DNA of 64,000 nucleotides from Caenorhabditis elegans (lineage: Eukaryota > Nematoda > Chromadorea > Rhabditida > Rhabditidae), in assembly GCF_000002985.6 (NCBI RefSeq), contig NC_003280.10, positions 12,520,501 to 12,584,500 on the forward strand, written 5' to 3'. Positions 1-64,000 of the stretch are shown here, piece by piece (within the stretch, counting starts at the first letter, position 1; each line of letters begins with the position of its first letter). Under the pieces are notes generated by a model. The model was not told the DNA's origin, did not search any database, and saw only the letters and a list, made by a program, of their open reading frames with translations. A program made the translations under genes and the position numbers.

Positions 1-249
1 TTTTTTGAAACGTTCTAATAATAATTTCTCTAAGAGTCGCTCAACTTCGGGCAACTTTTGTTAAACTTCTGATTTTTGAAATTTTTTAAAGTTGACAAAA
101 CCACGCGGTGTCAAGCTGTCCCATCACGGTTTGATCTACAAAAAATGCGGGAATTTTTTGCCCAATAAAATGTAACGTCAGCACGTTCTTAACCATGCAA
201 AATCAGTTGAGAACTCTGCGTCTCTTCTCCCGAATTTTTTGTAGATCTA

Positions 250-1860
250 CAGTGCTGGCCAAAAAGATATCCACTTTTGGTTTTTTGTGTGTAACTTTTT
301 TCTCAAGCATCCATTTGACTTGAATTTTTCCGTGTGCATAAAGCGAAATGTTACGCAAATTTGCGGACCAAACATTACATGATTATCGATTTTTTCTGAA
401 TTTTATTTCAATTTTTTGATTTTTTCGTTTTTCCAATTTTCATTATTTTTTTTGAATTATCAATAAAACGCACTCTGTTTGTTGCACTGGATTTGTTTGG
501 TTGATAAATTATTTTTAAGGTATGGTAAAATCTGTTGGGTGTAAAAATCTTTCCTTGGACGTCAAGAAAGCCATTGTAGCTGGCTTCGAACAAGGAATAC
601 CCACGAAAATGCTCGCGCTGCAAATTCAACGTTCTCCGTCGACTATTTGGAAAGTAATCAAGAAGTACCAAACTGAGGTGAGTTCGAAAAATATTATTTT
701 TTAATAATAAATGTTTAGAAATCCGTCGCTTTGAGAATCTCGCCCGGCAGGCCTCGAGTGACAACCCATAGGATGGATCGCAACATCCTCCGATCAGCAA
801 GAGAAGATCCGCATAGGACCGCCACGGATATTCAAATGATTATAAGTTCTCCAAATGAACCTGTACCAAGTAAACGAACTGTTCGTCGACGTTTACAGCA
901 AGCAGGACTACACGGACGAAAGCCAGTCAAGAAACCGTTCATCAGTAAGAAAAATCGCATGGCTCGAGTTGCGTGGGCAAAAGCGCATCTTCGTTGGGGA
1001 CGTCAGGAATGGGCTAAACACATCTGGTCTGACGAAAGCAAGTTCAATTTGTTCGGGAGTGATGGAAATTCCTGGGTACGTCGTCCTGTTGGCTCTAGGT
1101 ACTCTCCAAAGTATCAATGCCCAACCGTTAAGCATGGAGGTGGGAGCGTCATGGTGTGGGGGTGCTTCACCAGCACTTCCATGGGCCCACTAAGGAGAAT
1201 CCAAAGCATTATGGATCGTTTTCAATACGAAAACATCTTGGAAACTACAATGCGACCCTGGGCACTTCAAAATGTGGGCCGTGGCTTCGTGTTTCAGCAG
1301 GATAACGATCCTAAGCATACTTCTCTTCATGTGCGTTCCTGGTTTCAACGTCGTCGTGTGCATTTGCTCGATTGGCCAAGTCAGTCTCCGGACTTGAATC
1401 CAATAGAGCATTTGTGGGAAGAGTTGGAAAGACGTCTTGGAGGTATTCGGGCTTCAAATGCAGATGCCAAATTCAACCAGTTGGAAAACGCTTGGAAAGC
1501 TATCCCCATGTCAGTTATTCACAAGCTGATCGACTCGATGCCACGTCGTTGTCAAGCTGTTATTGATGCAAACGGATACGCGACAAAGTATTAAGCATAA
1601 TTATGTTGTTTTTAAATCCAATTGCTCATATTCCGGTACTTTAATTGTCATTTCCTTGCAACCTCGGTTTTTTCAATATTTCTAGTTTTTCGATTTTTTT
1701 GAATTTTTCTGAAGTTTTTTCAAAATCTGTTGAACATTTTTGATGAATATTGTGTTTTTAGATTTTGTGAACACTGTGGTGAAGTTTCAAAACAAAATAA
1801 CCACTTAGAAAAAAGTTACACACAAAAAACCAAAAGTGGATATCTTTTTGGCCAGCACTG
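250..1860 (+). mobile_element. Tc1: Full-length Tc1 transposon
   Basis: The element begins CAGTGCTGGCCAAAAAGATA and ends with the inverse complement of that sequence. The terminal inverted repeats are about 54 bp, and TA dinucleotides flank both ends (248-249 and 1861-1862). The 1611-bp length and termini match canonical C. elegans Tc1 (about 1.61 kb). The transposase gene is uninterrupted by stops, so this copy looks autonomous. It lies within a MITE upstream of, or inside an intron of, the homeobox gene. Confidence 0.97.
522..1594 (+). CDS. tc1A: Tc1 transposase (TcA)
   Basis: A cut-and-paste DDE transposase that binds the Tc1 ends and integrates at TA. I join exons 522..677 and 719..1594 across a 41-bp intron (GTGAGT...TTTAG), giving 343 aa, the known Tc1A length. 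The N-terminal half has helix-turn-helix DNA-binding segments (for example SPSTIWKVIKKY) and a GRPR motif near residue 64. The catalytic residues are D157 in WSDESKF, D247 in QQDNDPKH and E282 in LNPIEHLW, a DD34E spacing. No stop or frameshift is seen. The spliced form should be used, because an unspliced reading ends soon after residue 52. Confidence 0.95.
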
Positions 1861-1990
1861 TACGTAGATCAAGACGAAATGAGACACTCTGACACCACGT
1901 GAAAAATCAAAAAATTTGAAATATTTGCATATTATTAAAATTAGTTTTTTTTTCTAAATTCTATTTATTTTCCCCCATGCTCTTTTCCAG

Positions 1991-3922
1991 CTCGATGCCT
2001 GGTTCTACAATAGAAGAATTAACGCAGGAATCGCGACAGGAACCCCAGGTCTATCACATTCCACAGAAGTTCTCAAGATTCTCGAAAATGCGTTCAAAAC
2101 TCACCAATATGTAACTCGAGAGCTCACAAAGGAACTGACGGAAAAGGCAGGGCTCAATGAGAAGCAAATTTGGTTTTGGTACAGAAAACGACGAGCAAAA
2201 GCTGAAGCTGCTCATAAAACAGGCGCCGAGTTGCCATTCCAGATGAAGTTACTTGAAATAGCATATGCAGAGGATCCAGGGTTCACAAAGGAAACACTTA
2301 ATAGATTGAAAGAGGAAGGAGGGTTAGAAAGTAAGGATGTAAGTTTAGTTCCATGAAATCCCCGTATATTTTCAAATTTTACAGATCTCGGCCTACTTCT
2401 CCGCACAAAACGAACGAGCAAAGTTTTCGAAACATAAGGATGCGGAGAAAAATGAGCAGGAGTACTTAGCGCAGAAAAAGGTCTATACATGACTGTTTTA
2501 AGTAAAAAGTTAAGAATTTTCAGATAAAAGATAGGGAAAAGTTTGAGAGACATTCTGAAAGCGCTGTTAAACTTTTCAAGGAGACATTCTCGAAATTTCA
2601 ATTTCCCAACGATAGCCTGATAGCTGAACTCATAGAAAAAACGCAAATAGAAGGAGTAAAGGTTTTTTATAATTTAGCGGTAACGTTAAAAAACGTTTTT
2701 TTCAGATTCGCAGATGGTTCACACGAGCTAGAGAAACAGCCATGAAGGCCTATAAAAATAATGGTACCCCGCTGCCGCTTGGAATGAAGGAACGACAGAA
2801 GGAGATGGAAACAATTGGAAATGCGACAAAGAGGATAAGGACTTCTGCAGGAGCTGATGCCGTAAGTCTTTGCTCAATCGTTATACCTATGAACATGACG
2901 GTTTAAGGATCTTTCAACAACATCTTCTCGAAGCAAGAAAGACAAGAAAAGTAAACAAACTGAGCAGCGGGAGCCAAATGAAGAGCCACGATCTCCGAGT
3001 ATTGAGGTTTTTTGAGCTCTGAGGTGGAGTTTCAAATAAATTAAGACTTTTGTTTTCAGAACAATCAGCCACACTGTTCAACTTCCGATCCATCAGCCGA
3101 GAGCAATTTAAACAGCCATTGTAATAAGGGAGCTCGCGATGTGAGTTTTCTGAGGCTTCCATGGGAGTAGGCGTAGTTTCCGGGACCTGGTGCTCACCTG
3201 AAACCTGTCTGAAACCAAGTAGTGGGTGAAGGAGACTACAATCCAGGGGTGCGCGGCAATTGGAAATTTCCGGCAATTTTGGCAATTGACGGTTTTCAAA
3301 ATTTCCGCCAGTCAGCAATTTCGACAAACGCCAAAAATTCCGATATTGCCGAAAAATCGGTTGCCGCGCACCCCTGCTACAAGCGTCCCACAACCTAGAT
3401 ATGGGCTTAATGGATTAAACTTTTGACATTTTCCAGGCTAAACTCAGAAAACGACACAGAGCGTTGCCAGAGTCTTCAATTCTCAGTGAACCAGCTGTAA
3501 GGGTAATGGCTAGTGTGGAGGAAGTAAAAGTAAGTTAGCAGGTTCATAAGACGCAAAAGTGCAAATATGTATTTCAGCAAGAACCTATCGATGGTTCTCT
3601 CCAAGATCCTGGAAACCGAGGAGACAGGGATTGGAGGTCTTGGACGGTAAGTTTTTAAGGCAAAAGTTCCATCCCCGAAACCTAGAAATTTCAGCACTCC
3701 CAAGTCATGGAATGGATGGACCAAATAATTCCCCGCTCGGCGCAGACTTCCTTTCGAGAAGAGCAGATTGAAGGCTCGTCGATGGCCGATTTTCTCAATC
3801 AGACTATCGGAGGGCTTTGCAGAATTCGAGCTCGGAATCCGCGTCTCACAACGGAACATTTCAAGGCGCTGGGGGAGCAGATGAAGTTGCTGGAGCCGAA
3901 CTTTAGAAATGTGGCATTGTGA
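1991..3922 (+). CDS. Multi-homeodomain protein, 3' part (5' exons outside the window)
   Basis: Exons read in one frame: 1991..2338, 2385..2480, 2524..2661, 2706..2861, 2908..3006, 3060..3140, 3437..3529, 3578..3646 and 3695..3922. The first begins with WFYNRR, the end of a preceding homeodomain. A full homeodomain follows, whose recognition helix is QIWFWYRKRRAK. Two more divergent units end in ISAYFSAQNERAKF and IRRWFTRARETAMK. A basic, Lys/Ser-rich tail (SRSKKDKKSK) and an acidic C-terminus complete it. It is probably a nuclear DNA-binding protein. Nematodes have a few genes with many degenerate homeodomains, and ceh-100 is a candidate from memory that I have not verified. The upstream exon must lie left of the window or be hidden before the MITE. 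Confidence 0.85.
3244..3376. mobile_element. hAT-like GGCAA MITE with 8-bp TSD
   Basis: It starts CAGGGGTGCGCGGCAATT and ends TTGCCGCGCACCCCTG, which is inverted. It lies in an intron of the homeobox gene. Flanks CTACAATC and CTACAAGC form an 8-bp target duplication with one mismatch. The interior is TTGCC/GGCAA-rich. It belongs to the same family as the elements at 24444, 56443 and 59033. Confidence 0.75.
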
Positions 3923-4268
3923 TCATTATTTATTCTTTACAATTTACAAATTAGAATGAAACTTTAACGAAATTGAAATATCGGGCTCTTTTCGATTTTT
4001 TTCAAAATTCATACTTATAGCTTCATGAAAAATTCTCGTAGCTGGGCTTCTGAGATTTATGATTTTTGATGGTTCTGAAATTATTATTTTGTTTTGGTAA
4101 AATTGCTCCGTGAGCTCAATTTTTGTGTTTATTTCAGGCGATTCAAGCTTAGAAACCGGCAAAGCCTTTGTCGTAGAATTCTCACTTTTTTTAAATTTTG
4201 ACGCTGCTCTTTTCTATAAAATATGCAAAATTCAAATTTTTACAAAAACCTAAACTCCAAATTTGATT

Positions 4269-4442
4269 TTATTTACCAAAAATCAAAACTATCACCACAA
4301 ATCCAATAAAAACACAGAAAATCACAGTAACGAGGAGAAGAGCGATTATCGTACGAGCATCTATTTCCGATGGTGGTTCAGCATCTTTTGCAGATTCCGG
4401 CAGGCTCACCATTATTGGGCTTGACATGATCGGGCTTGACAT
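4269..4442 (-). CDS. 57-aa single-pass membrane protein, unknown function
   Basis: A short intronless frame on the minus strand. It starts with two near-repeats, MSSPIMSSPIM, then has an acidic stretch (KDAEPPSEIDAR). A long hydrophobic span of about 25 residues runs to the C-terminus (TIIALLLVTVIFCVFIGFVV...), ending IFGK. The layout, a short polar N-terminus followed by one C-terminal helix, fits a tail-anchored or type III micropeptide. It lies alone between the homeobox gene and the first receptor. I recognise no family. The frame may be chance in AT-rich DNA, but its composition is more balanced than that of neighbouring spurious frames. Confidence 0.45.
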   Translation of the reverse strand: MSSPIMSSPIMVSLPESAKDAEPPSEIDARTIIALLLVTVIFCVFIGFVVIVLIFGK

Positions 4443-4690
4443 GAATAGAAAATTGCATGAAAATTCAAGGTTCCTGATGAGTTTTTATATCATTTTGATT
4501 TTTTCGAATTTCTATAGAATCAGGAGAAGCGTCTTGTGACTTTAATTGAACAATTGAAAATGTTTTTTTGGAGGGGGTGATTCAGAATTTTTTCAATTTG
4601 TTGTTTCCTAAAACGTTTCAAATATCAGGAAGTCAAGCTTGATGTTTTAACTATAACAATTGGGAATTTTAAGAAAAAAAGAGGCGAGAA

Positions 4691-5059
4691 GTGGGCGGAA
4701 AACGATTTTTTCTGGCAAACCGACAAATCGGCAAATTGCCGGAATTGAAATGTCCTGCAAATCGGCAAACCGGCAAAATACCAATTTGCCGAATTTGCCG
4801 AAAGTTTTTTGCAAATTGAAAACGGGAAAAAATTCAAAAAATCACAGTTTTAAGTTTTTCCGTCTTATAAAAATATCCCTCTAAACGCTTCCGGCAAATT
4901 GATATCCGGAAACGGCAAATCGGCAATTTCCCGAAAATTGCCGAAATTGAAAATGTCCGGCAAATTGGCAAACCGACAAATTGCCGAAAATTAAATTTTT
5001 CGGCACATCGGCAAACCGGCAATGTTCCGATTTGCCGAACGGCAATTGCCGCCTACCCA
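4691..5059. repeat. GGCAA/TTGCC-rich repeat element bounded by GTGGGCGG/CCGCCTACCCA
   Basis: About 370 bp built of variants of 'CGGCAAATCGGCAAATTGCCG'-like words on both strands. It is bounded by GTGGGCGGAA at the left and CCGCCTACCCA, inverted, at the right. The same left end (GTGGGCGGCAA) recurs at 14162. This is a second, related subfamily of the GGCAA elements in this window. Frames through it are repeat artefacts. Confidence 0.6.
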
Positions 5060-5268
5060 TAGCTTGCCCATTTATTTGACAAAAAAAAAGTGAACTGTAG
5101 AACTTTGCAGCGCCCGACATTTCCCGGTTTCCGCAATGTAAAACATTTTGTTCCTACATACATGAGTGAGTAAGCGATTTGGACACCTTTTTTTTTGAGC
5201 GTTGATTGAATTGGTTTTTTTTTGGCAGAATATTAATATAAATTCAGTGACACCTAAGATTACGCATA

Positions 5269-5281
5269 GGGGGGGGGGGGG
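5269..5281 (+). repeat. Homopolymeric G tract (13 G)
   Basis: An uninterrupted run of 13 G just upstream of the first Srx gene (ATG at 5328). Mono-G tracts of this kind can form G-quadruplexes. In C. elegans such tracts are deletion-prone without the DOG-1/FANCJ helicase. Confidence 0.9.
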
Positions 5282-5327
5282 CGCTAATTGCAATTTTTAC
5301 TCACTGGACACTGCAACTACCTTGAAA

Positions 5328-7368
5328 ATGAGTTCTGTTTTGGACGAGTTTTTATATTCGGAATTTTCAACTCCAAGTACCCGAACTGTATCGGCTGTTA
5401 TGCTAATTGTGGTGAAGCTCTAGAGTTAGAAAAAAACGAAATAAATGCTTCCAAATTCCAGGTCAGTATAATTGGCTCTATAATGAACGTGCTAATTTTC
5501 ATCGCAACCTTTTTCCGGGTTACAAAACGAGATGGGTTTCTGAAAATTTGCTGCTTCAATAGTTTTGGCAGCTGTATAGTTTGCATTGGGTATTTGGCTT
5601 TTCCGGTTCCAAGTCTTTTACTGTAAGTTCATCAAAGCTTCATATGATCCTTAATACACAAAATTTTGCAGTGAAGACCCTCCAAATCACTGGCTAAATG
5701 CGGCGATGGGCCAATTTATAGCGTGGTTCGGGTGGAGTATAGGCCCGCTGTCTCAAATTTTGCTAACCGTCAATCGAATCATAGCCGTCTATTTTCCATT
5801 GTTATACATGAAAAAGTATCGGTATAACCCTACAAATGTGAGTTTTTTAGTTGAAGGGAATTAACAGGGTGAACTTGAAATTTTAGGTCGGTATTGGATT
5901 TTCTTTTTTTGTTGCTTTCATCCTTCTGGTTTCATTTTTTCCAGGTAAGAGTTTAAGACTTATTGCTCACCATTTCAAAAATTCTAGTAAACCGGAAACA
6001 GGAGACGGTACTTGTGTATTACATGCCCTCATTTTAATGGTTATTTTTTTAAGTTTTGGAAAATAAAAACGTGAACCACACTTTCGTATTTTTAGGCTTA
6101 GGAAATAACATTTTGTAAGCCTGAAGAGGAAAAATGTATATCACGTTTAATTTAATTGGAGGAATTAATGAAAATATAATTTAATTTAAAAATGAGGGCA
6201 TGTAATACACAAGTACCCAGGAGACCACAAACCATAAAAGCCTAAATTTCTAAATTTCCAGAAGGCTGCCACTACCTTTTCAATCGTGACTATCTCGGTT
6301 GGGTCGGCGAGTTCACTCCGTGCATTGATATTATGCAAAAGACGTTTTTGGTCGTTATGATGACGATTTGCGCCTTAACGACGTGTTGCAGTGTTTTGCT
6401 TTTCATCAAGTTGATCATACATTCCGTGAGCTTTTGGTTCCGCGTTTTGGGGGCTAGTTTTGGCAGCAAAAATCTTTTCGAATCTTTTGGTTCTATGTTT
6501 TTTAGCGAATGTAGTTTGTAGTCTAGAGTTTGTAGTTTGTAGTTTTTACCTTGTAGTTTGTAGTTCTTCCTTTGTAGTTTGTAGCTTATAACTTATAGTT
6601 TCCAGTTCAAAATTCAAGTAGTGTTCAAGTGGTAATGTGATGTTGACACCAGCGAAATTCAATTTTTGATTTTTCCAAAAAAAATTTGCAATATTCGGGA
6701 TTGTGCTAGAAATTTCTAGACACTTGTAAAAAATTCTAGAAAATTTTTGAATTATTTGGAGAGTTCTGGAAACTTTTGAACAATTCTCGAAACTTCTGAA
6801 ATCCTCTGGAAAATTCGAGAAATTTTTTTCTCTAATTTACAATTATTGAGAAATAAAATGCTTTAGTTTGTAACTTTTAGTTTATAGTTTGTAGTTTGGA
6901 GTTTGTAGTTTGTATTTTCTAGTTTGTAGTTCAGAGCCCCCTTCTTCTTTCATTTCCCATTTTCAGCCCAATTTCCGCGTTTCAAATGCTCAACTTGCAA
7001 ATCGCCATAGAAAAAATCGGAAACTAATAATTCAAGCAATTGTTCAAAGCATCCTTATTATAGTTGACTCACTGAACTCTACAATAACCTATAACCTATT
7101 TCCAAATTTATTTTTTCAATTCATAACTCTATCATTTTCAATGGTGTTTTTGAGAACTCTGGAGGGGTAGGTGAAGCTGAAAGCTTTCCAATTTTAAGAC
7201 GTTGTTGTTTTCAGGTTCGTAGTATTTTCCATCAATGAAACGATCAATGAAGAAGTGAAGAAAATGCTCCGAATGAAGAGTTCTGCAAGTAATGTGTTCA
7301 TCGTGCCGAAGAGATCGATGTCCACTGGCCAGCGAAATTATGCTCGGCAATCGCAGTCAATTCCATAG
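5328..7368 (+). CDS. Srx-family chemosensory GPCR, copy A (328 aa)
   Basis: Join 5328..5411, 5462..5622, 5672..5837, 5887..5944, 6262..6425, 6967..7166 and 7215..7368, one open frame of 328 codons plus stop. The protein is a seven-helix receptor predicted for the ciliary or plasma membrane of sensory neurons. Recognisable stretches are TM1 (VSIIGSIMNVLIFIATFF), a TM3 segment WSIGPLSQILLTVNRIIAVYFP (the DRY-position motif is NRI), the conserved EGCHYLFNRDY extracellular loop with a partner Cys in TPC, and TM6/7 near FFQFITLSFSMVFLRTLEG. Srx assignment rests on these motifs; str- or srt-like families are less likely. All splice phases match copies B and C. The fourth and fifth introns are enlarged by a MITE and by TAGTTTG repeats. 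The ligand is unknown. Confidence 0.88.
6007..6217. mobile_element. 211-bp MITE with perfect 29-bp TIRs and perfect 8-bp TSD
   Basis: The inverted ends begin GGTACTTGTGTATTACATGC, and both 29-bp arms match without a mismatch. The 8-bp sequence CAGGAGAC directly flanks both sides (5999-6006 and 6218-6225). It lies in the intron between exons 4 and 5 of Srx copy A and is absent from the same intron of copies B and C. The sharp ends suggest a recent insertion. The 8-bp duplication fits a hAT-type mechanism. Confidence 0.92.
6515..6936 (+). repeat. TAGTTTG-type tandem repeats in a receptor intron
   Basis: Short arrays of a 7-bp TAGTTTG unit with variants (TAGTTTA, TAACTTA) at about 6515-6600 and 6862-6936. 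Both lie in the intron between exons 5 and 6 of Srx copy A. Similar arrays occupy the same intron in copy B (8751-8796) and, weakly, copy C (12045-12070). The seed array therefore predates the gene duplications. Confidence 0.75.
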
Positions 7369-7746
7369 AATTTGTCAAAAAAAAAAAACACTTTTTTGTT
7401 TTGTTTTGTTTTGTTTTCCAGTACCGAATAATATTTTGATTCATTAATAAATTCTCACAGTTGATGTAGGTTCGCAGAATTCAATTAAAATTGTGGATGG
7501 TGATGTCAAAATTTCGGATTTATAAAATCACTAGGAACAAAAAAATTTTGGCGGCTACAATTTTGCAAAAAACCTCATTCCGCTTGAGTTACTTTAAAGA
7601 ACACTTCCTTCTTCATAATTTGCGATAAAAGCGTGATATAGAGCCATTTCACGCATGCTCATCACGCATTTTGTACCTTTTTTTTAAAGTTCTTAGAAAT
7701 GTTATAAACGTTTACTTCTGGGCTGTAGTAGTTCTTCAATTCCAGA

Positions 7747-9209
7747 ATGTCATCTTCAAACAGTTCCTCCTTTTTGGACGATTTTCTACATTCTCAATAT
7801 TCTACCCCCAACACCCGCACTGTTTCGGCAATAATGCTCATTTTAGTGAGACGCTTCAGAATTTTAAGTCAGAATTAAAAAAAAAATCAATTTCTAGGTT
7901 AGCACAATTGGATCCGCCATAAATGCACTTATTTTCATCACCACACTTTCTCGACTCACGAAACACGATGGATTTCTGAAAATTTGCTGTTTCAATAGCT
8001 TCGGGAGCAGTGTGGTTTGCATTGGGTACTTGGTTTTCCCGGTTCCAACATTGTTATTGTAAGTTGGAAATTGCCACATCTGACACCACGTGGTGTCAGA
8101 GTGTCTCATTTCGTCTTGATCTACGTAGATCTACAAAAAATGCGGGAGAACAGACGACTGATTTCTGATAGTCAACTTATTTTGCATGATTAAGAACGTG
8201 CTGATGTCACATTTTTTGGGCGAAAAATTCCTGCTCAAAATTCCAGAGAAAATCCGCCGAACCAGTGGCTCAACGCAATAATGGGACAACTCATCGGCTG
8301 GTTTGGATGGAGCATTGGGCCGTTATCACAGATTTTATTGGCCATTAACCGGATAACTGCTGTCTACTTTCCATTTTTGCACATGACAAAGTATCGTATA
8401 AATCCTACAGATGTGAGTTTACCTCTAATGAATAAAACACAAATTTCAAAAAAAAATTCAGTTTGGAATCGGCTTTTCGCTACTGATCGCGTTATTCTCA
8501 TTTGCTGTTCTGCTTCCAGGTAATCCAAAACTCCCTAAATTGTCAAAATAATCTGAAAACTTTTTAAAAAATTTTTCAGAAGGTTGTCACTACCTATTTA
8601 ATCGTGACTATCTTGGCTGGATTGGTGAAGTCACACCGTGCACTGAAGTAGCTCAGAATATATTTTTTGGGGTCATGCTTACTATTACAGTCGTGACAAC
8701 TTTTTGCAGTGTTTTGTTATTTATGAAGTTGGTTTTGAACTCGGTAAGAGTGTAGTTTGTAGTTTGTAGTTTGTAGTTTGTAGTTTGTAGTCTGATGTTT
8801 ACAGAAGATTCCTTTATCACAATTTCTCTATATTTTCCAGCCCGATCCAACAGTTTCGAGTGCTCAACTGGAATATCGTCATAGAAAAAACCGGAAATTA
8901 ATAATTCAAGCAATTGTTCAAAGCATCCTTATTATAGTCGACTCACTTAACTCTACAATAACCTATAACATATTTCCAAATTTATTTTTTCAATTCATAA
9001 CTCTCTCATTTTCAATGGTATTTTTAAGAACTCTGGAGGGGTAGGTGAAGCTGAAAATCTCAAATTTTAAAATTTTGTTTTCCAGGTTCGTAATATTTTC
9101 TATCAATGATACTGTTAATGAAGAAGTGAGGAAAATTATTAGAGTCAAGATTTTTGGTCTGAAGCCAAGAACAATGATAGTTCCAACCATATCGATTTCT
9201 TTAATTTGA
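7747..9209 (+). CDS. Srx-family chemosensory GPCR, copy B (323 aa)
   Basis: Join 7747..7845, 7898..8058, 8247..8412, 8462..8519, 8580..8743, 8841..9040 and 9086..9209. The middle five exons have exactly the lengths of copy A (161, 166, 58, 164, 200 bp). The protein keeps all landmark segments: DGFLKICCFNSFGSS, GWSIGPLSQILLAINRITAVYFP, EGCHYLFNRDYLGWIGE with TPC, and FLRTLEGFVIFSIND. The start follows a TTCCAG acceptor, consistent with trans-splicing. The C-terminal tail diverges from copies A and C. Its second intron contains part of a CACGTG-type MITE. It appears functional. Confidence 0.88.
8079..8245. mobile_element. CACGTG-type MITE, partial copy
   Basis: It opens with the perfect 18-bp palindrome TGACACCACGTGGTGTCA, continues into GTCTCATTTCGTCTTGATC and the TACGTA centre, then into the ATGCGGGAGAA and CGTGCTGATGTCAC blocks shared with the copies at 101, 19911 and 62008. 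The right terminus is missing. It sits in intron 2 of Srx copy B. Its GATCTACGTAGATC segment equals the inferred pre-insertion site of the Tc1 at 250. Confidence 0.75.
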
Positions 9210-10757
9210 GCGCTTTTAAATGCGAAAATAAAGTTTTGCAACTTTTGTAGTCTTCAGTGTGTTTTATTCAGAAACTATAATAACAGCAGCCGGCATTTAG
9301 CCAGTCGTGAAAAAAGCTTTAGCAGCCGACACTTCGCGGGTTCCTTTACTGCATGGCAAGTCCAGCGAGGTGTCCGATGCAAAAGTATACTATAAATCTA
9401 GCTAGCTATATTTCAGAAGGTATGAATAATCTCAGATCATTCAATAATCACCAAATCATAATTGGGAACAATAATTGCATATCACAAAAAAAAAGAAAAT
9501 TTGTGGTGATAAGTACAGACCAGAACATGTGAGTTGTCTGCAGTTCTGATCTTCTTTTTTTGCTTTTTTAAAATAAGAATTGTTTGATTCAGTGATTTAT
9601 TCGTTTATTTGTTCTCACATGCAAGAATAAAATTGAAATTGGAAACTGATAAAAATAGAGTACAAAGATTTATGACAATTTCAGGTTAGTCTAGAAAACT
9701 CAGGAAAATTCAGGCCATGTGCTTTTGGTTTTCTGAAAACTTAAAACTTTTGGAAAAATTGCAGAATGCAATTCAAAAGTATTTATTGGGGCCATTATAG
9801 CCTCAAAATTATATTATTTCTGATGTTTTTTTATTTATTATTTCATTCCACGTAGGACTTATATTTCACTTCTAAATGCTTAAAATATTTAAAAAATGTT
9901 GTTTTTCATAATCAAATTGCAAATTATTCATGAATCATACTATTTCTAGAAGCTTCCACCAACTGGCACAGAATGATTCCTTTGGGAAATTAAGCAATTA
10001 TGTTTGAAATCGAGATCAAACGTATATAAATTCATTTTATTTTTGCAAAAACAAAATTCAGTTGATTTTTCGGACAGAACATTTCTCCAGATTTTTGCTG
10101 TTGGTTTATAATTACAAAATTATGCACCACCACGCTGAAGCTATCAAATAGCCACACTAATGCCTCCCTATGTGCCTGAACCGCAGGTTGCAAAAATCTG
10201 GCGAATAGGTGGTAGGCAGGAGGCACCTAGGCAGGCTAACAAAGTGCAAAAACAGGTGGGCTATAGGCAAGTAGGTAGGTAGGTATTCTACAACTTAGCC
10301 CCCAGGTCTCTATTTGTCATGTAGTTATGCACATGCTTTGTGTTTTAATTCTAGACTAGGTTGCTCCAATCTTTGTGCCCCCCCAAAAATGTTTACTTCC
10401 CCCATCAACCAGACTCTAAAAGTGTGATTATATTGTGACTGATCCGATATAACTTTTCCTCAGAATTGGTGAAAAATGGGTGCCAATTTTTCCAGTCTGC
10501 GATATAAACCTTGTGATTTTTGGGCTCCTTGGTTTTTTTTTTCAAATAATTCAGATACTCTAATTATTAATTTTCTATTACTGATATTTTTGACTAATAC
10601 AAATAATAAGATCAAAATCCAAAGTCACATATTTTTTAGCTTAAGTTTTAAAAAATGCAACCTTTCCCACTGTTCTTATCCTCTTTTTGTTATGTTTTTC
10701 CCCTAAAAATTTTTTATATTAAAATGTTATACTTTCCAACTCATTTTCTCATTCAGA
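9210..10757. other. Intergenic region without a supported gene
   Basis: I see no exon with splice sites and sensible composition. It holds GCAGCCGACACTT/GGGTTCC words at about 9288-9365 (the motif family of 11069-11285), a short AGGTAGGTAGGTA run near 10270 and AT-rich filler. The promoter of Srx copy C presumably lies at its right end, since a TTCAG acceptor sits 2 bp before that ATG. Confidence 0.6.
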
Positions 10758-12477
10758 ATGTCCTCCACCTCATTTTGGGATGCATTTTTATATTCGGAAT
10801 TTTCCAATCCGAGCACTAGAACCGTATCGGCTGTCATGCTTATTTTGGTAGGGACCTTTCAAAAATAATTTGCTAAATCTTTTTTTTTTCAGGTTTGCAC
10901 AGTTGGCTCAATTGTGAATTGTTTGATTTTTTTCGCCACACTTCTTCGAATCTCGAAGCGAGATGGATTTCTGAAAATTTGCTGTTTTAATAGTTTTGGG
11001 AGCAGTATAGTTTGCATTGGGTATTTGGCATTTCCGGTTCCAAGTCTGTTAATGTAAGTTGCGGTGTCTAGGCAGCCGACGCTTTACGGGTTCCACAAAA
11101 TTTGGCTGTTTCGAAATGGAAGCAGCCGACAATATACAGGTGACTGTCCGCGGGAATCCGACAGCAGCCGACACTTTAGGGGCTTTACAAATTTGCCTGT
11201 TCCTGGCATATTGCAGCCGACACTTCACAGGTTCCACTATTTTGAATATATTTCGTGCATTAGTGACCGACACTTTGTGGGTGCCATTTTTTCAATTTTT
11301 CGCTGCTGCGAGAAAATTAGCAATCACTATTCTGGGTTCAGGAAATCCAATTCTCAAACCTTTCATTAGAATTTTTTTTGGAAAAAAAGTCTCATTGTTA
11401 TATCCAAATTTCTTGATAATTACTGTAACATTTCAGCTTTCTTAGCACCTCCATAATTATGTCCAAACTAAGTCTACTTTTGTCTACTTTTGGTCTACTT
11501 TTGGGGGCTCAAACTAACAAACCAAGAATTTTTTTTCTTTTAGGGACGGCTACCCAAATCACTGGCTCAACGCAATAATGGGACAACTCATCGGCTGGTT
11601 TGGTTGGAGCATTGGTCCGTTGTCACAAATTTTATTGGCCACTAACCGTATAACAGCTGTCTATTTTCCACTTTGGCATATGAAAAAGTATCGATTTAAC
11701 CCTACAAATGTTAGTTTTTTTTTTTTTTAATAAATATTATATAATTCCTATCAAAAAACTTTCAGTTTGGAATCGGCTTCTCCCTACTGATCGCGTTATT
11801 TTCATTTGCTGTGCTGCTACCAGGTGGTCATAAAATTGTACTAAAATTTGTATTTTTATGATTTTTCAGAAGGTTGTCACTACCTGTTCAACCGTGACTA
11901 CCTTGGCTGGATTGGTGAAGTTACACCGTGCACTGAAGTGGCTCAGGAAATATTTTTTATAATCATGCTTTTCATTACTGGTGCGACAACTTTTTGCAGT
12001 GTTCTGCTCTTTATCAAGTTGATTATGCACTCGGTAAGACTTTGTAGTTTATAGTATGTAGTTTATAGTTTCCATTTTCCAGCCCGATCCCCATGTTTCC
12101 AATGCACAACTAACGTATCGACACAAGAAAAATAGAAGAATGATAATTCAAGCAATTGTGCAAAGTATCTTAATTATCGTTGACTCTCTGAACTCTACAA
12201 TAACCTACAATATGTTTCCAAATTTATTTTTTCAATTCATAACTCTCTCGTTTTCAATGGTATTTTTAAGAACTGTGGAGGGGTAGGTAAAGCTGAAAAG
12301 TTCAAATTTCAAGCATTTGTTTCAAGATTTGTGGTATTTTCCATCAATACTTCGATTAATGCCGCAGTGAAAAAGATGATAGGGATTAGGACTTTGGTTC
12401 AAATTGGAAAAACGATTTTTGTTGCGAAAAATTCAAACTCAACGGGACCACAAAGACGGTCTATACCTATCATATAA
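10758..12477 (+). CDS. Srx-family chemosensory GPCR, copy C (329 aa)
   Basis: Join 10758..10847, 10893..11053, 11544..11709, 11766..11823, 11870..12033, 12083..12282 and 12327..12477. The central exon lengths are again 161, 166, 58, 164 and 200 bp, identical to copies A and B, which proves tandem duplication. The protein shows GWSIGPLSQILLATNRITAVYFP, EGCHYLFNRDYLGWIGEVTPC and NMFPNLFFQFITLSFSMVFL. Copies B and C are closer to each other than to A across the TM3-TM5 region (LLIALFSFAVLLP in both, against FFVAFILLVSFFP in A). Intron 2 is enlarged to 490 bp by an array of GCAGCCGACA words. No lesion was seen. Confidence 0.88.
11069..11285 (+). repeat. Array of GCAGCCGACAYTT...GGGTTCC words
   Basis: Five diverged copies of a unit of about 40-60 bp containing GCAGCCGACACTT followed by ACGGGTTCC-like sequence, inside intron 2 of Srx copy C. 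The reverse complement of the same unit (CCCGTGAGATGTCCGCTGC) forms another array at 12785-13105, and a single pair occurs near 9288-9365. Confidence 0.7.
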
Positions 12478-15259
12478 TTTTTTTTTTGAATTTTTTGGAT
12501 TTTTTTTTTCGAATTTCCTTGTTATTGTTTCTCCTGACGGAAATTGACCTGGGTGGCCAATTTCCGTTGGGATGTTTTTCTTTTGATTCTCTGATTATCT
12601 TTTTTTTCAAACACAATATTTCCCAAAATCTTTTCAACTTGCTCAGCCAGTTTTTGGAAAACCTATAATTTAGATTTTAAATTATCTTTACACCATGTTC
12701 TAGGTTCTCAAATGGTCACGTTTTTATATATCATATGATACTCGAAAATAAGAAAATCAAGCACTCGAAAAAAAAACGTGTGCACGCCCGGTAACTCTCG
12801 TAAGATGTCCGCTGCAAAACGAAAACCCGAAAAATGTCTGCCGCAAGACCCAGCCGGGTGATGGTTGTAGAAACTTCCCTACCCAAAAAGTCCCGTGAGA
12901 TGTCCGCTGCAAAATGAAAACCCTTGCTTTGTTCGAAAGATTCCCGTGAATAGCCTGTCACAGGCTATGGACCCGAAAAATGTCTGTCGCAAGACCCGGC
13001 GGGACCATACCCTACCCAAAATGTCCCGTGAGATGCCCGCTGCAAAACGAAGACCCTTGGTTTACTTTTAAAGATTCCCGAAAAATGTCTGCTGCACACG
13101 CTTCATGCTTATTACTGAGTGTTTCCCTTTTACATGTTTTCACGTATGAATCTGCGATCTTCTAAATATTTTGTTCATCTTTTGATAAGGCTGCTGCACA
13201 TCCCTCTCTCTTGCTCTCTTGCCATGACAACGGAAATCTGTCTCTCTCGAGCTTTTCCTCCCCCACGTCTCGTTTTCTTCTATTTTCTAGCTCATCATCC
13301 GAATCTTTTCCGCATATTTACCACTTTTTTTGGTTGGTTGGTGTGTGTGTTGTAGCTAATTTGTGTATATACTTTTCATATAGCTTTGGAATTTTTTGCA
13401 TTTGCTCCCCCTCTAAGATGGAGTGCTAAAAGGGAGTCGGCCTTCCTGAAGCTTGAAAGTGTAGGCCTAGTGCCTTACCCCAATGCACCATATCCTTGAT
13501 CTTTTAAAAATGCATGATCACAGAACACTTCCCCACTAAAGTTTACATTTCCGGATTTCAAATCGAATTCCACGAGTGATAACACTTTCCTTCATTAAAC
13601 ACATTTTTTGCAACAAGTCATGTAAGGATGTGCTCTAACTGATGAGCTACCGGCTCAGAAGCTTTTCAAAGAGATCTCACACCCCCTCCGGATTATCGGG
13701 ATTTTTCCACCAGGCAAAATGGCTGCTACTGCTGCCGCTTGTTTTCATTTTCGTCTTAAACACCACATCGCTTATCGAAATTCTTCCCTAGTTTTTTCTC
13801 ATCATTATATCATAAATCTTCCCAGATAGAGTCTGGGGGTTTTCTTTTGTGATTTAAACAGATTAGACTAGCTCGAAAATTAAAATGTTAATCTCAAGGT
13901 GTTTTCTGAGGCTTGCCGGCGACATTTAGGTGTCCGCAATTAAGATCATGTAAAGTTTGTATGTACCTTGCTATAAAATATAAGACTGGAAAACGGTTGA
14001 CGCTCGTAGGTTCTGTAAAATGTTCAAAGCCTATTAGAAGACGGCTGCAAAAAATTTCCAAAACTTGCAAGCGGTAGGAGGTCGCCTAGGCCTGCTAAGA
14101 GAGTTGAAAGGAGTCGGCCTACTCCAAAAATAGGCTCGCCCTTGCCCCCTGACCGGGAACAGTGGTGGGCGGCAAACTATTTTTTCCGGCAAATCGGCAA
14201 ATCGGTAAATTGCCAAAAATGAAAAGTTCCTGCAAATCGGTAATTTGGCGGAATTGAAAATTTCCGGCAACGCGGCAAACCAGCATTTTGCCGAAGTTTT
14301 CGGCAAGTTGGCGTTTCTCACTTATTTTTTTGGAAATTTCTGAATTTAAATTTCAAATGGCAAAATTAAACGCATCTTATGAATGTTCCTACATATGTTT
14401 TGAAAAGTAAGCAAATTCTATGAAAATATCTAAGGAAAACGGGAAAAAAATTCAAAAAGAGCTGAATATCCGGCTAACGACAAATCGACAATTTGCCGAA
14501 AATGAAAATTTCCGGCATATCGGCAAACCCGCAAAACCTATTCTACTATACATATTTTAGCTCTGTCTGAAATATGACTGTTTCAAATAAAGGCTTGCGT
14601 GGGCAAAATACGTAAAACCCGTTAAAAATCCGCTGCTCATTTGGGCACTGTAACAATTTTTTTCACAGCGCCATGACTCATGTGGCCACAAATTGAAGTC
14701 CTTGATCGTCTGTCCTTTGAAAGGGCTTGCATTCCTTCAAATTTTAGCTATTGTTGTTTTCGCACCACCAAAAAGACCAGACAATGATAATGAGCCAAAC
14801 TAAACATTTCGCAGCACTTCATCATGATTTGATCATTCCCAATTGGCATTTGAACATTAATCGCTTGAACCTTTAGCTAATCCGCCCGTGTCTTCATTTA
14901 ACCCTCGTTCTCCTACTAGTTGACCACTGAAAGATTATTGGTGGAATATTTCAAAATTTCTGATATGTTACATTTGTTAATCTCTTCTTGAAAACTTGGA
15001 AGAAAAAGTGTGCGAAAAGTTCGAAATTTGTGCACTAATTAGACAGGGGATTAGTTTTCTCTGAGATTTGTGAAAAAAAACGATTCGCGTGATACTTTAA
15101 CCCCAAGACCCGCATAATGACTCACAAATTTAATGACTGAAAACAAGAAATTATTTCCGCGTTAAGCTAAGAGGGTGTGCATTTCCGGCGGAAGTTTTTC
15201 GGCGATTCTTTTTTTCTATTTGATTTCTTGGCTCCTAATTTACTTCATTTTCAGCTCAA
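12478..15259. other. Repeat-rich intergenic region, no supported gene
   Basis: It contains the inverted GCAGCGGACAT-type array (12785-13105), a TTGG/GTGTGT microsatellite near 13338, a tRNA-like 5' half near 13628-13655, and GGCAA-type repeat blocks (14162-14310 and 14470-14545, the first beginning GTGGGCGGCAA). The kinase promoter should lie at the right end. Frames in the GGCAA blocks are artefacts of repeat composition. Confidence 0.6.
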
Positions 15260-21915
<6,656 letters not shown>

Positions 21916-22133
21916 ACATATATTCACTTCTAACTCTTCTTTCAAATTCTTGTATATTTGTTTTTTACTAATTCAATCTTATTCAACGGGGATAGCAAGC
22001 TCGCGCGAGCGTGTTTGTATTAGTTATTTTATTTTTGTATATTCGGTTATAAATGCAGATAGTACATTCTTATCACTACTTTCTAAATATCCCTTCAATT
22101 TCACTCAGACATTGAAATTGTTACCAATCATGC

Positions 22134-22205
22134 GGGGGTATAGCTCAGTGGTAGAGCGCTCCCTTAGCATGGGAGAGGGCTGGGGTTCAATTCCCCATAC
22201 CTCCA
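22134..22205 (+). tRNA. tRNA-Ala(AGC)
   Basis: A 72-nt cloverleaf: acceptor GGGGGTA/TACCTCC with discriminator A, D arm GCTCAGTGGTAGAGC, anticodon stem CTCCC/GGGAG with loop TTAGCAT, T arm TGGGG-TTCAATT-CCCCA. It sits between the convergent kinase (+) and receptor (-) genes. Confidence 0.96.
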
Positions 22206-22253
22206 AGATCACTTTTATCAAATCGAATAATATTGATAAGTTTTATTACAAAA

Positions 22254-24133
22254 TTAAGCGTTAGCTGCAACCCGATAATTATGCCGTCTCATAATATGCT
22301 CGATCACTGACATCGAAGAGCTCGATGTAGAATTCGCACTTCTCGGGTGCGGGCTCGGTGATGTACACGTAATTAGCATCAACACCGCGATACACACCCT
22401 ACGATAAGGACTGATAATCACACAATATGTAACTGATAGGCTTATCCCGAGAAAGTGAGCCGGGCTCATGATGATAAGGAATGTCCAGTTGCCTCTGAAA
22501 CTTTGATTCATGAAAATTTGAAAGTTGTTCTTGAAAAGTGGAACAGGTGACATTTGCACAACATTGCACACTTTTAAAATCAAATATTCTAATTAGCAGG
22601 AAATTATGTTCCATTCACTTACAAAAATGGCTCAACATCATGCAAAGCTTTGGTGAAGGCAGCTAATGGAAATGCAAAGTAGATCAAAAAATGCGCAACG
22701 TATGAGATTAACATCCACATCATCATTCGATGATTCTTTGCGGTAGTGGGTGATAAGTTTGGCTTTTGTCGGCCAAAATGCTGGAATGACCTGAAAATTA
22801 TTTGGTCATTTGGTCTCGAAGAGAAAAGTTTTTTCCTAAACTCACAAAGCCATTAAAATAGAGCAGAAAATTATAGAGCTACCCGATAAGGCTAACGCTT
22901 CAATAGACACAATTTTCATGGGAACACTGTAAATGTCAAATACAAAAACTGCATGCTTTTGGAATATTTCCGCACATCTAGGGTCCTGAAGTTCATTGAT
23001 AAACCATGAGCAATTCAAAAATTCTCCAACTCACCACTTTCTCAAAGACGTCATTTTGCATTTTCACTTGATCATTTTGCGCGGAAAGCTTGAAGATTAT
23101 GGCACAGTTTCCTAGAATCAAAATTCCCACAACTGCACAAATAATTCGCTTGAGAAGTTTTTCAATAGATATTTTAAAGAAAACAGTTGTCAGTTGTTTT
23201 AGGGACATAAAATTGTAGATGAGGCCGAAGGAGAGGAGAAGCATGGTAGGCATGAAGTAGAGGAGCACAACAGTGGAGGAGAGGTATACTGTAAAATTTG
23301 TGTTGTTGGGATGTTAGATATCACCATAAGACTTTAATTACGCATTATTTAATTAAAATCCTGTCACGCTTTTTTGAGCATTTTTAAAACGGGTTTTAGT
23401 GGGTCAATTTACACTTTTTTGGATTTTCTCTGTTCCAAAAATCTTTCCCTGTATGGTAATCTAAACGGGGTATCATGATTTTGCTCGGGGAGCCCGTGGG
23501 AGCCGGAAAAGAGAAGGTACCTCACTTTCGAATACACCCAAGTACTGGCGACAAACTGTTTTTGATTGATACAAAATTTAAGCTTTGCTCCGATGGGCTT
23601 GAAACTTGAAACTTAAGTGGTCCCTACCACGACAGGTTTTTTTTTCAAATAAGTGCTAGATTAATCTTAATTTCAATTAACGAGTCGCTTAAAGCTTGAG
23701 CCGGCCCCAACGAACTCTTGGTTACCCCATTACCGTCCCCATAAAACTCACATGTAACCCGATAATTAATTGCAAAAGGCCCTGTGAAGAAAATCACAGG
23801 GTACGGTAACAAGAATGACGGGGATGCTAAGCTCACAAGGAAGCAACCGAAAAATGCTAATACCAATTGAGACAGTAGAATGTTGCGGTACCTGGAATTT
23901 TTACAGCCTATGTTTATGTATTAGCTCCCGGAGCCAAGAACTTACTCAATTTTCAGGCGGGAACTTGCTTTCCAAACTATCAATATAGTTACAAATGTTG
24001 TAAAACAAGAAATAAAAGAAGACAGTTTGAGCAGCCCATTGGCTTGCTCATTTCGCTTTAGATGCTCTTGAAAATTCTCATAAAAGCTGTGAAAAACGCC
24101 GGGAAACGTTAGATTCTCGTTTTGACCCAGCAT
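22254..24133 (-). pseudogene. Srh/Sri-like chemosensory GPCR, probably frameshifted
   Basis: Exons on the minus strand: 23946..24133, 23752..23891, 23035..23288, 22846..22985, 22623..22790 and 22254..22570. The product starts MLGQNENLTFPGVF and shows hydrophobic segments LLLSQLVLAFFGCFLVSL, TVVLLYFMPTMLLLSFGLIY, IICAVVGILILGNCAIIF and WMLISYVAHFLIYFAFPLAA, with SPTTAKNHRMMMWM before TM6. This resembles Srh/Sri receptors. Phases agree up to exon 5, which ends with two overhanging bases. Exon 6 (from its only good acceptor) needs one overhanging base to read MSPVPLFKNNFQIF and the TM7 segment LIIMSPAHFLGISLSVTYC. This implies a 1-bp lesion or an unseen splice form. I therefore treat it as a likely pseudogene; the family assignment is moderate. 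Confidence 0.6.
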
Positions 24134-24443
24134 TGCATTAAACCATTAAACAATTTAACGAAACATGTGAATTTCGAGAGATGTGTAGCTAAACCACTGC
24201 TAAACCACAAAAGTTGAGTCAAATAAAATCTGATATCACTTTATTTCCGGAGAAGGTGAAAACAGTAGAAAGAAAAACGGCAGGTGGAACCTACAGAAAT
24301 TCGTGTTTTTACTTGTCTCCGTGCGGTTTTCAAGAGATTTTGGATTGCCAGGTGAGGGTGGAAGAAGTGGACCTGGAAATAGAAATACGGGAGACAGAGG
24401 AAACAAACAAAACACAATAGGATAGGTATGAAAAGATGGGTAT

Positions 24444-24534
24444 CAGGGGTGCACGGCAATTGCCGAAAATCCTTAAAACCGGCAATAGTTGAAATTGCCA
24501 ATTGCAGGAAATTCCCGATTGCCGCGCACACCTG
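24444..24534. mobile_element. hAT-like GGCAA MITE, short copy
   Basis: A 91-bp element starting CAGGGGTGCACGGCAATTGC and ending GATTGCCGCGCACACCTG, inverted. It has the same termini as the elements at 3244 and 59033 and only a minimal GGCAA interior. The flanks match poorly as an 8-bp duplication (about 5 of 8). Confidence 0.65.
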
Positions 24535-24895
24535 ACTGGAATCGTTTGGGGTACAACCTTAGGTATAGATATAGATGCTGAATGATGTACCTCAACTATC
24601 ATTTACTATATATAAAGCGCTTATTCCGTTTGTACATAGTTTGTAGTGTATGTAGTCTTTGTAGTCTGTGAAGTTTTGGCTTCTGGAGGGATAGTGAGTT
24701 GGGGTTAGTGTAGGGATATAGTCGGGGTACTGTAGTGGTACAATATGGTTACGGTAGGAGTACTGTATGATTACGGTAGTTTCAGACAAATTAGTTTTCA
24801 GCCCCAGAAGTCGGGGGCCGCGCCGGAGGCGCGGTCCACCGCTGGTACCATATATTCTAAGCAAACCAGTACTGCGGGTAGGATTTGAATAACCG

Positions 24896-24925
24896 CTTAC
24901 TTACTTACTTACTTACTTACTTAGT
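24896..24925 (+). repeat. (CTTA)n microsatellite
   Basis: Seven or more tandem CTTA units immediately left of the GC-rich MITE at 24950, ending in the variant TTAGTTAG. Confidence 0.9.
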
Positions 24926-24949
24926 TAGTGATCTTACCTGAAACAGGTC

Positions 24950-25226
24950 TACTCCGCAAATTGCTCCTCCTGGAGCGCGGACGGGGCGCGACTAGATTAC
25001 GGGTTCGCGCTCCAGTCACACGTTTTTTCGCGCTCCTTCCGCGCCTCGTTGGCGCTCTGATCGCGTCCCATAAAATTTCGTAAGAATTTTTCAAATTCCA
25101 CATCTCCGTATAAAACGCATTCGTCCCCGACCTTCGCCTAATGTGCCCGTAAATACGGTTACTGGAGCGCGAACCCGTATCTATGCGCGCTCCGTCCGCT
25201 CTCCAGGACGAGAGATTTGCCGAGTA
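24950..25226. mobile_element. GC-rich inverted-repeat MITE (TACTCSGCAAAT termini)
   Basis: A 277-bp element with long imperfect inverted arms. The left arm starts TACTCCGCAAATTGCTCC and the right, inverted, TACTCGGCAAATCTCTCG. Both continue into GGAGCGCGGACGGGGCGCG-like sequence and GGGTTCGCGCTCCAG. The central loop is about 130 bp. It is strikingly GC-rich for this AT-rich region. Its outer TACTCGGCA word is shared with the boundaries of the intronic block at 15459-18376. Minus-strand frames across it are spurious. Confidence 0.85.
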
Positions 25227-26260
25227 CCTCTCATTGTGAGTTGTAAGCTTATTTGAAAGACCGACGAAAAAGTTCGAGCTGCCTATCGCGAACCTTGATA
25301 GTTGCCGGCTGCACATTCACCAAAACAATATTACCTGGAAAGCTGAACCAATTTTCCCATCGTGAACAAAAATACATAGCTTACTTAGAGTTAGACCAAA
25401 ACATACGTCTCCATGAATGTTCATCTACTGCCAATTTGTTGCATATTGGTGTAAACTCTGACAATTTGGTATTTACGCATGTTCGGAGTTTCCATTTATT
25501 CTGTAAAAGTATAGAAATGATTACAAATTTTATCTCAGATCATAAAAGGTTGCCTGGTCTCCGATTCCCTTCTCTCCTCCGCCGCCTGTTCTAAAATAAT
25601 CTCACATTTAAGAAATTGTTTGAACTTTGTGTGAATATTGTGGTCTTGTTTAGCCTTTCAGTTTAATAATATCAAATGTTTCACCTGCTACAACTCATAT
25701 TTTCCAATTGGTTTCTTTTTTCAACAAGAATTCTAGCTTGGCAATAAGGTTTCGAGCTATCAGAATTGTAAGATCTGAATTTTTGATTTGAAAGATAACA
25801 CAATGCACAAAAAGGGGGATAACTGATAAACCATATTCTAAATGGAGAAATATCAAACAGAAAGGGTAGATCATCTCGAATGCATAGGTGACATCGATCG
25901 AGGTCTGCTCGTCCACTATGAGTGTGCGGTAAGCTCAACCAATGCAAATTTTCAAAATTATCTCCAAAATGATACTTTGTTACACAAATCAAAACTCCGA
26001 CTACACAATGCATACACCCAGACAGTGTTTCTGTGAATGAAAGTATGACGGCTTTTAGATATTTATTTAAACATTTACATACAATAGCTTAAAGCTTTTC
26101 GCAGTGTTTTATAACTGATCTTTTTGATTTTCATTATGCAAATCATCAAAATTACCATAACAAATTCAAATATTCAAATTAACTTTTGTGGATATGGTAA
26201 TGTGCTATTATAAATACCGGTGTCCAGTTTTGTAACAAGAAACAATTTTCAATTTAGAAA

Positions 26261-27188
26261 ATGTCACCCGAAACTATTACTTTTATTTTACTGCTTTCGA
26301 TTCCATTCACGAATGGAAACGGATGTCAAGTTGTCAATAAAGCATCTACGATGGTGAGTTTTTCTCATATTTTATATCATTGAGAACTTTAACAAAATAA
26401 ACAGGAAACATTCAGATCGGAAAACTGCAACTTTACTTTAACTTTAACAAAATTTGGAATCCTCCCTTAATTTGGTTATTCTGGTAGAATTTTTTGATAG
26501 GGGGAGAAGTTCATCAGCTAGATCTAGAATAGTTGGTGTGAAAAAAAACTAAACTTTTGACATATTAATGGAAAAGCAGTTTATTTATGACATGTTTTGT
26601 ATAAAGTTATAGGAATGAGGGAAATCTTATGGTGTCTAACTTATTTTAAACTTCCAATTGTTATTAATTTTCACTTCTAGACTACAGCAACAGAGGAACC
26701 AACTACAAATGTAGAAACCGAGGTAAAGTTTTTCACCTACATAAAACAATTATTATATTTTAGACTGTACTGCGTGTAACATTGATGGTATTATACAGAA
26801 AACCGATGATGGGGACATGAGTGCAATAACTCAATATGGGTATGAAATTCTAAAATATCTTAATTCAGTGTTAAAAATTTTTAGAATGGTGGATCCAACA
26901 ACAGAAGGATGTTCAGAGTACCAAGCTGTATGTACTCGTAATGGCGCGATTTGTAACCCTATTCGTCTAAAAGTGTGAAGCAACGTTACATAGTAGAAAA
27001 ATATAATATTCAGGCTATTACACCAACATCTACTGTTTCAATTGGATCAGATGACCCGGCAATTTCATATGCACCAATTACATGCCAAAAAGATAATACT
27101 TTTTCGTCCGGAGCCACGTGAGCTATCTTCATGAGCTATCTTCAGAGCACAAATTACTAAAGTGTATTGCGATTTCACTCAATGTTAA
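26261..27188 (+). pseudogene. Secreted six-cysteine (C6/DUF281-like) protein, copy 1, with a frame break
   Basis: Exons 26261..26353, 26681..26722, 26764..26839, 26885..26972, 27014..27117 and 27146..27188. Exon 1 encodes a secretion signal (MSPETITFILLLSIPFTNG) and exon 2 a Thr/Glu linker (TTATEEPTTNVETE). The following exons encode a domain with CTAC, EGC, AVC, ITC and YC cysteines ending CDFTQC, as in nematode secreted C6/DUF281-type proteins. Exon 2 ends in phase 0, whereas exon 3 needs one extra base to read CTAC, and I found no alternative site. The later junctions agree. Either a 1-bp lesion or an unusual splice is involved. The role of this family is unknown. Confidence 0.55.
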
Positions 27189-27329
27189 CTAAGTTCTAAC
27201 TAACCACAGTCTTCTCTGAATGTATCAAGATATTATTTAAAATATTTATATAGCTTTTTCGTGCAACTAAAAATATTGGTTTACGGGATTTTAGGAGGAA
27301 AGAATTTCGTGAAAAAATTAACCGAATTT

Positions 27330-27749
27330 TGGAATGATGGAACCAAATGTTGGGAATGCCTGAGAATGCAAACTTTGGGTATGAAAATACTAAAATAACT
27401 TAGTTTAATGTTGAAAAACTTAGAATGGTGGATCCAACAACAGATGGATGTACACAGTACCAAATTGACTGTTCTCCTCCTGGTAACACAATTTGTTTTC
27501 CTACTGGTCTTAAAGTATGAACACATATTTGTTGTAATAGAAAAATAGTATTCAGGCTATTACACCAACATCAACATCTGTTTCGATTGGAACAGACTTT
27601 CCGTCAAGTTCAACTGCAACAGTGACATGCCAAAAAGATAATACATGGTCATCCGGAACCGCGTAAGCTATATTCAATCATTTTCCTTCAATTAAACATT
27701 TTTCAGAACACAAATTACTACCGTATATTGCGATTTCACTCAATGTTAG
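27330..27749 (+). pseudogene. C6/DUF281-like domain copy 2, lacking a signal exon
   Basis: A tandem duplicate of the preceding gene's domain exons. A CWEC-containing segment near 27348 is followed by MVDPTTDGCTQYQIDC (exon from about 27424), AITPTSTSVSIG..TVTCQKDNTWSSGT (27557..27662) and a last exon ending QITTVYCDFTQC. No signal-peptide exon precedes it, and the first junction is out of phase (one overhanging base against two in copy 1). I read it as a truncated duplicate. Confidence 0.55.
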
Positions 27750-30700
27750 CTAAGTACCAACTATCCACAATCTTCTCTGAGTTTGTTAAGATGTTAATTA
27801 ACTCATTTGTTTAAGGAGCTTTGTCGTACAAATAACAACATTTGGTTACCGGGATATTAGAAGGAAAGCATTTGGGAAAAAACCACAATATTTAGCTTTT
27901 TCTTCTAGTTAGTCTATCCTTTGTAAATCATTAGTGCCGGCCATAATTCTATTCAAAATTGAATTTTTCTAAAAGGAAACATTCGATAAGCAGCTTCCGT
28001 GGGGCGGATCCATATCCTATGAGAATGTAGAAGTTCTGTGGCCACTTTTTGTCCGAGATACGGTATTTCCATTTTTTTTATATATACATATTGATGGGCG
28101 TGCACATCACACGTTCTACATCTTTTTTACTTCATATTGCCGGATCAATCAATTCAGCACCCGATCATTCATTTTAATTTGTTTCCTGAAATAGTTCAAA
28201 TTAGCTTCTCAACCTGAAAATTGAATAAACAATTGATTTTGCACATTGTTTAAAAGTAGAAATTTAAACAGTTTTATTTTCTACTATCTACTATCTAATT
28301 TCAAATAAAATATTACATTTGGCTCCCAAAAAAAACAAGCTCATCAACTTTATTCAACAGGAGTTCCCAAGAGCTTTCATTTGTCATCTCAGACTTGGCC
28401 AGAGTTTGACTATCGGCAAGACCTGTCCAAGTTTTGCCTAAGGACTTGTTGTTTCTTTATAATCTCGGCCGGTTCTTTCGACTTCGGTCAAGATCGTGTC
28501 GAAGTTTTCAGTTTCGGCAGGGGTTTATTTTTTTGCCTTTTAGTATAAGTTAGTTTTTTTCCAAAGTTTTGTGCATGGCGCCAGGCATTCCTTGTAATAA
28601 ATAATCTAGTTTTCAAATCTACATTGAAAGACGCAGATATTGTTTTCCCAAATACATAGATGACTTTTGAATTGTCTGGTTTTTGCGTTCTTTTTTCGTA
28701 ATCATATGAATTTAGGGTTGGAATACAAACTTTGTTCACAGTATTCAAAATTACTCTTCTCATTTTTCAAAATCTCAACGTTTTTTTTTTTGGATTTCGT
28801 ATGCACAAGTTCTAAAGTTTTTTTAAAATTTTTTTACTCATTATGAGAAAATTATGTCGCAAATTAATCAAAATTGAAACATAAAAAATTTGATATCATA
28901 AAGGTCCATGGGTATTTTGCTAAAATGAAAGAAATGGACAGTAGTGACTGAATATGAAGTAAAAAAATATATATAAATATTCTACATTTTGCAAAAGTTA
29001 ATTCCACATTTTCCGAAAAATTTGAATGGCCTTTTGGCAAAATCATAACAAAAACAAGAACATTTTTATATTGGAAAAAAATGTTTTGCTCCCTGAATGC
29101 CGAAGCCTTCTAGTATTTTTAACCAGAGCCGTTCAAAAAAACAGTTAAACTATCGAATGTCAAATATCTCTTTTTTGCCAACCTTGTGAAAAGACGATTC
29201 CCTAGTACGTATTCCCAGACATTTCGAAATCCTATTACCTCCGCGCCGCCGCCACTGAACATTCTATCTCCTTTCCCAATCTTTTTGGGTTTTCATCGTG
29301 TGAGGTCGGCCGGCCTTCTTATGGCGATTCTTCGCCGCCTTATAAATGACAATGATTAATGTCATGGGTCTGCTGCTGTCTACCGTAGTCCGTATCAAGT
29401 TCGGGTTATCAATTTACCCTTCTCCACACATTTTTTTTGGATGCACTTTTTTGCAAGACCACCTAGTCTGTTAATTGGAACAAATGTTCTAATTTCCGAA
29501 AATAGTTGTTCCAGGGAACTACCGTAAATTTTCTGAAAAACGGAAATACCGTAACCACCAATGACAGGAAGCGACAAAGTTTACTCAGAGGTGGAGCGAT
29601 GTTGAAGGTGGAACAAAAATAAATCCCGCCCAATTGTAGAGTAGATGGAAGTTTTTGAAATATTCATTGTGAGAAACAGACAAAATACACTGGTGATCCA
29701 GAGTTTAACTAAGTTAATCTAAAAGTTAACTTTTGAACACAGTTTTGGAAACATGACTTGTGACTTTGAAACTGACTTTTCCAAACTAAAATATTTCATA
29801 AAACTTTCCCTTTACGACGATAGATTTTTATTAAAATACATTTTCCGACATCATGACGTGTATTCAAAAAAATCTACTTTAAAAAATTAAAAAATTAAAA
29901 AATGCCGTATTATTTTTTTATTTTAGTATAGCACCCGACTACTCAACTTTGAAACGTTATATCTCGATTCATTTCAAAGATATCAATATTTTATAAACAA
30001 CGAAATAATAGAAAACGAACTAAAAAATATATTGTTCAATGACAAATTTTTAATAGTACAAACGATTACTGAGATTTAAGCTGTCAAAGTTGAACAATGG
30101 GGTGCAATACTAATAGAGGAAATACGGTATATGATCCAAACATTTTTATAATTTTAAACTTATCAGTCAAAGCATTAATAATATATTGCTCCGAATTTCA
30201 AAAAATATACTTTTTTCGAAATTTTTCAGCATTGATGAAAGATGACATACAAACTAATAAAGCAATAATCGAATGTAATACTCGTAGAAAAAAGTTAAAA
30301 ATTTTTTTGGTCAACTTCCATTAACTTTGTATATTTATTTTTTCCGAAATTTCACATAGATTCAGACATGAGTTGTCAAATTGAAGTTTTAAAACTACTA
30401 ATGGGATAATGATAATGTTTGACAATTTGACCTTCAAAATTTTTAATAAAATTTGTGAACTCAAAAATCAAATCCAGAATTAATTATTTAAAAATAGAAA
30501 CATTTCCCGACAAACGGCACAATCTATATTGAAATGACCAAACAAATATTGATTGAATTTGTCGCGCAATCTGCAAGACGGGGCCATTATGCGTAATGAC
30601 GAAAAGACCCCTTTACGACGTGCAATAGCGACTTGACTGTCCACTGTCCCTTCGCTTATTGTCACTACATAGAAGATGATTTGAGACGAAACAATATCGG

Positions 30701-32359
30701 ATAGATTTGTGGTTTTGCTAAGAAAAAGAGGAGCATTGAAATATGGTCTATAAAGTTTTTAGTCGACAAAGGGCAATGAAAATTTGTTTATTTTTTGGCG
30801 AAAAAAAAGGAGCATGGAGCATCAGGGGAAAATAATGACAAAAATAATGACAAAATTTAATGACAAAAAAAAGAAGCTAATATTTGAAAACTATGCGAAA
30901 ACTAACAGAAACAGTGAGAACTACGACAGTTCAGTTTGACCTTTTATAGCTGTTCCAATGAAATGATAAGGGCAACAGAAAAAAGTATGGGTGCGATTGA
31001 GAAGTAAACAAAATGGATGGTTTTGAATAAGATAAGGAGATAAAAAATAACAGATCAAATGATTGGCTAAGTCTTGGCTAAGTCTAATCAGGGATGTCCG
31101 GCAAATCTCAAAATTTGCCGAGCTCGGCAAACACGGCAAATTCGGCAAATTTGCCGTACTGAACAAACTCGAAAAAAATGCTATAATCAAAGTCAGAATT
31201 TTCAATAAGTTGAGTGAGGTCTGTCGGTATAAAATTTGAAATAACTCAATTTTAAGTTATTTTACTGACTTTTTGGAACAAAATGAATATGGCAAATTCG
31301 GCAAACTTGCACACCTCTGCTTCAGATTTTTTAATCAAGTTGAACAATTTCTTTACTTGCAACTCATATTATCAATTGCATATTTGTACATTTCTCGTTC
31401 ATGATTTCAGCTGTGATTGTGTGTCTCTCATTTTTCGACCTCCTGTACAACTGTCACATTGGATAGGAAAAACACTAAAGATGTTCATTGATCCGTATCG
31501 TTGTCTGCCGAAGAGAAAAACAAATTAACTTACTTTTTAATATGATGACTATAAAATGTATTAGATTCTTTTTTAGGTAGCAAGTTTAACTAATGAGTTG
31601 TATTTTAGGTATATTTTTTCATATTTATTCAGTTCAGTGCCAATTGTCGTTGAATATTTTTTGCAATAAACGATTTCATTTTATAACATATTTCATTCGA
31701 CTCATCGTGGTGAGACCACCCGGATAGGTTATTAACGACTTTCTTTACCAGGTGCAGGCCTCATTAGGCATGTCCTTGATTTAGTGTAAATTTGCAAACA
31801 GGAAGATTTTATGAGTTCAGTTTCCTTTTTTCTCCCATTTTATAAAAATTAGGATTTTGTAGAGAACAAGAACTAGATGTTTAATAAGTTGTTGGTATTA
31901 TGGTATAATTAACACAATTGTAATAACTTAAAAAAACGGTATATGTATGATTGTATTTCTTGTAAGAGATCATATAATAGGGAGTACAGTATTCTGGATA
32001 AATGCTTATCTATTTTTGGCAATCTCAATACTGTAGCGGCCCTGGACTAATCTGACAGTCCTAGGTCTACCGTCTACCTCTTTTTTAAGGCTCTTTGTGA
32101 TCTACAAGACATACATTAATATTCAAAATGTTCCTTTTTCATTGTTATACCAAATGTTGTTGTGGCAATCTTTATGAAATCCCAAACAATACATTTTTGT
32201 TCAGAAACTTTCTTCAAACTATTTTGAAAAAATAATTTACCAATTATTAATTGAAAAATGGAATTTTATTTTCTCTCATTTTTAAATTTAGTTTTCTATT
32301 ATTAAAATGCTTAAATTATCCATACTTAATAGTTCTTGACTGTTCCCGCCCAAACTTTC
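27750..32359. other. Gene-poor, AT-rich region
   Basis: No convincing gene was seen. Notable contents are words related to CCCAAGTTTTGCC near 28385-28440, a GC-richer patch with CCGCGCCGCCGCC near 29243, a CCGTATT...AATACGG element at 29903-30129, GGCAA repeat fragments at 31095-31160, and an orphan frame at 31412-31527. That frame follows a TTTCAG acceptor and ends FIDPYRCLPKRKTN, resembling a receptor tail, with no partner exon found. Confidence 0.5.
29903..30129. mobile_element. CCGTATTTCCTCTATTAG-type inverted-repeat element
   Basis: The right end reads TGCAATACTAATAGAGG then AAATACGG followed by TA. The left end is its diverged inverse (CCGTATTATTTTTTTATTTT). Sharper copies lie at 44521-44660 and 46063-46370, with loose fragments near 36870-36930 and 37990-38060. 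Confidence 0.55.
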
Positions 32360-32410
32360 TTATTGGCCAGATGGACCAGAACCACCGTTTTTCAATGACA
32401 CTTCGTAGAT
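32360..32410 (-). other. Possible orphan terminal exon
   Basis: On the minus strand a TTAATTACAG acceptor leads directly into IYEVSLKNGGSGPSGQ and a stop. The composition is unlike the surrounding AT-rich DNA. I could not find upstream exons, so it may be a remnant or a chance frame. Confidence 0.22.
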
Positions 32411-34849
32411 CTGTAATTAAAAATTAAATATGAAGTTGAACACTTTAATTTTAAAAAAGTTGATCCGGCAGTTTGTGAGGGTTGTCATCATCTATTTTTC
32501 ATCATCTCATCTTAGATTTGAGCCAGAATTTTAGGAGCTCAGCGTTGAAAAAGTTGGGTTGAAATACGACATTCTGATAGTTAGCGGTTTTCCTATTTTG
32601 ACACATTAACTTGACAAGGACATGGAAACATCCAAGAATATTTGATTTTCTGGGGTTTCTGCTTGTATAACCTTAAAATGTGCCAGAAAAAAAAAGAAAA
32701 ACTTTGTAGTGAGACTTTTTAACAATGCCTCAAAAATGTTTTTTGGTTCAAAATTTTGAAAAAAATGGCCTAATTTTGGTTGTGAGATATCGTATTTCTT
32801 CTATTCTTATTGCCCCGATTGTTTGACGTTGTAAAGTCATAACTCACTTCCTTCTAAATGAAAAATAGTAAATGAAAAAAAAACAGGCATGTTATAGAAA
32901 AAAACCTTACAAAGTTAGTTGGCAAAGTTTTAATAGAACAAGCAAGAAGTGATATATACATAAACTTTCAAAACTAAACAACGAGGGTAATAGAATAAAT
33001 ATCATATAAACTAAATAACAGTCACCATCAAAATTTTGAACCTCCAACCGATCTTTCAAGATACATTATAAAAGTGCATATTATTCAGCGTGTGCCGTCT
33101 ATTGAACTACGTTATTGATTGAGTGGCAGCACAGCACATCTCGAGATCCCATGCAGTGTGTCTAGATAGGAACAAAGAGTCTTGCCCATATACGATTATC
33201 TAAAGGGATGCCGTTTGCATAAATTGGGCAAGAAATGAGGAATGATTGACATTTTTTTGCCAACTGCAAATAATTACTACTCTGCACAGAAGTTAAACAA
33301 GATATCTTCATTTAGGTTTGAGAGTTTAGTGCGAGGTTATACATTTAAGAGAGAAAACCCTACAGAAATTCAATTTACTCGGGTTTCGCTTGCCACAAAG
33401 TTGTCAAAATTGTGCCCCTGGTGACTACGTGATTCGTGAAAAGTAATAAAATTTTACAGCTGAAAGCGTGAGCACTTCTCGAAAGGACTTGTACAATACA
33501 TAAACTGCATACAAGATAAAAAGATATATTAATTTATTTGTTCATTACCCATCATAAAACATTGAATCAAAAAGGGTTGCCTCATCTACACGATGAAAAA
33601 CGACCTTGTGATTTTATTTGACTCTCATTTTACAAGACCTTCCTCAAATGTGGACTACTATATCATTTAGATCAAACTTGCTGAGATATCTTTATTATTA
33701 TATTTTGGCCTATTGCATATCACAGTATTAACCGTAATATAATTTGTATTATTGAAATTTTAATTATTTGAATGGACGATGATGTCCAGTTATTGATGCG
33801 CAGGTTTATCCATGCTCTTAACCAGATCGCCCAATGCTATGATGTAGTTTTACTTCGGTATCTTTGAGAGTGTGCTCGGCTCTGGAATTTTGCAGAAATA
33901 TTCACAGATTACTTACTCTGACTATTTTTTAGTCAAAGCACAAACCCCTCAGTCATAAAAACTGGCCATTTCTTGATGCCCTTTTAGATGTTTGATAAAT
34001 GTAACGTGAGATCTCGCGTAAATCAAATAGAAACAATGTACTTTAGATCACTGTCTGCAAACGAAAAATCATGAGTCAACAGTTTTGAAACTTTTCGAAA
34101 ATGTGTACGCTGTCTTGCATTTATAATGGCAAAGATCTTAATTATTTACCGATGCCTTAATCAAATCAAGGAAACCTATAAAAAATAGTGTGAAACTTTT
34201 TTTTATAGCATTATTTCAAAAATGATATTGAGCTTAACAATGAACCTGTATTACGTTCCTCGAGCATTGCGAACTGAGAGCAAGTACGTTTTTTTCTGAC
34301 AGTTTTTTCACTAACTTAAGCTGTAATTTTATATATATATTTATGATGAGCCAATAACCAATGATCCATTTGGAATCAAACTCGAGACCTCCAGATTGCC
34401 CCACTTAATGAGCTTTTGAGCTTTTCCAGAATTCATGTGATTATTAAAAATGGCACACTGTACTGTAAGATACAATTTAGCATGCCACATCTGCCTGTGT
34501 TTTTTGAACAAATTGTAAACAGAAAAATATTGGCTGCCTGTTTCCCCGGTATTCTCAAGATAAACAAGGCTAAAAGCTATCACAATGGATCCACAGGACA
34601 AAATCGGACTTTGTATCGGGAATATATATTTTGTTCTCTTGATCTCGTGAAACGCAACATTCCCTTCTGTAGACTTTTGTGTCTGATCAGAAAACAATCA
34701 AACTAACACCTCCCGCCTTCCGCTTATCCAATATTTGAACCGAGATCAATCAACTAAGTCACTTCGCTCTATAAAATGCCGTTTTCTCATTTCGAGCGTC
34801 TAAGATCTCTGATTCTAGAATACATAAAAGTGATGCAAAACTTTTTCAG

Positions 34850-34917
34850 GGCACTATCCAGCGGGATTGTTGGACATGCCGGTCAGATTTGAAATCGTAG
34901 ATTTAATAATGAAAGGT
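34850..34917 (+). other. Orphan exon resembling an F-box N-terminal helix
   Basis: A CTTTTTCAG acceptor and a GTAAG donor bound a short exon encoding HYPAGLLDMPVRFEIVDLIM. The LLDMP-x-x-x-x-x-IVDLIM spacing resembles the start of nematode F-box domains. No partner exons were recognised, so it is probably a relic of an F-box gene. Confidence 0.3.
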
Positions 34918-35408
34918 GTAAGTTTTTTGGAATCAAACCACATCAATTAATCTGCACTTGTGCTCATGTGCTAAATAGTGAATGGTGATAAAAACTGTGA
35001 AACAAGTTTTTAAAAAAGTTATCACTTTTAAACGCAACCAAATGTAATTCTAGGGAGATTTTAATCTTATTTTATTAATCAGTAAGCGCATTAATCATTT
35101 TGGGCGAAACGGGAAATTTTCCCATTCTCACTCAACTAGGTCGTGTACTAAAAAAAGAAGAATTGCGGGGCGGAGATAGTTCGAATAAGTATAAAATTAG
35201 ACTTTCCCATCCCCCATTTTTTTGCTAGCCACTTTTTATATTTTTGTAAAGATCCATACTTTATATTTCTTATCTGCAATTCTTACAAAAATAAGAGTAT
35301 TATTTTTTGAATAAAATTACATTACATTAACAAGCGCAAAATATTTCATAGCCGTGTTGTATCGACTAAATAAAATCATTTTCAGCTTGGACTGTACATA
35401 TTAATTCA

Positions 35409-36455
35409 ATGTATTGGCCAACACTATTCTTATTTATTTGTATACTACTACGACCAATAGAGTCCTGCATGAGAATGGTTCCTCCGGATGACGTTGGGTT
35501 TACTACTGAAGAACCTGCTTTAACCACTGGTTTGACCGAAGCAACTACGGAACCGGTGGTAATTCATTAATTTAATAGTGTTGAAATTTCGGAAAATTGC
35601 CAAAATGTTGAAAAAGAGCTTTTGAGGAAATCCAAAGCAATGTCGCATGTTCCGACTCCTACATTGTTTTAATACAAATAATTAAAACAAAATTGAAGTA
35701 TAATAATGTAGGAAAAAACTCATTTTATTGACCGACTTCCAAAATTATGAGTGGCAAAAACTGAGTAATTGTCACTTTTTGCCAGTAAATAAAAAAATTG
35801 TGAAAAGTTTTATTATGATATTCGGTCATTTTGGCACCATAGAAGTAGCTTTTAAACCTTTCTCCACTGGCACTACTTCTATGTTTGCACAAAAATGGAT
35901 ACAATTTTTATTTGCAGACTACTGCTACTGAGACTGAATCTACAACTGTCGCAGGCGGTTAGTTAGTTTTTTGTCATAAAAATTAACTTTTTTCAAGATC
36001 AGACTGTAGATCGTGCTCAATTGATGAAATCAAGATACCAGCCGATGATGGAGGCAAAAAACTTATCTCAGGCGATGTGTATATTAGAAATATTGAGTGC
36101 AACCTTCGATAAGATAATATTCAGACCAACTGATCCAACAGAGGACGGCTGTATTCAACAAAAAGTTGTTTGTCAAGCTCCCGGAGGCACGTTGTGCGAG
36201 AGTGTTACATTAGTGGTAAGACAAGAGCTATATTCATGAATTGAAATTGATTTAACAGGCAGACACATCTACAGCTAGTGTTTTTATCGGACCGGAGGAT
36301 GCATTTAATTCTGATGCAACATTAACGTGCAATAAAGACGGTACTTGGTCTTCCGGTACAACGTATGTTATCACTAATTTACAATGACAGTAAGTACCTT
36401 TTTCAGACGGGACATCGAACAAATTTACTGTATCTTCGTGGAACCATGCGCTTAA
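35409..36455 (+). pseudogene. Secreted C6/DUF281-like protein, copy 3, with a frame break
   Basis: Exons 35409..35558, 35918..35957, 36003..36076, 36125..36215, 36259..36362 and 36407..36455. The signal segment MYWPTLFLFICILLRPIES is followed by a Thr-rich linker (TTATETESTTVAG). The domain reads DCRSCSIDEIKI, PTEDGCIQQKVVC, TLTCNKDGTWSSGT and a final QIYCIFVEPCA. Exons 1-3 join cleanly, as do exons 4-6. The exon 3/4 junction is out of phase with the only evident intron (48 bp, GTGTAT...TTCAG). It is older and more diverged than copies 1 and 2. Confidence 0.5.
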
Positions 36456-38597
36456 TTTTTTCTGAAATTATAAATATTTTTGCATACTCGTATACAGATG
36501 TTCGCATATTTTAATGAGTTCAATTTGTATTCAACAGACTGACCTTTCATATAGAAATCAATTACCCAAATGTTCAAAATACATAATTATAATATTTGTA
36601 AAACGGTACTCTGTCGCGACTCGCAAGACTTCATTAAACGCAAAGTTTTCAAATTTTGATAAGTTCCACATGAAGAAAAAAAATTAAAACAGAAGAAAAC
36701 AATTTACAAAAATTTCTCTACAATTTTTAATAAAAAGAGCGTTGTGAAAGTTCTAATACTGAAAAAATACGTATTTCAACGTTAAAAGAACAAATCATTT
36801 TTTCTGTCAATGTTCGAGTATTTTCCTAAATCTAATTGTAAGGCACATTCAAAAGTTAGCTTTGCGGACTCTAATAGTCTTGCATACTCTATTTGTCTTG
36901 CTGGCCAGTCGAAAAATTGTCGTGCACACAATACTATTACAGGAGATACGTTAACGTTTTCACATACAAATATTTTTTGCACGTCTCAATATTGAAGAGG
37001 CCTATCACTTGTGGGTTTCTAGTTTTGTCTTAAACTGTAGTACCCGGTCTTATTAGAAAGAATATAAAAGGAAACTGCGAAAAATTCGAGGAAGTACGAG
37101 AAAATTTGACTAAAAAGCCTACGGGAAGGTTACCAATTTCAGCATAATTTATAGTTTATTCTACGGTCTACGGTTGTAATTTAAAATATAATTTATAAAC
37201 GGCGACAACGATTGTAAAAGCTGAATTCATCATCTTGTCTTGTGTTAATGGTGCCCAATTAACTCCGACTACTTCTGTGTTTGCGAGTCCCATATTCACA
37301 TGAAATAAAAAAAATTAACTGCATTTTTTATTAACATTTGAAGAAAAACTTCAGGGTACTATTACTATTAGGCTCTATTATAGGTACTATTATGGGTACA
37401 CTAATGGTATTATGGTTAGAAAAATACTATTGAAGTGAACATTCACGAAAGAATTAAAATCGAAATATTGAGTGCTAAAATAAATGGCGGGGTAGAAAAA
37501 GGAATAGTATCAACTTCAGTAATAATTTATGGGCATCTCGGTACGAATTCTTCGATACGGACTAGCATATTTGCAGGGAACGTTGGTGGAATTTTTGAGG
37601 CAACCACACTTGATAGGACGTAGACTTCACAATACATCTAAAAAATTGTTTAAAGAAGGTTTAATAATTTGATAATATACTGTGATAGTAGTGACGTCCT
37701 TCCAAAACACAGTAAAATATGCATCAGGAGTTTCGAAGAACCGCTCATAACAGGGGTCCATCCAGGTACGGGGGTTAGAAGTGATTTTCTCGTCAAATAT
37801 GAAGGCAATTGGAGTCTGAAAACTACGTTATTGTATATGCTTTTCTATTATGAGGTTGTTCCAGTAATTTTGCGAATTCATGAATGCCGTATATTTTAGT
37901 TACTTGAATAAAGCAAAAAGTGTATTAAACACACGTCTTAATTTTCCGATACTACTTGAATACCCCCATTAGTTTTGTGTATCCATTATAGTATTGCGCT
38001 CAAATAAACTTTCGAAAATTAGTGTTGCAGTCTCTATTAGTGTTGCACTACTACCACGATTCAACATCTGGTGGGATTCCGGATCAACGTTTTCCAGAAT
38101 TGGCACCGTGCCAACGCATAAAACGGATTTTTTCTCGATGAAAAACGTGACAATTATTCTTCCATGTTATAACATGTTACGCGTTGTTACGCGTTGTTAG
38201 GCGTATCTTCAAAAATAAATTTTTTAAAAACAACGTGCGTTGAATAGGAAAAAAGCGTTTTATGCGTTGGCACAGTAGCACATCCGGAATTCCGCCAGAT
38301 CTTCAATCCGTGTTGCCTCAAAAAACATACAATTGTATGTGTTTTTTACAATTACCCAAATTTTCAATGAATTACTAGGCAAAAAGCGATACTTATTAAT
38401 TGAAAACTATAGACCTCAAATTCGGAATAAGCCATCGAAAATTTGTATTGAAGTCTCTGATAGTATTGCGCCAAAAAGGTTGTCCGGAAATTAGCATTGC
38501 ATGTACAGTGCGCGCAAGTTTTATAGGACACCGCCGTAAATTTGCGGCTGTGGGTCTTTCCATAAGTTTTCAAGAAACACGGTTGTTGTAAATGAAT
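36456..38597. other. Intergenic region with CTATTAGTCTTGCA repeat fragments
   Basis: No supported gene. It holds degraded copies of the CCGTATTTCCTCTATTAG element (about 36870-36930 and 37990-38060) and an inverted pair of AAAACGCTTTT/GCGTTGG-like words near 38115 and 38250. Frames here look spurious. Confidence 0.45.
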
Positions 38598-39759
38598 TCA
38601 GCATGTCAAATAACCTACATACAGATCATTGATTTCATCAATTTTGCTCAAAAACTGTGAGCATAAAAGCAAAATCTTGAAAAAATGACGCGTAAATACC
38701 TCGCGTAATTCATATCAAGTTACTTTGATAAATTATGAAATTAACTTTTCATTATATTTTAACTTACCGCTTTGTTGGTAGTGTACCTTGAAAGCATGCT
38801 GTACACAACATCTAGGCTTGCTGTTGGTCTGAACACGGAGAAATTCATGTTGAGGGGGTATATATCTGCCGGAATTGTCTAAATAAGATTTTACTTTTTG
38901 CAGCTTTGTAGTTTAGTTTTTATTTTTTTTTTTGAATGTTTCTGTTGTTTTATAAAAGATGTTTGGTAATTATAGGTTACCCACATCAGTCATATCGGTC
39001 ATTGTTTCGATTTCAAATTCTGACGACCAAATCTTTCGATGTTTTTTCTTATCCTTGGGAAATTATAAACTTTTTACGCTCTGAGATATCCTTTATGCCA
39101 AAAATTAAAAAAAAAACCCCTTTAGCTAAAAATAAATGTTGACCTAACTTGACTAACTTGAGAATTTTAACTGTCTAACCGCGGTTAGACAGTTACGGTT
39201 AACCGTAGACTTGGAAAAAGTGTATAAAACAAAGCAAAAATTGTGATCACAAAAAATCCAAACTTTGGGTTTTTTTCGAGTTTTTCATTCAAATGTTTTC
39301 TTATTTCCTGTTTTATTTAATATACTGACTATTAAATACTTAGTAAATATTGCTAATATTGTAACTGCTAGAAAGACAAAACAAAGTTAAAATGGTAGAT
39401 CAGATAGGTGCTATCAGGAAGTTATTATATTACTGTAAATGTACAATAGTATTCTACTAACTGCATACTAGTCATGTCATATTTAATTATTGTTTTCTGA
39501 GAGAAATCGAAAATTGGAAACAAATTTTTGCTCGTCAGACTATTGATATGGAAATATTATTAACTTAAAACTCCCTATATGGCTGATATAAATATATCAT
39601 CATTTCTAACCTTATTCTATATAATCACAAAAATATTTTCAAGAAAAACAATCAAAAGAAAAGTCTAAAGTTAAAAACCTATAAAACTAATATTTTTAAA
39701 GCTGAATGACTTACTTGAGCGGTGCACATGAGTGGAGCGAGGAGCAAGGCGAAAATCAT
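38598..39759 (-). CDS. Small secreted protein (70 aa), unknown family
   Basis: Three exons on the minus strand, all in phase 0: 39715..39759, 38768..38878 and 38598..38654. Exon 1 is a compact signal peptide, MIFALLLAPLMCTAQ, followed by GTAAGT. Exon 2 reads TIPADIYPLNMNFSVFRPTA through SRYTTNKA and is followed by GTAAGT. Exon 3 follows a GCTCACAG acceptor and encodes FLSKIDEINDLYVGYLTC before TGA. Composition, splice sites and a clean signal peptide argue for a real gene in this otherwise barren stretch. The 836-bp first intron carries a 26-bp perfect palindrome. An alternative donor (GTAGGT after DLY) could extend it. Function unknown. Confidence 0.5.
39169..39194. repeat. 26-bp perfect palindrome
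   Basis: AACTGTCTAACC-GC-GGTTAGACAGTT is self-complementary without a loop, inside the long intron of the small secreted-protein gene. It is followed by another CGGTTAACCG palindrome at about 39198. Confidence 0.85.
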
Positions 39760-40905
39760 TGCGACGAGAGAAGGTGCAACAGGAATGGCTTTTCAGCAAC
39801 AAGGACCAAGATTGGAATATGTTTTGTGAAAGTGAGTGTTTTGAAAAAAGCATCTTACGGTGGGCGGGACTCTAGTGGGCGTGGTTTTATTGGATTCGAA
39901 TGAGCAAACGAAAAATGGGCGTAACAAAGATTACGGTATGTATTGCCGAGATAATTTTTGAGAATACAATCTTAGAATATGATAAATCTATTAAAAATGT
40001 ACAGTTAAATTAAATAAAAAATTAGAATCAAAAGCAGATAACATTGTTGTTTTCAAACAAATATATACTAATAACACTGTGAATTCTTAAAAAAAGTAAA
40101 ATTTTTAAAACTTTTTTCAATGTCGAGGTCTGAAAACAGATTTGTTATGAGAAGGTACGATGTCATAATTCTAATTTTAAAAACTTATTCAAATTTTGTT
40201 GAATAAATGAAACGGGGTCTGGTTCTAGATGGCCAATTTAATTTTTCATCACATAAATGTCAATTCAGTTTTATCTTCTTCATCATTTCTTATTGGAATC
40301 TATTCATATCATACGCCACCCCCTGAAAATATGCCTGTGGCCACGTCTGAACTTTTTAGATAAAAACTGCCGATGTCATTAGATTTTAAATCCTAAAAAA
40401 GCTATGTGCCCACAATTTCATGACCGTACCTCAAAAACTATAAAAATCAGGTCAAGAAAAAAAAATCAAAAAATTACAAGGTCTATACGCTACCTTCGAC
40501 TTTTTGTTGATTTCTTCAAAACTTGCGATCTTAAAGAGGTAGTTGAACAGGATATCTATAAATTTAAGTAAGTATCAAAGCAGAGTACCTTTTTCTAAAA
40601 CCACAAAGCATTTTTGTCCAAATCCGTATAGCTCCAACGACGTCGAAGGGCCTGAAACGTGGATTTCGGCTCTCATGTGAGATATAACTTCCAGAGTGTG
40701 GGGATATGTTCTAGACACTTTTCTAACATATCACGTGAATTTTGGCCTGAATTGGTCTGTTCTATAGTAGAACTAATAAAATACGGTGAAATGTTCATAA
40801 TACGATTCACTACTTTCAGGCGTGTTGTTTTTTTTTCAAAAATTTTTTGTGAACAAGAATACAATTCTACATATGTATGTTGTTATGTATGTGTTAATTT
40901 TACAG

Positions 40906-41234
40906 AAGCTCATAGTTTGACGTTGACAGTACTTGTTAATGTATATTGTTCTGGAAAGATGTTTGATCGCCACTTTGTTCAGTTACAGTTTTTTCTTAAA
41001 AATACGAAAACGGGCACAATTTTTGTGACTTCAGACTCATTATTATTCATTGGAAAAAAGCTTTTAGCGATTCACCTCTATTATACGTGTATTAAACAAA
41101 AAGTCCCGTGCGCAAATCGGAAAAACATCGAAATAATGGGGTTTGCTATGGATACCCGAGTGGACCGTTTGGTCGGAGCAAGGTCGCCAAATGACGGAAA
41201 TGAATTTTATGCCGAATTGAAAGAAGGGATTTGA
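40906..41234 (+). pseudogene. Duplicated gene fragment, copy 1 (unknown family)
   Basis: An open segment after a TTTTACAG acceptor encoding EAHSLTLTVLVNVYCSGKMF ... NRKNIEIMGFAMDTR ... RSPNDGNEFYAELKEGI and a stop, about 109 residues. It is 85-90% identical at DNA level by eye to the segment at 42078-42406. No convincing upstream exon was seen. The open frame reaches back to 40659 but that part looks non-coding. I do not recognise the domain. Confidence 0.4.
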
Positions 41235-42077
41235 TGGATCTGTCATATTGAACAACTAATAGGGATGAACTGAACTGGGGAACGGAAAGTATCAAGATAA
41301 ATCTTCAAAAAGTTCAACAGATATTGGCAGAGGTTTTATACCACAATTCAGGAATGCGTGACAGTCGGCAATATCAATGGTCTAAGTATTTTCAAAATTT
41401 CATGAATTGACTTTCAGTGCATATATTTGATCTGAGTCAATAGCATAACGTACCCTCTACTACCAATTCATTAAATGTTCTGTAATTTAATACATAGGAG
41501 TTCCATTCTTGAGACATTTCAATATCCCTTGACTTGACCCACCGTTATTTGTGAGTAGGGTATGTAAACGGACTCCAGACATCCGGTAAACAATTTTAGA
41601 ATATCAAAATTCTGTACAATTACTGTAAAGCCAATATGAGTTTCCAGCCGTTCACCGGCCCCCAAAAGTTTCCCGATTTGTATTTTAGTTGGTTTTAACC
41701 ACTTTTGTTTTAATTCTGAATACTTCTGATTTAAAAATTTTAAACTACAAAAAAAAAAGCTAAATTTTATCAGCTTATTTCTACCTTTTTCCAAAAATTT
41801 ATGGAATATTTTCAGTTTTTTTTTAAGATATTGAGGTTTTGCATTGTTTGTCTATCTTTCTATTTAAAAAAAGTCTAAATGCCTAAGTTGATGTGTATCT
41901 TCTGGAAATACCAAACAGCCCCACACGATGAATCGCAGTGATGGATTTCATTGCGACGAGCCTCGCAACTAGTAAGTTCGAATTTCTCTCCAAATTTACT
42001 GTATAAGGACAATATCCCTCCGCTTATCCCAGCTTTACATGTGAATTGTTTTTTATCTGTTATGTACAATTCTACAG

Positions 42078-42406
42078 AAGCTCATAGTTTGACTTTGACA
42101 GTACTCGTTAATTTATATTGTTCTGACAAGATGTTTGATCGTCACTTTATTAAGCTACAGTTTCTTCTTGAAACGACGAAAAAGAGCACAATATTTTGTG
42201 ACTTCAGACTCATTATTATTCATTGGAAAAAAGCTTTTAGCGATTCACCTCTATTATACGTGTATTAAACGAAAAGTCCCGTGCGCAAATCGGAAAAACA
42301 TCGAAATAATGGGGTTTGCTATGGATACCCGAGTGCTCCGTTTGGTAGGACCAAGGTCGCCAAATGACGGAAATTAATTTTATGTCGAATTGAAAAAAGG
42401 GATTTG
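42078..42406 (+). pseudogene. Duplicated gene fragment, copy 2, frameshifted
   Basis: The second copy of the 40906 segment, about 1.17 kb downstream on the same strand and also after a TCTACAG acceptor. The reading switches frame near 42200 (FLLETTKKSTIF in one frame, FVTSDSLLFIGKKLL in another), and a TAA replaces the Glu codon after SPNDGN. Both lesions mark it as a pseudogene. Confidence 0.5.
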
Positions 42407-43102
42407 ATGGATATGTCAAATTGAACAACGTATAGGGATGAACTGAACTGGGGAACGGAAAAAGTGAGACTCTCGAGATGGATTTCGGAAAGTGGTAGAA
42501 AACAAAAATCCCAAATTTTAGTGAAAATTTTGAGTACAATTTCGTTCAAACTGTTTGTGGGAATCTCAGCGATTCTGATTAGTTTGATGAGAAGTTGAGA
42601 GTGAAATCTGTAAATGCAACTTCAATTTTGACAAAGGTTTTCTGCAGCCCAAACTACAGGATTCCGTGACAGTCGCCAATATCGATCGCCAGTTTTTCAA
42701 GTTTTTTACTAACATTGAGTAAATATTACAATAGAATTTTCTATCACGATTTTCCCTCCAATTTTGTAAATAAGCATAAACATGCTTTACTTCAATTACC
42801 AAGAGTCGTTACAATGTCGAAATACGAAAATTTTATTTTAATAAAAACTTTCAATTTGTGAATTATTAAAAATTGGGTTAATAATTAATTGGATAATCTT
42901 CAGACATTAAGCATATTCCCAGTATATTTTTTTAATTTTAATTTCACAGATACATATTTATTTAATGCGTACTTTGTAAGTGCTCGACTGACTTTTCTGA
43001 AAACATATCGGTTACAGACAAGGAAGAAACTATGAATGTACCGGAGTGATGATTATTTCCGTCTATCTTACTTGTAAATTGCAGTTTGTGTTTTTATTTC
43101 AG

Positions 43103-43174
43103 AGCATCACAACTTTGAAGGACAATGCAGTAGATCACTGTCTATGGGAAGATGATTTATCCATGGAATTTTAA
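43103..43174 (+). other. Possible orphan terminal exon upstream of the Str gene
   Basis: After TTTATTTCAG, a 24-codon frame reads SITTLKDNAVDHCLWEDDLS before a stop, with CAATAAAC 26 bp downstream. It could be the last exon of a decayed gene containing the 40.9-42.4 kb fragments, but no connection can be shown. Confidence 0.25.
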
Positions 43175-43684
43175 GTGGGCAAAAATAACTTAAATGATCA
43201 ATAAACTGTCGAAAGTCGCACGATGAGGTTTTAAATTGAAGATGATGCTCGTTGCGTATTTGGTGTGGGTAAGAAGAACGTTTTTCGTGAGCTACTAATG
43301 TTCATCTCTACTGATTCCCATGTATCGTTTTAGAAAATTAATCTAGATATATCAACCATCCTCGCGGATCTTATGTCATCTTCGGCTTTGTTTTGTGAGC
43401 TGTCTTATAATATATGGTAATTGCATAAAGTTAGCTACACATGCATTGTTTTTGTTAACAGTAATATTTAAATCAAAGTGACCATGTGACACGCTTCTTT
43501 TTTTTAATTTCCTGTATTTGGAGAAGCCATGTTTTGTTAAGCAAAATGTATCTAACTGTATGTATTGTTATTCGTATCTTGAATGAGTTTTTCATTGCTT
43601 CTCGAACGTTTCTTTGTTTTCTATAAAAACACGTCTTAACTGTTCAATCTTTAAATCTTTTATTTTCATTTTTGCAGTAAAAAC

Positions 43685-45443
43685 ATGTTTGGAAGACAGT
43701 GGAGCTACCTCCTCAAAATCGTTCAAGACTCATCGGCTTGCGTATCCCTTGTCATCAACAGTTTCCTGATTTTCATGATTCTTACAAAATCCCCAAAACA
43801 ACTTGGCGCCTACCGTTACTTGATGATCTACATTTCCGTTTTTGAAATGTTCTATTCCATCATCGACCTGGTGATCGATCCAGTAAGTAGAACGTCACAA
43901 ATTCTCAAAGAAATTATAATCATAGCAACACTATTCGCATGGTCCAACATTCCTGGTGATCGTTGAGATTAAGGACAAACTTTTGCCTCCTGCAGGTCTC
44001 ACTGTGCTCAATACGTTCTACTGGGGCTGCTTTGGCGCATCGATGGCGGTTTTTGCCGTGCATTTTGTGTATCGTTGGCTTGTTGTAACCGAGTAAGCAT
44101 AAAATAATGAATTTTGGCTTTGCCAAAAGTTCATTAAGTATTATAAAATGTCTCATTACACCGTTAAAAATCGACAATTTTGAACAAAATTTATTTGATT
44201 AAAAACTAATCTCATTATAATATCACAATTTTTGCGATTTTGTCGTAAACTTTTGATTTCTGAACAAAATAATTTTCATACATCGGCTTCTGGAAACATT
44301 CAACGGCTGGAGAATCTGGTTTTGGTTCTCAATTCCAATGTGGTACGGTGTAACCTGGATTTTCACTGGATACGTGCTGGCGGGACCAAATGAATTTACC
44401 AGTCGATTTATCAGGTGAACTTTTTTTTAAAAGACAGTCGAGTATTTTGTCGGCTGCTAATTCAACACTTAATATTGGTCAGTTGATGCAATGTCAAGAA
44501 TAAAACTATACATATGTACATACCGTATTTCCTCTATTACTCTTGCAGCCTTTATTAGTATTGCAGTCTCTAATAGTCTTGCAGTTTCTATTAGTCTTGC
44601 ACCCCTACGGGTCAATCGAAAATTAGTCTTGCATGCAAGACTAATAGAGGAACTACGGTAGATGAATTTTTTTTAAAATTGTTATCAATTTATCATTTCT
44701 TGTATAATTCCTCATTTTGATAAAAACAAATTTTAGTGCCAACATCAAAGAAGTGCTAGATTTGGAATTCGACGACTACGTCTACTTGGGGCCATTTCTC
44801 TATGATAAAACGGGAAATGGAACCGCAATTGTTCATATCAAACCGTTTATTGGGTTGGGCATCATATCGGGAACAATTGTGAGTTATACTCTAAATTTGA
44901 TGTCAATTTTCTTGTAATTTTTTTACTAAGCTAACTTCTAATAACACTTTCGCGGCTCATTTCTTTAAATCCAGGTTTCATCCATTATCATTGTGCTAAC
45001 ATTTGGAATTCTTTGCTACCGAAGACTGAACGCAATTGTGGTTACCACAATGAACTCGGCAAATCTGAAAAATCTTCAAAGACAACTCTTCTATGCACTC
45101 GTCATTCAAACCTTGGTACCGTTCCTTCTGATGCACATCCCAGTCGGTATCATGTTTGCATTCGTCTTTCTCGACATTGACTTGGGAGTGTACAGTGCAA
45201 TCGTCTCAATGACGATTGCAATTTACCCGGCTGTGGATCCAATTCCAACCTTGGTTATTGTAGAAAACTACAGAAAAACTTTAATTCGTAAGTAGAATGC
45301 CAGGCTAAAGTGACCAAAAAAATTGTTTAATTTTAGATTACCTTCGTTGTTGCAAAAAACCAACAGAAGTTGCCGCAACAGTCATTGAGCCAACAAGATT
45401 TCCGACAACCGTCACTACACAAGTTAACCAAAACCTTCAGTAG
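43685..45443 (+). CDS. Str-family chemosensory GPCR with an abnormal splice acceptor (354 aa if joined)
   Basis: Join 43685..43955, 43996..44092, 44280..44414, 44737..44878, 44975..45287 and 45337..45443. TM1-TM2 are in exon 1 (SACVSLVINSFLIFMILT; MIYISVFEMFYSIIDLVI). TM3 is GCFGASMAVFAVHFVYRWLV. NGWRIWFWFSIPMWYGVTW marks TM4, LFYALVIQTLVPFLLMHIPV TM6, and YPAVDPIPTLVIVENYRKTL TM7 with the NPxxY-like tail typical of Str. All phases fit, but exon 3 begins after TTTTCAT instead of TTTTCAG (44279). The only in-frame AG nearby (after GGCTGGAG) would drop about 11 residues before IWFWF. The gene may be null or splice abnormally. Confidence 0.75.
44521..44660. mobile_element. 140-bp CCGTATTTCCTCTATTAG-type TIR element
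   Basis: It begins TACCGTATTTCCTCTATTAC and ends with its inverse, CTAATAGAGG then AACTACGGTA, with internal tandem TCTATTAGTCTTGCA units. It lies in intron 3 of the Str gene. TA borders both ends. Confidence 0.78.
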
Positions 45444-45664
45444 TATATCCCGTAGTATCTTCACCGTTTATTTCATTGACCCAATTTTACTAATGCACAT
45501 ACACTACTTCTTAATCGATTTTTTGCCAACATGTCCAACATACATCAATTCTTGTCCGTTCCTATGTTTATACCAGGCTACTAAGCAACGCTCCCTCATT
45601 ATTCCCAGATTTTCCCTTTTCATCGACATATATTTCCATTCATCTTAATTTTGTGAACAACAAG

Positions 45665-47797
45665 ATGACTGTGATCCAGCTTTCTCTCCTTCTCCTGCTT
45701 TCCATGTGCAATCCATTGACTGAGGCGAACTACTTGGTACGTTTGAGAATATAACTGTAGTTGAGTTTATATACCGAACGTTTTAGGATAGCGATCCGTT
45801 CCCACTCGACTCGTCCTGCGATCCTGTGATCAACACAACCCCAACAACGGAAACAACTACTGTAAGTCTAGACTAATCACAACATAAGGGACCGCTTTTA
45901 GTATTGAACCTCTCCAAGCCAATCAAAAATTAGTGCTGCTCTAGTAAATTTGTCCTTTTAGGTTGAATTAATTTATGTGTTCAAAGCGGCATACTGGAAA
46001 TATTGTAAATTTATACATTTACCTAGTTTTTTAGAGCGTGAAGTCTTTTTTTTTTAAACATACGGTATTTCCTCTGTTAGTCTTGCACCCCCATTTTTGC
46101 CTGACCAGCAATACCATGAGGAAACTTCAACAAAAAAATTAAACCTAAAGGTTTTTAAATAGCTGATGAAGTATTGGTAAAGAATGAATTTCTCGTGGTT
46201 TAAACGGTATAGAGTTAAGTTTTCAACAAAATTGGGTAACTTTTCCAAAGTTATGGGGCTTTCGAAAATCAGTCTTGCATCCTCTAAAAGTCTTGCAGTC
46301 TTTATTAGTATTGCACCCCTACGGACTAATCGAAAACTAGGCCTGCATGCACGACTAATAGAGTTTAATATTTTCCGATGTAGCATTTGAACATTAGTTT
46401 CTTAGTCTTCAGTATCCCAGCCTAGACTTAAAAAGACGCATTATTGATGCGGTAGTGCATAGTACAATTGGTAGATTATTTTGAGAAACCTTATCTTAAA
46501 TTAGCGGCAGTGTGTGCAACTGTAGTATATGTAGTATTGGATTCCCAATATTCGAGAAAACGAAAGTTCCTGGAGCACGACTGAAAAACTGGTTCGATAT
46601 AAATTTTCACTTTGCGGGTCTGCTTAGCATTATGTCCGCGCAGTAAAAGAAGTTTATGGTAGGTAATCTAAGGTTACACTTTTTAATGTTGATGTATGAA
46701 ATTTGATGGCCGCCACAATTTTTATCTGGCCCGCATAGACAATTTTATGAGATATACATTTATCGCGTACCCATGGACATATCCCCATTATTTTCATGTT
46801 TTCACTTTAAGAAAGTGTATGGCACGACTATCTATACAACTGTTGCTCGGAGACTAAAAACAACCATTCAGCCATCCACGTCTACTACCGCCACGTCATC
46901 ATCTGCAACTGAAACAACTTCCAATACTGACTCATCATCGGTGTGTGACTCTTCTCTCTTTCTCGGTCTCTTAAAAATTTATTTTAAATAAGTTCAGACT
47001 GCAACTCCTTCACCTTCCTCTGCCTCGTCAACTACTCCGACCGCTCAGTCTTCGACTGCTACATCACCCGTGATAAAAACTCTCAAACTTTTAGATATTT
47101 TAATAATTAATCAATTTTTCAGGCAATGACGTCACCATTCATCCAAACACCGGTATTTTATAAAAGCAAGTGCTTTACCATCAGTTCCAACTTTCAGGCT
47201 GCTACACCCAAACATCAGTTGTGCACAAAGCCGAAACAATCTGCCATTACCTGGCCAAACTCCCTGGTAAGACGGGACTTCAAATGAAAATTGCTAAATA
47301 GCAACTTTGACATTTGAAATTTAATACAAAAAGAAAGTAATTCCGTTTATTTTCAGTTTCGAGGAATGTGCATCGAAAAACCGGTCACTGGACACGCTTT
47401 GGCTTTCCGGTATAGAAGTGATCTGGAAACACGCGACTATTCGAAGGTCCTAACCTTCAAGCCAATTGTGTTTTTTGAGAAGGGAAGGGGCGAGAAAGAT
47501 CCACATGTCTACTTGGAAAACCACCGAGGCCTGAACGTCTTCTTCGTCTGGTACAACAATGAAAAGGTAAACTTGTGAAAATTTATTATTCAATGAAACG
47601 CATCACAAATTATTTTCCTACAGAGTGGAGTGATTTTGGATGCCAATGAGCCTAACAACTGCGCCAACGACCAAGCTGATTGTCTACCATTTGAATATAA
47701 CGACGTCAATGCCATCATCTACACCATTTGTTGGAACAAGGAAGTTCATTCCGACGGACTTTTCATCGATACTCTGATCGAAGAAGTGCTTTCGTGA
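45665..47797 (+). CDS. Secreted protein with Ser/Thr linker and KPIVF core (256 aa)
   Basis: Join 45665..45736, 45787..45861, 46872..46940, 46998..47069, 47123..47152, 47198..47266, 47357..47566 and 47624..47797, every exon a whole number of codons. The signal peptide MTVIQLSLLLLLSMCNPLTE is followed by ANYLDSDPFPLDSSCDP, then a Ser/Thr/Pro-rich, probably O-glycosylated linker (TTATSSSATETTSNTDSSS). The C-terminal domain contains FKPIVFFEK, HRGLNVFFVWYNNEK and four late cysteines. It matches the small minus-strand proteins at 49.8-53.1 kb at its start (EANYF..SSDPF) and core (KPILFAGN, YVAYW.VEND). It is the long, diverged founder-like member of that family. Phase-0 introns throughout would permit exon shuffling. 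A repeat element sits in its second intron. Function unknown. Confidence 0.72.
46063..46370. mobile_element. CCGTATTTCCTCTATTAG-type element, diverged
   Basis: The left end reads TACGGTATTTCCTCTGTTAG followed by TCTTGCA; the right has GCATGCACGACTAATAGAG. Internal CTAAAAGTCTTGCAGTC units match the copy at 44521. It lies in intron 2 of the secreted-protein gene. Confidence 0.55.
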
Positions 47798-48502
47798 ACA
47801 ATTTGAAATATTCTTTGAAAAATCTGTTAATGTTATAACATAGGTTATTGCAAGGGAAAAAGTTATTATCATTTACTTATATTTTTCTTTAATTATTTAC
47901 TAACTTCACTTATTTACTACTTATATTTGTCTTTTACTTATTTACTAATAGTAAATTTTATTGCACGCTATTGTGATAGAACCCTGTCAATATATTCTCA
48001 TGCAACTTTTTACCAAATAAATTAAAATTTGTAAAGTCTTTTCACAGAAAGTGTCATGGCTAATTTGTCAATAATAGTATTCAACCTTCCTTAAAACTTT
48101 GAGCGTTCAAGAAAATTTGTTCTTCAAGTCAACAAAACACGCTAACAGTTTTTTGCATTCTCCTAAATTACAAACATTTTTTGCAGAATGGTCTATAGTT
48201 ATGCACACTGTAACTCGCGCTTTTAAAATGCAAAGGGTATTCTCAAAAAAAGTTGAAGAGTTTAAGTTTTGTTCTCCATACTATAACAAAAAAGCATATC
48301 AAATTTTGAAAATGCCTGCTTGTGCGAAGTTTCAAATCTATAACAGTTAAAAAGTTCAACTTGATACTTTTGTGAAAATTTTCAGCTCAAATGCATACAT
48401 ATTTTATTTAAATTTTTAACTAGAAATTAACTTAATTTATGTAGTTATTTTTATAGCGATTCTGGTCATTTCAAAACTTCATTGATAATTTTGGAGTTTT
48501 AC

Positions 48503-48562
48503 TTTTGAAGTAATATATGATGTTCAGAATACCGTTCTGAACATTATACATTACTTCAAAAT
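48503..48562. repeat. Hairpin-forming inverted repeat
   Basis: Arms of about 27 bp (TTTTGAAGTAATATATGATG... against ...CATTATACATTACTTCAAAA) meet at TTCAGAA-TACCG-TTCTGAA with few mismatches. It is intergenic. There is no sign of a mature miRNA context beyond the fold. Confidence 0.65.
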
Positions 48563-49001
48563 ATGGGGGCAAGATTAACTGAGACTTTAAGCTTCTGAAA
48601 AGTTTTTTCTTAAAAAAACTAGGTCTCAAACAGTCAAATCTCTGAAAAGGGGATATTTTACGTTCTTTCAAATAAAATTAGAATCGTCTCAGTAACTACG
48701 CAATCGATTCCGAAAAACCCAAAAAATGTGTGTTTTTTTTTTCAAAATGTGACCAATAAACAATTATTTTAGGTAGGATATATGTATCCTTACTGAAAAA
48801 TTGTCATGGCAGATAGGCATATTTTATTGATTTACTATTTTTTTAACTTGAAATATGAGAGCAAAAGGAGAAAAAATAAAATTAGGCAAGAAAAGTAAAT
48901 GATAAGGTGACCAGATTGGAACATATCCGAGGTCAGGTCAGTTACATGATATTGATACTTCCGCAAGATTTATAAAAAGTATGAAAAATATCAACACAAC
49001 A

Positions 49002-49778
49002 CTAAGTACTGATACACTGAATGAAATGGAGTTTTTCAAGTGGAGTCTTTCCATTAGCAGTGATTCCGGCAAAGACCATGATTCCTTTCGGGTAACCAGT
49101 ACGCTGAACGCGGGAGTTTGGCTGAGTTTTTGCATAAACTCGATCATTTTGCGTATTAAAAGACTGCTCAATGCAAAATATCTTTTCGTCGGTGAAAAGT
49201 ACCTTCCTGTGAGCTCCATTTCTGAATCTTCGGAGTAGATTCATGGCACGGTCTTTTCTCTTGATTTTAGCAGCTTCAGACAGAAATTGACAAGTAGATT
49301 TTTTGTAAGCCTTCAATTTCAAGTTGTTTTTTACCATTCGGCACAGAGAACTTTGCGAAATTTTCAATTCTCGGGCCATCGCACGGACCGACCGCCCGGA
49401 GTTGTGACGGAAGCGTCCACGAACTTTTTTTATCATCGCTGGTGTAGTGACTGTGGGGGGTCTTCCGCGTCCGGATCTATCGGAAAAGTTGCCGAGCTCC
49501 TTGAACCGTGCAATGGTGGTAGAAACAAGTTTTTCAGACACTTTGAGCCGTCGAGCAATGCTCTTCGCCGCGACACCATTCCTATGAAAACGAACGATGG
49601 GTTCACGCATGGGTGACGCTCTCATACCTGCGAAAAAAAAATTATTTTTTAGGAAAAACGATGGAAAAATAAATGAACAAAACACGAAATAACATAATCA
49701 ATTAATTTTGGCGGGGAGACCCGAACCACAGAACTTTCGCGCGCGCGCCTCGACTTACCATAATTTTGACTCACCCTG
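49002..49778 (-). mobile_element. Truncated mariner/Tc1-like element with partial transposase
   Basis: The 5' terminus on the minus strand reads CAGGGTGAGTCAAAATTATG after a TA (49779-49780). After a GCAG acceptor, a frame starting MRASPMREPIVRFHRNG runs to 49002. It contains two helix-turn-helix segments (VAAKSIARRLKVSEKLVSTT; VRAMARELKISQSSLCRMV) with a GRGRPP hinge, and the first catalytic Asp in VLFTDEKIF. It stops after KLHFIQCIST, before the second and third catalytic residues, and no matching 3' TIR is found to the left. It is a dead, 3'-truncated copy. Its insertion or end lies exactly where the gene at 49780-50123 is cut off. Confidence 0.8.
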
Positions 49779-49779
49779 T

Positions 49780-50123
49780 ACATATGTTATTCACCAGTCC
49801 GTTTGTAGTGAGATACATAAGTTCGTTGAACGATTGTTCTTGGGTTAAACTATGAGTGAAATCTTTGAAATCCCATGCCATTGGGTGGTAGGGAGCTGAA
49901 ATTAATATTTTGAGAAAAACATTCAAGTAACAGAGCTTACTAGTAGAGGTTTCAGCCACTTCCGTTGTGGTGGTTTCGAGATTAGGATCACAACTAGTTG
50001 AGAACTGAAACGGGTCGGATGACTGAAAAGTTTCATATATCCTTCATAGCAAAGAAGCTAACTCACAAAATAATTTGCTTCGGCAATGGAAGTAAGTGAC
50101 AGGAGAATGAAAGGATAGATCAT
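49780..50123 (-). pseudogene. KPI-core secreted protein gene truncated by a mariner-like element
   Basis: Exons 50067..50123 (signal peptide MIYPFILLSLTSIAEANYF), 49941..50022 (SSDPFQFSTSCDPNLETTTT) and a third from 49895 downwards (YHPMAWDFKDFTHSLTQEQS ... LVNNI). The last codons run into the element's terminus at the TA. The KPILF and YCEV exons present in its paralogues are not found beyond the element, so the 3' half is lost. The start resembles the plus-strand gene at 45665 (EANYL..SDPFPLDSSCDP), which links the long and short members of the family. Confidence 0.72.
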
Positions 50124-50572
50124 GGCTGGAATTTGAAATTGTAAAATGTACAGCGAGTTAAGAGACCCAAAAGCCTAGTGAGAAAAAGGTCATGTGGAAA
50201 TAGGCGTCAACTTTAACACCAACGCAAAAATTCATATGAAAAAATTTTTTTCGCTACGGAAGCCGCTAGTTGGCATGACTACTAAAAGCTTCAAGGGTCA
50301 TTTGCTCGGCTTTGGAGTGTTTCGCAAAGATCTTGTCACGTCATGGAAATTTTGGACTACAATAAAATAAGAATGTATGTAGTTAGTATATCGGTACTAC
50401 TATAATGGGACTGTAATCCCTTTGTTATCCCAGATACGTATTTCGGTCTAGATTGATCTCGCTATAAAATAGTTGACGAACTTTAGATACGTTGTGTTCT
50501 GGATCTTGCATAAGCTCAAGTATTTTTTATCACTTTAATAAATACAATGCAACCAAAAAGTTATGCATGGGG

Positions 50573-50830
50573 ATTTATCTGCAGATTTTTGCTCAACTCA
50601 CTGTCTAATACACCAGGGCATATGGATCTCTCCATGTTTCTCCAGATTAATCAGCAGTGGAATCATTTCCAGCGAAAAAAAAATCGGCTTCTGGAACTTG
50701 ATAGTGTTTGGAAGCAACTTTACTTAAAATTTACCAAAGCGTAATTATTGTAAAATTTGATTGCGCTGTACCAGGTTACTTGTGTCCCAATTCCTGGAAA
50801 TGGAGCCCTAAAGTTCCAAGCCATGGAGAT
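50573..50830 (-). pseudogene. KPI-core secreted protein, decayed copy
   Basis: Two exons survive: one reading SMAWNFRAPFPGIGTQVTWY, then AAGCCG plus a T run leading into the AGNDSTAD segment. The T run is 2 bp longer than in the paralogues (frameshift). In the original frame the Tyr codon of ADYSGETW is TAA. No signal exon or C-terminal exon is recognisable. Confidence 0.7.
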
Positions 50831-51190
50831 GGTGGTTGTACTCTTAAATCATAAATAAGTCGGCATTTTTCAAAAATAGCAAACCTTTATGTATGAAATA
50901 ATTAAAAGAAAACGGGCAAACAAAAGGAGCATAGATTGAGGGAATAGGAAGACTATGATTTTTTGTTTAAACGACTATGCAAGTCGAAAACATTTTAGAA
51001 AGATGTCCCGCGAGTTGGCATGGACACTAAAAACATGCGGAATGATGTTTCACTATTTTATTTGAATTGAATTATTTTTTAACTTTTTATTAGGAATCTG
51101 ATTAGAATTTATAGAGCTACGGAATATGGAACTACGGAAAAGTGGCTTTTCAGACAAACATCAAATTTCTAAAAAAAAAGATATATGAAA

Positions 51191-51714
51191 TTAGAGAGCA
51201 CATCCATCGCCACGCATCTCGACTCTTGTCAAGTATCGGGCCTCGAAGGAAGGCGTTACAGTGAGACAACAGGTACGACGCATAACTTCGCAATACATCT
51301 GAAAACCTTTTCTTACAACTTCAAATTTCTGAAATAACTTACATCGTTCTCGACCTGCCAGTAAACCACAAATGTCGCGTTTGGCTGCGCATAGAGCCGA
51401 TGATAGCATGGATCTCTCCATGTTTCTCCAGAATAGTCAGCAGTAGAATCATTGCCGGCAAAAAGTATCGGCTTCTAAAATTTAATAGTATTTTGATGGA
51501 TGCAATTTTTCTTGAAACGTACCAATGCAAAATTGTCGTAATATTGAAATTTGTCGTACCACGTTTGTTGTGTCCCAATTCCTGGGAATAAAGTCCTGAA
51601 GTTCCAAGCCAAAGGAGTTGTAGCCTAAACTCATAAATAAGTTGATACCTTCCACAAATTGCGAACCTCGACCACTGGAACAAGTAGAACAAAACTGAAA
51701 AGTATAAGGAACAT
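51191..51714 (-). CDS. KPI-core small secreted protein, copy 3 (129 aa)
   Basis: Exons 51667..51714, 51523..51624, 51343..51474 and 51191..51298, all phase 0. The signal peptide MFLILFSFVLLVPVVE is followed by ATTPLAWNFRTLFPGIG, then KPILFAGNDSTADYSGETWR, DPCYHRLYAQPNATFVVYWQ, VENDMYCEVMRR and a C-terminus ending RYLTRVEMRGDGCAL. Four or more cysteines suggest disulphides in the extracellular space. Exon structure is identical to the copy at 52609-53137. The upstream 185 bp are nearly duplicated there too, so regulation is probably shared. No known domain recognised; possibly nematode-specific. Confidence 0.75.
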
Positions 51715-51887
51715 AGCTGGAAGGAGTGAGCAGGATTTTAGAAAAATATTATTGGCAAGCTGTTCAAAACAAGGTGACAGAATTTTTGCAAAAAGTCCGA
51801 CTAGTCGGCATGGATACCAAAAGCTTTCAAGCTGACTTTGTTTCGCACAGATTTTATTCGGAATAAAGACTTAAGACTCTGGCTTTT

Positions 51888-52360
51888 TTATATTAACGAA
51901 GTAAGCGTTACATTCAGGGACAAGTTACGACGCATGACTTCGCAATACATCTAAAAATCAATTCCTACAACTTCAAATTTCTGAAATAACCTACATCGTT
52001 TTCGACCTGCCAGTAAATCACATATGTTGCATTCTGTGCATAAAATCGATGATAGCACGGGTCTCTCCATGTCTCTCCAGAATAGTCAGCAGTAGAATCG
52101 TTGCCGCCAAAAAGAATCGGCTTCTGAAATTTGATAGTATTTGGAAGAGACTCTACCTAAATCTTACCAATGCAAAATTGTCGTAATGCTTTAATGTGTT
52201 GTACGAAGCTTGCTGTGTTGACATCATTGGATACGTGCACTCAAAATTCCAAGCCATAGGCGGGGTGGTGGTTGTAGCCTGAAATTCTAAATGACCTAAT
52301 ATAAATATTCTTCACATTGCAAACCTTTATGAGCATAATTACAAAAACAAAATAGATCAT
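51888..52360 (-). CDS. KPI-core small secreted protein, copy 4 (112 aa, altered C-terminus)
   Basis: Exons 52325..52360, 52168..52278, 51995..52123 and 51888..51950, all phase 0. The short signal MIYFVFVIMLIK is weaker than in its paralogues. The core is conserved (TTTTPPMAWNFECTYPMMST; KPILFGGNDSTADYSGETWR; NATYVIYWQVEND; MYCEVMRRN). The last exon then diverges into LSLNVTLTSLI and stops. Its final codons lie in DNA that is promoter-proximal sequence in the neighbouring duplicate (TTTTTTATATTAACGA, also at 53304-53319). A duplication breakpoint therefore replaced the usual YLTRVE..GDGC tail. It may be a functional variant or a decaying copy. Confidence 0.6.
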
Positions 52361-52608
52361 GCTCTATTGTTCGGAAATTGAGAAAACAAGAAGAATATTA
52401 TTTTTCAACAGACACTGAAGACGATAATGCAAATATGGATTTTGCGCAAAAAGTCGCGAAAGTTGGCATGGACACTGAAAGCATACACAATGACAATTCA
52501 CACCATTTGATTCAAAATAAAAACAAAATAGGGATAGAGAAAATAGAGAAATTGGAGGGGCAAGTAGATCTTGTCATAACATTATCGCGAAAAATCATAA
52601 AATCAAAA

Positions 52609-53137
52609 CTAAATAGCACAACCATCGCCAAGTGACTCGACTCTTGTTAAATATTGAACTTCGAAGGACGGGATTACAGGAATTCGAGGAGTGATTTTAC
52701 GCAAAACTTCACAATACATCTGAGAATTATTTTCTACAACTTCAACTTTTCTTCTCAACTCACATCGTTCTCGACCAGCCAGTAAGCTACATATAATGCA
52801 TCTGGCTGCGCATAAAATCGATGATAGCATGCATCTCTCCATGTTTCTCCAGAATAGTCCGCAGTGGAATCATTGCCGGCAAAAAGAATTGGCTTCTGAA
52901 ATTTGATAGTTTTTGGAAGCAACTTTACTTAAAACTTACCAATGCATAATTATTGTATAGTTTCATTGCGTTGTACCAGCTTATTTGTGACGATATTCCT
53001 GGAAATTCAGTCTTAAAGTTCCAAGCCATGGGAGTGGTGGTTGTAGTCTAAAATCAAAAATAAATCGATACCTTCCACAAATTACGAACCTCGACCACGG
53101 GACCAAGTATATCAAAACTGAAAAGTAAAAGGAACAT
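52609..53137 (-). CDS. KPI-core small secreted protein, copy 5 (132 aa)
   Basis: Exons 53090..53137, 52940..53047, 52764..52895 and 52609..52719, all phase 0. The signal peptide MFLLLFSFDILGPVVE is followed by TTTTTPMAWNFKTEFPGISS, KPILFAGNDSTADYSGETWR, ACYHRFYAQPDALYVAYWLV, ENDMYCEVLRK and a C-terminus ending YLTRVESLGDGCAI. It is the most complete copy with copy 3. Cysteine positions in the CYH, YCEV and GDGC segments are conserved. Function unknown; probably secreted. Confidence 0.75.
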
Positions 53138-53536
53138 AGCTTTGAAAGAGCAGGATATTTTTTTGAATATTTCTGGCAAGCCGTTCAAAACAAGATGACA
53201 GAATTTTCGCAAAAAGTCCGACTAGTCGCATGGATACCAAAAGCTCTGAAGCTTGCTTTTTGCGCAGATTTTATTCGGAATAAAGACTTAAGACTCTGGC
53301 TTTTTTATATTAACGATGTAGTTCTCGTTTCACCATTTTATTTAACTTCATAATTCAATTGTATAAAATTGAAATAAAGTTCAATAAAATTCAATTCAAT
53401 TTAGTTTTCCCGTAGTTTTCATACTCCGCTCAATGAGTGACGTGCCTTTATTTATCAATTAGATCAGATCATTAGAATAATTTTATTAATGGCTTATTGA
53501 TTAAACGGCAAATAACAATTATTTCCATAAAATTAA

Positions 53537-54268
53537 TTATCCGAGCGATGCGTAGTAATTCAATAATTCATGTCTTTTCTGAAGCTCCAACAGTTGGATG
53601 TTACAATCAATCTCCATCTCTTCACATTTTTCAGTAGAGTCTCGCAATTGTCCGAGCAATTCTTCGCTCTTGGCGTTCATATTCTTCACAAGCGTCTTCA
53701 TTTCATCGCGAAGTAGATCAGCTTCTCTTCTTGCAGCACTCGTTTCTTCTTGAATTCGGCACTTTTCAGCACAATTTTCAAAATAATTATATTTGTTTTC
53801 AGCCATCAGTTTTTCCAGTTCTTCTTCCTTTTGTCTCAAAACTTCCTTGACAGTTCGAATTTCGAATTGAAGATAATCCGCGACTTGATCCCGAGATGGT
53901 TGGTCGAGCTGGATGTTCATTTGATAGAGCTTCGTGACTTCTCTTGTAAAACGACATTTTTCCTTCTCATCTGCCAAATCGGTTTTTAACTGCTCTTGAA
54001 CTGCATTCGCGATTGCCAGTTTGCTCCCTTCCAGTCCAATTTCTTCTTTTAAAACTGTAACTTGCTTCTTCAAACTCTGAATTTCACGCTTAGAAATGTC
54101 TTCCGAAAGATTGCGCTGGGCTGGCAAGTTACCGAGCGCTTCGACTTCCAGCTTCACTTGGAACGTCTTTAGCAAAGCATCCTTCTCTTCTTTTTGCTTG
54201 CGAAGCTTCTGAGCCTCGACTTGAGAAGCATACAATAGTACTTTGAGATACTCGAGCTCTTCGGACAT
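53537..54268 (-). CDS. Coiled-coil protein (243 aa), unknown function
   Basis: A single intronless frame. I start at MSEELEYLKVLLYASQVEAQ (54268) because the longer upstream reading is low-complexity and starts in non-coding DNA. Nearly the whole length is heptad-rich and charged: EAQKLRKQKEEKDALLKTF, SKREIQSLKKQVTVLKEEIG, IRTVKEVLRQKEEELEKLMA and LLRDEMKTLVKNMNAKSEEL, ending RHELLNYYASLG. It probably forms a long alpha-helical dimer, as in cytoskeletal or scaffold proteins. Absence of introns in an intron-rich neighbourhood suggests a retrocopy or a single-exon gene. No specific family recognised. Confidence 0.8.
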   Translation of the reverse strand: MSEELEYLKVLLYASQVEAQKLRKQKEEKDALLKTFQVKLEVEALGNLPAQRNLSEDISKREIQSLKKQVTVLKEEIGLEGSKLAIANAVQEQLKTDLADEKEKCRFTREVTKLYQMNIQLDQPSRDQVADYLQFEIRTVKEVLRQKEEELEKLMAENKYNYFENCAEKCRIQEETSAARREADLLRDEMKTLVKNMNAKSEELLGQLRDSTEKCEEMEIDCNIQLLELQKRHELLNYYASLG

Positions 54269-54891
54269 TTTTTTTGTTGTGAAGGAGACTGGAAAATTGC
54301 TTTTGTTAAGAAAAATAGCAAAAAAAAAGCAACTTTGTAAACGGCAGTTTAAAAAAATTAGCAATTGCACCATGTTGTTTCATTTTTTTTAAAATTAAAT
54401 TTTGATGTCAAAGTATAGAAAATTATTTGATTTATATGGAAAATAACATTGATTTTAGTTGAAATATTTGAAAAAAAAGTTTTTAAAAAATGAGCCCGGA
54501 AAATTGAAAATTTATCGAATTATCAAACTTGGCTTTCTTGACAGTCGCCAACTTTCAGGCCAGTTTTGAGCACTTTTTTGAACGTGCCAAATTAAATGAA
54601 TGTTTTTTTTTCAGATTTTACCAAGTAATTTTCTATATTTTGACATAAATTTTTAATTTAAAATGTTGGATCAACATGGCGCATTAGTTAATTTTGTAAC
54701 ATTACCAAAAATGCCAAAAATGAAAATGGCAAGATTGGTCGAGAAAATATTAAAACATTGAGAAAAATTGCGAATCCTGTACGACAACTGTTACTCAAAT
54801 GAAACTGTCTATTTAGGCCGGAATAACGTGGGTAATTGGGCGGAGAAGACTGGCTGGAAGGTCGATAGGGAAGGGTCTGGAGATGAGAGAG

Positions 54892-55020
54892 ACAACTTGG
54901 TACATAGGCCAACTTGGTACATAGACCAACTTGGTACATAGGCCAACTTGGTACATAGACCAACTTGATACATAGGCCTACTTGGTACATGGACCAACTT
55001 GGTTTATAGGCCAACTTCAT
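54892..55020 (+). repeat. 17-bp minisatellite (about 8 units)
   Basis: Tandem units of RCCAACTTGGTACATAG, where R alternates between g and a so that pairs form a 34-bp higher-order unit. The right-hand units are more diverged. Frames across it (for example repeated KLAYVPSW) are artefacts. Confidence 0.92.
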
Positions 55021-55208
55021 GTCTTTTCCGTACACCGGAATATTGATTGTACATATTATAATTTTTATGGTCATAATAATTTTATGACCCTTCTAAACAC
55101 ATTGATGGTTGAATAGCGTAGATTTGTAAGATATCTTATCCCCTATTGCCTGCCTTCCCGACAAACAAACATATGGTGAAAATAATAGGCTGTACTTTAA
55201 TATTTTAT

Positions 55209-57222
55209 TTAGAGCATTTGAACAAATTTCGAAAAAGTGGCACTAAACCCATAGCGAATATTTGAATCCTCAGAATTTCCCGATCGGAATGTCACCAGCA
55301 TCGTGTTCCCAGTCGACACTAGATTGATCGGAGTTTCGTTGAATCCGCTGAACGATCCAAGCATCGGACTGCTAGTCGTCTCCCCATCGTACACCGTCAC
55401 ATAATCCAAATTCAGATTCGTAGAGAAATCGGTGAACTTCAGAAGGATGTTATAGGCTCCTGTTGTAGATAGTAGATAGCTACAGTACATGTTATTGTCG
55501 TAGTAGCCAGGGTATGCCGGTGAGGAGATGGTCCCAGGTGCCATGATCATAGAGCTATTGCACATTGATGGAATAACAGGAGTTGGCGGGGTCTCCGGTT
55601 CCACCCAAGGACAGGATGTTCCTGCAGGCCGCTTGCACAGGAAGCTATTACTTGCTTTACAATCAACTGGGTACCAGGAACCGGTGGGGACCATACTACC
55701 AGTTCCGGTAGACATGGCAAGACAAACCCCACCTCGTCGAGCTGTATGGTCTATATTGTGATAACTCCATGACGATCCGTCAAACCAGGTGTAAGAGCTG
55801 TTATAGCTCCAAGTGGCACCTATCAAGAGTGCAGAATAAGTGTAGAAGTTTGCATTGATGTATCTGTTCTCCATGGGTGAAAGGATTGAAGCAATGATTC
55901 CACAGTTCTCTTTGCAGATCTTCTGTGCGGATACAAATGGAAGTGGCGCGAAATCGAAGTAGCAATAGCCGTTGTAGTTCTTTTGGCATTGGTCTGAAAG
56001 TTTATAAATTTTTATGATGATTTGGCGCGAAATTAGAAATTCAAAATTTTAAGAATTCCCTTTACCTTCATTCGTTACCGGAAGCTCACATACAAACGCC
56101 CTTGACTCTTTTTCACAATCTCCACTGGACCACTGTCCCCTATCGAAAGCCACTTGGCTACTGTATACACATCTTCCTTTCTCCACCAATGGGAACCCTG
56201 AAAGATCCTTATTTTGTATAAAATATTTTTAATTTTTAATTCTTACCGCTCTTAAAGTTTTGAAACTGGTCGGCTGACCCGCTATCATCATCCCAGAAGC
56301 ATTCCTTAGCGGAGCTCTTTGTGCAAAAGAGCCCTATCCAAATAGAGTTGGAAGCCCCACCAACGAAGATTGTGATTGCGCGATTGTCCTGTAAAATTTA
56401 AAATATCTTAGGCGGTCAACTATGGTAGGCAGGTCTGCCCATCAGGGCTGTGCGGCAAAAAAAACCGAGAATTGCCAAAGTCGCAGAACCCAAAAATTTT
56501 CGGCAACCGGAAATTGCCGAAATTGCCGAACCGTAAAAATTTCGGCAAACGGGAATTGCCAAAGTTGCCGAACCGTAAAAATTTTGGCAACCTGGAACTG
56601 CCAAAGTTGCCGAACCGTAAAAATTTCGGCAACCGGAATTTGCCGAAATTGCCGAATCCAAAAAATTTCGGCAACCTGGAATTGCCAAAGTTGCCGAACC
56701 GTAAAAATTTCGGCAAACGGGAATTGCCAAAGTTGCCGAACCCAAAAATTTTCGGCAACCGGAATTTGCCGAAATTGCCGAATCCAAAAAATTTCGGCAA
56801 ACGGGAATTGCCAAAGTTGCCGAACCCAAAAATTTTCGGCAACCGGCAACTGCCAAAGTTGCCGCACTGTAAAAATTTCGGCAACCGAAAATTGTCGAAA
56901 TTGCCGAACCCAAAAAATTTCGGCAATCGACAACTTTTCGGCAACCGGCAACTTGACTGCCTGTTGCCGCACAGCCCTGGTAGGCAGGTATGCTTGCCTG
57001 CCTATGCAAAAAAAAACTCACTATAGAACTTTTAATATTGGCCAAAGTAGCACCACCATTTTTCAGACACGTAAGCTCGGCAGTCTTGTGTGTTTCTGGA
57101 GTCTTAAAAAGTCGAAGGCACTTATTATTATTCACCAGTGTATAGCCATTAGAGCATACTGGTGATAGTTGTGCATGCGAAAATAATAAAATGAGAAAAA
57201 TTGATTGAAATAGTAGCTGCAT
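55209..57222 (-). CDS. Secreted C-type lectin with two CTLDs and a CUB domain (419 aa), copy 2
   Basis: Exons 57022..57222, 56247..56388, 56066..56197 and 55209..55993. Signal peptide MQLLFQSIFLILLFSHAQLS; CTLD1 spans exons 1-3 (CSNGYTLVNNNKCLRLF ... WIGLFC ... CFWDDDSGS ... GDCEKESRAFVCELP). CTLD2 starts CQKNYNGYCYFDF and ends FLCKRPAG. The CUB domain runs from CNSSMIMAPGTISSPAYPG through YVTVYDGE to GFSATFSKF. The canonical EPN/QPD and WND sugar-binding motifs are not evident, so ligand binding may be non-classical. C. elegans genes of this architecture (clec family) are often intestinal and pathogen-responsive. The first intron carries a 537-bp satellite-bearing element. It is a paralogue of the gene at 57918 with the same exon layout. 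Confidence 0.9.
56443..56979. mobile_element. hAT-like GGCAA element expanded into a 42-bp satellite
   Basis: Termini CAGGGCTGTGCGGCAAAA and TTGCCGCACAGCCCTG are inverted. The interior is about 11 tandem 42-bp units of the type AAATTTCGGCAACCGGAATT-GCCAAAGTTGCCGAACCG. Because 42 is divisible by three, several frames stay open on both strands and mimic 170-260-residue proteins. It lies in intron 1 of lectin copy 2. GTAGGCAGGT words occur on both sides outside the termini. Confidence 0.88.
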
Positions 57223-57579
57223 TATTTGCCCTTATCACTTGACTAATTGTGCTTTATAGAGAACTTTTTTTTTGGTTAACTTATTGACCAAAATTGCAGA
57301 AACACTCTGTCATTGAAAGATTCTTCAGTGAACTATACAGGAGTTTGAATGCTTATCAAAGTTAAAATATAGGTAAGCTGATTAAAAATTTCCTTTGTGG
57401 AAAATGGTGGAGGTGGCCGCGGAAAACTAATTGGTGGCCGAGTTTTTTGATTTTGCACTTTTCGAATTCTTCCTTCTAACCGGTTAATTAAACATGTACA
57501 GTTCTACATAGCGTTATCACTATTACTTGTGAGAGTACGGGAAATGAAATAATTTATGATGTATGATTTATTCATGAAA

Positions 57580-57760
57580 CATTCTTATCAATGGCGAGGC
57601 ACATATGAAGAGACAGTGACCAGAAGAATCAAAATTACTATTAGATCGGAATGTGACAAGCATTGAATTTCCAGTCGAGACCTTGAAGAATGGCCACTCG
57701 TAGTACCCACTGTAATTTCCAATTATAGGATCGCTAGTTTTGTCTCTCCATGTAGTTTGA
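57580..57760 (-). pseudogene. CUB-domain relic between the two lectin genes
   Basis: On the minus strand, TSDPIIGNYSGYYEWPFF and STGNSMLVTFRSNSNFDSSG match the end of the lectin CUB domains (NDPVIGVYAGSFYPF; STGNKMLVTFK). No other part of a lectin is recognisable around it. The array probably once contained a third lectin gene. Confidence 0.75.
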
Positions 57761-57917
57761 AATACACACATACAACTTAGAAACCATCTTCTATTTATGT
57801 TATTTGTCTTTTGAACTTTTTTGCTCCGTGTTAACTTCAACAAGTTTTTCATTAATATAAATACATTAGTTTTTATATCCAAATTAACAATATGCTATCT
57901 ATATATATATCAAAAAA

Positions 57918-60554
57918 TTAATCGCGTTCTCCACTTTCTGTTGTCGAATAGGAAGTAATTCGTCCGCTGAACCCTTGTCTTGTATTTGATTTGTCTGTCT
58001 TAAAAGTGACAAGCATCTTGTTCCCGGTGGATATCACTGTGAACGGGTAGAAAGATCCAGCATAGACTCCGATCACAGGATCATTCGTGGAATCTCCATC
58101 GTAAACCGTCACAACATCGTTGACCTTTTCAGTGTCAAATGTTGAAAATCTGAGGAGCACATTGTAAGATCCTAGTGTGGATATTTGATAGCTGCAGAAG
58201 TCAGAGTTATAGTAGTTATATGGGAAGTGGGGTGATGTGATTTCACTTGGAGCCATAACGCTAGAATTGCAGAACGATTGGACTGCTGGCATTGGTGTCA
58301 CGGGGACGATGGTTGGGTTTGGAGGACATTGGATTCCGGCAGGTCTCTTGCAGACGACACTATACTCGTTTTTGCATTCTCCACTGTACCACATTCCAAG
58401 GGCGATAGGTCTCGAGTCACCATTTGACATTATGACGCAAACTGAATCTCTGACGTTTATTGGATCGAAATTTTCGTACTCCCACAGTGAACCATCCACC
58501 CAATTGTATACGTCGTCAGCTGGCCACATGCCTCCGAGTAGGAGATCTTCTTTAGTAGCACGTCCGCCAAATGTCATAATGTACCGGTTTTCATTAGCAG
58601 AGTGAATTGAGGCCAAGTTTCCACACTCTTGCTCGCAAATCTTCTGGCCCTTGGTATAAGTTGAGGCGGTATTGTGGAAAGTGTAGCAGAAGCCATTGTA
58701 ATTGTATGGGCATGGGTCTGAAAAAAAAAACTGAATTTCTTCCACAGATCTGTTGTGATGGGCTCACCTGCATGAGAAGCCGGTAGTTCACAAATGAAAG
58801 ATCGGCGATCGTTGCAGTCACTGCTCAGCCACATGCCTGCCAAGGCGCCTTGCACAGAGTAGTAAACGCAGTTTCCGAGGGCGATGTGGGGGAATCCTGG
58901 AAACTTGTAATTCTACAAAATAGCTCCCGTAATTCCTGGCAGCAAGGCATTCTACAAGTACGCATTTCCACCCCATCTGCCATTACAGGAGGCGCCTTTA
59001 TGACACCTAGGCCAAATATAATGCCTAGTTGCCAGGCGTGCGCGACAATTTCCGTTTGGCAATTGAATTTTCGCCGAAATTTCCAATTGCCGGAAATTTC
59101 CAAAACCGGCACTTGCCGAAATTGTCGATTGCCAAAAGTTTCCAAAACCGGCAATTGCCGAAATTGCCGATTGCCGAAAAAATTAAAAACCGGCAATTGC
59201 CGGAATTGCCGATTGCCGAAATTGCCGGAAATTTAAAAAACCGACAATTGCCGGAATTCCCGATTGCCGGAAATTTCCAAAACCAGCAATTTCCGGAATT
59301 GTCGATTGCCGGAAATTTTCAAAACCGGCAATTGGCGAAATTCAATATTGCCGGAAATTTCCAAAAACGGCAATTGCCCAAATTGCAGATTGCCAAAATT
59401 GCCGATTGCCGGAAATTTAAAAAACCGGCAAGTGCCGAAAATTTCCAAAACCAGAAATTGCCGAAATTGCCGATTGCCGGAAATTTTAAAAACAGACAAT
59501 TGCCGGAATTGCATATTGCCGAAAATTCCCAAAACCGGCAATTGCCGAAATTGCCGATTGCCGGAAGTTTTCAAAACTGGCAATTGACGAAATTGCCGAT
59601 TGCCAAAATTGCCGATTGCCGGAAATTTTAAAAACCGGCAAGTGCCGAAAATTTCCAAAACCAGAAATTGCCGAAATTGCCGATTGCCGGAAATTTTAAA
59701 AACCGGCAATTGCCGATTGCCGCGCACCTCTGCTAGATACTGTGATCCTATCCACGATGTGAATATGTGCTACAGCTCAAAAAATCAACCCGTGGAGCCC
59801 CCAATGCATTAAAATTTCCTATCGCTCATTTGTCTAGTGATGCTTTGAAACATATAAACCACCATGTTAACTGATAACAGAGATCAAATTAACATCTCCC
59901 CCCCGCCACTCACCAGCCGCAAAATTGTCATAGACCTCAGCGGATCCAGTAGCATCATCCCATAAGCACTTTGAAACGTCACTATCGAAACAGTAAAGTC
60001 CCATCCAGAATAGGTTGGCGTTGTTTCCGGTGAAATCCGCGATGGCTCGGTTGTCCTGGAAGAAATTATGAGGTTCGGGGTATCGGGATCAGAGAGGCCC
60101 ATTTAATGGCTGGATTTCTTTTTTCTTGGATTTTCAGCGTTTTATAATAGAGATTTACGGCGTCCGGAATCTTTTTGTGTATTTTTTCTTTTTTCTAAAT
60201 TCATTAATTTTTTGGAATTTCTTGTCTTCTCTTTCTCTCCCCGGTCAGCCTAAGCCTAAGCCTAAGAGTAAGCCTAAAACTAAGTCTAAGCCTAAGATGA
60301 AGCCTAAGCCAAAGCCTAAGCCTAAGCCTAATTTTTTTAAAACTAACAATAGAATTCTTCACAGTCACCAGTGTCGCTCCATATCCCTTGCAGGTTTTCT
60401 CAGCCGCAGTATGCGTCGAAACATCCACAAATATCCTCAGACATTTCCCATTGATCAATGTGAATCCACTAGTGCAGACTGGTGGATAAGATGCTTCACT
60501 GATTGTGAGCAGTAATAGAAGGGAAACGAGAAGTAGGACGGAATAAAATTGCAT
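57918..60554 (-). CDS. Secreted C-type lectin with two CTLDs and a CUB domain (425 aa), copy 1
   Basis: Exons 60348..60554, 59914..60055, 58768..58896 and 57918..58717. Start chosen at MQFYSVLLLVSLLLLLTISE; upstream in-frame codons lack ATG. CTLD1 covers residues about 28-157 (CTSGFTLINGKCLRIF; NLFWMGLYC; CLWDDATGSAEVYDNF; SDCNDRRSFICELP). CTLD2 covers about 160-282 (DPCPYNYNGFCYTF ... YSVVCKRPAG), and CUB about 309-415 (FCNSSVMAPSEITSPHFPYN ... DVVTVYDGD ... GFSGRI). No EPN/QPD-WND calcium-site pair is seen. Exon 2 is 142 bp in both lectins. Intron 1 carries telomere-like repeats and intron 2 a 700-bp satellite element. Probably secreted into the gut lumen or pseudocoelom. The clec number is not assigned. 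Confidence 0.9.
59033..59732. mobile_element. hAT-like GGCAA element expanded into a 42-bp satellite, second copy
   Basis: Termini CAGGCGTGCGCGACAATT and GATTGCCGCGCACCTCTG. The interior has about 16 diverged 42-bp units of the type CCGGCAATTGCCGAAATTGC-CGATTGCCGGAAATTTCCAAAA. Flanks CTAGTTGC and CTAGATAC agree at 6 of 8 positions, compatible with an aged 8-bp duplication. It lies in intron 2 of lectin copy 1. All long frames here are repeat artefacts. Confidence 0.88.
60246..60335 (-). repeat. Interstitial telomere-like repeat (TTAGGC)n
   Basis: About 14 units of GCCTAA with variants (GAGTAA, AACTAA, GATGAA) on the plus strand, equal to TTAGGC, the Caenorhabditis telomere unit, on the minus strand. 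It lies in intron 1 of lectin copy 1. Confidence 0.9.
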
Positions 60555-60809
60555 AATCAAATGACTATAAGGAGAAAACTGCGACTTTGCTATTTAAGCA
60601 GCTCTCGGCGTCTGATGTCACCCTTTGCGAATTCGTTATCAGTATTATCAATTGGGTGCATCTTGCCATTTAAAGTTTAGTCAGAATAGGCGGAAATTAA
60701 ATGTCGAGGCAGTTTTTTGATTTATGATTTTAAAACTATTTAAAAATTCGAATTTCTACCTTTTTCAATTTTTTTAAAATTTTTACCCGAAATTTCGTAA
60801 TTTCAACTT

Positions 60810-61640
60810 CAAAACTACGGTACCAGTTCTCCACGAACGCGCCTTTAAAAAGTACTGTATTTTCAAACTTTTGCCGTATTGCGGAATCATGCTGTTGAAA
60901 TTAATGTGTTAGTATATGAGGCTTCCTGGAAAAAAAAAAATTTTTTTAACGGTTCCTAACCAGTTTTCTGTTGCCTAGACCCGACATTTTGCGTCAAAAA
61001 TAAGGTACCGGGTCTCGACACGACACATTTTGTCGCATTCAAATGGGCATGCGCCTTTAAAGAGTAATGTAACCTCGAAATTTCGCTGCATCCGAGTTTT
61101 TATCGATTTTTAATACAAAAATAATTTTGTCTCGGAAAAATTGATGGAAATTCAATGAAAATGCTGCAGCAACGAAAGTTTGTAACTACAGTACCCCTTA
61201 AAGGCGCACACTTTTTGAATTTCAACAAAATTTGTCGCGGCGAGACCTGGTACAGTAGTTTTAGGGCAAAAATTTGATAATATCGCGATTTCAAACAAAG
61301 TTTTGAAACAAAATTACTTTAAACTGTTTTTTTTTGTCAAATTTCTGCGAAAAATGGTGCATTTCCCTGCGATTTTCTCAATTTTTCCCTATTTTACTGA
61401 TTTTTTTTTCGTTTTTTCATAGTTTTTCTCTATTCGAGGATTTTAATAAATTAATTAGGATATTTTCATAGAAAAATATGAAAAATCGGTAAAAATTCGG
61501 CAGCAACGAAAGTTTGAAGCTACAGTACTCGTTAAAGGCGCACACTTTTTCGAATTTAACAAAAATCGACCAAAAATCTCTTCTTTAAATTGCTTTGTTA
61601 GTCCAATTTCCGCGAAAAATGGTCCATTTTTTGTGTGTTT
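60810..61640. repeat. Dispersed repeat block with AAAGGCGCA and GGTCTCGACACGAC words
   Basis: Words such as GCCTTTAAAAAGTACTGTA, CTACAGTACCCCTTAAAGGC and GTACCGGGTCTCGACACGAC recur in both orientations at about 60840, 61040, 61185 and 61520. The two AAAGGCGCACACTTTTT copies (61200 and 61535) are direct repeats. No gene is present. This is a familiar Caenorhabditis dispersed-repeat vocabulary. Confidence 0.65.
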
Positions 61641-61875
61641 TTTTCAATTTTTCCCCAATTTCACTGCTAAAACTTTCTCATAACAATCAAGTTTATTACC
61701 AACGTCAAATTTTAATAATTCAGAACATAAATGATATCATGGGAGGTGATTGAGAGGTGGTGGCGGTGGGAACAGTGGTGGAATTTCAAAAAATTCAAAA
61801 CAAAACAAGAAAAGCATGGGAAAAAGTTTGGAAAAAATTGAACAAAAAAAAATTCAAAAAATTTTAGGGGGAAAT

Positions 61876-63028
61876 TTATTCCTTTTTGGGAACCATGTGG
61901 ATTCTCGGCTTCTGGTCAATTTCGGTGTTGTTGTTGCGGTTGGCGAAGAATGTGGCGATCTGGAAATGAGAAGAATTTTAGTTTTTTTTTTGCCAAAAAA
62001 TTATATTGGTGTCAGGGTGTCCCATGTCGGTTTCACTGCAACTTTTTCCTCACGAGGGACGAGGAAAAGTGGTTTCTAGGCCATGACCGAGGGGCCGACA
62101 AGTTTCAGCGGCCATTTATCTTGCTTTGTTTTCCGCCTGTTTTCTTTCGTTTTTCATCGATTTTTTTCGTTTTTTCTTAATAAAACTGACGAATAAATAT
62201 TTTTTGCAGATGCTAAAACAATTTCCAAGTAAAAAAATCATGTATTCAGTGGGCAAGCAGCGGTGAAAGTGGTCAATGCAATATGATGGATTACGGGAAT
62301 ACAAAGCCTAAACTTTTTCTTAAACATGATACATATGCTGCTTAAATGCTGAAGCTACCTGATTTTCATATCAAGACCGCTGAAAAAGTTTTGAGGTTCC
62401 CAAAATTCAACTTTTTCGGTGAAAAAGTCGAGATTTTCGCACAAAAAGTTGAATTTTGAAAACCTCAAAACTTTTTCAGCGGTCTCGATATGAAAATCAG
62501 GTAATTTCAGCATCTAAGCATCATATGTATCATGTTTCAGAAAAAGTTTAGGTTTTGTATTCCCGTAATCCATCATATTACAATGCCCACTTTCGCCGCT
62601 GCTTGCCCACTGAATACATAATTTTTTCATCTGGAAATTGTTTTAGCATCTGCAAAAAATATTTATTTATCAGTTTTAATAAGAAAAAACGGGAAAAATC
62701 GATGAAAAACGAAAGAAAACAGGCGGAAAACAAAGCAAGATAAATGGCCGCTGAAACTTGTCGGCCCCTTGGCCATGGCCTAGAAACCACTTTTCCTCGT
62801 CCCTCGTGAGGAAAAAGTTGCAGTGGGTTTGATCTATGAGAAACGCGGGAATTTAGACGCAACGTGCTGACGTCACATTTTTTGGGCGAAAAATTCCCGC
62901 GTTTTTTTGTAGATCAAGCCGATATGGGACAGCCTTGTCACCTTAATAGTTACCTCATGGGCCGTCAGTTTTCCGTCTTTCAGAAGATTGGCGTATGCTT
63001 CCTCGAGAATTCTGGTCTTGGAGATGCT
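61876..63028 (-). CDS. Last two exons of a gene running off the right edge
   Basis: The minus-strand exon 62954..63028 (TTTCCAG acceptor, GTAACT donor) encodes SISKTRILEEAYANLLKDGK and LTAHE. After a 994-bp intron, 61876..61959 encodes IATFFANRNNNTEIDQKPRI-HMVPKKE and the stop. Both are phase 0, with composition clearly unlike the surrounding AT-rich DNA. The pieces look like the tail of a conserved, charged cytoplasmic protein, but 52 residues are too few for me to name it. The intron contains a MITE with a 792-bp foldback inside. Upstream exons must lie beyond position 64000. Confidence 0.7.
62008..62942. mobile_element. CACGTG-type MITE split by a foldback element
   Basis: The left end (GGTGTCAGGGTGTCCCATG) and inverted right end (GGTGACAAGGCTGTCCCATA) match the family at 101 and 19911. 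The ATGAGAAACGCGGG and CGTGCTGACGTCAC interior blocks lie at 62840-62880. A 792-bp palindromic element splits it after GGTTT. The MITE without the insert would be about 140 bp. It lies in the last intron of the gene at 61876. Confidence 0.75.
62034..62825. mobile_element. 792-bp foldback element with arms of almost 400 bp
   Basis: It begins CACTGCAACTTTTTCCTCAC and ends in the inverse complement. The arms match almost continuously to a short central loop near 62430. GGTTT flanks both sides (62029-62033 and 62826-62830), a 5-bp target duplication. A transcript crossing it would fold into a very long hairpin. Frames inside are mirror images of each other (for example MYSRNPSY.. in both arms) and not genes. 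Confidence 0.88.
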
Positions 63029-63059
63029 CTGGAAATTGTGGGAAATTTTGTATATAGAA

Positions 63060-64000
63060 AATTGCTCACAAATCAGAAATTTTAGATGAATTTTTTTTTA
63101 GAAATCAATTTTTCAAAAGGTAATGGGCGAATATATAACTGTTAAACAAAAAATAATAGAATTTTTATAAATTTTTTAAAATGATTTTTTAATTTTTAAT
63201 TTTGCAAAAATTAAAAAATGGGTTAATTAAAATAAATTTGAATTCCAGCACAAATTTTTTTTTCAGCAAAATCATAAGAATTAAGGCTAAATTATCGATT
63301 TTTTTGACAAAAATTGAAGTTTCTTCGATTTTTTTCACATAAAACGCTTGAAAATTTAAAAAAAACAGAGTTTTACAGCAAATTTTCAAAAAAAAAAAAA
63401 CGACAAATTTGGCCAAAAAAAAAAACGCGAAAATGTCAAATTTTAGCGGGAATTAAAAAAAAATTGCAAATTTTTATTCCCAGGACATTTTTTAAAAACT
63501 TTTTTTTTCAAAATTTAAAAAAAAAATCGTTTTGGTCAGTTTTCCCCATAATTTCAAATATTTTTATTTAAAAAAATACAATTTTTTTTTCAAAAATTCA
63601 AATTTTCGCTTGTATTTTTTGGAATAAAAATTTTTGAAATTAACGAGAAAATTGTTTTTTTTTTGAAATTAAAAAAAAAAACCTTTTTTGTCAAAATTTT
63701 TTTAAATGAAAACTTGAATTTTTGGCCGTTTTCGCTACAATTTCAAAATATTTTATTACAAAAACACAAAACTTCTCTTGAAAATTCAAAATGTTTACTT
63801 TTAAATTGAACTTTGAAAGTTTTGTATTTTATGGAAAATTTTTTTTGAAATTATCGAAAAAATTTCCCAAAAATGTATTTTTTTAAATTTTTAATTAAAA
63901 AAGTTTTCATTAAAAAATAGTTTTTTTTCCCTTTTATGCAATTAAAATATTTAAATTTTCCAGTAAAATTCCAAATTTTCAGCTGAAAAACTGCTCCGTA
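63060..64000. other. AT-rich, low-complexity intron or intergenic DNA
   Basis: Long A and T homopolymer runs with AAATTTTT/TTTTCAAAA words dominate. I see no exon. This is probably the intron upstream of the exon ending at 63028. Confidence 0.55.

Follow-up and report, generated by a model that had tools for sequence, protein, structure and literature searches.

The window, a stretch of 64,000 nucleotides of the Caenorhabditis elegans contig NC_003280.10 (positions 12,520,501 to 12,584,500 of the forward strand), contains four short elements bounded by inverted ends, two of which are filled by arrays of a 42-bp unit, and three further relatives (Table 1). The initial annotation had listed the four elements. 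All are real and the coordinates were exact in 4/4 cases, inverted ends included; the relatives at 4913, 14160 and 31089 had been missed.

Table 1. Elements, arrays and end-bearing relatives in the window (16-base ends; identities refer to the end consensus; unit copy numbers of the two element arrays by TRF).
Feature	Position	Strand	Description
Element 1	3244..3376	.	family A, 133 bp, no core found; ends CAGGGGTGCGCGGCAA / TTGCCGCGCACCCCTG, 16/16 + 16/16
Relative	4913..5061	.	43-bp array (2.5 copies, 4913-5022), then degenerate right end TTGCCGCCTACCCATA (5046-5061), 3 mismatches to closest end type
Relative	14160..14270	.	left end CAGTGGTGGGCGGCAA (14160-14175), then 35-bp units (14195-14270)
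Element 2	24444..24534	.	family A, 91 bp, no core found; ends 15/16 + 15/16
Relative	31089..31104	+	left end CAGGGATGTCCGGCAA; no right end paired
Element 3	56443..56979	+	family B, 537 bp, no core found; ends CAGGGCTGTGCGGCAA / TTGCCGCACAGCCCTG, both exact (16/16 + 16/16)
Element 3 array	56463..56926	+	42-bp unit, 11.0 copies; 126-bp (3-unit) higher-order period
Element 4	59033..59732	+	family A (subfamily A2), 700 bp, no core found; ends 14/16 + 15/16
Element 4 array	59073..59716	+	42-bp unit, 15.1 copies

Of the unit numbers given earlier, about 11 was correct for element 3, and about 16 was slightly too high for element 4. Two plausible 8-bp target duplications had been proposed, a fair description of the flanks of element 1 (ctacaatc / ctacaagc, 7/8 identical) and element 4 (ctagttgc / ctagatac, 6/8). 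The flanks of element 2 are ambiguous in this respect (5/8), and no target duplication was seen at element 3, where the flanking 8-mers agree at 3/8 positions. The left 43 bp of element 4 match the core-bearing copy C1:472661 at 37/43 positions. By eye, the sequence past the 35-bp units at 14160 looks like an A4-type core and that following the left end at 31089 like an A3-type element. The motif GTGCGCGGCAA, said to be common to all four elements, was exact in four of the eight ends; element 3 carries the sister motif CTGTGCGGCAA, and therefore we are dealing with two families. A single-family reading was discarded: of the 16 bases, numbers 6 and 9 distinguish the two sister end types, and their units have diverged.

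The 16-base end of family A, CAGGGGTGCGCGGCAA, has 91 exact copies in the genome and that of family B, CAGGGCTGTGCGGCAA, has 93. The reversed patterns of both had no match genome-wide. With up to three mismatches the true ends were matched 116 and 110 times in 277 kb of merged sequence, an enrichment to be read with the fact that these segments were mostly fetched via their ends; with just 2 bases to separate the families, the two counts overlap. Letter-shuffled ends gave means of 0.45 and 0.6 matches in the same sequence (20 shuffles each). The ends occur beyond chance. A mere resemblance within TTGCCG-rich DNA of low complexity has practically no probability left: it would explain the short motifs common to unit and end, but is already refuted by the reversed and shuffled controls near zero and by the target duplications reported below.

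Exact ends no more than 1 kb apart formed 16 pairs in family B (145-727 bp) and eight in family A (98-445 bp). Apart from these 24 exact-exact pairs, there were no exact ends neighbouring each other within 1 kb in any other orientation. The wide range of sizes behind shared ends that the initial annotation had anticipated was thus borne out. Copies of 69-727 bp, numerous and with terminal inverted repeats (TIRs), have the traits of MITEs; that they are non-coding was judged from size and repeat content. One additional pairing of 2314 bp (C2:233017-235330) is probably false, with three mismatches in its left match and 2/8 identical flanks; it was retained among the 43 pairs and 42 elements considered below.

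Transposons of the hAT superfamily have short terminal inverted repeats which start with CAGGG or similar, and the target consensus of Ac-type hAT elements is nTnnnnAn. After removal of two segmental duplicates, the 8-bp flanks were identical at 7/8 or 8/8 positions in 26 of 43 paired copies. Cross-paired, i.e. mismatched, flanks reached at least 7/8 in 7/1806 comparisons. Six of the 43 pairs had been picked from exact-end coordinates alone; five of them were identical at 8/8 and one at 7/8. The 26 duplications have the consensus nTnnnnAn; 22 show the T at position 2, and 24 the A at position 7. Out of 39 read pairs, 22 had been preselected for identity over 8 bp; in these, an assumed duplication length of 8 bp gave an identity of 0.94, and lengths of 2-7 and 9-10 bp gave 0.20-0.32. 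Together with the short TIRs of the 24 exact-exact pairs, the 8-bp nTnnnnAn duplications support the hAT-like assignment proposed initially. Both families are non-autonomous hAT transposons (MITEs). Helitrons have neither TIRs nor target duplications; both are present here, unlike in a Helitron-borne satellite.

No complete autonomous partner was found. The best candidate is an open reading frame with the hAT dimerisation domain (PF05699, E 1.5e-11) located 0.8 kb from an end which is 15/16 identical to that of family A. On C4, the same 16-mer has a short relative of this frame (28 residues, 96%) about 0.45 kb away. Probably, the hAT locus near the family-A-like end is internally deleted. With a limit of 4 kb, chosen when some of the distances were already known, three of 13 hAT loci had a family feature nearby; the random mean was 0.30 (P 0.003). 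A 2.36-kb inverted repeat around a hAT frame on C1 at first resembled one autonomous element but was dismissed as such: there is an A2 core of its own in either arm, and the flanks are mirror images and not a direct duplication.

How is the 42-bp satellite related to these transposons? As claimed at the outset, the repeat is located inside the element family and its unit is related to the inner part of the terminus. Read from alignments, this holds for family A (GCGGCAATTGCCG in the unit, CCGGCAATTGCCG in the terminus) and for family B (GCGGCAACCGG and TCGGCAACCGG). The units are rich in TTGCCG/CGGCAA. A unit pattern drawn from the window array had nine matches in the genome and was discarded as too specific. 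In 12 core-bearing copies of family B, two duplicate pairs included, units flank the core on both sides in nine, and every unit match is in direct orientation (left, 18 forward, 0 reverse; right, 25 forward, 0 reverse), i.e. they are not the inverted repeats at the two ends of a Tetris-like foldback element. A foldback structure for all copies was likewise rejected: subfamily A1 is a long palindrome (e.g. C2:4001193), and the array-bearing copies are not. In 12 core-bearing A2 copies the architecture is less clear than in family B: units in the same direction on both sides were present in four, with 11 forward and 0 reverse matches at left and 14 forward and 5 reverse at right. Core-bearing copies have up to three units per side, and the number varies between copies. 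The suggestion that the interior had expanded from almost nothing was not supported in that form and gave way to core loss, as many core-bearing copies already possess subterminal units next to a unique core. The 42-bp satellite is not a late addition to the family.

Five core probes, found behind the same kind of ends, failed to match each other, and the 675-bp copy C1:7941770 has yet another middle. Therefore, interiors clearly change. The order of events might then be reversed, with an ancestral pure array between two ends into which at least five unrelated cores were captured later. These diverse cores would suit such a history, as would the 18 of 42 elements that match none of the five probes (among them the 675-bp copy and the probably false pairing). 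We consider it improbable, however, because of the constant position of the core among aligned family B copies and of the structure of a core-less copy of 187 bp. This copy has an 8/8 target duplication and is fully covered by core-bearing copies, its left 122 bp (113 identical) by the left block and its right 82 bp (76 identical) by the right block, both joined in register. A GATTCC unit is confined to the right of the core in those core-bearing copies that have it (3/6); in the 187-bp copy it resides mid-array and in register, as core loss predicts. Left and right blocks also tiled 133 bp of a 145-bp copy and 103 bp of a 153-bp copy. Tiling was poor in two other core-less copies (68/214 bp and 80/537 bp), and for this reason the fusion step is detailed for one copy and partial for those of 145 and 153 bp. 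The 537-bp window copy matched itself at 0.74, 0.76 and 0.77 with shifts of 42, 84 and 126 bp, respectively. Some core-less copies are surrounded by intact target duplications. We prefer to regard core-less and array copies as derivatives from which the core was lost; the arrays of the window agree with such a loss combined with tandem growth.

Do the arrays remain with their ends? A terminus with up to four mismatches and in the right orientation was present within 120 bp, mostly within 60 bp, of 13 out of 16 arrays (10/13 when the three window arrays were omitted); reversed and wrong-strand controls were zero. Family B unit loci were within 300 bp of an exact end in 20/30 cases at 75% identity or more and in 21/40 of all loci, a count that rests on all 78 unit matches. 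Long A2 arrays of family A had an exact end within 1 kb in 8/40 cases, compared to 17/40 within 300 bp for A2 core-bearing copies (Fisher P 0.053; 0.038 where the end list was complete). An end with no more than four mismatches is present at 13/16 arrays, so that part of this shortfall of exact ends is due to motif decay. In six of 20 unit-bearing segments no end at three mismatches or fewer was present within 1.2 kb of the unit; the reversed patterns had one match. Two sequence-checked 42-bp arrays, C1:961871-962576 (16.8 copies) and C1:13998281-13999866 (37.7 copies), had no adjacent end. The initial annotation was prepared to abandon its model if the satellite mostly lacked termini. The outcome differs between families: family B units mostly stay with their ends, long family A arrays mostly have no exact end. 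Carriage of the satellite by the MITE is partial.

The arrays without ends, and the long A2 arrays of which most have no exact end, could indicate satellites that are independent and into or beside which MITEs were inserted by accident. This is very unlikely. The ends which were found are close by and correctly oriented, target duplications sit outside of array-bearing copies, and the same units are present in core-bearing copies. A mixed origin has a better, if still rather low, probability. Here, B arrays are MITE-borne and the long A2 arrays, seeded by MITEs, are now an independent satellite which spreads by local duplication or circles. Such an origin agrees with the rarity of exact ends at long A2 arrays compared to A2 cores and with the array C1:961871-962576, homogeneous (92% matches) and free of ends. 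It also agrees with the scarcity of long A2 arrays on C6 (1/40 compared to 8/40 A2 cores, Fisher P 0.029). The ends at up to four mismatches next to 13 of 16 arrays with sequence speak against it. The final step of the core-loss explanation leaves room for such an origin, and the two are not mutually exclusive.

We therefore favor, as the likely explanation, MITEs with direct tandem end blocks that lose the core, followed by array growth, carriage and stranding after end decay. Being direct repeats of each other, the left and right blocks may recombine, or a template switch may occur between them, e.g. in gap repair after the element jumps. The exchange would remove the core and fuse the blocks into a single array, which multi-unit duplication might then extend. 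The array would travel to new sites as long as both ends function, and end decay would strand it as an ordinary satellite. The BED domain of a hAT transposase may bind the TTGCCG units as subterminal sites; if so, this would be why these units are kept near the ends.

Elements of this kind are already known. The Tetris foldback transposon of Drosophila virilis contains the TIR-220 satellite, repeats of about 220 bp within long inverted repeats and a middle domain in between, for which extra transposase sites and unequal crossing-over were proposed (PMC4079207). Like Tetris, the elements described here are non-autonomous DNA elements with a variable number of tandem repeats near the ends. In both, the repeat is similar to a portion of the terminus, and arrays within the element coexist with repeat-only stretches (contigs of repeat alone in Tetris). 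In contrast to Tetris, the 42-bp blocks of family B run in the same direction left and right of the core; the termini are short, of the hAT type and accompanied by 8-bp duplications, and the core-less copies seem to have arisen by loss of the core. These three features set the present elements apart as a distinct variant. In Hermes and other hAT elements, repeated short subterminal motifs are bound by BED domains (PMC10368747); those motifs are short and interspersed, whereas tandem 42-bp blocks and arrays are found here. Short arrays spread by a non-autonomous mobile element were also described in Crassostrea gigas, yet there satellite-like arrays are carried by Helentrons and not by a cut-and-paste hAT element (PMC7492417). 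Satellite families of C. nigoni have conserved 5' and 3' flanks and, similarly, were proposed to move along with conserved neighboring sequence; the main text of that report contains neither "inverted repeat" nor "MITE" (PMC5748669).

In C. elegans, Cele_Fam_1_35 and Cele_Fam_9_43, together MINISAT1, are described as the largest satellite family and a relative (PMC4595182). Passages of PMC4595182 associate Helitrons or pairing centres with other families of satellites, and these passages name no TIR transposon for MINISAT1. The 35-bp unit in our data contains the internal octamer CGGCAAAT twice and the 13-base palindrome CGGCAAATTGCCG. By eye this fits the description of Cele_Fam_1_35, which mentions two palindromic regions where we noted one. 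The 43-bp unit looks like the 35-bp unit plus the octamer and fits, again by eye, the related Cele_Fam_9_43. Because a consensus is absent from that main text, identity with MINISAT1 is deduced from verbal description; on this basis the 35- and 43-bp units probably are Cele_Fam_1_35 and Cele_Fam_9_43. Among the open-licence PMC papers listed, titles and abstract openings yielded no report tying the 35/42/43-bp repeat to a TIR transposon.

The origin of dispersed satellites is an old question, and its early steps are rarely observed. Here candidate intermediates exist side by side in one genome: core-bearing copies, a core-less copy with distinguishable left and right halves, elements that contain 11 and 15 units, and long arrays devoid of ends. 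The data suggest that mini-transposons which lose their middle and turn into near-pure tandem repeat are one route to dispersed minisatellites. Tentatively, and at somewhat less than even probability, the TTGCCG repeats of 35/42/43 bp, as the largest class of minisatellites in C. elegans and the probable equivalent of Cele_Fam_1_35, Cele_Fam_9_43 and MINISAT1, may be debris and cargo of hAT MITEs: direct, putatively transposase-binding end blocks would recombine, eject the core and yield a self-expanding array, each jump may give birth to a satellite or lengthen it, and the arrays, seldom on X, would outlast the ends. If the 35- and 43-bp units are indeed the largest named satellite family of C. 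elegans, that family would have a transposon source, an idea that is testable in the well studied genome of this nematode and in wild isolates.

The 16-base ends of the two sister MITE families, called A and B here, were searched in the whole genome (100,286,401 bases in 7 contigs; the window occupies 12,520,501-12,584,500 on contig C2). The family A end, CAGGGGTGCGCGGCAA, has 91 exact matches and the family B end, CAGGGCTGTGCGGCAA, has 93, and the reversed patterns, which served as control, have 0 genome-wide. Exact left and right ends at most 1 kb apart form 8 pairs in family A (98-445 bp) and 16 in family B (145-727 bp). In no other orientation are exact ends of these families neighbors within 1 kb. 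When coordinates were re-checked in the window, the initial annotation proved to have placed its four elements correctly, and TRF confirmed the tandem arrays which it had claimed. A sister end, CAGGGGTGAGCGGCAA, exists in 51 exact copies genome-wide (18 forward, 33 reverse), none of them paired within 1 kb; the two ends of the element bearing it may differ from each other.

The element family is hAT. In 69 merged segments including the window (276,822 bases) ends were paired at up to 3 mismatches. This yielded 38 pairs; one was added, six were chosen from coordinates (three of these were read whole) and two segmental duplicates were removed, leaving 43. The 8-base flanks are identical at 7 or 8 positions in 26 of the 43 pairs (16 at 8/8, 10 at 7/8) and agree at 2-6 positions in the remaining 17. 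Some of the 43 pairs have worn ends, and one or more are probably false. Because most segments were picked for an exact end, the pair counts describe well-ended copies. Left and right flanks taken from different copies reached 7-8 identical positions in 7 of 1806 control combinations. The target consensus of the 26 pairs has T at position 2 (22 pairs) and A at position 7 (24 pairs); nTnnnnAn is the target pattern of Ac-type hAT elements. Two pairs of family B copies, one on C1 (16 kb apart) and one on C2 (4.7 kb apart), are probably inverted segmental duplications: the partners have the same length, face opposite ways and have mirrored flanks.

Three of 13 loci with a hAT dimerisation domain are within 4 kb of one of the listed family A or B features, which comprise ends, cores and arrays (random mean 0.30, P 0.003; the 4-kb limit was fixed after some distances were already known). 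The remaining 10 are more than 100 kb from listed features of both families. On C1, an open reading frame of 130 codons with this domain is located 0.8 kb from a right end, TTGCCGCTCACCCCTG, which is preceded by a different, GATCGCC-type repeat. This 16-mer recurs on C4, about 0.45 kb from a fragment that is 96% like the last 28 residues of the C1 reading frame. The C1 reading frame beside TTGCCGCTCACCCCTG is a lead towards a transposase link, not proof. A 2.36-kb inverted repeat flanks the C1 stretch with the hAT reading frame (segments L080, L081 and L100); its arms are 99.4% identical in the part compared and each has an A2-type MITE core. Beside the hAT remnant, segment L100 contains two open reading frames. 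One has a QYADDT stretch and by eye looks like a reverse transcriptase; the other has no Pfam match at E 0.001. A C4 locus brings together, within 3.2 kb, an A2 array (about 740 bp), a hAT dimerisation domain and one exact GTGCGCGGCAA end; it is a possible autonomous partner. On C6, a hAT dimerisation match is 2.3 kb from an A2 core.

The interiors of the elements are heterogeneous. Five core probes, each derived from one element, define the kinds A1 (palindromic), A2, A3, A4 and B; they match 24 of 42 elements, a number which includes the five probe sources and one match of only 50 bp. The 18 elements that match none of the five probes include a 675-bp copy with a different middle and a 2314-bp element that is probably a false pair. 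A core-bearing family B copy runs from one end through 0-2 units of 42 bp and a spacer to its core (about 90-150 bp), which is followed by 1-3 units of 42 bp and the other end. Units were scanned around cores of types B and A2. In family B, where the 12 cores scanned include two duplicate pairs, there were 18 forward and 0 reverse unit matches on the left, and 25 forward and 0 reverse on the right. Because units flank the core on both sides and in the same direction in 9 of 12, the 42-bp repeat in family B belongs to the normal subterminal structure of the element; it is not just an expansion seen in odd copies. For A2 the same is suggested more weakly: 12 cores, of which two sit in the arms of a single inverted repeat, had 11 forward and 0 reverse matches on the left and 14 forward and 5 reverse on the right, and only 4 of 12 had units pointing the same way on both flanks. 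The 42-bp units of A and B are related to each other, the commonest form of both containing CCGGCAATTGCCGAARTTGCCGA, and, as read from the sequences, each resembles the inner part of its own family's end.

Do the arrays stay with the ends? TRF found 16 TTGCC arrays, each 86 bp or longer, in segments from the first 30 of 86 matches of a unit 17-mer (contigs C1 and C2) and in the rest of the window, which had been merged with one of those segments. An end was present within 120 bp in 9 of 16 at up to 2 mismatches, in 10 when 3 were allowed and in 13 when 4 were; the controls, reversed and wrong-strand patterns of the ends, gave 0 of 16. Three of the 16 arrays are in the window, two being those of the initial annotation, and without the window arrays 10 of 13 have an end; three of the 16 are in segments also selected by an end. 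Counted by segment, an end (up to 3 mismatches) was within 1.2 kb of a unit in 14 of 20 unit-bearing segments and absent in 6, and reversed patterns matched 1.

Counted from coordinates alone, long A2 arrays (best 40 of 687 candidates, window copy included) had an exact end within 100 bp in 8 of 40. Widening to 1 kb added none, i.e. 32 of 40 were without; random placement predicts 0.085 (100 bp) and 0.325 (1 kb). Of the core-bearing A2 copies (best 40 of 99 candidates), 17 of 40 had an exact end no more than 300 bp away, thus exact ends are visible in under half of true copies. The arrays were lower than the cores (Fisher P 0.053; where the end list is complete, 6 of 29 versus 11 of 22, P 0.038), both lists being top-scored, non-random samples. 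Family B unit loci of at least 75% identity (from 78 matches) had an exact end within 300 bp in 20 of 30; all 40 loci had 21, and most of the weaker loci are A2-type arrays. Family B cores (best 40 of 70 candidates) had an exact end within 500 bp in 21 of 40. Family B arrays are mostly carried by elements, and A2 arrays are part carried, part free. Long family A arrays often outlast their ends, or at least the exact end motif.

Features discussed in the text; window positions are those of the forward strand
Feature	Location	Remark
Element, family A	window 3244-3376	
Element, family A	window 24444-24534	
Element 3, family B	window 56443-56979	537 bp
Element 4, type A2	window 59033-59732	700 bp
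Array without end	C1:961871-962576	up to 4 mismatches, 120 bp
Array without end	C1:13998281-13999866	up to 4 mismatches, 120 bp
Array without end	C2:2334478-2334659	up to 4 mismatches, 120 bp; near another array that has an end
hAT reading frame	C1:11305823-11306212	
Inverted repeat and stretch between	C1:11302146-11311193	
Two reading frames	L100 1420-2098	minus strand
End, A2 array and hAT domain	C4:106238-109407	
hAT match near A2 core	C6:15258652-15261110	
Opposed family B copies	C1:11452541 and C1:11468537	
Opposed family B copies	C2:1630477 and C2:1635179	
AGCCTA repeat	window 60247-60331	14.2 copies (TRF)
TGTAGTT-type repeats	window 6510-6608, 6864-6931, 8751-8800	TRF
17-bp repeat CAACTTGGTACATAGGC	window 54893-55017	7.4 copies (TRF); unlike A/B element units

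On C6, which we take to be the X chromosome, there were 1 of 40 long A2 arrays (best 40 of 687) versus 8 of 40 A2 cores (best 40 of 99; P 0.029). In the same lists the arrays were no more distal on chromosomes than the cores (P 0.30). The AGCCTA array of the window resembles an interstitial telomeric repeat. The scarcity of A2 arrays on C6 is in line with a remark in a 2015 survey that the largest satellite family is practically absent from X (PMC4595182). As described there, this C. elegans family is of 35 bp and has a related 43-bp family; the 35- and 43-bp units found here fit the verbal features of both, a comparison by description only. The TGTAGTT-type repeats resemble an ACTACAA motif named in that text. 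Among the papers listed, titles and abstract openings tied the repeat of the A and B elements to no TIR transposon. The closest published case found is Tetris of Drosophila virilis; according to PMC4079207 its repeats sit in long inverted ends, whereas those of family B are direct.

Target-site duplications of 8/8, 7/8, 8/8 and 8/8 flank four family B copies that lack a core, of 145, 153, 187 and 214 bp, respectively. In the first 122 bp of the 187-bp copy 113 positions are identical to the left of the core-bearing copy C2:1806724, and in its last 82 bp, which overlap the left-matching stretch, 76 are identical to the right of C1:2441597. A GATTCC unit variant, present in 3 of 6 core-bearing copies and there only right of the core, stands in the middle of this copy. 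Judged by these matches, the 187-bp copy is a left block joined to a right block. Such blocks tile 133 bp of the 145-bp copy and 103 bp of the 153-bp copy. Tiling fails in the 214-bp copy (68 bp) and in the 537-bp copy of the window (80 bp), so for both we infer block fusion. The 537-bp copy has 11 units; its self-match is 0.74 at 42 bp and slightly higher, 0.77, at 126 bp, which fits growth by three-unit blocks. The left end of element 4 is of A2 type, agreeing with C1:472661 at 37 of 43 bases; the element has an array of 15.1 units and no match to the five core probes. Direct repeats on either side of a core would permit its deletion through template switching or recombination, for example during repair following excision, and the joined left and right array would then lengthen. 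The initial annotation had proposed a hAT-like family whose interior expanded into a satellite. The hAT family carrying a satellite was right in kind; as the order of events, core loss from an element already bearing repeat blocks is more likely.
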